A program made the translations under genes and the position numbers. A stretch of DNA of 47,266 nucleotides, taken from an uncultured Bacteroidales bacterium (GTDB taxonomy: Bacteria; Bacteroidota; Bacteroidia; Bacteroidales; Paludibacteraceae). Below are positions 1 to 47,266 of the stretch, in pieces. The notes under the pieces were generated by a model. That model was not told the DNA's origin. It searched no databases and saw only the letters and a list, made by a program, of their open reading frames with translations. Position 1 is the stretch's first letter, and every line of letters begins with the position of its first letter. The DNA lies in assembly GCA_902774075.1 (NCBI GenBank), contig CACYGT010000003.1, positions 1 through 47,266 on the forward strand, written 5' to 3'.

Positions 1-828
1 GTAGCCTGCGTCGGCAAGACCTTGCATGTGGTCGATGGACGAGCGTAGGTAATGGGCACGGAACATGCGGCTATACTGGATAGACGGTATATCGCCGTAG
101 TAACTGCCGTGCACGCCTAAGTACGCATTGCTGTGACGAAGCATGTGTTTGAGTCGTCGCCAGTCACGTCCCCACAAACGGTATTGCGGGTAGTCAAAGC
201 CCTTACCCTGCGTGCGTTTGACGAAATAGATACTTTCCGCGCCGGGCACTTTAGCGTCCTGCTCCAGCAACCACGGAAACGTGTACATCGGGTCTTTGTG
301 GATATTCGTCCACGACTCCCACACTTGCTTCCATTCCCCGCGACGAATACCCCCTATCGCCCCGCGGAGATGGCGGTACTGCGATATGGTGTCGATGTCA
401 TGCGTCAGATAGATATGCGAGAACCCGGGCTCGGGGAGCGGCAGTTGTAACTGCTTGAGTACCATACGTGCGTACTCGTCCAGACGAGGTATCTGCAGAC
501 GGCTCTTCTGATTCGTGATCGAGAAACGTGCCGCAAAACGTCCGTGTTCGTCGCGTTTGTTGTTCACCAGCTCCTCCGCGCGGGAGGTGAAGAAGAACAC
601 GGAATAGACGATGTCGGTACGAATGATCGACTTACCTTTTGTCGGCTGTTCTACCACCGGTCGTTTGAGTTCCGGCACGATGATGTCCTTCCCCAGATGA
701 CCGTTCGGCACGATGATGACATCATGTGTCTCCAGCGCTTTCTCGTCGTCGGTGTACGCCACACGTGACGCGGCTTCTTCGTCACCATAACACAACCAGG
801 TGATGATGTACTCAATGATCTCTTTCAT
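1..828 (-). CDS. Polysaccharide-deacetylase-like protein, C-terminus outside window
   Basis: I translated 276 codons from the ATG at 828 to the window edge with no stop, so the 3' end is missing. The N-terminal third has no motif I recognise. Near residue 145 is LTHDID, the first acidic motif of NodB-type deacetylases in the Bacteroidetes branch that carries an N-terminal DUF7033-like region. No signal peptide is visible, which suggests a cytoplasmic enzyme. The start lies 12 bp after the stop of the ABC-F gene, so it is the last visible member of the long minus-strand operon. Family knowledge suggests deacetylation of an N-acetylated sugar or polymer. The WecA-like and CapD-like genes upstream in the operon make a surface-glycan role plausible, but the substrate is unknown. 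Confidence 0.7.
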   Translation of the reverse strand, partial: MKEIIEYIITWLCYGDEEAASRVAYTDDEKALETHDVIIVPNGHLGKDIIVPELKRPVVEQPTKGKSIIRTDIVYSVFFFTSRAEELVNNKRDEHGRFAARFSITNQKSRLQIPRLDEYARMVLKQLQLPLPEPGFSHIYLTHDIDTISQYRHLRGAIGGIRRGEWKQVWESWTNIHKDPMYTFPWLLEQDAKVPGAESIYFVKRTQGKGFDYPQYRLWGRDWRRLKHMLRHSNAYLGVHGSYYGDIPSIQYSRMFRAHYLRSSIDHMQGLADAGY

Positions 829-840
829 ATCTGTTTTTCT

Positions 841-2625
841 TTATTCACTCAGTATCTCCCACTCATACATCTTCTGCTCTATCTGATGTTTGATGGACTC
901 GTATTGATGGAAGTTCTCCGTTGTCTGGTTCTCGGGCAAGGAAAGAAGTTCTTCCATCTGTGCCTGTTGCGCCTCCAAGTCCGCAATAGCTGCTTCTACT
1001 TCTGCGATCTGTTTCTCTTTCTTACGCCGTTCTGCAGCGAGTGCTTTCTGTTGGGCAAAATCCTGCTTGGAGGAACTCGGAGTACTCAGAGTGTTCGGAT
1101 TATTCGGAGTACTCGGATTCTTCCGCTCCAACTCCTGCAGCGTCGATATCTTCTTAGCGCGCAAGAAGTCATAGATACCGCCCAAATGCTCTTTGACGTG
1201 TCCGCCGCCGAACTCATAGACTTTGCTTACCAAGCCGTTGAGAAAATCGCGGTCGTGGCTCACGCAGATGAGCGTGCCATTAAAGTCCTGCAAGGCCGCC
1301 TTAAGCACATCCTTGGACTGCATATCCAAGTGGTTCGTCGGCTCGTCGAGGATGAGCAGGTTACAAGGCTCGAGCAGAAGACGTATCATCGCCAGACGGC
1401 TTCTCTCACCACCGCTCAGCACTTTTACTTTCTTGTCGCTCGCTTCGCCGCCAAACATGAATGCACCGAGGATGTCCCGAATCTTGGTGCGGATATCGCC
1501 TACTGCCACGTAGTCAATGGTCTCAAAAACCGTCAGGTTCTCATCCAGCAACGCTGCTTGGTTTTGTGCAAAATAGCCGATCTTGACGTTATGCCCTATC
1601 TTAAGTGTACCGAGATAGTCCAGTTGCCCCATGATACACTTGACGAGCGTGGTCTTTCCTTCGCCGTTCTTGCCCACAAATGCCACTTTCTCTCCTCTGC
1701 GAATCGTGAATGTCACATCGTGGAAGACGTTGTGCTCCCCGAAGTCCTTACGCAGGTCTTCTACGATCAACGGGAAGTCCCCGCTTCGCGGAGCCGGCGG
1801 AAAACGCAGGTTGAGGCGCGAGGTGTCTTCGAGATCCACTTCCAAGCGCTCTAACTTCTCCAGTTGTTTGATACGACTCTGAACCTGTACCGCTTTCGTC
1901 GCTTTGTAACGGAAACGCTCAATAAACTCCTCCGTGTCAGCAATCATCTTCTGCTGGTTTTGGAACGCCCGTACTTGTTGCTCGTGCCTTTCCTTGCGCA
2001 GTTCGACGAACTTACTGTAGTTGACGCTATAGTCGTATATGCGGCCAAGTGTTATCTCTATCGTTCGTCCGCAGACGTTATCGATGAAAGCACGGTCGTG
2101 ACTCACCATCAACACGGCGCTCGGACTGCTTTTAAGGAAATCTTCCAACCATTGTATGGACTCGATGTCGAGGTGGTTCGTCGGCTCGTCGAGTAGCAAG
2201 AGATCGGGGTGACAAAGCAGTATCTTTGCCAACTCAATACGCATTCGCCAGCCGCCGGAGAACTCACTGCAGGGCCTGTCAAAATCCTTACGTTCGAAAC
2301 CCAGACCAATGATCGTCCGATCCATCTCAGCGATAAAACGTGCCTCGTCTTCGCCATGAAAGACCGTCATCACCTCGTCGCGAAGGGTACGGTCATCTTG
2401 AAAGAGCATGACTTGCGGCAGATAGCCTATCGTCATATCGTTCTCGCGAGAGATACGTCCGCTCGTTGGTTGGTACTCACCGGCGATGAGACGTAGCAGC
2501 GTCGTCTTGCCTGCACCGTTCTTACCCACAAGAGCTATCCGCTCCTTACGGTTGATAAGGAACGTGATATCGTCCAGCACGGGGCGGGACGAGAACTCCA
2601 TTGATATGTGGTCAACGGTCAGCAT
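841..2625 (-). CDS. ABC-F family ATPase (translation-associated, YheS/Uup-like)
   Basis: This 594-residue protein has two ABC ATPase domains and no membrane segment, the ABC-F layout. The first domain has Walker A GKNGAGKTT and signature FSGGW. The second has GKNGEGKTT and LSGGE. Both have LLDEPTNHLD Walker B motifs. The inter-domain linker around residues 205-270 is charged and helical, as in ribosome-binding ABC-F proteins. The C-terminal 90 residues form a Lys/Glu-rich coiled coil after a Ser/Pro/Asn/Thr linker encoded by a 9-bp tandem repeat. Family members act on the ribosome at the E site, resolving stalls or giving antibiotic resistance. I cannot assign a resistance role. It overlaps the end of the WecA-like gene by 14 nt, so it is probably translationally coupled. 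Confidence 0.9.
   Translation of the reverse strand: MLTVDHISMEFSSRPVLDDITFLINRKERIALVGKNGAGKTTLLRLIAGEYQPTSGRISRENDMTIGYLPQVMLFQDDRTLRDEVMTVFHGEDEARFIAEMDRTIIGLGFERKDFDRPCSEFSGGWRMRIELAKILLCHPDLLLLDEPTNHLDIESIQWLEDFLKSSPSAVLMVSHDRAFIDNVCGRTIEITLGRIYDYSVNYSKFVELRKERHEQQVRAFQNQQKMIADTEEFIERFRYKATKAVQVQSRIKQLEKLERLEVDLEDTSRLNLRFPPAPRSGDFPLIVEDLRKDFGEHNVFHDVTFTIRRGEKVAFVGKNGEGKTTLVKCIMGQLDYLGTLKIGHNVKIGYFAQNQAALLDENLTVFETIDYVAVGDIRTKIRDILGAFMFGGEASDKKVKVLSGGERSRLAMIRLLLEPCNLLILDEPTNHLDMQSKDVLKAALQDFNGTLICVSHDRDFLNGLVSKVYEFGGGHVKEHLGGIYDFLRAKKISTLQELERKNPSTPNNPNTLSTPSSSKQDFAQQKALAAERRKKEKQIAEVEAAIADLEAQQAQMEELLSLPENQTTENFHQYESIKHQIEQKMYEWEILSE
1070..1123. repeat. 9-bp tandem repeat in the ABC-F linker
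   Basis: There are six tandem units of 9 bp, with GGAGTACTC and variants such as GGATTATTC. On the minus strand they encode a three-residue periodic Asn/Pro/Ser/Thr stretch between the second ATPase domain and the C-terminal coiled coil. The period keeps frame. Confidence 0.85.
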
Positions 2626-3697
2626 TCGGTCCGTATAGTTTCTTATTCAGTATACGCCAAAGGAGCAGGGTTAATGCTGTGGCAAGCGCAAAATCCGCGA
2701 AGAGCAACAACCATATGTTCCAGTTACGTCCCAGCACCGCCAGACCGATAAAGAGCACGCTGACACTCAGTAGCACACAAGTTGTCTGGATATGATTCAG
2801 TCCGGCCCGCAACAGTAAGTGGTGAATATGGTTCTTGTCCGGTTGGAACGGCGAACGGTGTTGTTTGATACGCGTTATACTCACGCGGATGGTGTCGAAG
2901 ATAGGGATCGTCAGTACACAGATAGCGACCGCCGGAGCCGCCGACATATGGTACACTTCCGGCACTACATGGTATGCGTTCTGCTCACAAAAACGGAAGA
3001 CGAACGCAGTGATGAGATAGCCCAAAAGCAGGCTGCCTGAATCGCCCATGAATATCTTACCTTTTTTACCAAACACATTGTAGATAAAGAACACCGCCAA
3101 AGCGCCGATCATGCAGATAGCGAGGATAGACCAACTGGTGGAGCCTACGAGATGAAAATACACGGCGAAGAAAAGGCAGTATAACATGCCCAGACCGCTG
3201 GCCAGACCATCGACACCGTCAATGAGGTTAATAGCATTGATGATAGCGATCAGTACAAAGAGGGAAATGAGATAACTGGGGACTACGCCTATCTCTCCAA
3301 TGCCGAAGATTCCGTGCAAGTGGGTGATACGGAGGTCTCCGAAACCGATCAAAGCAATGCCTGCGAACGCTTCGCCTAGCAGTTTGGTGAGCGGAGAGAG
3401 CACCAACACATCGTCCACAAAACCGATCACCATGATAGCTGCGATGCCGATCAGGAAGAACTGGTTGCTCGTTATCTGACTGAAGTCAAACAGCAGGTAG
3501 GAGAACATGACACTGACGTAAATACAGAGCCCTCCGATATTGGGTACTTCACCGGTGTGACTCATTCGTTTGTTTGGACGTACGACAAAACCCTTCGCCT
3601 TAGCGATACGCACAACGATAGGGAGTCCTAAGAACCCAAAAGCAAAACTGACGAGTCCGATCAGATAGGTATGTTGTAAAAAGAAATCCTGTATCAT
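2612..3697 (-). CDS. Undecaprenyl-phosphate GlcNAc-1-phosphate transferase (WecA/TagO family)
   Basis: This is a 361-residue polytopic inner-membrane protein of the GT4/MraY-WecA superfamily, with about ten hydrophobic segments. Diagnostic cytoplasmic-loop motifs are visible: NAINLIDGVDGLASG, FMGDSGSLLLG and NHIHHLLLRAG (the HIHH motif of WecA-type enzymes). Such enzymes move a sugar-1-phosphate from a UDP-sugar onto undecaprenyl phosphate, the first step of O-antigen, capsule or wall-polymer synthesis. MraY is unlikely because the murein cluster is absent and the HIHH motif is WecA-like. The ATG overlaps the stop of the upstream dehydratase gene as ATGA, pointing to coupled translation. The CapD-like neighbour would supply a modified UDP-sugar. 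Confidence 0.92.
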   Translation of the reverse strand: MIQDFFLQHTYLIGLVSFAFGFLGLPIVVRIAKAKGFVVRPNKRMSHTGEVPNIGGLCIYVSVMFSYLLFDFSQITSNQFFLIGIAAIMVIGFVDDVLVLSPLTKLLGEAFAGIALIGFGDLRITHLHGIFGIGEIGVVPSYLISLFVLIAIINAINLIDGVDGLASGLGMLYCLFFAVYFHLVGSTSWSILAICMIGALAVFFIYNVFGKKGKIFMGDSGSLLLGYLITAFVFRFCEQNAYHVVPEVYHMSAAPAVAICVLTIPIFDTIRVSITRIKQHRSPFQPDKNHIHHLLLRAGLNHIQTTCVLLSVSVLFIGLAVLGRNWNIWLLLFADFALATALTLLLWRILNKKLYGPNADR

Positions 3698-5652
3698 CGC
3701 GGGTCAAGTTGTTCGTAAATAGAGTTCTTACTGATAAACTCCGGCACGATCTGTTTCATTAGACTTACGGTCGTGAACGGTTTGTCGAGATGACTGGCTT
3801 CGATGAGTTGATCGATACGTGCACTTACCTCGTCGAACTCAAACTCCCGTACACGTGCGATCATGATCTTCTCGTTGTTGGTCGGTAGCGTCGTCTCTTT
3901 CTGATTCAGGAGTTCCTCGTATAACTTCTCGCCGGGACGTAAACCCGTGAAGATAATTGGTATCTCCACCTCCGGCGTATAGCCCGCCAGACGAATCATG
4001 TTACGCGCCAGGTCGAGGATACGAACCGGTTTACCCATGTCGAAGACGAAGATCTCACCGCCGTTACCTAAGGTGCTCGCTTCCATTACCAGACAGCACG
4101 CCTCGGGGATCGTCATGAAATAACGAATGATGTCGGGGTGGGTCACAGTGACCGGTCCGCCGGCAGCAATCTGTTTCTGGAAATAGGGAATCACGGAGCC
4201 GTTACTGCCAAGCACATTACCGAAACGGGTGGTGATGAACTTGGTGCAGTTCTCATCCTTGGCGTGCAGTTTTTTAAACAGCGACTGTACGTATATCTCT
4301 GCGATACGCTTGCTGGCACCCATGATATTGGTTGGGTTAACCGCCTTGTCGGTAGATACCATCACAAATCGCTCGATCTTATACTTGACTGCCATATCCG
4401 CCATGTTCTTTGTGCCTAACACATTCGCGCGGATAGCCTCGTTGGGAAAACTCTCCATCAGAGGCACATGCTTATAAGCCGCGGCGTGATAGACCACAGC
4501 CGGACGCATCTCTTTGAACACCTGTTCCACACGCTCTCTGTTACGTACATCCGCGATGATAGGCACAAACATACGGTCGGGGAACTTATTGCGCAGCTCT
4601 AACGTCAGGTCATGCAGCGGTGATTCTGCCATCTCTAAGAGGATGGTCAATTTAGGCTCATAACGCTGAATCTGGCGTACCAACTCACTACCGATACTAC
4701 CGGCAGCACCGCTGACCAATACCACGCGACCCTGAAGTATCTGACGGACATTGTCCATGTTGATCTCTATCTTCGGACGCTCCAAGAGGTCTTCGATCTT
4801 GATGGAGTCGATACGTCCGATACGCTGCGCGTCTATCTCGTCCACGTTATCCCACTTGGTGAAATACGGCGTGGTGAGAATACGGATCTTATGGTCGATG
4901 AACACCTGCAGATCTTTAGTCGGGTCGATCTCCTTCATCACCATCGGCGAGATGATCACATGCTTGATGTTATGCTTCTCCATGTACTCAAACAGTTTCT
5001 CGTTGAGCGGTCTCACACGCAGACCGGCCAAGTCATAACGGCGCATGTGCTGCTCGGGCTTGCAGATGAAGCCTACCGGCCAATAGGGGTTGTTACCCGC
5101 TGAACGAAGCATCTTGGCGATTGCCAGACCGGCTTGTTGTGTGCCGTAGATCATCACGCGCGGGCTGGTAGAATTGCTCTGGATAGACTCGCTCAGGGTC
5201 TTTACACCGACACGCAACACGAACAGCAATACAAATGCGATCGGTACATAGATGACCAGCACTGTGTTGAGGATAGGGTGGTGACCGACCGCCATGTCGC
5301 AGATCTTGTTGATGGCGATGAGGATGATACCTGCAGTTACGTTAGACAGCAGCACCTTGATCGTGTCGATGAAGGTCGAATAACGTAAGATACCCGAATA
5401 GGTGTGGAACGCCCAGAAACAGAAGAGCTGAACGACCATCACGATCAGGTACTGAAAGCCGATATTCACCATCAATGAACTCCATTCCGGATATTTGAAA
5501 TAGCCGCTACCCAACCACACGCTCAACCAGAACGCGATCGTACATAAGAACAGATCCATCAATAATACGCCCCAACGAGGCAGATAACTCATCTGCGGGA
5601 GATGAGAAAAGATGTCTGAGTGAAAAATCTCGTCAATGTGATTTTTTTTCAT
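3694..5652 (-). CDS. Membrane-bound UDP-sugar 4,6-dehydratase/epimerase (FlaA1/CapD/WbpM type)
   Basis: This 652-residue protein begins with four hydrophobic segments (about residues 27-150). A Rossmann-like region follows (VMIYGTQQAG), then a second NAD-binding domain with VSGAAGSIGSELVRQI near residue 315. Further marks are YHAAAYKHVPLME, STDKAVNPTN and GASKR, as in the long SDR dehydratases that act on UDP-GlcNAc or related sugars. The size matches WbpM/CapD rather than the short soluble FlaA1 form. The start overlaps the end of uvrA by 20 nt and contains an A8 run in codons 2-4. The stop overlaps the WecA-like start by 4 nt. Inference: it makes the sugar nucleotide used in a surface polysaccharide; the exact product is unknown. 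Confidence 0.92.
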   Translation of the reverse strand: MKKNHIDEIFHSDIFSHLPQMSYLPRWGVLLMDLFLCTIAFWLSVWLGSGYFKYPEWSSLMVNIGFQYLIVMVVQLFCFWAFHTYSGILRYSTFIDTIKVLLSNVTAGIILIAINKICDMAVGHHPILNTVLVIYVPIAFVLLFVLRVGVKTLSESIQSNSTSPRVMIYGTQQAGLAIAKMLRSAGNNPYWPVGFICKPEQHMRRYDLAGLRVRPLNEKLFEYMEKHNIKHVIISPMVMKEIDPTKDLQVFIDHKIRILTTPYFTKWDNVDEIDAQRIGRIDSIKIEDLLERPKIEINMDNVRQILQGRVVLVSGAAGSIGSELVRQIQRYEPKLTILLEMAESPLHDLTLELRNKFPDRMFVPIIADVRNRERVEQVFKEMRPAVVYHAAAYKHVPLMESFPNEAIRANVLGTKNMADMAVKYKIERFVMVSTDKAVNPTNIMGASKRIAEIYVQSLFKKLHAKDENCTKFITTRFGNVLGSNGSVIPYFQKQIAAGGPVTVTHPDIIRYFMTIPEACCLVMEASTLGNGGEIFVFDMGKPVRILDLARNMIRLAGYTPEVEIPIIFTGLRPGEKLYEELLNQKETTLPTNNEKIMIARVREFEFDEVSARIDQLIEASHLDKPFTTVSLMKQIVPEFISKNSIYEQLDPR

Positions 5653-8386
5653 TTTGTGTATCTATAATTTGGGCAAGATACTTGCCGGTATAACTTTCTT
5701 TGCATTGTGCCACTTGTTCGGGCGTGCCGGTACAAACGATCCGTCCGCCTTCGTTGCCTCCTTCGGGGCCCAAGTCAATGACATGGTCTGCTGCTAAGAT
5801 GACAGCCGGGTTGTGCTCGATGATGATGACCGTGTGGCCCTTGCTTATCAATCGGTTCAGTGCCGTCAACAGCACCTCGATGTCTCTATGATGCAGACCG
5901 GTCGTGGGCTCATCAAAGATGAAGATCGTGGACGGACACTCTTCTTGGGCAATGAACGATGCCAATTTTACACGCTGACTCTCACCGCCGGAGAGTGTAC
6001 TGCTGCTCTGACCTAACTGCACGTATCCGATACCAACGTCCTGTAGTGGCTTGAGGCGCTTGACAATTTTCTTGCAGTCCGGGTCTTGTTCAAAGAACTC
6101 CACCGCCTGATTAACCGTCATGCAGAGTATGTCGTAGATGGATTTACCACGATACTGCACGTCCAATATATCCTGTTTGAACCGCTTGCCGTGACACTGC
6201 TCGCACTCCAGTACCAGGTCTGCCATGAACTGCATCTCGATGGTGATCGTTCCTTCGCCCTGACAAGTCTCGCAACGTCCGCCTGGGGTATTGAAACTGA
6301 AATGGGCCGGCGTCAGACCTAACTGCTTGGCTAAGGGCTGCTCCGCGTACAGACGTCGTATCTCGTCGTAGGCCTTCAGATACGTCACAGGGTTGCTTCT
6401 ACTACTGCGGCTCAAAGGGTTTTGGTCCACAAACTCAATATCCTTCATCAACTGGGTACTACCGTGTATATGGCCGAAATCACCCGTGTGCTCCGTGAAC
6501 ACACCGCCGTAGAGTTTCTTAAGGGCAGGGTAGAGCACTTTGCTCACGAGCGAACTCTTACCGCTACCACTCACGCCCGTCACTACCGTCATCACATGCA
6601 GCGGAAAACGAACGGTCAGGTTCTGCAAGTTATTCTCACACGCCCCTTCGATCTCAATATAGTTGTTCCATTTGCGGCGTTGCGCAGGGATAGCATAAGT
6701 GAATAACTCCGGGCGCGGCTTGCCTTCATACACGACCTCTCCTCCGTTCCTACCTGCCGCGGGACCTATCTCGATGATATGATCCGCCGCCGCGATGATA
6801 TCTTCATCATGCTCCACTACCACGATCGTGTTACCTAAGTCCCGAAGTTCCCGCAATACGTGTATCAGGCGCTCTGTGTCGCGCGGGTGGAGACCGATAG
6901 AGGGCTCGTCTAACACATACAAGGATCCCACCAGACTACTGCCCAAGGACTTCGCCAAACTAATACGTTGACTCTCGCCGCCGGATAAGGTATTGCTCAT
7001 TCGGTTCAAGGTCAGGTAACTCAGTCCTACATCTTTTATGAACTGCAAGCGTTTGCGGATCTCGATCAGCAATAACTGAGCTGTCTGACGCTCAATATCT
7101 GTTAACTCGATATGTTCGAACCACTCGTCCAACTCCGATATCGGCATCGCGCATAACTGCTGAATACTTATGCCGTTAATCAGCACATACTCAGCCTCTT
7201 TGCGTAAATGGAAACCTTTGCAGACCGGACAGGTCGTCTTGCCTTTGAACCGCGACAACATCACGCGATACTGAATCTTCGAGTACTGCTGTTCCTCCAA
7301 CTCATGGAAGAAATCATGTAGTCCTCGGAAGTACTCGTTACCGCTCCAGATCAATTGTTTCTGCTCGGGCGTGAGGGCATAGAAAGGCGTGTGTATCGGA
7401 AAATCAAACTTCGCGGCGTTATAAATCAAAGCATCTAACCATGGTTTCGTCTTCTCGCTCTGCCAGCATGCTATCGCCTGTTCGTAGATCGATTTCGCCT
7501 TGTCGGGAATCACCAGATCCATGTCAATACCCATCACCGTGCCGACACCCTTGCACTCGGGACATGCACCCAAGGGGTTGTTAAAATCAAACAAATGCTC
7601 GCTGGGCTCAATGAATTGAATACCATCTGCTTCGAAACGCTCCGAGAACACTTTCTCGTGTTTGTCTGCCCACACACGGCATTCGCCGCGACCCTCAAAG
7701 AAAGCGGTCTGGACGGAGTCTGCAAAACGGTTGCTCGTTGACTGCTCATGATCTACGATGATACGGTCCACCAACAGATAGGCCTCGTGTCCTTCCGCCT
7801 GTTTCCAGGTCTCTTGATCCAGACGCACGGTGTCGCCGTCTATCATCAGACGACTAAAACCCTGACTGAGCCAGAGGGCTAACTGCTCTTGTAGCGAGCG
7901 GCTTTCCGGCAAGCATATCGGGCTCAGCAGATACAGACGTGTCCCGATCGGCTGACTTTCCATGTACGTCACCACGTCGCGGATGGTGTTTTTCTTCACC
8001 TCTTCTCCACTCACAGGCGAGTACGTTTTGCCTACGCGCGCGTACATTAACTTCAAATAGTCGTATATCTCCGTTACTGTCCCTACGGTCGAACGGGGGT
8101 TACGACTACTCACTTTCTGCTGGATAGCGATAGCGGGCGGGATACCTTCGATCTTCTCCACCTCGGGTTTCTGCATGCGCCCCATGAACTGGCGCGCGTA
8201 CGAGCTGAGGCTCTCCACATAACGTCGTTGACCCTCCGCATAAAGGGTGTCGAACGCCAGCGAACTCTTGCCGCTACCGCTCACACCCGTTATCACCACC
8301 AACTTATTGCGCGGTATATCTACCGTCACATGCTTTAAGTTGTGTGTATCAGCCCCTTCAATATGGATAAACTCCTCCGACTCCAA
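5633..8386 (-). CDS. uvrA: UvrABC excinuclease subunit A
   Basis: This is a 917-residue UvrA, close to the usual 940. It recognises bulky DNA lesions as a dimer and loads UvrB for nucleotide excision repair. The first ATPase Walker A is GVSGSGKSSLAFDTLYAEG. Both halves have LSGGESQR signatures, and the second Walker A lies near residue 608. Zinc-binding CxxC pairs appear at CPECKG/CPVCKG and at CETCQG/CEQCHG. The start must be the TTG at 8386: the preceding in-frame codon is TAA, no ATG occurs before the first Walker A, and the N-terminus aligns with the family from there. That TTG directly follows the stop of the HU-LysM gene, so initiation probably depends on terminating ribosomes. Confidence 0.96.
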   Translation of the reverse strand: MESEEFIHIEGADTHNLKHVTVDIPRNKLVVITGVSGSGKSSLAFDTLYAEGQRRYVESLSSYARQFMGRMQKPEVEKIEGIPPAIAIQQKVSSRNPRSTVGTVTEIYDYLKLMYARVGKTYSPVSGEEVKKNTIRDVVTYMESQPIGTRLYLLSPICLPESRSLQEQLALWLSQGFSRLMIDGDTVRLDQETWKQAEGHEAYLLVDRIIVDHEQSTSNRFADSVQTAFFEGRGECRVWADKHEKVFSERFEADGIQFIEPSEHLFDFNNPLGACPECKGVGTVMGIDMDLVIPDKAKSIYEQAIACWQSEKTKPWLDALIYNAAKFDFPIHTPFYALTPEQKQLIWSGNEYFRGLHDFFHELEEQQYSKIQYRVMLSRFKGKTTCPVCKGFHLRKEAEYVLINGISIQQLCAMPISELDEWFEHIELTDIERQTAQLLLIEIRKRLQFIKDVGLSYLTLNRMSNTLSGGESQRISLAKSLGSSLVGSLYVLDEPSIGLHPRDTERLIHVLRELRDLGNTIVVVEHDEDIIAAADHIIEIGPAAGRNGGEVVYEGKPRPELFTYAIPAQRRKWNNYIEIEGACENNLQNLTVRFPLHVMTVVTGVSGSGKSSLVSKVLYPALKKLYGGVFTEHTGDFGHIHGSTQLMKDIEFVDQNPLSRSSRSNPVTYLKAYDEIRRLYAEQPLAKQLGLTPAHFSFNTPGGRCETCQGEGTITIEMQFMADLVLECEQCHGKRFKQDILDVQYRGKSIYDILCMTVNQAVEFFEQDPDCKKIVKRLKPLQDVGIGYVQLGQSSSTLSGGESQRVKLASFIAQEECPSTIFIFDEPTTGLHHRDIEVLLTALNRLISKGHTVIIIEHNPAVILAADHVIDLGPEGGNEGGRIVCTGTPEQVAQCKESYTGKYLAQIIDTQNEKKSH

Positions 8387-9493
8387 TTATCTAATCGCTG
8401 CCTCTGCTTCTTGTTTCAATTTCAAGAACGCTGCACTCGTTGTGTCACGTTGTGCTTTGGTCAAACGCGGAACGCGGATAGGCGTACCTACCTCGATCAC
8501 ATTCGGGTTCTTGATATGATCCTTATTAGCGTCATACAAGTACGGCCAGTAACGTTTGTCGCCGTAGAAACGCCATGCCATCCAAGCCAGACGGCTGTCC
8601 TGATGCATCGGTTCTATGGTGATCAGATCCTCGTACATCGACTCCTCCGGCGTAGCATCTCCTTCGCCACACGCCTCTAAGAACTCCGCCAGGATCTCTT
8701 CTTGCGACAACTCTCCGTTCGTCGGTGCAAGGGCTTCTTCGCCTTCAACGGCTGTCGAATCCGTTACTACAATGACTTGTTCTGTCGGCGTCGGTGCCAT
8801 CATGTCATCGATCCAACCTGCCAGACGGTTTCTTAAGAAGAAATAGCCTAACAAGAGCAACAACAGCAGGATCACTACACAAATCAAGGTGTCGCGCAAG
8901 AAATGGAAACGCTTCTTCGGCTTCTCTTCCTCGTCCGTATAGACCGGCTCGGGAATAAACACCGGATCCGGTGCTGCCTCTGGCGCTACGTCCGGTATCA
9001 CTTCCGGTTCGGGCTCTGGTGTCGGTTCGGGCTCTGGTGTCGGTTCCGGCTCTGCTATGGGCTCCGGAGCAGGTTCTTCCACCGGCTCTTCCTTCGGAGG
9101 CTGACCCAGTTCGCCGAGGATATCTACGATCTCTTCGGCTTGGGCACCCAGTTTCTTCAGCGGCGTCACCTCGTCTTCTACCAACGAACGCTCCGGCTGA
9201 GGGCTGTTGTTCTCTATCAACTCCTTCACGCCGGCCTCGGGCGCAAACGTCATCTTGTTGTATCCATCAATAACGATCTCTTCACCCGTCGTCACATTGA
9301 CGCTCTTACGAGGCGCTACCGGCTGTAGACGGAACGTGCCTAAACCGTTGATCTTCACTTGCTGTTCGCTCTTCAGGCCTTCTACGACCTGTGCAATAAG
9401 TGCGTTCAGGAAAGCACCTGCTTTCTTCTCACTCACGCCCGCGCGTACACTGATCGCGCGACGTAACTCGGTCCAACTCAGTTTATCTGCCAT
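8387..9493 (-). CDS. Membrane-anchored HU-LysM fusion protein
   Basis: This 368-residue protein has three parts. Residues 1-90 are an HU/IHF-like DNA-binding domain (MADKLSWTELRRAISVRAG, INGLGTFRL, PRKSVNVTTGEEI). Residues 91-197 form an acidic Pro/Glu linker with PEPTPE repeats. A basic patch KPKKRFHF precedes one membrane helix (residues 198-218, Leu-rich). Residues 284-341 resemble LysM (DLITIEP, YGDKRYWPYLYDANKD, VGTPIRVPRL). By the positive-inside rule HU faces the cytoplasm and LysM the periplasm. HU domains bend or bind DNA and LysM binds peptidoglycan, so the protein could tether the nucleoid to the wall; that role is inference. It starts 3 bp after a stand-alone HU gene and is followed directly by uvrA. 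Confidence 0.88.
   Translation of the reverse strand: MADKLSWTELRRAISVRAGVSEKKAGAFLNALIAQVVEGLKSEQQVKINGLGTFRLQPVAPRKSVNVTTGEEIVIDGYNKMTFAPEAGVKELIENNSPQPERSLVEDEVTPLKKLGAQAEEIVDILGELGQPPKEEPVEEPAPEPIAEPEPTPEPEPTPEPEPEVIPDVAPEAAPDPVFIPEPVYTDEEEKPKKRFHFLRDTLICVVILLLLLLLGYFFLRNRLAGWIDDMMAPTPTEQVIVVTDSTAVEGEEALAPTNGELSQEEILAEFLEACGEGDATPEESMYEDLITIEPMHQDSRLAWMAWRFYGDKRYWPYLYDANKDHIKNPNVIEVGTPIRVPRLTKAQRDTTSAAFLKLKQEAEAAIR
9006..9056. repeat. 18-bp tandem repeat encoding PEPTPE linker
   Basis: Two perfect copies and one partial copy of an 18-bp unit (GGTTCGGGCTCTGGTGTC) encode Pro/Glu/Thr repeats of the HU-LysM cytoplasmic linker on the minus strand. Length could vary between strains without breaking frame. 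Confidence 0.85.
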
Positions 9494-9496
9494 AGT

Positions 9497-9775
9497 TTAG
9501 AGTTTTTTTATTTCGTCCTTAATACTTGCTACCGGCCGGAAAACCAATTGGTTCTTACGCGGCACAACGGTCTTCTCACCCGTGCGAGGGTGCACTACAA
9601 CGCGCTCATTGCGCTCTTTAATTTCCAACGAGCCGAGTCCCTGTAACTGCACGGCTTGACCACCCATCAGCGTCTCGCGGATGACGGCATTCGTCGTTGT
9701 CAACAGCAACTCCACGTCTTTCTTACTCAGGCCCGATGCACTCGCTATCTGACCTACTAATTCTTTTGTCAGCAT
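9497..9775 (-). CDS. HU family DNA-binding protein
   Basis: This is a 92-residue single-domain HU/IHF protein, the normal family length. It has the N-terminal dimerisation helices (MLTKELVGQIASASGLSKKD), the loop LQGLGSLEIKERNERVV, and the DNA-minor-groove arm with HPRTGEKTVVPRKNQLVFRP. It would bind and bend DNA without strong sequence preference as part of the nucleoid. It lies 11 bp after rimO and 3 bp before the HU-LysM fusion. The two HU domains are paralogous neighbours, which allows heterodimer formation between free HU and the membrane-tethered HU domain (inference). Confidence 0.95.
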   Translation of the reverse strand: MLTKELVGQIASASGLSKKDVELLLTTTNAVIRETLMGGQAVQLQGLGSLEIKERNERVVVHPRTGEKTVVPRKNQLVFRPVASIKDEIKKL

Positions 9776-9786
9776 GGTATATGTTG

Positions 9787-11103
9787 TTATAATAATTCTC
9801 CGTACAAATCAAATTCTTCCGCCTTGGTGATTTTTACATCTACGAATTGTCCGCTAACCGCTAACCGTTCACCGCTAACCTGTATGAGCACTTCGCAGTC
9901 CACCTCCGGGCTATCATACTGCGTCCTTCCGACATAGTACTCGCCTTCCTCCCGATCAATCACCACGCGCTCTATCGTCCCCACTTTCTTAGCCATCAAT
10001 TCGCCACTTATACCTTGTTGTATGGCCATCAGCTCGGAAGCTCGCGCTTCCTTCACCTCTTGCGGGATATCATCCTTGTAATGTTTGTTCGCGTACGTTC
10101 CTTCTTCGTCCGAGTACGCAAAACAACCCATTCGGTCAAAACGCATCTCCTTTACCCACGCCTTCAACTCCTCAAAATCCTCCTCTGTCTCTCCCGGGTG
10201 ACCGACCAACAGCGTTGTTCGGATACAAACCCCCGGCACTTTCTCCCGTATCTTCCGCAGCAATGCGTCCTGTTCCGCTCGCGTGATGTGGCGTCGCATC
10301 AGACCCAACATATGGTCTGTACAATGCTGCAACGCGATATCCAGATACTTGCACACATTCTTATGTCGCGCCATCACGTCCAACAACTCCTCCGGAAAAT
10401 CCGTAGGGTAGGCGTAATGTAACCGTATCCACTCAATCCCCTCTATCTGCGCCATCTCATCAATCAGTTCCGGTAACATATGCCGTCTTTCCAAATCCAG
10501 CCCGTAACTGCTCAAGTCCTGCGCAATGACGTTCAACTCCTTCACGCCCTGACTCACCAGCCACTTCACTTCCTCCAATATCTCCGCTTTCGGCCGACTT
10601 GTATGCCGTCCCGTGATCAACGGTATCGCGCAGTACGAACACATCCTGTTGCAGCCTTCTGAGATCTTCAAATATGCGTAATGTGCGGGGGTGGTGAGAT
10701 GTCGTTCAAACCTCGGTAAAAGTCTAATAAAACCTCGTAAATCCCTCGTGCCTATTTCGTCTTTGATTCGTTCAAAATCAAACTTTCCAAAATAGGCATC
10801 TACTTCCGGCAATTCCTCTTCCAATTCCGCTCGATAGCGCTCGCTCAGACATCCCATCACGATCAGCGTCTTCAACTTCCCCTTTTTCTTCCGCTCCGCC
10901 ATCTGGAGTATCATGTTGATGCTCTCTTCTTTAGCGTCTCCTATAAAACCGCAGGTATTGATCACGCACACTTCGCCTTTCGGCTCTTCCGGATCATGCA
11001 CACATCGCCATCCAGCGGCCTCTAATTGCCGCATCACCCGCTCTGCGTCCACCAAGTTCTTCGAACACCCCAGCGTGATAAAATCTACCTGTCCCTTTAT
11101 CAT
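9787..11103 (-). CDS. rimO: Ribosomal protein S12 methylthiotransferase RimO
   Basis: This 438-residue radical-SAM enzyme adds a methylthio group to the conserved aspartate of ribosomal protein S12. The N-terminal UPF0004 domain begins FITLGCSKNLVDAE. The SAM [4Fe-4S] motif CNRMCSYC lies near residues 151-158. A C-terminal TRAM-like domain is present. RimO rather than MiaB is supported by the LGCSKN start and the IPLITGRHTSR context. The start ATG overlaps the recQ stop by one base (TGATG). Near the C-terminus a 7-bp tandem repeat encodes VSGERLAVSG, which looks like an in-frame insertion of repeat DNA. Confidence 0.95.
   Translation of the reverse strand: MIKGQVDFITLGCSKNLVDAERVMRQLEAAGWRCVHDPEEPKGEVCVINTCGFIGDAKEESINMILQMAERKKKGKLKTLIVMGCLSERYRAELEEELPEVDAYFGKFDFERIKDEIGTRDLRGFIRLLPRFERHLTTPAHYAYLKISEGCNRMCSYCAIPLITGRHTSRPKAEILEEVKWLVSQGVKELNVIAQDLSSYGLDLERRHMLPELIDEMAQIEGIEWIRLHYAYPTDFPEELLDVMARHKNVCKYLDIALQHCTDHMLGLMRRHITRAEQDALLRKIREKVPGVCIRTTLLVGHPGETEEDFEELKAWVKEMRFDRMGCFAYSDEEGTYANKHYKDDIPQEVKEARASELMAIQQGISGELMAKKVGTIERVVIDREEGEYYVGRTQYDSPEVDCEVLIQVSGERLAVSGQFVDVKITKAEEFDLYGELL
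9851..9880. repeat. Heptamer tandem repeat inside rimO
   Basis: Four 7-bp units, CCGCTAA x2, CCGTTCA and CCGCTAA, plus a partial unit. They lie in frame in the C-terminal region of rimO, about 20 codons from its stop. Confidence 0.88.
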
Positions 11104-13286
11104 CAGTTACCCAAATCGCAGTGGAATTTTAGCCTTACCAAGCGAACATGCATCTCGTCATAATAATCCTCGCCCAGTTCCTCCATGGCCTTCTTGATGT
11201 TATCGTCATCCGCCTCTTTGAAGTAGTCGTATATCTCCTGCTCCTCGTCCGGATCCACCACCTCTTTGATGAAATAGTTGATGTTGATCTTCGTTCCGCT
11301 GAATACGATTGCCTCCAACTCGTCCATCATCTCCTCCATGCTCATACCGCAACTCTCCGCCAAATCGTCGAGGTCCACACGCCGGTCGATGGCTTGTATG
11401 ATCTGTTTCTTTCGGGTCGATTTCTTCGCTACCGTTCGAATGCGCAGGTCTTCCGGACGAATGATCTCGTTTTCGTCTACATATTCCTTAATAACGCGCA
11501 GGAACTCGTCGCCGTATCGTTTGGCTTTCGCTACACCTACACCCGGAATCGTTAATAACTCCTCCATCGTGATAGGATAGGTAGTAGCCATGGCTTCCAG
11601 ACTCGGGTCTTGGAAGATCACGAACGGAGGTACGTCGCATTTCTTTGCCATCTTACGACGGATATCCTTCAGGATTGAGAACAGCACCTCATCCGCGGCC
11701 GCACAGGTAGCACCCGCGCCTTCCATATCCAACTCATCCTCGTCGTGCACCTCGATCGGCACTTCGAACTTACCCGGCTTGCGAATGAATTTCTTGCCAT
11801 CCTTGGTGAGCTTGAGGTCGCCGTACGTATCCACGTCCTTTTGGATCATACCGACCAGCAGCGCTTGCCGCAGGATCGCATGTAACGTACTCTCCTCCAC
11901 GTCGCTCGCGGCACCGAAGTTATCCAACTCGTCGTGGTGATAACTCATCACCTCCGCCGTCTGGTTGCCGTGTAGGATATCTACGATATGTTCGGCCTTA
12001 TGGTGTTCGTTCACTTGCTGAATCGTCTCCAGCGCAATCTGCAACAACTCACTTGCATCCACCTGCTTGTAGGTCTTACGGCAGTTATCGCAGTTACCGC
12101 ATTTATCTTCCGTATATTCCTCGCCGAAATAGTGTAGCAGCAGTTTTCTACGGCAAATAGTACTCTCCGCATAACTCTGCGTCTCAAACAGCAACTGGTT
12201 GCCGATACCGATCTCCTTCGGCGTCTTGCCTTGCTGGAACTTCCTTAGACGCTCGATGTCATCGGGGCTGTAAAAGCATATACACTGTCCTTCACCGCCG
12301 TCTCGGCCCGCACGTCCAGTCTCTTGGTAGTATCCCTCCAAACTCTTCGGAATATCATAGTGTACTACAAATCGCACGTCCGGCTTATCAATACCCATAC
12401 CGAATGCGATCGTCGCTACGATCACCTGGCACTCCTCCATCAGGAACGCGTCCTGATTTGCCGTTCGCGTCGCCGCGTCCATGCCGGCGTGGTAAGGCCG
12501 TGCAGAAATTCCGTTTACTTTCAATACCTCCGCCAGATCCTCTACTTCCTTACGCGCCAAGCAGTAGACGATACCGCTCTTCCCCTCCATGCCGCGGATA
12601 TAACGAACCAAATCCTTATCTACATCGCTCGTCTTCGGCCTTACTTCGTAATACAAGTTCGGCCTGTTAAAACTGCTCTTGAACACCGTAGCGTCCGGCA
12701 TGCCTAAGTTCTTCTGGATATCTTTCTGCACTTTCGGTGTCGCGGTCGCCGTCAACGCGATAATAGGCGCCTTGCCAATACGCTGTACCATACTGCGGAT
12801 CTGACTGTACTCCGGACGGAAATCATGACCCCATTCCGAGATACAGTGCGCTTCATCCACGGCATAGAAACTGATCTTCACGCCCTTCAGGAAGTCCACG
12901 TTCTCGTTCTTCTGCAGACTCTCGGGCGCCAGATATAAGAGCTTCGTGCGGTGCTCCAATACATCCTCCTTTACCGCATTGATCTCTGTTCGGCTCAGAC
13001 TTGAGTTGATGAAATGGGCTACGCCCTCTTCCTCCGAGTAGTTACGCATGGCATCCACCTGATTCTTCATCAGCGCGATCAGCGGCGAGATAACTATCGC
13101 CACGCCGTCCATGATCAAGGACGGTAACTGATAGCACAGACTCTTTCCGCCACCCGTAGGCATCAACACAAACGTGTCATTTCCTTCGATCACGTTGCGG
13201 ATGATAGCCTCCTGGTTCCCCTTGAAGGTGTCGAATCCGAAATAGGTCTGAAGCGCTCCTACTAATTCCTCATGTGTTACATTCAT
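11103..13286 (-). CDS. recQ: ATP-dependent DNA helicase RecQ
   Basis: This is a 727-residue 3'-5' DNA helicase. I chose the ATG at 13286 (MNVTHEELVGAL) because the helicase homology begins there and the upstream extension is AT-rich promoter DNA. Features are Walker A MPTGGGKS (about residue 40), DEAH near residue 143, a helicase C domain with QETGRAGRDG, a zinc-binding cysteine set (C..11-18..CGNCDNC) in the RQC region, and an HRDC domain with TIPGVGVAKAKRYG. A further helix-turn-helix-like C-terminal region follows. Length and layout match Bacteroidales RecQ. It is the first gene of the minus-strand operon and has its own promoter at 13333-13363. Confidence 0.96.
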   Translation of the reverse strand: MNVTHEELVGALQTYFGFDTFKGNQEAIIRNVIEGNDTFVLMPTGGGKSLCYQLPSLIMDGVAIVISPLIALMKNQVDAMRNYSEEEGVAHFINSSLSRTEINAVKEDVLEHRTKLLYLAPESLQKNENVDFLKGVKISFYAVDEAHCISEWGHDFRPEYSQIRSMVQRIGKAPIIALTATATPKVQKDIQKNLGMPDATVFKSSFNRPNLYYEVRPKTSDVDKDLVRYIRGMEGKSGIVYCLARKEVEDLAEVLKVNGISARPYHAGMDAATRTANQDAFLMEECQVIVATIAFGMGIDKPDVRFVVHYDIPKSLEGYYQETGRAGRDGGEGQCICFYSPDDIERLRKFQQGKTPKEIGIGNQLLFETQSYAESTICRRKLLLHYFGEEYTEDKCGNCDNCRKTYKQVDASELLQIALETIQQVNEHHKAEHIVDILHGNQTAEVMSYHHDELDNFGAASDVEESTLHAILRQALLVGMIQKDVDTYGDLKLTKDGKKFIRKPGKFEVPIEVHDEDELDMEGAGATCAAADEVLFSILKDIRRKMAKKCDVPPFVIFQDPSLEAMATTYPITMEELLTIPGVGVAKAKRYGDEFLRVIKEYVDENEIIRPEDLRIRTVAKKSTRKKQIIQAIDRRVDLDDLAESCGMSMEEMMDELEAIVFSGTKININYFIKEVVDPDEEQEIYDYFKEADDDNIKKAMEELGEDYYDEMHVRLVRLKFHCDLGN

Positions 13287-13332
13287 ATAGGTATTGTTCG
13301 TTATTTTTTGCGATAATATACGATTTAGGCCA

Positions 13333-13363
13333 CAAAAGTACAAAATATATTTTATATATGCAA
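13333..13363 (-). promoter_or_regulatory. recQ operon promoter
   Basis: On the minus strand a -33 TTG (13361-13363) and a -7 element TACTTTTG (13333-13340) are separated by 20 bp, the Bacteroidetes sigma-ABfr pattern. The predicted leader before the recQ ATG is about 40 nt. Confidence 0.7.
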
Positions 13364-13411
13364 CATTTTAGTAAAATTTTTAGAAAAAAAACAAAAAAAT
13401 ACATAAAACTC

Positions 13412-13442
13412 TTGCGTATATCATAAAAATGTTGTAATTTTG
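13412..13442 (+). promoter_or_regulatory. Promoter of the alpha-glucan utilization operon
   Basis: A -33 TTG (13412-13414) and a -7 TAATTTTG (13435-13442) are separated by 20 bp. They lie about 40 nt upstream of the MFS start. No other TAnnTTTG element is evident between the MFS gene and susC, so the five genes may share this promoter. Confidence 0.7.
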
Positions 13443-13481
13443 CCCTCGATTTGTAAAGTATATTTGACAAATTATAAAATA

Positions 13482-14831
13482 ATGACCATGCAAAAACGAA
13501 ATTTGTCCTTTACACAGCTCTTTAATTTGAGCTTTGGATTTTTCGGAGTACAAATTGCTTATGCGCTTCAGAGCGCCAACATCTCCCGTATTTTTGCGAC
13601 CTTGGGTGCAGACCCCCACACCTTGAGTTTCTTCTGGATACTCCCGCCGTTGATGGGTATGATTGTGCAGCCACTCGTAGGTAAGTATTCGGACAAGACG
13701 TGGACGCGTCTCGGACGTCGTAAACCTTATTTGCTCGTGGGCGCGCTCATTGCGGTGGCCGTGATGTTGCTTTTGCCGAACGCAGGTGACTTCACTTTTG
13801 CGCAGTCCGCTTTCCTTGGCCTCAACGCAGCGATGTGGTTCGGACTCTTCAGCCTCATGTTCCTGGATACGTCTATCAACATCGCCATGCAACCGTTCAA
13901 GATGATGGTCGGCGATATGGTCAACGAGGAGCAGAAGGGTACGGCATATGCCATTCAATCCGCCCTCTGTAACGCAGGTTCTGTGGTTGGTTACCTTTTC
14001 CCGATCTTCTTTACCTGGATCGGCATTGCTAACACCGCTCCCGAAGGCGTTATCCCTGACTCTGTCAAGTGGTCCTTCTATGCCGGCGCAGCTATTCTTA
14101 TCCTCTGCTCGCTCTACACCTTTGCTACGGTCAAAGAACTTGACCCGGAGGAATATGCGAAGTTCCATGGAGTAGATGAGAAGAAAGATGATGAACCCAA
14201 AGAGGAGAAAGGTTTTATCCAGCTTCTTAAAGAAGCTCCCTCTGCTTTCTGGACAGTGGGCCTTGTGCAGTTCTTCTGCTGGGCAGCGTTCATGTATATG
14301 TGGACCTATTCGAATGGTACGATCGCAGTCAACTGCTTTGGCTGGGATGGTGTCAATGCTGCCGACGCAGCCTTCCAGGATGCGGGAGGATGGGTTGGAG
14401 TAGTCTTCTGCGTACAAGCGGTAGGTTCGCTCCTTTGGGCTGCTTTCCTGCCCAAACTGGAGCATTGGTTTGGTAACAAAGGCGCATATGCCATCTCCCT
14501 CGTTGTAGGTGCTATAGGCTTTATCTCCGTCTTCTTTGTTCACGACCAGTATGTCCTTTGGATCAGTTACGCACTCATCGGTGCCGCTTGGGCTGCTATG
14601 CTGGCTCTCCCGTTCACCATCGTAACGAACGCCATCAAGGGCGGCAACATGGGATACTACCTTGGACTGTTTAACTGCACAATCTGCGTCCCGCAGATAG
14701 TAGCAGCCCTCTGCGGTGGTCTTCTCCTTAAATATATATGCGCGCACGTACAAGCCGGAATGCTCGTCGTGGCAGGAGTCCTGCTCCTCCTCGGCGCTGC
14801 ATCTGTCTTTGCGATTAAGGAGAAAGAATAA
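13482..14831 (+). CDS. MFS sugar transporter (SLC45/GPH-like, probable maltose/maltodextrin)
   Basis: This 449-residue inner-membrane protein has about twelve hydrophobic segments. The MFS loop-2/3 motif is GKYSDKTWTRLGRRKPY. The N-terminus (FFGVQIAYALQSANISRIF) resembles Bacteroidetes SLC45-type sugar:proton symporters found next to SusC/D genes. Start codons at 13482 and 13488 (MTMQ...) are both possible. The central loop is charged and acidic. It sits 53 bp before the SusC gene with no separate promoter visible. Inference: it imports maltose or maltodextrin released in the periplasm. The substrate assignment rests on the neighbouring pullulanase, not on residues I can read. Confidence 0.85.
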   Translation: MTMQKRNLSFTQLFNLSFGFFGVQIAYALQSANISRIFATLGADPHTLSFFWILPPLMGMIVQPLVGKYSDKTWTRLGRRKPYLLVGALIAVAVMLLLPNAGDFTFAQSAFLGLNAAMWFGLFSLMFLDTSINIAMQPFKMMVGDMVNEEQKGTAYAIQSALCNAGSVVGYLFPIFFTWIGIANTAPEGVIPDSVKWSFYAGAAILILCSLYTFATVKELDPEEYAKFHGVDEKKDDEPKEEKGFIQLLKEAPSAFWTVGLVQFFCWAAFMYMWTYSNGTIAVNCFGWDGVNAADAAFQDAGGWVGVVFCVQAVGSLLWAAFLPKLEHWFGNKGAYAISLVVGAIGFISVFFVHDQYVLWISYALIGAAWAAMLALPFTIVTNAIKGGNMGYYLGLFNCTICVPQIVAALCGGLLLKYICAHVQAGMLVVAGVLLLLGAASVFAIKEKE

Positions 14832-14884
14832 TCTGGAACAATAACAAACAACAAACAATTAATACTAACAAAACACAAAGCAAA

Positions 14885-17800
14885 ATGAAACACAATTTTC
14901 TTTCATTCCGCGCCGTGCTTTTGGCTTTCCTGTTGATGACGGGAATGACCGCCTTTGCTCAGATATCCGTACAAGGTACGGTTATTGATGCAGCAAACGG
15001 TGAGCCTATTATCGGTGCGTCTGTGCTCGAGATCGGTACTACCAATGGTACTATTACCGATTTTGATGGTAACTTTACGTTGACTGTTCAGCCTGGTGCT
15101 AAACTGTCGATCTCCTACATGGGTTACAAGACCGTTGAGGAGATTGCAGCTCCTTCGATGTACGTACGTATGGGTGAGGACACTGAGTTGTTGGACGAAG
15201 TAGTCGTTGTAGGTTACGGTGTCGTTAAGAAAAACGATGCTACCGGTTCTGTAACGGCTATTAAACCGGATGACATGAACAAGGGTCTTCAGACCACCGC
15301 TACCGACATGTTGTCGGGTAAGATTGCCGGTGTGGCTGTTACCTCTAACGACGGTACCCCTGGTGGTGGCGCTACGATTCGTGTCCGCGGTGGTTCATCG
15401 CTCTCCGCTTCCAACGACCCGTTGATCGTCATCGATGGTTTGGCAATGGATAACGATGGTATCAAGGGTGTGGCTAACCCCCTCGCACTTGTTAACCCGT
15501 CTGATATCGAGAGCTTTACGGTCCTCAAAGACGCTTCCGCAACCGCCATCTATGGTAGCCGTGCTTCGAACGGTGTCATCATCATTACCACCAAGAAGGG
15601 TAATGCAGGTCAGAAATTGAAAGTGACCTATAGCGGTAACGTTTCCGTAGGTACACTTCTCAAGACCATGGATGTATACTCCGGTGACAAACTCCGTGAC
15701 TATGCACAGGAGCTCTATAACGACAAAGTGCTGCACCCGGAATCCTATCGTCCGAAAGTGCTCAACTACCTTGGCGATGCTAGTACAGATTGGCAAAGAG
15801 AGATCTACCGTACCGCTGTTTCTACAGACCATAACATCTCTTTGGTGGGTGGTACGAAGAACATGCCGTACCGTGCTTCTATCGGTTATACCGACCAAAA
15901 CGGTATTATCAAGACCTCGAACATGCAGCGTGTAACTGCTTCGTTGAACTTGAACCCGTCCTTCTTGAATAAGCACCTTACCTTCAACCTCAATGCAAAG
16001 GGTATGTATATCTACAACCGCTATGCTCCGGGTGTAGTAGGTTCTGCTATCGCTTATGACCCGACAGTACCTGTAAGAGGTCAAGCTTTCGGTTACATGA
16101 CCAGTGAGCCTCTCGGTGCTTCGCAAGAAGTATTGGATCAGATCTTCGGTGGTTATTTCGGACGTACACAGCCGTCTAACTACGATGATCCTACGTGGCA
16201 ATACCAATTCAACACTCAGACGGCTTCGAACCCGGTTAACCAACTGCAATATACCAACGACCGTGCTCATTCGGGCGTGTTCGTAGGTAACTTGGAGGCT
16301 GACTATAAGATTCACGGCTTTGAGGACTTGCGTATCCACGCAAACTTCGGTGCTGACTATTCTTACGGTAAACAAACAACCGATATCAATCGTCTTATCC
16401 AAGACGTAAGCAACGGTTACTACGGATACCACGGAGAGACTTGGGAGAAGAAATACAACCTCTCGTTCTCTGCTTATGCACAGTATTACAAGGACTTCAC
16501 AGAGGCTCAACACTTTGACATCATGGTCGGTGGTGAGTACCAGAAGTTCCATCGCGCTAACCACACAGAGAACTTCCGCAATGTGCCGGAGACCAACAAT
16601 GCATATGATCCGAACGATCCGGCTACCTGGAAGAAAGACCCGTATACGCATGACTACGCTACGCAGTCTGCTCTGCTCTCGTTCTTCGGTCGTGCTAACT
16701 GGATCGGTTGGAACCAGATTATGGCTACCGTTACCCTCCGTGCCGATGCTTCGACGCGTTTTGCTCCGAATGTACGCTGGGGTCTCTTCCCGTCTGTAGC
16801 ACTTGGTTGGAAGATCAAAGAGACCTTCCTCAAGGATGTGAACTGGCTCAACGACCTCAAGCTCCGTCTCGGTTACGGTATCACCGGTCAGCAGAGCGTT
16901 GCTGATGCCTTCCAGTATCTGCCTGTATTCGTACAGAACCAGATTGGTGCTTGGTCTACTCTCGGCGAGACTGCCAACACGGTGGACCTGAGCAATATGA
17001 AAGAAGGTGTTGACTATGTGATTGGTCAAGACGGCTATGTATATTACATGACCTATCGTCCGAACGAGTACAACCCTGATCTTACATGGGAGAAGACTAC
17101 TACCTACAACGTAGGTTTGGACTTCGCATTCCTCAACAACCGTATCTCGGGTAGTTTCGATTACTACTATCGTCTTACCAATGACCTGATTAACGTCGTT
17201 GATATCCCGGCAGGTTCGAACTTCAAAACACGTGTTATCCGTAACGTAGGTTCGTTGTCTAACCAAGGTGTTGAGTTCGCTATCAACGCAGTGGCTATTG
17301 ACAAAAAGAACTTCAAGTGGGACCTTGGATACAACGTAGCTTGGAATGAGAATAAGATCCTCAATCTTACCGGTTCGAATGATCCGGATTACTTCGAGTA
17401 TGACACCGGATCCGGTATCGGTAACGGTGCATATGTTAAAGCAAACGCTGTAGGTCAAGCGGCTAACTCGTTCTACGTATACGAGTCGAAGACCAATCCG
17501 GAGACCGGTCTCCTCTACTTGGTTGACCAGGATCACCCGAATGCGCTGCCGACAGATCCGGAGTATGACCTGACCGCAAAGGATAAGATCTTCTATCACA
17601 GCGCAGCTGCTCCTGTTACCATGGGCTTCAACACCAAGTTCCAATTCTACGGTGTAGACCTTGGTATCACCCTCCGTGCAAACATCGGTAACTACGTTTA
17701 CAATAGCGTTCTCCAAGACCAGTTGCAGTATGTAACCACTTTGTATGACGCTAAGTTCGATGGTTTCCACAACGTGCTCCAGCAAGCTTATGACGCTTAT

Positions 17801-18079
17801 TACAATGACGGTTGCTACCTCCGTAACGAGCTCGGTGACGGACGTTTGAGTACGTACTTCGTACAGAACGCTTCCTTCCTCCGTTGCGACAATATCACCC
17901 TCGGTTACTCCTTTGCTCCGAAGACTGCTAAACTGAACGGTCGTGTATATTGTACGGTTAGCAACCCGTTCGTTATCTCAGGATATAAGGGCCTTGACCC
18001 GGAAATTGCTAACGGTATTGATAGCAACATGTATCCGCGTTGTATGACTACGGTTGTAGGTATTTCCTTGACATTCTAA
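14885..18079 (+). CDS. SusC/RagA-type TonB-dependent outer-membrane transporter
   Basis: This 1064-residue protein starts with a signal peptide ending TGMTAFAQ. A carboxypeptidase-regulatory-like domain follows (VQGTVIDAANGEPIIGASV, residues 28-105). The plug domain has LDEVVVVGYGVVKKNDATGSV, GGSSLSASNDPL and DASATAIYGSRASNGVIIITTKKG, then the 22-strand barrel, ending GISLTF. These are standard SusC marks. It would import oligosaccharides across the outer membrane using TonB energy, with the SusD partner as a lid. The SusD gene begins 25 bp downstream. Specificity for alpha-glucan is inferred from the operon's pullulanase. Confidence 0.97.
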   Translation: MKHNFLSFRAVLLAFLLMTGMTAFAQISVQGTVIDAANGEPIIGASVLEIGTTNGTITDFDGNFTLTVQPGAKLSISYMGYKTVEEIAAPSMYVRMGEDTELLDEVVVVGYGVVKKNDATGSVTAIKPDDMNKGLQTTATDMLSGKIAGVAVTSNDGTPGGGATIRVRGGSSLSASNDPLIVIDGLAMDNDGIKGVANPLALVNPSDIESFTVLKDASATAIYGSRASNGVIIITTKKGNAGQKLKVTYSGNVSVGTLLKTMDVYSGDKLRDYAQELYNDKVLHPESYRPKVLNYLGDASTDWQREIYRTAVSTDHNISLVGGTKNMPYRASIGYTDQNGIIKTSNMQRVTASLNLNPSFLNKHLTFNLNAKGMYIYNRYAPGVVGSAIAYDPTVPVRGQAFGYMTSEPLGASQEVLDQIFGGYFGRTQPSNYDDPTWQYQFNTQTASNPVNQLQYTNDRAHSGVFVGNLEADYKIHGFEDLRIHANFGADYSYGKQTTDINRLIQDVSNGYYGYHGETWEKKYNLSFSAYAQYYKDFTEAQHFDIMVGGEYQKFHRANHTENFRNVPETNNAYDPNDPATWKKDPYTHDYATQSALLSFFGRANWIGWNQIMATVTLRADASTRFAPNVRWGLFPSVALGWKIKETFLKDVNWLNDLKLRLGYGITGQQSVADAFQYLPVFVQNQIGAWSTLGETANTVDLSNMKEGVDYVIGQDGYVYYMTYRPNEYNPDLTWEKTTTYNVGLDFAFLNNRISGSFDYYYRLTNDLINVVDIPAGSNFKTRVIRNVGSLSNQGVEFAINAVAIDKKNFKWDLGYNVAWNENKILNLTGSNDPDYFEYDTGSGIGNGAYVKANAVGQAANSFYVYESKTNPETGLLYLVDQDHPNALPTDPEYDLTAKDKIFYHSAAAPVTMGFNTKFQFYGVDLGITLRANIGNYVYNSVLQDQLQYVTTLYDAKFDGFHNVLQQAYDAYYNDGCYLRNELGDGRLSTYFVQNASFLRCDNITLGYSFAPKTAKLNGRVYCTVSNPFVISGYKGLDPEIANGIDSNMYPRCMTTVVGISLTF

Positions 18080-18104
18080 TGTTGCACGACAAATATATAC
18101 AATT

Positions 18105-19895
18105 ATGAAAAAGAATAGTATTAAATTATTTCTCGCAGCAGCGTTAGCTTTGACTTTTGCTGCTTGTATGAACCTCGAGCCTATCGATCCGAATCAAACG
18201 CAGATTACGGACGAGAATAAAGCGGAGGTCATTGAAGCGCTCTATCACAAGTTATATTGCGCTTTCGTTCAGACCGGTCAGAACGGTGGTGGCGGTAATG
18301 CCGATATCATCACCGATGATGAGGGTTATTCGGGATTCTATCGTACACTCTGTGTACTCAACGAGTTCCCGACAGACGCAGGTTGGTGGACATGGCGTGG
18401 CGATGCAGGTTGCTCTGACTTGCTCTTCGTTAGCTGGACACCGTCTAATCCCTTCGTTTCGAAACTGTACAACCGTCTTAACTACGGTGTAACGATGTCG
18501 AACCTCTTCCTCGACTTGACCGAGGGTACCAATGACGCAGAGATGATTCATAAGCGTGCAGAGGTTCGTTTCATTCGTGCCGTGAACTACTATCACCTGC
18601 TCGATATGTTCGGTAGCGTGCCTTTCACGGTAACTGTATCTTCAAGCAACCCCGAGCAGATTGAGCGCGTCAGCCTCTATAACTGGCTGATCGATGAGAT
18701 CGAAGGTGGTCACACCGGTAAGGAGTATATCAACAAGAAGACCGGTGCTGCGTTGACATCTTATAAGGTGACCGGCGATGCTGATCACGGATTCCTCGAG
18801 GATCTGTATGACCGTGAACAAACGACCATCTATCGTGCTAACAAGTCTGCTGCTTACATGCTGCTCGCTCGTCTTTACCTCAATGCAGAGGTGTACACCG
18901 GTACTCCTCAATGGGAGAAGGCTGAAGCTGCTGCTGATAAGGTTATTGAGAAGTTCCCGACACTGCACCCGATCTATGCACAGATCTTCATGGGCGATAA
19001 CGATGTAACATCGCGCGAAGAAATGGTTTTCTTGGCTGCTTGTGACGGTGAGCACCTCCGTTCTTACGCAGGTTCGCAGTACACTATTTGCTCCACTCGT
19101 AACGTCAAGATGAATGCCTGCGGTACAAATAATAACTCTTGGGGCTGCTGGCGTTCGTCGCCTGAACTTATCAATAAGTTCGGTATCTTCCAAGGCAAAA
19201 CTCCGGCGGAGATCATTGCTCTTGGTAGCGCTTATGACGAGTTCGATATGCCGGGTGTAGTTGGTGATGACCGTGCTATGTTCTCGGCTACCAACATCAA
19301 CCCCTCTGATGGTACGCCTAACGTGAAGAACTTCGCCGGTATCGTTCCGGATAACGGTGACGGTTTCGACTCCTGCTGGGCTATCTGCAAATGGACGAAC
19401 CTCTACTCGACAGAGTTTGATGCAACCCTCCATCCGCTGAATGACGGTCATGCGTCTCCGCGTCATGACGATCAGTTCTGCGATGCTGATGTGCCTATCA
19501 TGCGTACGGCAGAAGCTTACCTGACTCGTGCAGAGGCTCGTTGGCGTCAAGGCAAGGATGGTCTTGCTGACCTCAATAAAGTTCGTGAACGTGCACATGC
19601 TGCTCCGTTGGCTCAGATCACAGAGGACGAGATGCTGGATGAGTGGCTCCGTGAGTTCTACCACGAAGGTCGTCGTCGTATTGACCTCATCCGCTTCGGT
19701 CAGTTTGTAGGTCCGACCGCTAAACGTCACTGGGAAGGTCGTGGCGCTACCAAGACAGGTGACGCTAAGTCCTATATCGACTACAATACTTGGAATACGG
19801 AGGTTCGCTCACTCGACAAGAAACTCGAACTCTATCCTATTCCGGAGGGTGATGTTACCGCTAACTCTAACCTCGTTCAGAACGAAGGCTATTAA
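18105..19895 (+). CDS. SusD/RagB-type glycan-binding lipoprotein
   Basis: This 596-residue protein has a lipobox (LALTFAACMNLEP), placing it on the outer membrane by lipid anchor. Helical TPR-like segments typical of SusD are visible (KRAEVRFIRAVNYYHLLDMFG, AAYMLLARLYLNAEVY, MRTAEAYLTRAEARWRQG), as is the C-terminal motif LDEWLREFYHEGRRRIDLIR. It pairs with the SusC barrel encoded just upstream and captures the oligosaccharide at the cell surface. Length is somewhat above the common 500-550. Confidence 0.96.
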   Translation: MKKNSIKLFLAAALALTFAACMNLEPIDPNQTQITDENKAEVIEALYHKLYCAFVQTGQNGGGGNADIITDDEGYSGFYRTLCVLNEFPTDAGWWTWRGDAGCSDLLFVSWTPSNPFVSKLYNRLNYGVTMSNLFLDLTEGTNDAEMIHKRAEVRFIRAVNYYHLLDMFGSVPFTVTVSSSNPEQIERVSLYNWLIDEIEGGHTGKEYINKKTGAALTSYKVTGDADHGFLEDLYDREQTTIYRANKSAAYMLLARLYLNAEVYTGTPQWEKAEAAADKVIEKFPTLHPIYAQIFMGDNDVTSREEMVFLAACDGEHLRSYAGSQYTICSTRNVKMNACGTNNNSWGCWRSSPELINKFGIFQGKTPAEIIALGSAYDEFDMPGVVGDDRAMFSATNINPSDGTPNVKNFAGIVPDNGDGFDSCWAICKWTNLYSTEFDATLHPLNDGHASPRHDDQFCDADVPIMRTAEAYLTRAEARWRQGKDGLADLNKVRERAHAAPLAQITEDEMLDEWLREFYHEGRRRIDLIRFGQFVGPTAKRHWEGRGATKTGDAKSYIDYNTWNTEVRSLDKKLELYPIPEGDVTANSNLVQNEGY

Positions 19896-19966
19896 TGAAA
19901 ACTCATCAAAAAGGATGATAGTTTAACACAACTAATTAACATTTATTAACCAAAACAATTTGTCTT

Positions 19967-21064
19967 ATGAAATTAAACAAGATTTTTGCTGTAATGCTGG
20001 CTGTTGTCGCATTCGCATTCATGGCTTGTAACAAGAATTCTGAGGATGTAATCAAACTCAAGATCAAACAAATGAATCTCGCAGTTGGTGAGTCTTACAA
20101 GATTCCGGTTGAGAAAGCATCGGGTGCTATCACTTGGGCTTCGTCCGCAGAGGCTGTTGCTACTGTTGACGCAGAAGGTACCGTTAAGGCTATTGCTGAG
20201 GGTCAAGCTGCTATCACAGCTACCGTTGGTTCCGCTAAAGCTACTGTTGATGTAACTGTTGGTGGTACAACTCCGGGTGGCGGTGCTCCGGATCTTGACG
20301 CCCCTGAGAACGGCAAACTGAAAGTCGTTATCGAGATTCCTGCTGGCTCTGAGTGCCACGGTATCGCTCTGAAGGGTACTTTTGACGGAGAGACATGGTC
20401 GGGTGAGAACACTTACCTCGGTGAGGAAGGTGCTGCTACTCCGGTTGACGGTAAGATCTACAAGTTCGCTGCTGTTCCTGACTATGCTAACTGGTATCAG
20501 ATCGAGATCCCGTGCACCGAAGCTCTGCAGTTCAAGGTTTGCTTGATCTATGCAGGTGATGCTAGCTGGCAAGGCCAGGCTGAGGGTGTTGCTCTTCACA
20601 GCTGCAACTTCTCGAACATTGCGCCGACTATTGACGGTGGCCAATGCAAGGACTTCTCTGCTAACGGCGGTCTTCTCTATCTGAGCATGACTAACTGGCA
20701 GAACTCTGAGTGCGAGACCAAGGTTGAGCATGACTACAATGTTACCGTTAAGGTTCCGACTTGCGCTGATTCTACTCCTGAGCTCGTAGGTGACTTCGAC
20801 AACTGGAATGGTACCGCTCTGACCAAGGACGGTGACGTTTACAAAGCAACTATCCACGCTTGGGAAGGCTGCAAGATCAAAGTTCGTGAGGTAGGTACTT
20901 GGGCTAACCAAATCCAGTACTGGGATGCGGGTGATCCTGAGAACGATGTACCGGGTGAGTGGAAAGATTGTGGTGACGAGCGCTTAGGCTCTGACCTCAA
21001 CTTCGAGTTCGACTTCTCTGATCCTGCTAAGTACAAATGGACTGTTTGCCAAACGAATGAATAA
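19967..21064 (+). CDS. SusE/F-like surface glycan-binding lipoprotein with Ig-like domain
   Basis: This 365-residue lipoprotein has lipobox FAFMACNKN. Residues about 28-100 form a bacterial Ig-like (BIG2) domain (LAVGESYKIPV, ITWASSAEAVATVD, GTVKAIAEGQAAITA). Two beta-rich C-terminal segments follow, each beginning with a V.V..P pattern and carrying an L/VxGxFDxxxW motif (ALKGTFDGETW; ELVGDFDNWN), as in SusE/SusF starch-binding modules. It has eleven cysteines including the lipid-modified one, which is many for this position. It is the fourth gene of the operon. Inference: it binds alpha-glucan at the surface and helps hand it to SusCD or the pullulanase. Binding residues cannot be assigned with certainty. 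Confidence 0.78.
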   Translation: MKLNKIFAVMLAVVAFAFMACNKNSEDVIKLKIKQMNLAVGESYKIPVEKASGAITWASSAEAVATVDAEGTVKAIAEGQAAITATVGSAKATVDVTVGGTTPGGGAPDLDAPENGKLKVVIEIPAGSECHGIALKGTFDGETWSGENTYLGEEGAATPVDGKIYKFAAVPDYANWYQIEIPCTEALQFKVCLIYAGDASWQGQAEGVALHSCNFSNIAPTIDGGQCKDFSANGGLLYLSMTNWQNSECETKVEHDYNVTVKVPTCADSTPELVGDFDNWNGTALTKDGDVYKATIHAWEGCKIKVREVGTWANQIQYWDAGDPENDVPGEWKDCGDERLGSDLNFEFDFSDPAKYKWTVCQTNE

Positions 21065-21085
21065 TTCTCTCACAAACATCTAAAA

Positions 21086-21112
21086 AATAGCCTGGCTTTG
21101 GCTCAGGCTATT
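21086..21112 (+). terminator. Intercistronic hairpin before the pullulanase gene
   Basis: The perfect 9-bp stem AATAGCCTG / CAGGCTATT has a 9-nt loop, with A-rich flank before and only a short pyrimidine run after. It could be an attenuator, a weak terminator or an RNA stabiliser. The same stem recurs after the pullulanase gene. Confidence 0.65.
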
Positions 21113-21131
21113 CTTTCAATTTCTATCAAAC

Positions 21132-23003
21132 ATGAGAAACATAGCAATCTTTATTCTGGCGATAGTATGTGTGGCGTGCACCAACAAACGTATCTGTATG
21201 GAAAATGAATGTATATACGGCTCGCACCAAACGCAATTTGCTTTCTGGTCAAATGCTGCCGAGCAGATGGAGGTTCGCCTCTACAACGATGCGCAGACTG
21301 CGGACTTCGAGACGATCGCATTGAGCAAGGATGCGCAGGATTTCTGGCGCGCAACCGTAAAAGCGGACCTCGCAGGCAAGTTCTACACCGTTCGCTCTTT
21401 CCAAAACGGACAATGGTACGCAGAGTCGCCGGGTATCTTTGCGAAAGCGACGAACGTCAATGGTACGCGTGCGGCTATCTTGGATATGCAGGCTACGAAT
21501 CCCGAAGGATGGCAGAACGACCAACGTCCCGCAATGAAAGATCCTACGGATATCGTCATCTACGAAACGCATGTCCGCGATTTTACCATGTCCCCCAACT
21601 CTGGCGTGGATCATAAAGGTAAATTCCTCGGTCTGGCTGAGCGCGTGGACTATCTGGTAGATCTTGGCATTACGCATTTGCAGATCCTGCCGTTCTTTGA
21701 CTATGGCAGTATTGACGAGACAACCCTCGCGAACAACAAGTACAACTGGGGCTACGATCCCGTCAACTACAATGTGCCCGAGGGAGGCTATTCGTCTGAT
21801 CCGTATGACCCCGCTACGCGTATTCGCGAAGCGAAGCAGATGATCATGGCCTTGCATAAGGCGGGTATCCGCGTGGTGATGGACGTGGTCTATAACCATA
21901 CCTACAATGCCGAAGGCTGTGCACTCGGACGCGTCGTTCCGCAGTATTTCTATCGTATGAACGAAGATGGCACCTACGCCAACGGCTCCGGTTGCGGCAA
22001 TGAGACGGCCAGCGACCATGAGATGATGCGCCGCTTTATGATAGAATCGGTCTGCTATTGGGCACGTGAGTACCATATTGACGGTTTCCGTTTTGACCTC
22101 ATGGGTATCCATGACCAGGAGACGATGCGCCAGATCCGTGCAGCGTTGGACGAGATAGATCCTTCCATCCTTACCTACGGCGAAGGCTGGGCTGCTATGG
22201 CGCCGGCGTATCCGTACGAAGAGTTGGCAATGAAGCAATGGACCTATAAGATGCCGCGCGTAGGAGCTTTCAGCGATGATATCCGCAACGCCCTTATCGG
22301 TTCGCCTTTTGATCACGAGCGTGGTTTTGCTTCCGGCAACCCAGCCGGCGTCAAAGATGTGATGCGCGGACTGATCGCTTGTCCCGAATGGAGCGGTGAA
22401 CCGGCACAGCACATCAGTTATATCACCTGCCACGATAACTACTGTCTCCGCGACCGTATAGAGGTCAGTGCAACCAACGAAACGGAAGAGACCCGACTGC
22501 GCATGAACAAACTGGCGCAAACGGCTGTGCTCGTTTCGCAGGGAACCTCTTTCCTCTATGGCGGCGAAGAAGTATATCGTACCAAACGAGGTATTGACAA
22601 TAGTTTCCAAAGCCCCGACAGTATCAACATTATCCCTTGGGAGAATCGCGACAGATATGCCGACTTGCATGACTACTACCAAGCCATGATCGCTATTCGT
22701 CGTGCGCACAAGGGCTTCCGTCTCGGCTGTGCAGAGGCCGTCAAAGAGCATGTGGAGTTTTTAGATGCCGACAACGAACAAGTTATCATCTATCGCATCA
22801 AAGACCTCGAAGGCATAGACGACGCGAAGTCTCTTATCGTGATTCTGAATGGTAGTGAAAAAGCCGTAGAGGCCGAGATTCCTGATGCGCAATATGCTGT
22901 TTTGGCACAAGATGCAAAAGCTAACGTACAAGGTCTGGATAAAATCAAGGCAGATCATGTAACCGTTGAACCTTATTCGGCTACCATCCTGGCAGAAGAA
23001 TAA
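21132..23003 (+). CDS. pulA: Type I pullulanase (GH13) lipoprotein
   Basis: This 623-residue lipoprotein (lipobox AIVCVACTNK) has an N-terminal CBM48-like beta domain (about residues 28-140) and a GH13 catalytic barrel. The type I pullulanase signature YNWGYDPVNYNVPEGGYS is present. Conserved GH13 regions are VVMDVVYNH, DGFRFDLMG (nucleophile about D322), TYGEGW (acid/base about E351) and TCHDNY (about D435). It would hydrolyse alpha-1,6 branches of pullulan, amylopectin or limit dextrins, either at the surface or in the periplasm. It closes the operon, after a hairpin that could lower its expression relative to the SusCDE proteins. Confidence 0.93.
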   Translation: MRNIAIFILAIVCVACTNKRICMENECIYGSHQTQFAFWSNAAEQMEVRLYNDAQTADFETIALSKDAQDFWRATVKADLAGKFYTVRSFQNGQWYAESPGIFAKATNVNGTRAAILDMQATNPEGWQNDQRPAMKDPTDIVIYETHVRDFTMSPNSGVDHKGKFLGLAERVDYLVDLGITHLQILPFFDYGSIDETTLANNKYNWGYDPVNYNVPEGGYSSDPYDPATRIREAKQMIMALHKAGIRVVMDVVYNHTYNAEGCALGRVVPQYFYRMNEDGTYANGSGCGNETASDHEMMRRFMIESVCYWAREYHIDGFRFDLMGIHDQETMRQIRAALDEIDPSILTYGEGWAAMAPAYPYEELAMKQWTYKMPRVGAFSDDIRNALIGSPFDHERGFASGNPAGVKDVMRGLIACPEWSGEPAQHISYITCHDNYCLRDRIEVSATNETEETRLRMNKLAQTAVLVSQGTSFLYGGEEVYRTKRGIDNSFQSPDSINIIPWENRDRYADLHDYYQAMIAIRRAHKGFRLGCAEAVKEHVEFLDADNEQVIIYRIKDLEGIDDAKSLIVILNGSEKAVEAEIPDAQYAVLAQDAKANVQGLDKIKADHVTVEPYSATILAEE

Positions 23004-23021
23004 AGGACCTCTCTTTCATTA

Positions 23022-23050
23022 AAATAGCCTGAGCAATGCCCAGGCTATTT
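23022..23050 (+). terminator. Terminator after the pullulanase gene
   Basis: A perfect 10-bp stem AAATAGCCTG / CAGGCTATTT with a 9-nt loop is followed by the T-rich CTTTTTCC. It lies 18 bp after the pullulanase stop and has the same stem as the hairpin at 21086-21112. Confidence 0.8.
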
Positions 23051-23110
23051 CTTTTTCCTCCCACAAAACCTCTCGGAACCCGCCAAAATACAGGGTTGCA
23101 AGGGAGTATT

Positions 23111-23154
23111 ATTGGGTGATTATTGCGTGATTATTGCGTGATTATTGCGTGATT
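23111..23154. repeat. 11-bp tandem repeat containing the GH2 stop codon
   Basis: There are four tandem units: ATTGGGTGATT once, then ATTGCGTGATT three times. The array overlaps the last codons and the TAA stop (23142-23144, minus strand) of the beta-galactosidase gene and runs on downstream. No spacers are present, so it is not CRISPR. Confidence 0.92.
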
Positions 23155-25580
23155 CGAAAACTTCCCTTATGTCCCTTCTTTAGAATGAACGTACATTGTC
23201 CGGCGAAGGCGTGCATCTGCGGCTCTACGAAAGAGTCCAGACAAGCGGCATCGCCGTTAGCGGCTGCTACAAAGCCCTCACCCTCGTATTGAATCAGGTT
23301 ATTGGCAAACGGACAGAGGTTACCGTCCTTGTCCACTACGCGTACGGTGTAATAGCACAGTTCTTCCGGGTTCTCTTTCTTATTAGCCCAAATAACTTCT
23401 AAATGATCTGGTTCACCGGCTGTCTTCACGCTTGTACGTGCGGCCTCTTTGCCATTCTCGTCGTAAGCCACTACTTCGATCTTGCCTGCTTCGAACGGCA
23501 CATCGAACCACATCAGACGATAACGCGGCAGTAACTCCGGACGCGGTGCAGAGCCCCATACCGGCGGCACAAAATCACCCACCTTCGGCATCGCACTCAC
23601 GCCTTCAATCGTCTCGCCCTTGGCCAGCCGCTCGGTCTCTTCGGCTGTCGCAAAACGCAGTTTGCCGTAACTCTTGCCGTTGACGAACAACTCCGCACTC
23701 GGATAACTCGTATAGCAGAATACTGGCACCAGATCGCATTCGTTCCAGTTCCAGTGGGGCAGTACGTGCAAGGTCGGCGATTTCTTGTTCCATTGACTGC
23801 GGTAGAGATAGTATCGATCTTTCGGCAGCGACGCAAGGTCAATAATACCGAAATAAGAGCTATGACTCGGCCATGCGTCCGTATCGTAAGGAGACGGTTC
23901 ACCGAGATAGTCAAAGCCTGTCCAAACGAACTGACCTAAGGTCCAGTGATAGTCGTCCTGCAACTGAAAATCTTGTTCCGGCAGTCCAGACCACGGACAG
24001 TACTCTACATCATATCCGCTACTCTGGAAATCATCGTACATTGCGAAGTCCTTCAATACAGCCGGTGTCTTATACACACCGCGGCTGGAGACCGTAGAAG
24101 CGGTCTCAGAACCCAGAATCATCTTCTGCGGCAGGTTCTCGTATCCCTCTTCGTACCGGCTGGTACGGTAGTTAAAGCCCGGCAGTTCGACTGCGGCGCC
24201 AAAACCGTTATGAATCACATGCATCGCTTGGTCCATACCGTTCGTCACAGGGCGAGTCGGGTCGAGCTCATGGAAGAGCGCTTGCAGATTTGTCACGATC
24301 TCGATACCATCCGGCAGCACTTGGTTCCATACCTCATTACCGCTCGACCAGAGCATCACGCAAGCGTTATTGCGGTAGTGCTTCACCATATTGGTGATAT
24401 CCCATTTCCACCACTCGTTGAACTCTTTGTTATAGTCATTCTCGGTCTTTCCCCAGTTCCATACATCGAACGGCTCAATCATCATCATCATACCCATCTC
24501 GTCGCACAGTTCAACCAACTGCGGGTCCGGCATGTTATGACTCGTACGAATTGCATCGCAACCCATGTCCTGCAACATCGCTATCTGGTGACGCAGAGCA
24601 TCTTTGTGCACCGCAGCGCCGAGAGGACCTAAGTCATGGTGGTTGCACACGCCTTTGAACTTACGCGTCTCGCCGTTGAGTTGGAAGCCATGTTCCGGTG
24701 TATAAGAGATCGTGCGAATACCAAAGCGCGTCTCTTTCTCGTCCAATAACTCTTGATTTCTATACACCCGTGTACGCGCGATATACAGATTCGGCGTCTC
24801 CGGACTCCACAGTTGCGGGTTCTTTACTTCCGCCTCGCCTTCCTGGCCTTCGATAGTAGCGACTACCTTGCCCTTATACAGTATATCGGTCTGTATTCTG
24901 TACTCTGTAGTCTGTACTCCCAAAGGCTCTACGCCGTTCTGTAGCTCAGCAGCGAAATAGACTCTTGCTTTCTCTTTGCTCACTTCCGGTGTACGCACGA
25001 GTGTTCCGAAGGTCGGGATATGAATCGGGTGGGTCTCTACGAGGTGCACATTGCGGTACAGACCTGCACCCGGATACCAGCGGCTCTGCTGCGGTTTGTT
25101 CTCCAGAAAGACATCGATATCTACGCTGTCGCCCGTGATGAGTTCGGGTAGGATATAGCAGTCGAACGTGTTGTACCCGTACGGCCAATAGACCATCTCT
25201 TCGCCGTTCACATACACGTCTGCATGACTCATCGCGCCGTCGAAGACAAGGGTATAGAACTTATCCTTGTTCACCTTCACACGAGTGCGATAATGGCCCT
25301 TGCCCATCCACGGCAGACCACCGCTACGGCCGGTCTTCCATGTCGGTTCACTCTCGCCGTTCTGCACCACGATCACTTCCTGCAGGTCATTCGACCGGTC
25401 GAAAGGACCGCTGATGGCCCAGTCATGAGGAATAACGACATCTTCCCAAACGGGATTTTCTGTCGTGTCCTGTGTGAACTGCCAGTGACGAAGAAGCGTA
25501 TCCGTGCGAACAGACTGTTTGGCGCAGGCACTAAGCAATAGGCTAATAACGATCGCACTAAATAGTTTGATCCTATTCAT
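23142..25580 (-). CDS. GH2 beta-galactosidase lipoprotein
   Basis: This 812-residue protein has lipobox SLLLSACAKQ, so it is exported and lipid-anchored. It has the GH2 order: jelly-roll sugar-binding domain (WEDVVIPHDWAI, GKGHYRTRV, DVYVNGE), Ig-like domain, TIM barrel (FKGVCNHHDLGPLGAA, IRTSHN) and C-terminal beta domains (DUF4982-like, Ig-like). The acid/base is about E416 in SSGNEVW and the nucleophile about E492 in LGSETAS. Overall sequence favours beta-galactosidase among GH2 activities. It follows galK by 63 bp filled with heptamer repeats, so both are probably co-transcribed from the galK promoter. Its stop codon lies inside an 11-bp repeat array, and another heptamer repeat sits within the coding region. 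Confidence 0.9.
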   Translation of the reverse strand: MNRIKLFSAIVISLLLSACAKQSVRTDTLLRHWQFTQDTTENPVWEDVVIPHDWAISGPFDRSNDLQEVIVVQNGESEPTWKTGRSGGLPWMGKGHYRTRVKVNKDKFYTLVFDGAMSHADVYVNGEEMVYWPYGYNTFDCYILPELITGDSVDIDVFLENKPQQSRWYPGAGLYRNVHLVETHPIHIPTFGTLVRTPEVSKEKARVYFAAELQNGVEPLGVQTTEYRIQTDILYKGKVVATIEGQEGEAEVKNPQLWSPETPNLYIARTRVYRNQELLDEKETRFGIRTISYTPEHGFQLNGETRKFKGVCNHHDLGPLGAAVHKDALRHQIAMLQDMGCDAIRTSHNMPDPQLVELCDEMGMMMMIEPFDVWNWGKTENDYNKEFNEWWKWDITNMVKHYRNNACVMLWSSGNEVWNQVLPDGIEIVTNLQALFHELDPTRPVTNGMDQAMHVIHNGFGAAVELPGFNYRTSRYEEGYENLPQKMILGSETASTVSSRGVYKTPAVLKDFAMYDDFQSSGYDVEYCPWSGLPEQDFQLQDDYHWTLGQFVWTGFDYLGEPSPYDTDAWPSHSSYFGIIDLASLPKDRYYLYRSQWNKKSPTLHVLPHWNWNECDLVPVFCYTSYPSAELFVNGKSYGKLRFATAEETERLAKGETIEGVSAMPKVGDFVPPVWGSAPRPELLPRYRLMWFDVPFEAGKIEVVAYDENGKEAARTSVKTAGEPDHLEVIWANKKENPEELCYYTVRVVDKDGNLCPFANNLIQYEGEGFVAAANGDAACLDSFVEPQMHAFAGQCTFILKKGHKGSFRITQ
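24890..24917. repeat. Heptamer tandem repeat inside the GH2 gene
   Basis: Four 7-bp units, TCTGTAT, TCTGTAC, TCTGTAG and TCTGTAC, lie in frame in the Ig-like region of the beta-galactosidase. On the minus strand they encode VQTTEYRIQT. Confidence 0.82.
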
Positions 25581-25582
25581 TA

Positions 25583-25645
25583 TTAAATCTTAAATCTAAA
25601 ATCTAAAATTTCAAATCTCAAATCTCAAATATCAAATCTCAAATC
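25583..25645. repeat. Heptamer tandem repeat between galK and the GH2 gene
   Basis: Nine consecutive 7-bp units drift from TTAAATC through TAAAATC to TCAAATC. They fill the whole spacer between the two genes, and the distal edge forms part of the galK stop codon (TGA at 25644-25646, minus strand). Confidence 0.93.
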
Positions 25646-26849
25646 ACGCAAGGCGTGTCACTCCGTCGCCGATCTCAGCTACATAGAAGTCCGCCTTGAG
25701 ACCGGTCTTCTTCTCGTATTCAGCGCCTACATAGGCCTTGAAACGCTCGATCGCTTCGTCCTTGACGAGGCTCACGGTGCAACCGCCAAAACCACCACCG
25801 GTCATACGGCTACCCAGCACGCCTTCTACTTCCCACGCAGCCGCTGCCAGTGCGTCCAGTTCCGGACCGGTCACTTCGTAGTCATCGCGCAGCGATACGT
25901 GGCTGGCTGTCATCAGTTCGCCGAAATACGCGATCTCGCCGCGTTGGAGTGCCTCAACGGCTGCGGCAGTACGTGCCACTTCGCCTACCACGTGACGCGC
26001 ACGTTTTTTAGCGATCGGGTCGGTGATAGCCCCCTCTACCTCTTTCCAGTCCTCTTCGGTCAGTTCCGCCAGGTTCTTGATCGGTTTCACTTTGCAGATC
26101 TGCTCCAGTGCCGTCTTACATTGACGAACACGGTCGTTGTACGCACCGCTATCGAGGTGGTGCGGGCTGTGGGTGTTGGAGATAACGACCTTAATGCCCT
26201 CCAACTTAACGGGCACATGGGTGAACTCCATCGTGTCGCAGTTGAGGTAGATAGCGTGATCTTTCTTGCCTTGCGCGCTGGCGAACTGATCCATGATACC
26301 GCACATCACACCGGCGTACTCATGCTCGCAAGCCTGACCGATAAGGGCCAACTCCGTGCGGTAGGCTTTGTCGTCAGTGTAGCCGCATGGATATCCGCCT
26401 CGGTCGCTGACCGCCATCTCTTCCGTGAAGGCACGTGCAGTCACCACCTCCATGGCGGCACTACTGCTCAGACCTGCACCGGCGGGTACGTTTCCGAAAT
26501 ACAACAGGTCATAACCACTCTGCAGTTTCGCCTCCGGATGACGGCGGGAGATGATATCGATACAGCCCAGCGAGTAGTTACACCATGCGCGGTCGCCCTG
26601 CGGCTTGATCTCCGTCACTGGAATAGCATACTCCTGCGGCATGTTCAGCGACTTGAAACGCAGCACGTTATCGTTGTTTTTCGCTATGAGCAGCCATGCA
26701 CCGAAACTCAGTGCACAGGGGAATACGCAACCGCCGTTATAGTCGGTGTGCTCGCCGATCAGATTCACGCGCCCGGGGGCAAAATACACTTTGTCTGCCT
26801 TGCGGCCATAAGCTTGTTCAAAAGCCTGTTGTAATTCTTGTGTAGTCAT
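25644..26849 (-). CDS. galK: Galactokinase
   Basis: This 401-residue GHMP kinase phosphorylates galactose at C1 in the cytoplasm, the entry to the Leloir pathway. Motifs: GRVNLIGEHTDYNGG near the N-terminus (galactose-binding signature), PAGAGLSSSAA (ATP-binding GHMP motif 2) and RMTGGGFGGCTVSL (motif 3). I chose the ATG at 26849 (MTTQELQQAF), since an upstream in-frame codon would lie in promoter DNA. Length is slightly above the E. coli enzyme (382). It has a promoter at 26880-26910 and is followed by the GH2 beta-galactosidase gene, matching a beta-galactoside pathway. No galT, galE or transporter is in the window. Confidence 0.95.
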   Translation of the reverse strand: MTTQELQQAFEQAYGRKADKVYFAPGRVNLIGEHTDYNGGCVFPCALSFGAWLLIAKNNDNVLRFKSLNMPQEYAIPVTEIKPQGDRAWCNYSLGCIDIISRRHPEAKLQSGYDLLYFGNVPAGAGLSSSAAMEVVTARAFTEEMAVSDRGGYPCGYTDDKAYRTELALIGQACEHEYAGVMCGIMDQFASAQGKKDHAIYLNCDTMEFTHVPVKLEGIKVVISNTHSPHHLDSGAYNDRVRQCKTALEQICKVKPIKNLAELTEEDWKEVEGAITDPIAKKRARHVVGEVARTAAAVEALQRGEIAYFGELMTASHVSLRDDYEVTGPELDALAAAAWEVEGVLGSRMTGGGFGGCTVSLVKDEAIERFKAYVGAEYEKKTGLKADFYVAEIGDGVTRLA

Positions 26850-26879
26850 AATTGTTGAGTATTTATAATTATTTGCGCA

Positions 26880-26910
26880 CAAAATTACAAAAAAATTTTG
26901 ATATATGCAA
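26880..26910 (-). promoter_or_regulatory. galK promoter (minus half of a divergent pair)
   Basis: -33 TTG (26908-26910) and -7 TAATTTTG (26880-26887) on the minus strand, 20 bp apart. It shares its -33 region with the opposite promoter through TTG-N7-CAA at 26898-26910. Confidence 0.75.
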
Positions 26911-26927
26911 AAAAAGTTGTAACTTTG
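26898..26927 (+). promoter_or_regulatory. Promoter of the 249-residue membrane protein gene
   Basis: -33 TTG (26898-26900) and -7 TAACTTTG (26920-26927), 19 bp apart. It overlaps the galK promoter face to face, so only one polymerase can sit there at a time. Confidence 0.75.
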
Positions 26928-26972
26928 CGCCGAAAATAGGAAATATGCAACTTAATAACGCGATTATACACC

Positions 26973-27722
26973 ATGACAACGCTTGAATTTATTCTCTATG
27001 CACTGTTGTTTGTCCTTATCGGACTGATGTTTGTGTCTCTTTTCCTTACCTGGCATTGGTTCGATGCCCGTGACCGCCTGAAAGTGGTGCGTGAGGTTAC
27101 GCGTGAGCAGACGATCAACGATATCCGTCATGCGCATAACAAATGCCGCTCCTTGCTCTACACGAACCTGATCTTGGCAGTAGCCTATATCCCGCTGCCT
27201 TTCCTGATCGGCGAGTTGTACGGTACGTTCGCGTATGCAGGTGTAGTAGTGCTGGTGGACGCTCTGATATTGTTCGGTTTGCGCAGTCGCGCGAAACGCT
27301 ATATCGATACCATCGATGACTATGTGCATGAGAACGAAGAACATGTGCGTGAGGCTTTGGCGCAGGTAGATCAGCAGCGTGACCAGTGGCGTCAAGAGGC
27401 GAAGATCCTGAACCCGCAGACCGAGGAGATCATCAAAGAGAACTTGAGTGCCGACTACGAGATATGGTTCCCGCACGATATCCTGCTCAACCGTTGTGTA
27501 CTGGCCGATAGAGAACAAGGCCTACTCTTTGCGCAGGGCGTGATTATCCCCTTCACGTCTATCATGGAGATACGCCGCGGCCGTCGCGAACTCAAGCTCG
27601 TAACCAGCAACAGTATGCATCCTTTCATCACCATTGATTTCGATGCTCTGCCCATCAATCCCGAGACGGGTAACAAATACATGGACGAGATAGCTGACAA
27701 ACTTGCCAAACTCGTTCCATAA
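26973..27722 (+). CDS. Unknown membrane protein with cytoplasmic C-terminal domain
   Basis: This 249-residue protein has no family I recognise. It has an N-terminal hydrophobic helix (FILYALLFVLIGLMFVSLFL), then about 45 charged residues, then two further hydrophobic segments (LLYTNLILAVAYIPLPFLI and FAYAGVVVLVDALILFGL). The C-terminal 140 residues are soluble. They begin with a Glu/Gln/Arg-rich, coiled-coil-like helix and end in a beta-rich part (GLLFAQGVIIPFTSIMEIRRGRRELKLV) that resembles a PH-like fold in its pattern only. It has its own promoter, divergent from galK, and ends at a bidirectional terminator shared with panB. Confidence 0.75.
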   Translation: MTTLEFILYALLFVLIGLMFVSLFLTWHWFDARDRLKVVREVTREQTINDIRHAHNKCRSLLYTNLILAVAYIPLPFLIGELYGTFAYAGVVVLVDALILFGLRSRAKRYIDTIDDYVHENEEHVREALAQVDQQRDQWRQEAKILNPQTEEIIKENLSADYEIWFPHDILLNRCVLADREQGLLFAQGVIIPFTSIMEIRRGRRELKLVTSNSMHPFITIDFDALPINPETGNKYMDEIADKLAKLVP

Positions 27723-27724
27723 AA

Positions 27725-27753
27725 AAGAGGCTCACACGAGCCTCTTATTTTTT
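27725..27753. terminator. Bidirectional terminator between convergent genes
   Basis: A perfect 9-bp stem AAGAGGCTC / GAGCCTCTT with ACAC loop has an A run before and a T6 run after. It can end transcription of the 249-residue protein gene (+) and of panB (-). Confidence 0.9.
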
Positions 27754-27779
27754 ACACCTTACACCTTACACCTTACACT
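27752..27779. repeat. Heptamer tandem repeat at the panB 3' end
   Basis: Three TTACACC units and one TTACACT unit lie between the terminator and the panB stop (27782-27784), ending 2 bp from that stop. Confidence 0.9.
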
Positions 27780-27781
27780 TT

Positions 27782-28597
27782 TTAATAACTCTCTTCCGCC
27801 GATGGGAAACTGCTGTCTTTCACTGCGCTTACATACTCGCCGACTGCGTCTTTTACGGGCTGTGCCAGGCTCGCAAAATGACGAAGGAACTTCGGCTTGA
27901 AGCCTTGGTTGAGTCCTAACATATCGTGCAGCACAAGCACTTGACCGTCGCAACCGTTTCCGGCACCGATACCGATGACAGGGCAACTCACTGCCTTGGT
28001 CACTTCTTCTGCCAGCGCAGCAGGGATCTTCTCCAGTACGATCGAGAAACAACCGGCCTCGTCCAAGAGTTTCGCTTCTTTCAGCAGCTTCGCAGCCTCC
28101 CCCTTTTCTTTGGCGCGCAGACCGTATCCGCCGAACTGATTGACGCTCTGCGGGGTCAGTCCAAGATGACCCATCACCGGCACTCCGGCTTTAATCATAT
28201 GACGGATAGCCGGCAGGATCTCTTCGCCGCCCTCGAGTTTGACCGCATCGCAGCCGGACTCTTTCAAGATCTTAATGGCGCTGCGAACCGCCTCTTCTTC
28301 GCTCACCTGGTAACTGCCAAACGGCATGTCGCATACCACCAGCGCATGTTCGGCGGCGCGTACGACCCCCTTGGTCAAAAAGATCATCTCCTCTGTGGTG
28401 ATGGGTAAGGTGGTCCCGTTACCGCAAACGACATTGCTCGCGCTGTCGCCTACCAGCAGGATATCAATACCCGCCTCGTCCACCAGGCGCGCCAAAGTAA
28501 AATCATAACTCGTTAACATGGCGATCTTCTCGCCGTTCGCCTTCATCTGACGCAGTTTGGTTGTCGTCATGCGGCTATTTTGTACGTGTACACTCAT
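27782..28597 (-). CDS. panB: 3-methyl-2-oxobutanoate hydroxymethyltransferase
   Basis: This 271-residue enzyme makes ketopantoate from 2-oxoisovalerate and methylene-tetrahydrofolate in pantothenate/CoA synthesis. Family marks are MLTSYDFTLARLVDEAGID, LLVGDSASNVVCG, DMPFGSYQ, VKLEGG, VPVMGHLGLTPQSV and VIGIGAGNGCDGQVLV. The start at 28597 (MSVHVQNSRM) matches the family; codons further upstream would lie in the promoter. It has its own promoter (28619-28648), divergent from the FecCD permease gene. No other pantothenate gene is nearby. Confidence 0.96.
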   Translation of the reverse strand: MSVHVQNSRMTTTKLRQMKANGEKIAMLTSYDFTLARLVDEAGIDILLVGDSASNVVCGNGTTLPITTEEMIFLTKGVVRAAEHALVVCDMPFGSYQVSEEEAVRSAIKILKESGCDAVKLEGGEEILPAIRHMIKAGVPVMGHLGLTPQSVNQFGGYGLRAKEKGEAAKLLKEAKLLDEAGCFSIVLEKIPAALAEEVTKAVSCPVIGIGAGNGCDGQVLVLHDMLGLNQGFKPKFLRHFASLAQPVKDAVGEYVSAVKDSSFPSAEESY

Positions 28598-28618
28598 AAT
28601 TATTTTCAAAAAAGCGCA

Positions 28619-28648
28619 CAAAGGTACTGCTTTTTTTGCACATATCAA
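28619..28648 (-). promoter_or_regulatory. panB promoter (minus half of a divergent pair)
   Basis: -33 TTG (28646-28648) and -7 TACCTTTG (28619-28626) on the minus strand, 19 bp apart. The flank after the -7 element, CTGCTTTTTTT as read on the plus strand, is nearly the same as at the tRNA-Ser promoter. Confidence 0.72.
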
Positions 28649-28666
28649 AATATTTTCGTAATTTTG
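28636..28666 (+). promoter_or_regulatory. FecCD permease promoter
   Basis: -33 TTG (28636-28638) and -7 TAATTTTG (28659-28666), 20 bp apart. The -7 element ends only 8 bp before the ATG at 28675, predicting a nearly leaderless mRNA. It shares TTG-N7-CAA with the panB promoter. Confidence 0.72.
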
Positions 28667-28674
28667 CAGCGGAA

Positions 28675-29643
28675 ATGCGAAGAAATACCTACATATTTAT
28701 CGGTTTGTGCGTCTTGGCAGCCCTTTTATTCGGCTTGGACGTGTGCAGCGGCAGCATGTGGCTGTGGCCGTTCGGAGACCTGAGCGCCATGGAGCATCAG
28801 ATCTTGCATGCCATCCGTCTTCCCAAAGCCTTGACGGCAATCATGGCGGGTGCGGCGCTGTCCGTGTCGGGACTGATCATGCAGACGCTTTTCCGTAACC
28901 CTCTTGCCGGACCGTACACGCTGGGTGTCTCGTCCGGTGCCAGCCTTGGCGTCGCCCTCTTGACGATGATGGGGGGAATCCTTTCAGTTTTCAGTTTTCA
29001 ATTTTCAGTTTTCACCCTTCCTGTTGCTGCCTGCGTAGGTGCAACGCTAGTTCTCTTGCTGGTGCTGGCTGTCAGCCGAAGAGTAACGAGCAACGTCAGC
29101 CTGCTTATCGTGGGTTTGATGTTCGGTTCTATCGCCGGCGCACTCGTTAGCCTCATGCAGAACTTCGCCAACCCCGATGCGCTCAAGCTCTTCATCGTCT
29201 GGACGCTGGGTTCGCTCAGTAGTGTAGGGTGGGGAGATATGCAGCTGATGGTACCTATCCTGCTGCTCGGTACACTCTTTGTCTTATTGGCGCTTAAACC
29301 GCTTAACGGCCTGCTGTTAGGCGAAGACTATGCACGGGGACTGGGTATCAACGTGGAGCGCACACGCCTTTTCATTGTGCTCGCCACAGGCCTGCTCGCT
29401 GGTGGAGTGACGGCTTTCTGCGGACCGATCGCCTTTGTCGGTGTGGCTGTCCCGCATATCGCCCGCGGACTCTTCCGCTCCTCTAACCACCGTCTCACTC
29501 TGCCGGCTTCCGCCCTCATCGGCGCTTGCCTGCTGCTCCTGTGCGACATCCTCTGCTCGCTGGCGATCTATCCTCTTCCCATCTCCACCGTCTCCGCCCT
29601 CTTCGGTGCCCCCGTCATCATCTGGATCATCCTAAAAAAATAA
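28675..29643 (+). CDS. FecCD/BtuC-type ABC transporter permease (iron-siderophore, heme or cobalamin)
   Basis: This 322-residue polytopic permease is close to the usual 330 of the FecCD family. Motifs include LPKALTAIMAGAALSVSGLIMQTLFRNPLAGPYTLGVSSGA, here cited by its core RNPLAGPYTLGVSSGA, plus LGINVERTR, FCGPIAFVGVAVPHIAR and the C-terminal FGAPVIIWIILKK. The start is the ATG at 28675 (MRRNTYIFIG). A 7-bp repeat at 28983 inserts LSVFSFQFSVF into one loop or helix. No ATPase or substrate-binding protein gene is adjacent; a 40-residue ORF follows after 12 bp. Iron, heme and corrinoid cannot be told apart from this sequence. Confidence 0.92.
   Translation: MRRNTYIFIGLCVLAALLFGLDVCSGSMWLWPFGDLSAMEHQILHAIRLPKALTAIMAGAALSVSGLIMQTLFRNPLAGPYTLGVSSGASLGVALLTMMGGILSVFSFQFSVFTLPVAACVGATLVLLLVLAVSRRVTSNVSLLIVGLMFGSIAGALVSLMQNFANPDALKLFIVWTLGSLSSVGWGDMQLMVPILLLGTLFVLLALKPLNGLLLGEDYARGLGINVERTRLFIVLATGLLAGGVTAFCGPIAFVGVAVPHIARGLFRSSNHRLTLPASALIGACLLLLCDILCSLAIYPLPISTVSALFGAPVIIWIILKK
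28983..29013. repeat. Heptamer tandem repeat inside the FecCD permease gene
   Basis: Units TTCAGTT, TTCAGTT, TTCAATT and TTCAGTT plus a partial copy lie in frame. They encode a hydrophobic Ser/Phe/Val stretch, so the insert is compatible with a membrane protein. Confidence 0.88.
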
Positions 29644-29655
29644 ATAAAAAGCAAA

Positions 29656-29778
29656 ATGTTAGGCAGCGAGATCGTTCTGAGATATTACTATCAGAAAGGT
29701 CAGGCTGCCTACAACATTCGTTTCGATGAAGTGACTCAGCAGGCTTTAACGAGCCTTTTGACCGGAGAGGTCAAATAG
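29656..29778 (+). CDS. 40-residue ORF, possible C-terminal remnant of an S41 peptidase
   Basis: I translated ATG 29656 to TAG 29778 by hand: 40 residues, starting MLGSEIVLRYYYQKGQ. It begins 12 bp after the FecCD permease stop, so it may be co-transcribed. The EIVxRYYYxxG pattern recalls the C-terminal end of Bacteroidetes S41 (C-terminal processing) peptidases, but no protease domain is present upstream. Its last 33 bp overlap, in antisense, the end of the convergent 614-residue protein gene. It could be a gene relic or a translated short peptide; the family link is from memory and weak. Confidence 0.4.
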   Translation: MLGSEIVLRYYYQKGQAAYNIRFDEVTQQALTSLLTGEVK

Positions 29779-31590
29779 CTCGTCGCCCTTGCGGATATAG
29801 ATATTTCCGTTGATGATGACTTTTCGTACGGACACACGGTCTGCCTCAGTGAATGGCAGACCTTCTTTTTTATCCTCCACCGTGAGGTAGAGGGTATAGG
29901 TAGAGTCACAGCCGTAAATGGTTTGGTACTCCGCTACAAGCGTGGTGTCTCCTGCCGGGAAGACGCTGAGGTCGACACCTTGCCATGTCTCGGCATCCCC
30001 TTGGGTAATGGTCTGGTAAGCCTCGATAGAGAATGGCTGAGAGAAGATGACTGCGAGATAGACGATAGAGTCACCGCCGGCATAGTTCTGTCCGGGCAGC
30101 AGGATAGTATCGTTGGTCGTACGCTTATAGGTTTTTCCTTCATACTCGACTGTCTCGCCGTTGCATGCACGGATGGTGTCGTATCCGTAGGTGACGATAA
30201 ACGGTTTGACATGGACATAGAGCGTATAGGTAGAGTCACAGCCGTAGATGGACCGGTAAGCAGCTACGAACGTAGTGTCACCTACCGGCAGGACGCTGAG
30301 GTCGATACCTTGCCATTCAACGGACTCACCTTCGGTCATAGAAATACTATCCGTAGAAGCGAACAAGGGGTGCACGATGAGCGTGAGGCTGATGATAGAA
30401 TCGGCACCAAATGCAGCAGGCAGGGTATCGGTATAGACGCCCGCTTCGGTGAGGTTCTGGAAGTTATCATCGGAGTAGAACGCTCCTTCGCAAATCTCTG
30501 CAGAATAAGCATAGCCTGTCTCAGCCGGATAGATGGTGAAGGTCTTAGCCACGGATTCAGCGGGGTTGTAGAACTCATTACCGGCTTGTGAAGCGGTGAC
30601 AGTGACCACACCCTCGGAGAGAATGGTGAAGGCACCATCCGCAAACGTGACGATTCCTTCGGGTGCAAAGGTATATTCGACTTCCAGCTCCGACGAAGCG
30701 GTAGCGGGAACGATGGTGTCCTTGGTCAGAAGAACGGAATCCGATTGCAACCATTCGATAGTCTGGTCGAATTTAGGAGCCGTACCGCTGAGTGCCACAA
30801 TAGCGGTTGAGGTGCCATCGGTAATAGTGACGGTATCGACGAACGTGCCGCAGGCTTTCGGGGTGAAATAGACTGAGAAAGCATAGTTGCTGATTTTTCC
30901 GAGCGTGCCGCCCTGTGCCTCAGCAGCGGTACCGTTGGCGGAAGCGCAAGCATTGGCTCCTACGGCATAGACGATACCCTCGGTGTTATCGGGTGTGCCG
31001 ACATGGAAGTTCAGCGTATCCGAGCAGGACACGGTGATATCGTCGTTGGAGAGGAACGAACGGAGGTTAACGGTATACGCCTCAGAAACGGTATTATACG
31101 CTACCTCACCGAAATCATGAGAGCTTGCTTCCGTACCAAACTCGCCGGAAGCTAACAGGATATGCTTTGCCAGAGGAATAGCAATATTCCAGACTTGCAC
31201 TTCATAGGTATTTCCTGTCGGTCGATCCCATTTCACCCAATTACATTTTGCATTTATAGAGAAAGATGCATTATAATTGGTATCCCATTCCTTATCTGTC
31301 AACTGGCCTATAACAGTTGACGTTTCTCCTTTGTCTAAAGACTGGTAGATAATAGTGGTATTACTGCGTAAAATATCCACCTTTATGTGTCCGCCTGTCA
31401 CATATTTCCAATTAAAACTCATTTCACCGGCGGTCGGAGTAAAAATACCGCTCGTTGAATAATTGGAAATCGTATTCATTTTATGCGTATTAGCGTCATA
31501 GATAGAATACCAGGTACCATTTTTGTAAGTCTGCGCACAGAGCGAAAGGCTCAGCATGCAGAGCATTGATAATAGATAAATCTTTTTCAT
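29746..31590 (-). CDS. Secreted modular protein with Ig-like and CDST repeats
   Basis: This 614-residue protein has a signal peptide (MKKIYLLSMLCMLSLSLCAQ). The N-terminal 140 residues are an unrecognised beta-rich domain. Next is an ASPM/Hydin-like beta domain (DFGEVAYNTVSEAYTVNLRSF), an Ig-like segment (FDQTIEWLQSDSVLL), then a run of modules. Two of these are near-identical and 110 residues apart, each with W-x-G-V/I-DLS, GDTT and IYGCDSTYTLY. The C-terminus is KVIINGNIYIRKGDELFDLSG.., a tail shared with two other secreted proteins in the window. It is the last gene of the TonB-receptor operon. The layout suggests a cell-surface or secreted adhesin or ligand-binding protein; function is unknown. 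Confidence 0.82.
   Translation of the reverse strand: MKKIYLLSMLCMLSLSLCAQTYKNGTWYSIYDANTHKMNTISNYSTSGIFTPTAGEMSFNWKYVTGGHIKVDILRSNTTIIYQSLDKGETSTVIGQLTDKEWDTNYNASFSINAKCNWVKWDRPTGNTYEVQVWNIAIPLAKHILLASGEFGTEASSHDFGEVAYNTVSEAYTVNLRSFLSNDDITVSCSDTLNFHVGTPDNTEGIVYAVGANACASANGTAAEAQGGTLGKISNYAFSVYFTPKACGTFVDTVTITDGTSTAIVALSGTAPKFDQTIEWLQSDSVLLTKDTIVPATASSELEVEYTFAPEGIVTFADGAFTILSEGVVTVTASQAGNEFYNPAESVAKTFTIYPAETGYAYSAEICEGAFYSDDNFQNLTEAGVYTDTLPAAFGADSIISLTLIVHPLFASTDSISMTEGESVEWQGIDLSVLPVGDTTFVAAYRSIYGCDSTYTLYVHVKPFIVTYGYDTIRACNGETVEYEGKTYKRTTNDTILLPGQNYAGGDSIVYLAVIFSQPFSIEAYQTITQGDAETWQGVDLSVFPAGDTTLVAEYQTIYGCDSTYTLYLTVEDKKEGLPFTEADRVSVRKVIINGNIYIRKGDELFDLSGQKAR
29887..30330. repeat. Direct repeat of a 110-codon module
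   Basis: The stretches about 29887-30000 and 30217-30330 are closely similar at DNA level and exactly 330 bp apart (for example TATAGGTAGAGTCACAGCCG in both). They encode the two WQG..DLS..GDTT..GCDSTYTLY modules of the 614-residue protein. Confidence 0.85.
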
Positions 31591-31636
31591 ACGTATAACT
31601 ATAATTTTTAGTTGATTAAAACCCCGTAACCCTTAT

Positions 31637-34600
31637 TTATTTCACACGCGCGCCTGAGGCGTTGAACCACATTTCTCCGTAGCGTATATAGAGCGCGCCG
31701 TTAATGATATATTTACGATTTAACGATTGACGATTGACGATTGTCTCATCGATGCCTTGCGGATCTATCGGGTTGAGGTCGCCTGTCTGACTATCGCTAA
31801 ACTCAACACGATAGAGCGAATAGGCTTTAGACTGCGCATAATCATCCGCGATGACATAGATATAGACGCACTTATGCGCTTCGTCAAATGCGATGAAGGT
31901 CTGCGCAGAAACACCATCAGCACTCGCCGCAAACTGCGCGCAGTCATCACAATAGGTATCCGCTACTTGCGCAATATGCTCGGCAAAAATGAGCTTCTCC
32001 TCATCAATAGAGAATGCACTCAGATGCTTGTTATACACCATCTGCACATCGTCCAGATAGACGGAGTCCAAGATATTTTTTCCATCTTCAACCGGATAAG
32101 ACGAGCCACCACCCGGCGTCATATTGGTGGTAAAAGTCGTGAGAATATACGCCGGTTGGTTCTGCGCAGCCGCAGGATAATAGGTGAACGGCACAGAAAC
32201 ACGCTGCCATCCCATTTCCGGCGTAGCAGCATAGTTGACCACAGCCGTGGCGAGTTTGACATCTCCATAGATGTCGTTATCCTCCGGGTCTTGATAGCGT
32301 GCATCGGTAGTGATAATCGTACTCATGCGCGCTTTGTTGACTTCGTTATGCACATTGCGGTCTGCCGGCTGATATTTCGCCCAGAAGATGATAGAGTCCG
32401 GACGGCCGTGGAACGGTGTGTTGAATCCCTCATTCATCGGATCCGAGAAGTTATAGTTCTTCGATGCGTCCTGCGCCGTGCTTGAACCGGCATTGATTTG
32501 GCCGTTGGTGCAGTTACCGTTCGCCGCGACACCTAAGAGCATAGAGGAAGAAAGAAGGGCACTCTGCTCACCCTTTGAACCCGGACGGATATCCATAGAG
32601 GGCACAAACTGGAATGTCTTTTCTTTCACAAACATAGCCATGCTTCCGGTCGCAGAACCGAAGGAATGCCATCCCGATGGTTCGTTATTGGTCCACGAGC
32701 CCTCAAAACCTCCGTTGGACAGGTTGTAGTTCTTATTTTGCTCCGCAACGCCACGGAAGAAGACGAGAATACCTTGCGGCAGCGACGGAGCCTCGATATA
32801 GAGCACCACGTGTGCCTGCGAACCAGAAAGCAAGGAATAATAGGTCTCTTTGCCTTCCTTCAGTCCGTTAATCATCGTCACTTTAGCACGCTCGGCAATA
32901 GTATCTAGATAGAGTGCTCTATCTTCAAGAAGCAACTGACCATAAGCCGTTATCTCAATATTCGGGATGACGATATTGCCCAATTTACCGCCGTTATAGC
33001 TGAAATCCGGCAGTACAAACGTGACCGTGCTGTCAATCGTTCCTGGCAAGACATATACAGCCTTCTCGGGATAGATAGCTGCGTCAATAACCAGCTCTCC
33101 GTCATAACGACCACAAACCGCGTTAAGCGAAACGGTATCGGAACCACTCCAAGGTTTGGTGGTAGGAAGAACGGTGAGATGCAAGATACGAGTAGAATCA
33201 CACTCATAGACAGAGAGGAAAGATGCCTTCAGAATCGCCATTCCCGGCGTCATATCGCCCAGCGAGTATCCCTCCCATGTTTTCTCTTCGCCTTGACGAA
33301 TCGTCATATATTCCTCAATACGGTATTTCGAGGCAATTTGAATGGTAAGATGAACCAGCGAGTCACCTCCGTATTGATTCTTCTGGTCCAGCAATATATC
33401 TCCGGTGAAGGCCTCTTTGTAATACACGCCGTTGAACTCCACTGAGTCTCCGTCGCATACATACGCCGTATATTCTCCGTACGTACGGGGAATAGTCGTC
33501 ACATAGAGCAAGAGGCGATAGACGGAGTCACAACCCAGCGTTGTTTTCAGGCTATCGTAGAAGATATAGGGTTCTGTGCTATACTCAAGATTCGCGAAGT
33601 GCTTGCCGCGCCAGTCGAATTGCTGCTCCGCCGTGGACTGCTCTTCGCTGAAAAGATACGTAGGAAGGACAGAAAGCGAGAGCGTGATAATTGAGTCACC
33701 TCCGCCAACATTCGGGATGGTGGTGGTATAAACACCTGTCTCCGTCAGGTTCTCGAAGAGCTCATCGGAATACGGTTCGTTATCACACGTAGTAGCCGAA
33801 TAGGCATATTGCGTATCGCCGGGACCTATATCTTCCGGCTCTGCCATTTGGATAGTATAGAGCGTATAGGATTTGGCCTGCGCATAGTTATGCGCCACCA
33901 CATAAACATACACCTGGTTCGTGGCACCGCTATAGCCGATGAAGGACTTCGCCGCTCTACCATTCGTAGTGGCAGCAATGAGATACTCGCTGTCGCTATA
34001 AGGAGCATCCAAGGTAGCCTGGCCATCATTAAACGAAATGGTAGCACCATTCAGCGTGAGCGAGGTCAGACGGCAGTTATAAATCATCTCTACATCATCC
34101 AAATAAATATTATCTACGCTGCTGCCGGATGTAGAACCACCGCCGGGCTTGGCATTCGTGGTGAACGTCATCAGCATATAGGCTGCCTGCGAAGGCTCCA
34201 CTGCATAATACTTGAATGGCACGGAGATACGCTGCCAACCTTTCGTTGAAGTAGCCGCGTAATTGATTTCCGCATCAGCGATTTTGACGGAAGAGTAACT
34301 ATCCGACTCCGGGTCCTGATAGCGATTCGCCGTAGTAATCACGGCGTGCGCACGGGCTTTATTGTTGGTATTTCCCGCATCGCCGTCAGCCGGGATGTAC
34401 TTCGCCCAGAACACCATCGAATCAGGATTGCCTACGAAAGGCGTGTTATAACCGCTGTTAGAAGGGTCCGAGAAATTATAGTTCTTCGATGCATCACCTG
34501 CCGACATAGAGCCGGCGTTAATCTGTCCGTTGGTGCAGTTTCCGTTTGCCGCCACGCCAAACATCGATTTGGACTGCAGGCGTGCACTATACTGCCCTTT

Positions 34601-35188
34601 GGAACCCGGACGTTTATCCGACTGCTGCGTAAACTGCGCTGTATTTCCACTGACGAACGAAGCCATGCTTCCGGTAGCCGTACCAAAGGAATGCCATCCG
34701 GATGGTTCGTTATTGGTCCATGAGCCCTCAAAACCTCCGTTCACAAAATCATAATTCTTATTGCCCGGCGCTCCGGAGAACGTCACAGGTATAGGTGCCG
34801 GCAGATCCGGTACATCTATTGACAGCGTCACTTGCGCCGAGGTGGCTGAGAGGACTGAGTTATCGCTCATTGACACCGCCACGTGTGCATCGATAGCACG
34901 GATATAAAGCGGACTATCCTCGAGCGTCAAACGGCCGCTTGCATTCATCGGGATATTGACAAGCACGATATCTCCAAGAGGCGCTTGATTATAAGAGAAA
35001 TCCGGCAGTACAAACGTGACCGTATTGGTCTCTACGCCCGGCAGGATATAAATCTCTTTATTCGGATAATTGGTGCCGTCAATAGTAAGGTCTCCATTAA
35101 ATGTACCTTCAACATCCTTTACTGCCACGGCCATCGCGGTCATGCACAGCATACATAAACATCCTAAAAGGACAAAAATCTTCTTCAT
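31637..35188 (-). CDS. Large secreted protein with duplicated calycin-like/PCMD-like region
   Basis: This 1183-residue protein has a signal peptide ending CMTAMA. Residues about 28-130 resemble a calycin-like domain (GTFNGDLTIDG, FVLPDFSYN, LGDIVLVNIPM). Residues about 145-380 resemble PCMD, a putative carbohydrate metabolism domain (NGGFEGSWTNNEPSGWHSFG, VDNIYLDDVEMIY). The whole unit recurs at about residues 705-1125, some 675 residues later. Between them lie CDST-type modules like those of the 614-residue protein. The end is KYIINGALYIRYGEMWFNASG... It follows the TonB receptor gene by 18 bp. Inference: a surface or secreted ligand-binding protein that works with that receptor. The ligand is unknown. 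Confidence 0.82.
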   Translation of the reverse strand: MKKIFVLLGCLCMLCMTAMAVAVKDVEGTFNGDLTIDGTNYPNKEIYILPGVETNTVTFVLPDFSYNQAPLGDIVLVNIPMNASGRLTLEDSPLYIRAIDAHVAVSMSDNSVLSATSAQVTLSIDVPDLPAPIPVTFSGAPGNKNYDFVNGGFEGSWTNNEPSGWHSFGTATGSMASFVSGNTAQFTQQSDKRPGSKGQYSARLQSKSMFGVAANGNCTNGQINAGSMSAGDASKNYNFSDPSNSGYNTPFVGNPDSMVFWAKYIPADGDAGNTNNKARAHAVITTANRYQDPESDSYSSVKIADAEINYAATSTKGWQRISVPFKYYAVEPSQAAYMLMTFTTNAKPGGGSTSGSSVDNIYLDDVEMIYNCRLTSLTLNGATISFNDGQATLDAPYSDSEYLIAATTNGRAAKSFIGYSGATNQVYVYVVAHNYAQAKSYTLYTIQMAEPEDIGPGDTQYAYSATTCDNEPYSDELFENLTETGVYTTTIPNVGGGDSIITLSLSVLPTYLFSEEQSTAEQQFDWRGKHFANLEYSTEPYIFYDSLKTTLGCDSVYRLLLYVTTIPRTYGEYTAYVCDGDSVEFNGVYYKEAFTGDILLDQKNQYGGDSLVHLTIQIASKYRIEEYMTIRQGEEKTWEGYSLGDMTPGMAILKASFLSVYECDSTRILHLTVLPTTKPWSGSDTVSLNAVCGRYDGELVIDAAIYPEKAVYVLPGTIDSTVTFVLPDFSYNGGKLGNIVIPNIEITAYGQLLLEDRALYLDTIAERAKVTMINGLKEGKETYYSLLSGSQAHVVLYIEAPSLPQGILVFFRGVAEQNKNYNLSNGGFEGSWTNNEPSGWHSFGSATGSMAMFVKEKTFQFVPSMDIRPGSKGEQSALLSSSMLLGVAANGNCTNGQINAGSSTAQDASKNYNFSDPMNEGFNTPFHGRPDSIIFWAKYQPADRNVHNEVNKARMSTIITTDARYQDPEDNDIYGDVKLATAVVNYAATPEMGWQRVSVPFTYYPAAAQNQPAYILTTFTTNMTPGGGSSYPVEDGKNILDSVYLDDVQMVYNKHLSAFSIDEEKLIFAEHIAQVADTYCDDCAQFAASADGVSAQTFIAFDEAHKCVYIYVIADDYAQSKAYSLYRVEFSDSQTGDLNPIDPQGIDETIVNRQSLNRKYIINGALYIRYGEMWFNASGARVK
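31714..31742. repeat. Heptamer-like tandem repeat near the 3' end of the 1183-residue protein gene
   Basis: Units TACGATT, TAACGATT, GACGATT and GACGATT (7, 8, 7, 7 bp) lie just before the codons of the conserved C-terminal tail, in frame with the gene (VNRQSLNRK on the minus strand). Confidence 0.75.
31800..35105. repeat. Internal duplication of about 1.25 kb within the 1183-residue protein gene
   Basis: Copy 1 spans about 33850-35105 and copy 2 about 31800-33140, offset by roughly 2.03 kb. Some blocks are nearly identical in DNA, such as GGTTCGTTATTGGTCCA near 34710 and near 32680, while others have diverged. Confidence 0.8.
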
Positions 35189-35206
35189 ATATCTATCTCC
35201 TAAAAA

Positions 35207-37951
35207 CTACAAATTGATATTCATTCGACATACGAATGTGCGGGGCGGCGCAAGCGCCATCGGTCGATAGCTATGCTCCGTATTGAGCAAGTTATTTATC
35301 ATGAACTGCACCTCCACGTGCTCTTTAAAACGCACGGACGCGCGCAAATCCATAGTAAATACGCCTGTGTTATGGTTCATCCAATAGTCATGCAACGAGA
35401 CGCCGTCTTCATACCCGAAGATAAACATACGGGCGTAGTCCATCAGGTCCTTCTGGTCCTTCACGCGCTCGTCCACCATGAGGTAATCCACCGCCAGAAT
35501 CTTGCTGCGATACGAGAGGTTCATACCGATACTGAACCACTTGTAGTTGTAATCAATCGTGGTCTTGAACGAGTGGTGATTACGGTATTTGAGGTACTTC
35601 GAGTCATTGGACTTATTCTTCATCTGCAGCGGGTCGGTATAGGTCTTCTCCTCTTCGATACGCTTTGCATTATCCAGGTCTTCGGGTTCGGTAAAGGTAT
35701 AACCGATATTATAATGAAGCGCCATGTCTTTCTTGATATCCACCTTACCGGTCGTTCCAACTTCCACGCCGTAGATACGCGCATGGCTCACATTGACGAA
35801 CTGCGCACCGATACCGATGCCGCCGTTAAACGACTTAGTGGTGGAGAAATTATCAATCATCTGTTTCAACTCATCTATCACATCGTACATCGAGTTCACC
35901 ATCGAGTAATCAGAATTGCGGAAGAGACCGAACTGATACTCAATCATATTCTGATACTCGGTATAGAATCCCGCCACATCGAGCACACCGGACACCGGGC
36001 CGAATTTATAGAGTTGCTTATAGCCCAACTCGGCGTTATAACCGGACTCCGGTTTGATATCTTTATTCGGATAAACACCTACTCCACCGATGTCCTTACG
36101 GGCAAATTTCTCGGTGATAGACGGGTTTCTATATCCCTGACCGAAAGAAGCACGGAGGAATCCGGCTTTGTAAATCTCCCAGTTCAGACCGGCACGGAAC
36201 ACAGGACGCACCGGGCAAAGCCAGTTACCAATTTTTATGTTGGCCTCAGCGTATTGGTCATCCATGCGATAGTACTCCAAGCGCACGCCGGCTGAGAGCG
36301 AGAGGCGATTCGCGATACGATGGTCATACTGGAGGTACGCCGCCACATTATCCGTTTGGTGTGTACCGGTGATATTGGCCGTGTTGGTGATATGATTCCA
36401 GTTGATACCCGTGGTCAGACGTACGCCGGACTTCCATTGCTTGGCGAACTGGTAGTCCACATAACCGTTGTATGTCAATTCCGGACGTGTAGGCGTGTGG
36501 TCAGCTATCAGGTCCATTCCATATGCCAGTGCGTCTTGCAGCTCCGCTACCGTTCCGGTGTAGCCTAAGCCATTCTTCACCAGGTCAATACCGTTTGTAA
36601 CGGCCGTCAACCAGTCCTCGTTGGTGATAGGCACCGCGATATCCTGGAATGTGACCAGCAAAGCGTCCTTGAGGTCCATTCCGTCATTATTCATATATCC
36701 GGTCACTTGATTCACATATCCCATCACTTTATCCAGGTCAAAACTGGTCAGTCCCCATTTGAGCAGGTCTTGGGTGCTGATGACAGCGGAAGGCTGCGTG
36801 ATATTATCGGAAGTAACATAGAAACGCGTACGCAGTTTATGCGAGATACCGCGCTCCACGTCATCATAATTGAAGAAGGGGTCAATATTGAAATTATGCT
36901 CATTACGGCCCATGTTCGTCAGTGGCGACGGACGAAGCGGCTCTTTCGGGCTACGCCAAATAAAGAAATCACCGAACCTGTTCGCTACATAATTCATATT
37001 AAAGCCCATATTGATGTACTTATCCGCTTCGGTAGGCATATGATACGTCATGTTTCCGCCAAAACGAACACGGTCGTTAAAACCTTGCTTACGGAAACCC
37101 TCATCCTTAAATCCGCTGATTGCGCCGGACACATCGAAATTGCCTACTCGGCGCGAATGAGAAGCCTCGGCACCGAAATAGAGCGGAAGTCGAGCACCGG
37201 TGTAGGAGTAATTCTTGTAATTGTCATACACACCCACATAGCCGGAAATCTTCGTCTCCGGCTCCAGTCCCGGACGTTGTGTGCGGACGTTGATAACGCC
37301 GTTGAGGGCTGATGAACCGTAGAGCACCGAAGAGGCTCCTTTGATCACCTCCACTTGCGCCACATTCTCCAGCGGTACGTTATTCCAGTTAATCTCACCC
37401 GTCTTGGGGTTGAGAATCGTCATCCCGTCCATCAGCACCTGGCAACGGGAACCGACACTATAGGTCCAACCGCCACCACCACGGATAGAAGGCTGCTTGT
37501 CAATCACCTCCACGCCCGGCATGGTCTGCAGCGTAGCCGAGAGGTCCGTCGGAGCCTGACTGCGGAGTGCTTCGGGTTTGACGACTTCGATGGACACGGT
37601 CACATCGGTCATTCGTTGCTCAAAACGTCCGGCTGTAACAACCACCTCGTCCAGCACTTCATTATCTGCCTGCATCACGAGGTTATATACAGCAGGGATG
37701 GTTTTGAATTGCTTCTCCTCCGTCTGATAGCCGACATAAGAAAACTTGATATGAGCGGGTAATGACGTCACCTCTATCGAATAGGCGCCGTCAAAATCGG
37801 TGATTGTACCGCTGTTGTTGTCCAAGTTTAAGATTGTAACGCCGATCAGCGGCTCACGCGTAAAAGCGTCGGTCACTACGCCGGTTAAGGTCTCAGCTAA
37901 AAGCGTTTGAGAAATAAAGACTAATACCAATAAATTGTAAAAATGTTTCAT
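35207..37951 (-). CDS. TonB-dependent outer-membrane receptor
   Basis: This 914-residue protein has a signal peptide (LVFISQTLLA), a carboxypeptidase-regulatory-like domain (LTGVVTDAFTREPLIGVTIL), a plug (LDEVVVTAGRFEQRMTDV, SIRGGGGWTYSVGSRCQVLMDG, VIKGASSVLYGSSALNGVINV) and a barrel. It is not SusC-type: it lacks the SusC signature and has no SusD partner. The barrel and plug resemble receptors for siderophores, heme or corrinoids more than sugars. It is first in an operon with two modular secreted proteins, and a FecCD permease is encoded convergently beyond them. Inference: uptake of a metal complex or cofactor. I saw no cobalamin riboswitch motif upstream. Confidence 0.9.
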   Translation of the reverse strand: MKHFYNLLVLVFISQTLLAETLTGVVTDAFTREPLIGVTILNLDNNSGTITDFDGAYSIEVTSLPAHIKFSYVGYQTEEKQFKTIPAVYNLVMQADNEVLDEVVVTAGRFEQRMTDVTVSIEVVKPEALRSQAPTDLSATLQTMPGVEVIDKQPSIRGGGGWTYSVGSRCQVLMDGMTILNPKTGEINWNNVPLENVAQVEVIKGASSVLYGSSALNGVINVRTQRPGLEPETKISGYVGVYDNYKNYSYTGARLPLYFGAEASHSRRVGNFDVSGAISGFKDEGFRKQGFNDRVRFGGNMTYHMPTEADKYINMGFNMNYVANRFGDFFIWRSPKEPLRPSPLTNMGRNEHNFNIDPFFNYDDVERGISHKLRTRFYVTSDNITQPSAVISTQDLLKWGLTSFDLDKVMGYVNQVTGYMNNDGMDLKDALLVTFQDIAVPITNEDWLTAVTNGIDLVKNGLGYTGTVAELQDALAYGMDLIADHTPTRPELTYNGYVDYQFAKQWKSGVRLTTGINWNHITNTANITGTHQTDNVAAYLQYDHRIANRLSLSAGVRLEYYRMDDQYAEANIKIGNWLCPVRPVFRAGLNWEIYKAGFLRASFGQGYRNPSITEKFARKDIGGVGVYPNKDIKPESGYNAELGYKQLYKFGPVSGVLDVAGFYTEYQNMIEYQFGLFRNSDYSMVNSMYDVIDELKQMIDNFSTTKSFNGGIGIGAQFVNVSHARIYGVEVGTTGKVDIKKDMALHYNIGYTFTEPEDLDNAKRIEEEKTYTDPLQMKNKSNDSKYLKYRNHHSFKTTIDYNYKWFSIGMNLSYRSKILAVDYLMVDERVKDQKDLMDYARMFIFGYEDGVSLHDYWMNHNTGVFTMDLRASVRFKEHVEVQFMINNLLNTEHSYRPMALAPPRTFVCRMNINL

Positions 37952-37979
37952 TTTTTATTCAAATACCCAAAAAATCATG

Positions 37980-38010
37980 CAAAGATACTACTTTTTTATG
38001 AAATAAGCAG
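37980..38010 (-). promoter_or_regulatory. Candidate promoter of the TonB receptor operon
   Basis: The -7 element TATCTTTG (37980-37987, minus) sits in a context like the panB and tRNA-Ser promoters. The -33 position has CTG rather than TTG, so it may be weak or need activation. Confidence 0.45.
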
Positions 38011-38361
38011 CATTTATGTTTAAGGAAAAGGTGTCGTTTTTTTTTATAGTTAATAATCGCATATCGAATATTAACAAAAAAGCACTATTGTTTGTGAAAA
38101 ATCTTAACAATAGTGCAATTTCTAGTATCTGCCTTATCCTGAAATAAGTAGCCACATTTAGGAACCCTAAAATGTCTACATTATGTATCAGAGAAAAGGT
38201 TATTGGTTCTCACCGGAAGAACGAATCGCATTTGGTAGGGCTTTTGTGCAGCATTAGAGTTCCATAAAATGCTATGTTTCTCCGCAATAGTTAGCTTAAT
38301 GAGTTGATAGTAGGCGTTATAGATGATTATTGATTAGCATTGCAATAAGCTATACACACAA
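37988..38361. other. Region without a recognisable gene
   Basis: About 370 bp of AT-rich DNA between the TonB receptor promoter and the tRNA-Ser terminator. It holds the hairpin at 38082-38116. It also holds GTGGCTACTTATTTCAGGAT (minus strand, near 38134-38155), which resembles the repeated ends of IS21-type elements from memory. Only short ORFs of about 25-35 codons are present and none looks like a gene. Confidence 0.5.
38082..38116 (-). terminator. Hairpin with T-run on the minus strand
   Basis: A perfect 11-bp stem GCACTATTGTT / AACAATAGTGC with a 13-nt loop is followed on the minus strand by T6. No gene directly upstream on that strand explains it, since tRNA-Ser has its own terminator. 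Confidence 0.65.
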
Positions 38362-38392
38362 AAAAATAGAGGTTTTGAATGCCTCTATTTTT
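38362..38392 (-). terminator. tRNA-Ser terminator
   Basis: A perfect 11-bp stem AAAAATAGAGG / CCTCTATTTTT with a 9-nt loop, 8 bp past the tRNA 3' end on the minus strand. Confidence 0.85.
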
Positions 38393-38400
38393 CTCTTTTG

Positions 38401-38487
38401 CGGAGAAAGGGGGATTCGAACCCCCGGTACCCTTACGAGTACGACAGTTTAGCAAACTGTTGGTTTAAGCCACTCACCCATCTCTCC
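38401..38487 (-). tRNA. tRNA-Ser (anticodon GCU)
   Basis: The 87-nt gene on the minus strand begins GGAGAGAT. The acceptor stem GGAGAGA pairs with TTTCTCC (one G-T), followed by discriminator G. The anticodon arm is CAGTTTGCTAAACTG with anticodon GCT. The T arm is GGGGGTTCGAATCCCCC, and a long variable arm typical of class II serine tRNAs precedes it. CCA is not encoded. It has its own promoter and terminator. Confidence 0.96.
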
Positions 38488-38512
38488 GTAGCTTAAATCT
38501 CGAAAGCGGGTG

Positions 38513-38543
38513 CAAAGGTACTGCTTTTTTTTTAATTGACCAA
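38513..38543 (-). promoter_or_regulatory. tRNA-Ser promoter
   Basis: -33 TTG (38541-38543) and -7 TACCTTTG (38513-38520) on the minus strand, 20 bp apart. The -7 context AAAAAAAGCAGTACCTTTG is shared with the panB promoter. Confidence 0.75.
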
Positions 38544-38561
38544 ATAATTTTGCACTTTTTT

Positions 38562-38592
38562 TTGTTCATATCGTAAAAAAGTTGTAATTTTG
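38562..38592 (+). promoter_or_regulatory. Promoter of the CYTH-CotH operon
   Basis: -33 TTG (38562-38564) and -7 TAATTTTG (38585-38592), 20 bp apart, inside AAAAAGTTGTAATTTTGTGC. The ATG follows 20 bp later. Confidence 0.75.
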
Positions 38593-38611
38593 TGCGCTAA
38601 ATGATACAATT

Positions 38612-39079
38612 ATGCCCAAAAACACCGAAATAGAACGTAAGTTCTTAGTTACCTCAGAGGCTTTTCGAGCCCAAGCGACCACTTCCTATGAGATCATGCA
38701 GGGGTACCTGTGCAAGGACCCGGAGAAGACTATCCGCGTACGTATACGCGACGCGCGGGCGTTCCTTACTATTAAGTCCTCCAACCTCCGACAGGGGCTT
38801 GCTAAGTTCGAATGGGAGCGCGAGATAGACCCTGCCGATGCCAAGGAACTGCTCTGTCTCTGCCTCCCCGGAGCAATCGCCAAGACCCGCTATATCATTC
38901 CTGCACCGGCTTATAACGGCCAAGAGCGGTGCTGGGAAGTGGACGTGTTCCATGGCCGGCTGGAAGGACGAATCCTTGCCGAGATCGAGTTAGGCGACGA
39001 GAACGAACCCTTCACTCGTCCCGAGTGGCTCGGCGATGAGGTCACCGGTCTGCCGCAGTACTATAACGCCAACATGTAA
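38612..39079 (+). CDS. CYTH domain protein (triphosphate tunnel metalloenzyme)
   Basis: This 155-residue protein has EIERKFL at residues 6-12, the ExExK signature of CYTH/TTM enzymes. Other conserved charged strands are KTIRVRIRD, FLTIKSS, KFEWEREID, WEVDVFHG and AEIELGDE. The size fits the short bacterial CYTH proteins related to NE1496, which act on inorganic tripolyphosphate or organic triphosphates in a tunnel with metal ions. No signal peptide is visible, so it is cytoplasmic. The CotH-like gene starts 14 bp downstream, so both are probably co-transcribed. Confidence 0.93.
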   Translation: MPKNTEIERKFLVTSEAFRAQATTSYEIMQGYLCKDPEKTIRVRIRDARAFLTIKSSNLRQGLAKFEWEREIDPADAKELLCLCLPGAIAKTRYIIPAPAYNGQERCWEVDVFHGRLEGRILAEIELGDENEPFTRPEWLGDEVTGLPQYYNANM

Positions 39080-39093
39080 TAACCGCAAACGAA

Positions 39094-40863
39094 ATGAAAA
39101 GGATTTTTCTCATCATAGTCAGTCTGCTTTCTGTAACCGGACTATTCGCACTCACCATTCCGCAAGGCACACTGTATTTTGACAACAGCCTCACGCGCTA
39201 CAGCGCTGTGCGGTTTGTCTTTGGCAGCGACCAGCGGGCGGAGACCTATGCACTCGCTATGACTCAAGACGGCAACAAATGGCGTGTGGAGATCCCGCAG
39301 ACCGTGACCGATATGTACCGCTTTACGTTTGTAGGCGGTGCCATACGCGAAGGACTTTATGCACAAGACTTCAACACTTTCAAAGACAGCATCAGCCATC
39401 AACTGTCCATCAACCGCACAGCCACCTCGGACGCGCAGATGAACGCAGGAGACATCTTCGTGCCCCAGTCCGGCGACAACTGGGCACAAGGCTATTGGAT
39501 GGACTTGGCTACTTGGCAGACCTCACAAGGCGGTAGCGGGACCAACAACATTTCCGGCACCCTGCCCGTCGTTTATATCAACACACAGAACAACCAAGCT
39601 GTTCTGGACAGAGAGACGCAAGTGCCTATGACGCTCTATATCGATTCCATCATCCCTGATTATCACCCGCTTGGTTCTGCACAATCACCTATTGACGGCA
39701 CCATCAAAGGGCGCGGAAACTGGACGTGGAACGGCTTTGACAAGAAACCGTACAAGATCAAGTTTGACGTCAAGCACAAAGTGCTGGGCATGCCCAATAA
39801 TAGGCACTGGTGTCTGATGGCCAATGCGGACGATTACCTCGGTTTTCTCAAGATGCCGGCAGGTTTTATGATTAGCAAAGCAATCGGCCTGCGTTGGACG
39901 CCCCGTACCCGCCCCGTTGAACTGGTGCTGAACGGTAAGTACATGGGACTGTATTTCTTGACGGAACACGTGCGTATTGCCTCCAACCGCGTACATATCC
40001 ATGAGCAGGCGGACAACGAGACACACCCTGACTCGATCACCGGCGGATGGCTCGTCGAGATAGATAACTACCCGTCCGAGAACAATATCGAGTTTGAAGA
40101 AGGGAACGGGCAATACGTCATGGTCTCGCTCAAAGAGCCCGAAATACTCTCTTCACAGCAACGCCAGTATATTGAGGATCAGATATACACCATCAACTCC
40201 ACCTTGTACGGTCATTCGGAATCTGACTTAAAGCAACTGCTCGATATTCCGGAAGCCGCCAAATACTACCTTGTGCAAGAAATCATGGAGGATTGTGAGA
40301 GTTATCACGGCAGTTGTTTCCTCTATAAGGACCGTGATAGTCTGGGAATAGCCGACCAATGGAAATTTGGCCCTGTATGGGATTTTGGCAATGCCTACGA
40401 CCGACACCAAGAGACATGGATATACGACGGCCCCACATTCGCGCAGTACTGGATAGGCCAACTGGCGTCATGGCCCGCGTTTCAACAGGCAGTACAGGAG
40501 CAGTGGTGGGTTTACTACCACACACAGAAAGATGAGGTGCGGACGAAGATTGCCAATATGGCGAGCAAGATCACGCAAGCAGCAAAGAACGATGCCGTGG
40601 TATGGCGTAACACGCGGGAATACAGAGACAATAGCAATATGAGCGGCAGACTGAGCGATTTCCTCTCGCGCTACGATTGGCGTATCCAATGGCTCTATAG
40701 CCAGTGGGGAGAAGGGATCCGGCCGCAAGCATGGGGCTTTGAAAATACGTATGAAGAGACTCCTTCGCGCGGACAAAAAATTATCCGCAACGGTCAATTG
40801 CTCATTGAACGCAACGGTGTTTTCTATGACGTATTCGGCCGCTGCATTAACTTTTCTCAGTAA
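39094..40863 (+). CDS. CotH kinase family secreted protein
   Basis: This 589-residue protein has a signal peptide (MKRIFLIIVSLLSVTGLFA) and no lipobox. Residues about 20-140 are a beta-rich region of unknown type. The CotH domain follows: IKGRGNWTWNGFDKKPYKIKF (core GRGNWTW, KKPYKIKF), LMANADDYLGFLKMPAGFMISKAIGLRW, ELVLNGKYMGLYFLTEHVRI, and GPVWDFGNAYDR as the metal-binding part. CotH proteins are atypical kinases related to Fam20. The last 30 residues (KIIRNGQLLIERNGVFYDVFG) match the tails of two other secreted proteins here, pointing to a shared export or anchoring signal. It follows the CYTH gene by 14 bp. Confidence 0.92.
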   Translation: MKRIFLIIVSLLSVTGLFALTIPQGTLYFDNSLTRYSAVRFVFGSDQRAETYALAMTQDGNKWRVEIPQTVTDMYRFTFVGGAIREGLYAQDFNTFKDSISHQLSINRTATSDAQMNAGDIFVPQSGDNWAQGYWMDLATWQTSQGGSGTNNISGTLPVVYINTQNNQAVLDRETQVPMTLYIDSIIPDYHPLGSAQSPIDGTIKGRGNWTWNGFDKKPYKIKFDVKHKVLGMPNNRHWCLMANADDYLGFLKMPAGFMISKAIGLRWTPRTRPVELVLNGKYMGLYFLTEHVRIASNRVHIHEQADNETHPDSITGGWLVEIDNYPSENNIEFEEGNGQYVMVSLKEPEILSSQQRQYIEDQIYTINSTLYGHSESDLKQLLDIPEAAKYYLVQEIMEDCESYHGSCFLYKDRDSLGIADQWKFGPVWDFGNAYDRHQETWIYDGPTFAQYWIGQLASWPAFQQAVQEQWWVYYHTQKDEVRTKIANMASKITQAAKNDAVVWRNTREYRDNSNMSGRLSDFLSRYDWRIQWLYSQWGEGIRPQAWGFENTYEETPSRGQKIIRNGQLLIERNGVFYDVFGRCINFSQ

Positions 40864-40868
40864 ACAAG

Positions 40869-40952
40869 TTACTGACAAAAGAAAAAAAGAAGGTTGTCTC
40901 GCGACAACCCAACCTTTTCATTTAACCTTAAATCTAATACCATGAAAAACAC
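40869..40952 (-). ncRNA. Candidate short transcript (small RNA or leader peptide unit)
   Basis: Downstream of a minus-strand promoter (40957-40987), a transcript of about 70 nt would run from near 40952 to the T-run of the hairpin at 40882-40909. It contains an ATG at 40943 opening a 24-codon ORF (begins MVLDLRLNEKVG) that reads through the hairpin to TAA at 40869. The next feature on this strand is the end of the convergent CotH gene, so it does not lead into a gene. It could be a small RNA or a relocated leader/attenuator. I recall similar short units in other Bacteroidales but cannot name a family. Confidence 0.42.
40882..40909 (-). terminator. Intrinsic terminator of the short transcript
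   Basis: A perfect stem GGTTGTC / GACAACC with TCGC loop (40892-40909) is followed on the minus strand by CTTC and T7. It may also stop CotH-operon transcripts from the other side. Confidence 0.7.
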
Positions 40953-40956
40953 GGTG

Positions 40957-40987
40957 CAAAAGTACTGCTTTTTGACCATATGACCAA
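40957..40987 (-). promoter_or_regulatory. Promoter of the short transcript
   Basis: -33 TTG (40985-40987) and -7 TACTTTTG (40957-40964) on the minus strand, 20 bp apart. The context AAAAAGCAGTACTTTTGC is near-identical to the panB and tRNA-Ser promoters. Confidence 0.62.
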
Positions 40988-41051
40988 ATATTTTTGCGAA
41001 AAAGTGTCAAATTTCTTAAAATTGTAAAATTTAGTTGACAAAATGACATGT

Positions 41052-41612
41052 TTAATCGCATAATGAGAACAAATCTGCACGCGGATTGACCAAAAGCACA
41101 GGGACGAGTGCATGTTGGATAGCTTTTCGTTCCGGCGGACCGAACAAAATGTCATCCAGACCGTATTCGCGGCTGGCTGTAAGGATTAGCAGGTCATATC
41201 GGAAGTCTTTTTGCCGCTCTGCCGCTTCTTTGGCCAGCGAGAAACTGTCTTTGCGCGCTTCGCACACCTCGTATGATATCTTCTCTCCGGTTTTCTCGCT
41301 CACGGCCTTGATATGGGTGACGATGCGGTTGACGTTCTGCTGCGCGTGCGAACCGTAGTCTCGAGCTTTGAGCAGAATGATATGTGCGCCGGTTTTGCGG
41401 GCAATATAAGTGCATATCTCCGCCTTGTAGGTCTCTTCCTCCAGCATGGAGACAGGTACCAACAGACGATGTAGCGGCTTGACGATCATAGTGGGAGTCA
41501 CAAAGATATACGGCCGACGTTCGTCCCTGCAGTCGTTGAGGTGACGCTGGATAACGCGCGCTTTGTTTTCGCACTCTACTAACCTAATATCGTCGTTATT
41601 GTCCCACAACAT
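41052..41612 (-). CDS. Universal stress protein (UspA)-like protein
   Basis: This 186-residue protein starts at ATG 41612 (MLWDNNDDIRLV). After about 45 residues a Usp-like alpha/beta domain begins with HRLLVPVSMLEEETYKAE, then KTGAHIILLKARDYG, RYDLLILTASREYG and a C-terminal PVLLVNP. The usual ATP-binding G-2x-G-9x-G(S/T) motif is not clear, so it may be a non-ATP-binding type. The N-terminal part could be the remnant of a first Usp repeat. It lies 25 bp after mltG, a spacer filled by heptamer repeats, and is probably the last gene of the mutS-mltG operon. Confidence 0.7.
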   Translation of the reverse strand: MLWDNNDDIRLVECENKARVIQRHLNDCRDERRPYIFVTPTMIVKPLHRLLVPVSMLEEETYKAEICTYIARKTGAHIILLKARDYGSHAQQNVNRIVTHIKAVSEKTGEKISYEVCEARKDSFSLAKEAAERQKDFRYDLLILTASREYGLDDILFGPPERKAIQHALVPVLLVNPRADLFSLCD

Positions 41613-41617
41613 AAATG

Positions 41618-41638
41618 TCAAATCTCAAATCTCAAATT
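41618..41638. repeat. Heptamer tandem repeat between mltG and the Usp-like gene
   Basis: Three units, TCAAATC, TCAAATC and TCAAATT, the same unit as at 25611-25645. The mltG stop codon (TGA, 41638-41640 minus) begins at the array edge, as with galK. Confidence 0.85.
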
Positions 41639-42681
41639 CACTCCCAATGAATCGTGTCCATCGTGTGGCGGTACTGGGCTGCAGCTGCAGCGTGACCGCT
41701 GAAGGTGGAGGAGAAGACATGGGTGTTGTTCAGTTCCGGGCTCGCGCACATATAGAGATAATTGGTCTTGGGCGCATTAAGCACGATGTCAAGCGTTGCT
41801 GGCGCCGGGCAACGGATCGGTCCGGGAGGCAGTCCCGGGTACTTATACGTGTTATACGGCGAGTCGATCGTCAAATGGCGGTTGAGGATGCGCTTGAGCT
41901 TGAAGTCTCCCAGGGCGTATTTGATGGTCGGGCAGGCCTGCAGGTGCATGCCTTTGTGCACACGGTTGAGGTAAAGCGATGCGATGAGCGGCAGTTCGCG
42001 TTTGTTCGTGCTCTCGCCTTCCACGATAGACGCTACGATAGCCACCTCGATAGGGGTCAGACCGATCGAGTCCGCTTTATGGCGGCGCTCATCGTTCCAG
42101 AAGGTGTTGTACTCCCTCAGCATTCGCTTGAAGAGCGCGTCGGGGCTAATGTTCCAATAGACCTCGTACGTGTCGGGAATAAAGAGGCAGCGACTCGTCT
42201 CTCGGTCAAAACCGTACTGCGCCATGTACTCGTTGCTGTCCAGCAGTTGGAGCAAGGTCACGCTGTCCATCAGCAGGTGGGTCGTCACTTTGCCGGCCAG
42301 GTCCTCGCGGGTACGCACGAAGTTATTCCACGTGATACGTACCGGCGTCTGACGGCCGTATTTGAATTTCTCAATCAACTCGCGGTCACCTATCTGCGGC
42401 GGGATCTCATAGTGCCCCGGTTCGGGATAGAGGAAGAGCAGGATGCGCATGTGCCATTTGAGGTCGGCCATCGCGCTGATCTCGTAGTCCTCACTGATCA
42501 TTGAGAGCAACGAATCGATCGTTGTGCCCTCGTAGATGTTATAGGTATGACGCTGGCCGTCACGCGCCTCGAAGTTACTCACTTCCCAGCGGTAGTACTG
42601 CTCCAGACAGAAGATAAGGATGAGACACAGCACCCATCCCGAGATACCTAATGTCCAACGGATAACTCTTGCTTTATTCAT
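41638..42681 (-). CDS. mltG: Endolytic murein transglycosylase MltG (YceG-like)
   Basis: This 347-residue protein has an N-terminal membrane helix (GWVLCLILIFCLEQYYRW), a LysM-like segment (YEGTTIDSLLSMISEDYEI) and the YceG catalytic domain. Diagnostic motifs are VAIVASIVEGESTNKRELPLIASLYLNR (core SIVEGES with the catalytic Glu), ACPTIKYALGD, SPYNTYKYPGLPPGPI and TNYLYMC. MltG cleaves nascent glycan strands at the inner membrane and sets their length. It follows mutS by 33 bp. Its stop codon lies at the edge of a heptamer repeat. Confidence 0.95.
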   Translation of the reverse strand: MNKARVIRWTLGISGWVLCLILIFCLEQYYRWEVSNFEARDGQRHTYNIYEGTTIDSLLSMISEDYEISAMADLKWHMRILLFLYPEPGHYEIPPQIGDRELIEKFKYGRQTPVRITWNNFVRTREDLAGKVTTHLLMDSVTLLQLLDSNEYMAQYGFDRETSRCLFIPDTYEVYWNISPDALFKRMLREYNTFWNDERRHKADSIGLTPIEVAIVASIVEGESTNKRELPLIASLYLNRVHKGMHLQACPTIKYALGDFKLKRILNRHLTIDSPYNTYKYPGLPPGPIRCPAPATLDIVLNAPKTNYLYMCASPELNNTHVFSSTFSGHAAAAAQYRHTMDTIHWE

Positions 42682-42714
42682 AATGTTATTGCTTTGCTGT
42701 TCGGCAGCGGTGCC

Positions 42715-45330
42715 TCACCGCCCTCCTACTAATTTCTTTATCTCCGATAACTTATTCAGCGCCTCGAGGGGCGTTAAGTTATTGATGTCCAGTGTCTTCA
42801 CTTCGTCTCGAATCTGCTCGAGCACAGGGTCGTCGAGTTGGAAGAAACTCAGTTGCATGCCTTCTCTGGTCTCTCCGATATGCTCGGTCGGCTTGGCTAT
42901 CTCGCCGTTCTTGGCGGCCTGCTCGAGGTCGGCGAGGATATGTGTCGCGCGCTCGACGATAGAAGTAGGCAGTCCTGCCAGTTTGGCCACATGGATACCG
43001 AAACTATGCTCCGAACCGCCACGAACGAGCTTGCGCAGGAAGATCACCTTGCCGTTCAGTTCCTTGACGGAAACGTTGTAGTTACGGATTCGCTCGAAGG
43101 TCTTCTCCATCTCATTGAGCTCGTGATAGTGGGTCGCAAAGAGCGTCTTGGCATGGCCTCTGTTCTCATGGATATACTCCACGATCGCCCAAGCGATGGA
43201 TATACCGTCGTAGGTACTGGTTCCTCGTCCCAGTTCATCGAACAGCACCAGACTGCGTTCGCTGAGGTTATTCAATATCGAAGCCGCTTCGTTCATCTCC
43301 ACCATGAATGTGGATTCGCCCAGCGAGATGTTATCCGACGCGCCGACGCGGGTGAAGATCTTATCCACAATACCGATGGACGCGCTCTCTGCGGGTACGA
43401 ATGCACCTATCTGGGCCAGGAGCACGATGAGGGCTGTCTGGCGCAGCAGGGCGGACTTACCCGCCATGTTCGGACCTGTGATGATGATGATCTGCTGGCT
43501 GTTGTTATCCAGCAGCACGTCGTTGGCGATATACTGTTCGCCCGGCGGCATCTGTTGCTCGATGACCGGGTGACGTCCTTGACGGATGTCGATGACAAGG
43601 CTGTCGTTGACGTCCGGACATACATAACGGTTATCTGCCGCCACAGAGGCGAAAGAGAGTAGGCAGTCCAGTTGGGCGAGCACGTTCGCATCCAGTTGCA
43701 TCTGTGGCACCCATTCGCTCAGCGCCAGCATCAGTTCCTGATAGAGCCGGTTCTCAATAATCTGTATCTTCTCTTCCGCGGTCGTGATCTTCTCTTCGTA
43801 CGCCTTGAGTTCTTCGGTGATATAGCGCTCTGCTGAGACGAGTGTCTGCTTGCGAATCCACTCCGCCGGCACTTGCTCTTTGTAGGTGTTACGTACCTCG
43901 AGGTAGTAACCGAAGACGTTGTTATATCCGATTTTTAGACTGCTGATGCCCGTACGCTCTATCTCGCGCTGCTGGATCTGCAGGAGGTAGTTCTTGCCGT
44001 CCGTCTGGATAGCTCTGAGTTCGTCCAGTTCGCTGTCTACACCACGCGCGATGATGTTCGGTCGGCCTTGTGCGATAGGCGGGTCGGGTACTATCTCGTG
44101 CTCAATACGCATACGCATCTCGTCGCAGGGGTCGAGTTGTTCGCCCATGAGGCTGAGGTACGAGTTGTCGCGTGCGGCTTCGCAGATGTCTTTGACCGGC
44201 CGGATAGCTCGCAGTGCCCGTCCCAGTTGTACCATCTCGCGCGGACCGATACGGCCGGTAGAGATCTTGCTCACGATACGCTCGAGGTCGCCCATCTGTT
44301 GCAGCGCCTCGCGCAGTATCTCGCGGTCATCGGGGTGACGGAACAGGTGCTCCACCACCGTTTGCCGGTTGCGGATAGGCCGCACATCCTTAAGCGGGAA
44401 AGCGAGCCAGCGATGCAGCATACGTCCGCCCATCGGCGTGATCGTGCGGTCGATGACATCAAAGAGTGTCTTGCTCTCTGCCGTCTGCCCACCCGTCAGT
44501 TCGAGGTTACGAATCGTAAAGCGGTCGAGCCATACATATTTGTCTTCTTCGATACGACTCAGGTGCTGGATATGGCCTGTTTGCAGGTGTTGCGTCATGT
44601 CGAGGTACATCAATATACCGCCTGCTGCCGTCACACCTGCCGGCATCTTATCAAGGCCAAAACCTTTCAGCGAACTCACACCCCATAACTTCTGCAGTCT
44701 GTCGCGGGCCGTAGACTCTACGAGCATCCAGTCTTCCAACTCGAAGGTAAAGAACTTATTACCGAACAGGTTCTCCATCTCGGCCTTGCGTCCGCGCATG
44801 TACAGCACTTCCTTCGGCGCGAAATTAGTGAGCAGTTTGTCGATATAGCTGCTGTCGCCTTGCCCGGCAAGGAACTCACCGGTAGAGATATCAAGAAAAG
44901 CGACACCGATCTGGTGCTTGTCAAAATGCAGGCAAGCGACCCAGTTGTTCTCTTTCTGCGTGAGGGTGGTATCCGAATAACTGACACCCGGAGTGACGAG
45001 TTCAGTCACGCCGCGCTTCACCAGTTTCTTCGTCAGTTTGGGATCTTCCAACTGGTCGCAGATAGCCACACGCAGACCTGCCCGCACCAGTTTCGGCAAG
45101 TACGTATCCAGCGCATGGAAGGGGAAGCCTGCCATCTCCAGAGGTTGTGCTGCCGAATTACCACCGTTACTGCGGTGGGTGAGGGTGATGTTGAGTATCT
45201 TCGCCGCCTTGACCGCGTCTTCCGCATAGGTCTCATAGAAATCTCCGCAACGGAACAGCAACATCGCATCGGGGTACTGTTGCTTGATCTCGCGGAACTG
45301 CTTCATCATCGGTGTCAATTCTTCTGCCAT
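42715..45330 (-). CDS. mutS: DNA mismatch repair protein MutS
   Basis: This 871-residue MutS recognises base mismatches and small loops. The N-terminal mismatch-binding domain ([30 protein letters not shown], core GDFYE with the stacking Phe) is present. The core and clamp domains follow, then the ATPase with Walker [27 protein letters not shown] and ATHYHEL. The length and GDFYE mark it as MutS1 rather than MutS2. It starts 1 bp before the end of the TonB receptor gene's stop, so it is probably cotranscribed with it. Confidence 0.97.
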
Positions 45331-45331
45331 A

Positions 45332-47266
45332 TTATCGTAAATCTACTGTTACTTTCAAATTAAATCGTCTGCCTGTCAGGTAGTTCGGGCTCGCCCACTG
45401 TTGACCGAAAGCGTCCGCTACCCAGAAATAGGAGTTGACGTTGCGCCATCCTACGAGGTTAAAGACCTCAAACTGTATCGCCCACTGCTTGACATGCTTG
45501 GCGCTCGGCTTGCGCATGAACTTAGCTGTCTTGTCATTAAAGACATAGGTCGCACCCAGGTCTATACGTTTGTAGGCCGGCATACGTCCCCAACTCTGGT
45601 TATTACGCGGCGCGTAGTACGGCTGTCCTTCCGCAAACTGCATCTTGATGTGGAACTTCAACTGCGGCAGTTGCGGGATATAGTCCTGAAAGAGCATGGA
45701 GAAGTTCCAACGCTGCTCTGTAGGGCTGGGGAACCATGCGGCCGAATCCACAAAATGTTGACGGGCTACCATCGTGCTGAACGATATCCAGCTGTCCGCG
45801 CCGGGTACTAACTCTCCGTATAACTTCAGGTCCAGACCACCGGCGTAGCCCTGCGAGTCGTTCTTACCCGAGTAGCGCACGCGCACGTTATCCACCGTAT
45901 AACTCTCCATGCGGTCGATATACTTGTAATAGCCCTCGGCGGTGAACTTGAACGGTCGTCCCCATGCGCGGAAATAGTAGTCGCCGCCCAGCACGACATG
46001 CACCGAGCGTTGGGCTTTGAGATCTCTGTTGAGTGTGATACGCGTCACACCCAGCGCGTCGGTAACGGTGTCGCGCAACTCCTTGTAGAACGGCGCCTGG
46101 TAGTAGAGACCCGTTGCCAGACGGAAACACAAGTCGCGTTTCCAACCCGGTATCCATTCCAGCGACGCACGCGGGGAAGGAAGCACTTCGTTGTTCCAAC
46201 TCCACCATTGCAGACGTCCGCCTACGGTCAGAATCCACTGGCCGGACTGCGTGTTCCATCTATGTTCGTTCTGGATGTACGCCTGCACGCGTGCCGACCG
46301 CATGTCGGCCTCACCGCGCATGGTATAATAAAGTTCCATCGAGCGGCCGTCATTAGGCAACGAATAACCGGCCGAGTCACGCCATTCCCATTCGCTGATA
46401 CGGTCGCGAATCAGTTCCGCTTGTCCGCTTACACCCCAGAGTAGGGTGTTGCCGCCGCGCTTCCACGAACCATTATGCGCCAGTGTGATCACGCCCGCCT
46501 CAAGCGTGTTACGTGCATGTTGATGGAAGATACCCGTGCCGAGCACCTCGCTCTGATCCGACGGGTCTATCTGTTCGCTCTGCGCATTACCGGTTTGACT
46601 TTGTTCATCGCCCGCAGCCAGCACGTACTCGCCTGTGATATCGAAGTTCTCCCGCTCGTTGGTGTAGAAACCGCTTAAGTCAAAGCCTATCTCCACCTCT
46701 TTGCTCACCTTTCCCTTGGTACTCAAGGCCGCAAAAGACGTCAGAAAACGGTCTTTCTCCTGGCCGTCATAGTAGATACTCAGTTTCTTCGCGTTTTGTC
46801 CGCCGAAAGATTCACTCAAACTGTCTGGCGTGAAACGGTAGTCATTCTGGCTGATGTTTCCGAGGAAAGACATCTCCCATTTAGGGGCTACCTTCCAGGT
46901 AATAAAAGTCTGGTAGTCAATGAAGGTCGGGTCGTAGTTACCGGAGGTCGCCAGGCCGCCGAGCATGTATTTGTTGGTCTTGTAACGAAGACCATGCATC
47001 TGGCTGTACGTACTGTCGCCGTGACCGACATAGACCTGAGCGCCCAGCAGACTCGCACTCAGGCTAGCCTCGAAAGCTTGCGGACGTTTATAACTGATAT
47101 CCAGCACCGACGCCATCTTATCACCGTACTGCGCCCCATATCCGCCTGCTGAGAAACGAACGTTCTCTACCATCTCGGGGTTAACAAAACTCAGTCCTTC
47201 CTGTTGACCGCTTCGTATCAACAAGGGTCGATGCACCTCGATGCCGTTCACATAAACGGAGTTCTC
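45332..47266 (-). CDS. TonB-dependent receptor, N-terminus outside window
   Basis: The reading frame is open to the window edge (about 644 codons visible), so the start, signal peptide and first plug part lie beyond it. The visible plug segment has [40 protein letters not shown] and a barrel ending [12 protein letters not shown]. This matches the conserved Bacteroidetes TonB receptors that carry a carboxypeptidase-like N-terminus but have no SusD partner. The substrate is unknown. mutS follows directly. Confidence 0.88.

Follow-up and report, generated by a model that had tools for sequence, protein, structure and literature searches.

Seven-base-pair arrays in the window and its genome

The window analysed here is a 47,266-nt stretch from an uncultured Bacteroidales bacterium of gut or rumen, and it carries, among protein-coding genes, seven tandem arrays of 7-bp units (Table 1). 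All seven had been listed in the initial annotation and were recovered with TRF, as were its 9-bp and 11-bp sites (at 1075-1117 and 23108-23154); two further short 7-bp arrays, at 8464 (2.1 copies) and 14843 (2.3 copies), were absent from that list. Five of the seven lie about 100 nt or less from a stop codon. The arrays seen inside genes keep the reading frame, as had been claimed, and the consensus unit of the array at 24890, TCTGTAC, holds a stop triplet on neither strand. The array at 25585-25645 lies 4 nt and -2 nt from the two gene ends that flank it. This array-rich genome has the mismatch repair gene mutS, which served as the handle for fetching orthologous loci.

Table 1. Arrays of 7-bp units, and mutS, in the window
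Feature	Position	Strand or setting	Basis
CCGCTAA x4.3	9851..9880	in frame within radical SAM/TRAM-domain gene (9787-11103, -), ~80 nt ahead of stop	TRF, Pfam
TCTGTAC x4.3	24890..24919	in frame within GH2 beta-galactosidase-like gene (23142-25580, -)	TRF, family match
AAATCTC x8.7	25585..25645	fills gap between galactokinase-like gene (stop side, 25644) and GH2 gene (start side, 25580)	TRF, Pfam
TTACACC x3.9	27752..27778	between convergent genes, 3 nt off panB stop	TRF, Pfam
TTTCAGT x4.7	28982..29014	in frame, in one stretch of FecCD-family permease gene (28756-29643, +)	TRF, Pfam
ATTGACG x4.6, including one 8-bp unit	31711..31743	in frame, ~91 nt ahead of stop of 31637-35134 (-)	TRF
AAATCTC x3.6	41613..41637	exact fill of gap between yceG stop and usp start (0 nt either side)	TRF
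mutS	42715..45330	-	NCBIfam TIGR01070; mismatch repair gene

Our sample of the window's genome consisted of the window and 20 further stretches (the first 20 kb of contigs C2 and C4-C20 and two stretches of C1, one of them with a known hit), in all 447,266 bp or 25% of 1.797 Mb. It holds 78 period-7 arrays, 7 in the window and 71 elsewhere, whereas five Markov shuffles averaged 0.0, which rules out a chance origin. Period 8 accounts for 12 arrays and periods 5 and 6 for none. Samples from the genus differed widely in size, from 7 to 447 kb per genome, and some of the stretches surround the FecCD gene or sit on contigs with a pattern hit already known; totalled over 40 genomes, with the atypical G004 (15 kb, GC 0.25) excluded, they gave 233 arrays of period 7, 62 of period 8 and 8 of period 6 with TRF. 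The shared period had been taken to suggest one generating process, and the sharp 7-bp peak in the period distribution of the genome, present across much of the genus, supports this. Longer periods were represented by 46 (period 9), 96 (period 11) and 48 (period 12) arrays. The 11-bp arrays are partly a separate element, four of them having a common flank, and the 12-bp arrays lie mostly within genes.

Perfect two-copy 7-mers told the same groups of genomes apart, although the division into 'rich' and 'poor' was made on the very data that it describes. Seven array-rich genomes had 218 such doublets against 65.0 expected, plus 51 perfect arrays of at least three copies, whereas three array-poor genomes had 11 (17.0 expected) and four other families 22 (19.5 expected). 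Isolated 7-bp doublets numbered 72 against 65.0 by chance in eight rich genomes and fell below chance in six poor ones (13 against 28.5). Since isolated doublets are close to the chance number in rich genomes, the excess there is mainly one of expanded arrays. No raised lag-7 match rate was seen in intergenic DNA outside the arrays.

Placement at gene boundaries and unit sequences

By gene calls from a home-made rather than a standard caller, as used for the window too, a stop codon is at most 50 nt away from 46.8% of the 233 arrays in the genus samples (6.8% of random positions) and a start from 36.5% (6.6% at random), and 58.8% are intergenic (11.0% at random). The initial annotation had placed most of the sites at or near the 3' ends of genes. 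The enrichment near stops that it foresaw, relative to random positions, is present, but starts are enriched as well, so that the arrays favour gene boundaries at either end, stops somewhat more than starts (58.8% are nearer a stop than a start, 50.5% at random). Arrays at junctions often occupy the whole gap between one gene's stop and the following gene's start. Among 103 at tandem junctions, 52 are within 15 nt of the start and 69 within 15 nt of the stop. Well inside genes lie 81 of the 233, and arrays within genes are evenly distributed along them (KS p=0.40). A stop triplet in sense is found in 73 of the 103 tandem-junction arrays versus 15 of the 81 coding arrays; in antisense the counts are 45 and 43, respectively. 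The C-poor strand is the sense strand at 65 tandem junctions versus 38. By local GC skew, the leading-strand count is 138 versus 95, confounded with gene direction.

The units had been described as mostly unrelated. This holds for their number, with 39 unit classes among the 78 arrays of the window's genome, but not for their sequence, as in the same sample they fit a common degenerate motif, ANTTGAN (5.89 bits versus 4.18 +/- 0.10 with columns permuted), which has one fast-changing position. Variation within arrays falls mainly at one register position (13.9% versus 4.5-9.6% elsewhere, p=0.0005), as measured on 215 of the 233 arrays with the motif register fitted on those same arrays; the effect is present in the window's genome, G034, G035 and G026 and absent from G014, G017 and G007. 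One motif analysis left out short or weakly phased arrays, keeping 72 + 101. The fit is similar inside genes (score 3.57) and at junctions (3.80). At an identity of at least 6/7, units are shared at a rate of 15.4% within species and 8.4% between species, compared to a null of 4.3-4.4%. They are A+T-rich even when coding (G+C of 0.377 in coding arrays of the genus samples versus 0.514 in coding DNA of the window's genome) and asymmetric between strands in G and C (88 of 153 versus 56.9 expected). In hairpin avoidance they did not differ from base-permuted units (142 arrays, p=0.33).

Turnover between species

The same orthologous sites differ by gain, loss and change of unit, and, with one assembly per species, these are differences between species. 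The yceG-usp junction carries ATTTGAG in the window and AAATGGT or AAATGAA units in two relatives, and three others have no array there. Conversely, the junction ahead of mutS is array-free in the window and holds TGATTGA x5.7 in one relative; as the adjoining gene found no match in L030 or L032, the comparison covers just the window and three relatives. Two further sites were picked since the window has an array there. The panB stop site has an array in 2 of 27 orthologues (the window and G015), with different units, and the stretch of the FecCD permease in 4 of 39, including the window, with four different units. In the latter, the window and G035 have a common array start and majority units two bases apart (TTTCAGT versus TTTCAAC), and one unit of the window is the intermediate TTTCAAT. 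This one site suggests in-place replacement of units. The FecCD loop without an array is 23 aa long in seven relatives versus 31 in the window; however, other array-free loops are as long or longer (G002, 32; G004, 31; G061, 31; G034, 36), so loop length alone is no marker of insertion.

Part of the genus is rich in arrays, which are scarce or missing in what was sampled of its other members and of four further families. In G012, G024, G028 and G029, the 34-100 kb sampled per genome held no 7-bp array. Among 295 Bacteroidia genomes, a period-7 array with a TCAA core was found in 98, a period-8 one in 52 and a period-6 one in 27, some of the period-8 matches being 4-bp repeats.

Possible origins and relation to known heptamer repeats

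The reading that we favour, and hold to be probable, is that the arrays are slipped-strand expansions of chance 7-bp doublets, specific to certain lineages and tolerated, rather than functional, where genes permit. A doublet would first appear by chance, expand by slipped-strand misalignment during DNA synthesis and be homogenised in place by further slippage, and the array would decay or be lost while species diverge. It would survive only at harmless places, namely gene junctions and, if in frame, permissive stretches of protein. Three units cover all reading frames, since 7 is not divisible by 3; a unit bearing a stop triplet closes every frame within 21 nt and so sets the end of the gene where it lands, and stop-free units stay inside genes. 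The period itself may reflect a cut-off between 6 and 7 bp together with the steep drop of chance seeds with unit length. From period 7 to period 8 arrays drop from 233 to 62, alongside a drop in expected chance doublets from 65.0 to 17.0, a fit noticed after the fact, and perfect arrays of at least three copies drop more steeply than the seeds (51:4). Arrays of 6 bp number only 8 although their seeds are more numerous (185.5 expected); shorter units would fail to expand, perhaps through too little homology or through repair of small loops.

Several observations stand against slippage. Plain slippage predicts neither the common motif nor the sharing of units within species, their A+T-richness, their strand asymmetry or the register wobble. 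The fit to ANTTGAN means that the units are not random local seeds, and the arrays of periods 9, 11 and 12 exceed what falling seed numbers would predict.

A common motif with constrained and wobble positions, placed beside starts and stops and with its C-poor strand in sense at tandem junctions, could instead point to selection, with a single-stranded-nucleic-acid-binding or DNA-binding protein recognising the ANTTGAN units at junctions and regulating translation or transcription of the neighbours. TAACTGA repeats have indeed been proposed as regulatory binding sites for S1, Csp or Csr proteins, and CspB is noted in the same paper as able to bind heptamer repeats (MacGregor 2015, PMC4679880). 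We consider this unlikely for the present arrays: those lying well within genes score nearly as well on the motif as those at junctions, arrays are seldom kept at the two orthologous sites picked on the window (panB and FecCD), and the samples of four genus members are free of them.

Slippage might also be switched on if most of the genus had lost the 3'-5' proofreading domain of its DNA polymerase I, so that misaligned ends were extended and heptamers expanded; this would be a candidate cause for the slippage reading rather than a full alternative, with the domain-keeping lineages array-poor. It is a weak lead, and an improbable one. In PolA of the window's genome, about 130 aa separate the 5'-3' exonuclease domain from the polymerase domain, and PF01612 has no match; among 41 genus genomes searched it was found within polA only in G011, G013, G019, G024 and G028. 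These five have 4 arrays in 288 kb, whereas outside the window's clade another 15 members have 54 in 655 kb, and 17 members of the clade have 171 in 1038 kb. The association is suggestive, but neither significant nor general. The contrast per genome gave p=0.095 (Mann-Whitney), and the Spearman correlation with PolA frame length gave p=0.18 over 37 genomes and p=0.75 when restricted to the 20 lying outside the clade of the window (G001, with a partial frame, and G004 were omitted, and PolA was not matched in G020 or G063). Moreover, the five genomes represent one or two lineages, as judged by eye, and three of their four arrays are in G019 alone. G002, which belongs to the window's clade, combines a short PolA with just one array in 40 kb, and elsewhere in the class several array-bearing genomes with full-length PolA frames are among the matches listed, such as G171 (949 aa) and G311 (960 aa). 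Two other candidate switches were considered. DinB (PF00817), judged by eye only, was not found in 8 of the 41 genomes, including the array-poor G011, G013 and G028, but G022 and G033 carry arrays (9.1 and 6.0 per 100 kb) despite having no DinB match. Exonuclease VII (PF02601), found in 38 of 41, was uninformative.

One could also imagine a trans-acting enzyme, in some species of the genus, that expands DNA in 7-nt steps with a preference for ANTTGAN and a last base nearly free. Such an activity, which we regard as quite improbable, would be guided repeat writing and not passive slippage, placing the same type of word at unrelated junctions and loops and giving a continuing supply of new gene ends and protein-loop peptides.

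Least probable is that arrays are made or spread in trans by locus-to-locus copying, by a small mobile element or by a telomerase-like reverse transcriptase with an RNA template. An identical unit at many loci with unshared flanks (ATTTGAG, in 12 arrays), a few array stretches of 30-32 nt identical at two loci and a wobble specific to one register position would fit it. However, sharing of multi-unit words does not exceed unit-order shuffles in the window's genome (p=0.21-0.35) and across the genus exceeds them at k=21 (p=0.007) but not at k=24 (p=0.12) or k=28 (p=0.23), which leaves block copying between loci unsupported in the former. The flanks of the 78 arrays match just between near neighbours, apart from three matches of 14-20 nt, and these unshared flanks rule out one copied element, a MITE or another mobile repeat with flanks in this genome. 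A reverse transcriptase is ruled out as the agent at the level of Pfam: RVT_1 has no match in the window's genome (in an assembly 86% complete) or in the array-rich G014, G017, G034 and G035, and it was found in 10 of 41 genus genomes, including the array-rich G027.

The genus offers a natural comparison of array-rich and array-poor relatives at many sites, so that the cause can be mapped. In this common gut group, turnover of such repeats can reshape where genes end, how they are spaced and what their protein loops contain, and it is relevant to gene calling and to the interpretation of indels in metagenome assemblies.

Heptameric STRR repeats are known from cyanobacteria, and the present arrays resemble them in being tandem heptamers dispersed genome-wide, with other units and other hosts. 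In their far-above-chance number and their position largely outside genes they belong to this descriptive class of heptameric simple sequence repeats. The initial annotation knew of no described equivalent in Bacteroidales, the order to which Paludibacter propionicigenes belongs. That statement was too strong, as TAACTGA heptamer arrays have been described in Beggiatoaceae, in cyanobacteria and in five Bacteroidetes including this species (MacGregor 2015, PMC4679880). As portrayed there, those repeats are similar to ours in being intergenic heptamers that adjoin start and stop codons, have stops in three frames and are present or absent between close relatives, with shorter gaps where absent. 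They differ in that the BOGUAY genome has one dominant unit, with single-base variants rare as repeats (PMC4679880), versus 39 classes in 78 arrays here; the TAACTGA unit itself is missing from these 39 classes, and a related unit, AACTGAA, is found in three arrays. Calothrix is credited with three heptanucleotides in the corresponding passage of PMC4692102. The GGGAATC repeats of Xanthomonas, as outlined there (Rehm et al. 2015, PMC4692102), are likewise dispersed intergenic 7-nt arrays that vary in length and sequence among close relatives, but are G-rich and form quadruplexes, whereas our units are A+T-rich, with a run of three G or C in 1 of 39 classes (AACCCGT; 2 of 78 arrays).

More generally, 7-nt units are reported to outnumber all other classes of longer repeats in most genomes, and slippage was proposed for them, with 7 nt tied to polymerase contact (Mrazek et al. 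2007, as cited in PMC4679880 and PMC4692102); in the relevant passages of these two papers, the reason for the dominance of 7 nt among longer bacterial repeats is so far a brief conjecture. Compared to the heptanucleotide repeats of Mrazek et al., as summarised by those sources, the present ones have many different and imperfect units per genome, a common degenerate motif, arrays in genes and a near on/off distribution within one genus. Heptamer repeats as a class are already known; the novelty lies in how many units a single genome carries, in a near on/off pattern between members of one genus and in the insertions in protein loops.

Heptamer arrays and other repeats in the window genome

Tandem Repeats Finder recovered in the window all the sites listed in the initial annotation. 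The sample of this genome (G000; 95 contigs totalling 1.797 Mb, of which the window is C3) comprised the window and 20 stretches of 20 kb, 447,266 bp in total. At a score of at least 40, it contained 78 arrays of period 7, whereas five Markov shuffles averaged 0.0. The 7-bp peak that the initial annotation set as a check is present in this sample. Periods 8, 9, 11, and 12 gave 12, 11, 15, and 11 arrays, and periods 5 and 6 gave none. In a whole-genome search, one unit family had 77 matches versus 12 for the reversed pattern.

The units had been described as mostly unrelated, which agrees with the 39 unit classes among the 78 arrays but overlooks a common motif, A[TGA]TTGA[AGT], found by alignment over rotation and strand (5.89 bits vs 4.18 +/- 0.10). 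In 189 arrays from twelve genomes, units were alike (at least 6 of 7 bases) in 15.4% of within-species pairs and 8.4% of between-species pairs (label permutation p=0.004), as against 4.3-4.4% after base permutation. Within 215 arrays, the final base of the motif is the most variable (13.9% of bases, permutation p=0.0005), with 9.6% at the motif G and 4.5-7.2% at the remaining positions; this last-position variability was found in G000, G034, G035, and G026, and was absent in G014, G017, and G007. Loci of G000 with the same units have no common flanks, as expected if the arrays are not one copied element, and sharing of order-informative multi-unit words is not above shuffles, so the likeness is at the unit level.

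Other repeats were also observed in this genome (see table). The identical arrays at L011 and L019 have flanks without similarity. About 60 bp upstream is common to the four 11-bp arrays, with CCCGCCAAAATACAGGG included in three of them, and these look like a separate dispersed element, distinct from the heptamers. The five 8-bp arrays have no evident common flanks.

Coordinates of arrays and of polA in G000 (L-numbers in this table are stretches outside the window)
Feature	Stretch	Position	Unit or remark
11-bp array	window	23108-23154	TGTGTGATTAT/GCGTGATTATT
11-bp array	L010	3129-3177	TGTGTGATTAT/GCGTGATTATT
11-bp array	L016	9668-9713	TGTGTGATTAT/GCGTGATTATT
11-bp array	L024	13901-13945	TGTGTGATTAT/GCGTGATTATT
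9-bp repeat, ABC-F gene	window	1075-1117	unit resembling ATTCGGAGT/ACTCGGAGT
9-bp repeat, different gene, other contig	L022	just before 7295	similar form
8-bp array in gene	L023	8695	CGGGATAC family; directly adjoins a 7-bp array in the same gene
8-bp arrays in genes	L023	9561, 9877	CGGGATAC family
8-bp array in gene	L025	8695	CGGGATAC family
8-bp array in gene	L028	5002	CGGGATAC family
7-bp array, 30 nt	L011	8794-8823	two CTTTAAA, then CTTTCAA
7-bp array, 30 nt	L019	17405-17434	two CTTTAAA, then CTTTCAA
7-bp array, yceG/usp spacer	window	41613-41637	ATTTGAG
polA	L010	16520-18862	780-aa frame

Gene boundaries and turnover

Among the 233 arrays of the genus samples, 58.8% are intergenic (11.0% at random). 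The proposed bias toward 3' ends is borne out by the 46.8% lying within 50 nt of a stop codon (6.8% at random), but it is not exclusive, as starts are also enriched (36.5% vs 6.6%). The 137 intergenic arrays lie within 50 nt of a stop in 66.4% and of a start in 49.6%, compared with 22.4% and 22.2% for random intergenic positions; arrays within genes are spread evenly along gene length. At tandem junctions, the upstream stop is within 15 nt in 69/103 arrays, the downstream start in 52/103, and both in 41/103, where the array is therefore the entire spacer, as between yceG and usp. The unit contains a sense stop triplet in 73/103 junction arrays versus 15/81 coding arrays, and an antisense one in 45/103 and 43/81, respectively. 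Because 7 is coprime to 3, a unit with a stop closes every frame in at most three copies. We read this as a sorting of arrays by reading frame, in which stop-bearing arrays make gene ends and stop-free arrays remain inside genes.

Orthologous sites differ among relatives. The yceG-usp junction has AAATGGT/AAATGAA units in L029 and L032, a short gap without an array in L030, and overlapping stop and start in L031 and L067. Before mutS (compared in the window, L029, L031, and L067, leaving out L030 and L032), neither the window nor L031 carries an array, L067 has 5.7 copies of TGATTGA, and L029 has a short related run. An array lies downstream of panB in 2/27 species, with different units. One stretch of a FecCD-type permease carries an array in 4/39, with four different units; it is 31 aa in the window, 23 in seven array-free relatives, and as long as the window's in some other array-free ones. 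The window and G035 share the array start, their majority units (TTTCAGT and TTTCAAC) are two bases apart, and one window unit is intermediate. We read this as units probably being replaced in place, and the sequences of G027 and G031 as probably decayed versions of the array.

Distribution and possible origin

A MutS search placed the window near Bacteroidales metagenome-assembled genomes, five sharing 87-90% of MutS, one of them a goat rumen genome labelled Paludibacteraceae. Sampled densities per 100 kb were 28 (G035), 25 (G027), 20 (G034), 19 (G014), 17 (G000), 12 (G026), 11 (G017), 6 (G033), 5 (G023), 2.5 (G020), 1.0 (G011), and 0 (G028). Four further families of the order gave 0-1; the survey was widened to 28 further genus members with smaller samples each. 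Seven rich genomes held 218 perfect two-copy 7-mers (65.0 expected), three poor ones 11 (17.0 expected; groups chosen on these same densities), and the four other families 22 (19.5 expected). Five-unit TCAA-core arrays occur in 98/295 Bacteroidia genomes at period 7, 52 at period 8, and 27 at period 6; G000 has 37, 0, and 0 matches, respectively.

The simplest account would be that chance 7-bp doublets are expanded by a slipped-strand process. Isolated doublets are near chance in eight rich genomes (72 vs 65.0), so the excess there is mainly in expanded arrays; six poor genomes have 13 versus 28.5. By chance, 65.0 doublets of 7 bp and 17.0 of 8 bp are expected, about the ratio of the 233 and 62 genus-sample arrays, a fit noticed after the fact. 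Doublets of 6 bp are commoner, yet only 8 arrays of that period were found, and a lower cut-off, lying between 6 and 7 bp, would put the peak at 7. Perfect arrays (51 vs 4) match the doublet ratio less well, and periods 9, 11, and 12 (46, 96, and 48 arrays) exceed the expected fall. Slippage with such a cut-off explains neither the motif nor the on/off switch within the genus.

Loss of PolA proofreading was also considered. PolA of G000 has 5'-3' exonuclease and polymerase domains, with no recognisable 3'-5' exonuclease domain; of the 39 frames matched in the genus, 28 span 771-806 aa and ten 818-907 aa, and the remaining one is a 373-aa part. The five members with a recognisable proofreading domain together have few arrays (4 in 288 kb, three of them in G019), but the contrast is not significant when tested per genome, and full-length PolA occurs in several genomes with arrays in other parts of the class. 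Reverse transcriptases as the agent were ruled out at the family level.

Relation to known heptamer repeats

Among the matches listed, with subscription journals thinly covered, there was no recognised description of multi-unit heptamer arrays in this group. Term searches of PMC4060949 and PMC3121766 gave nothing decisive. PMC4692102 covers the G-rich heptamers found in Xanthomonas and Nostoc, and states that detailed literature on heptameric repeats was unavailable. Heptamer repeats are an already known class. The supposition that Bacteroidales had no described equivalent is too strong in view of PMC4679880, which summarises Mrazek 2007, describes arrays of TAACTGA from five Bacteroidetes, including Paludibacter and in some cases with array-free relatives, and proposes a translation role for such arrays in Beggiatoaceae.
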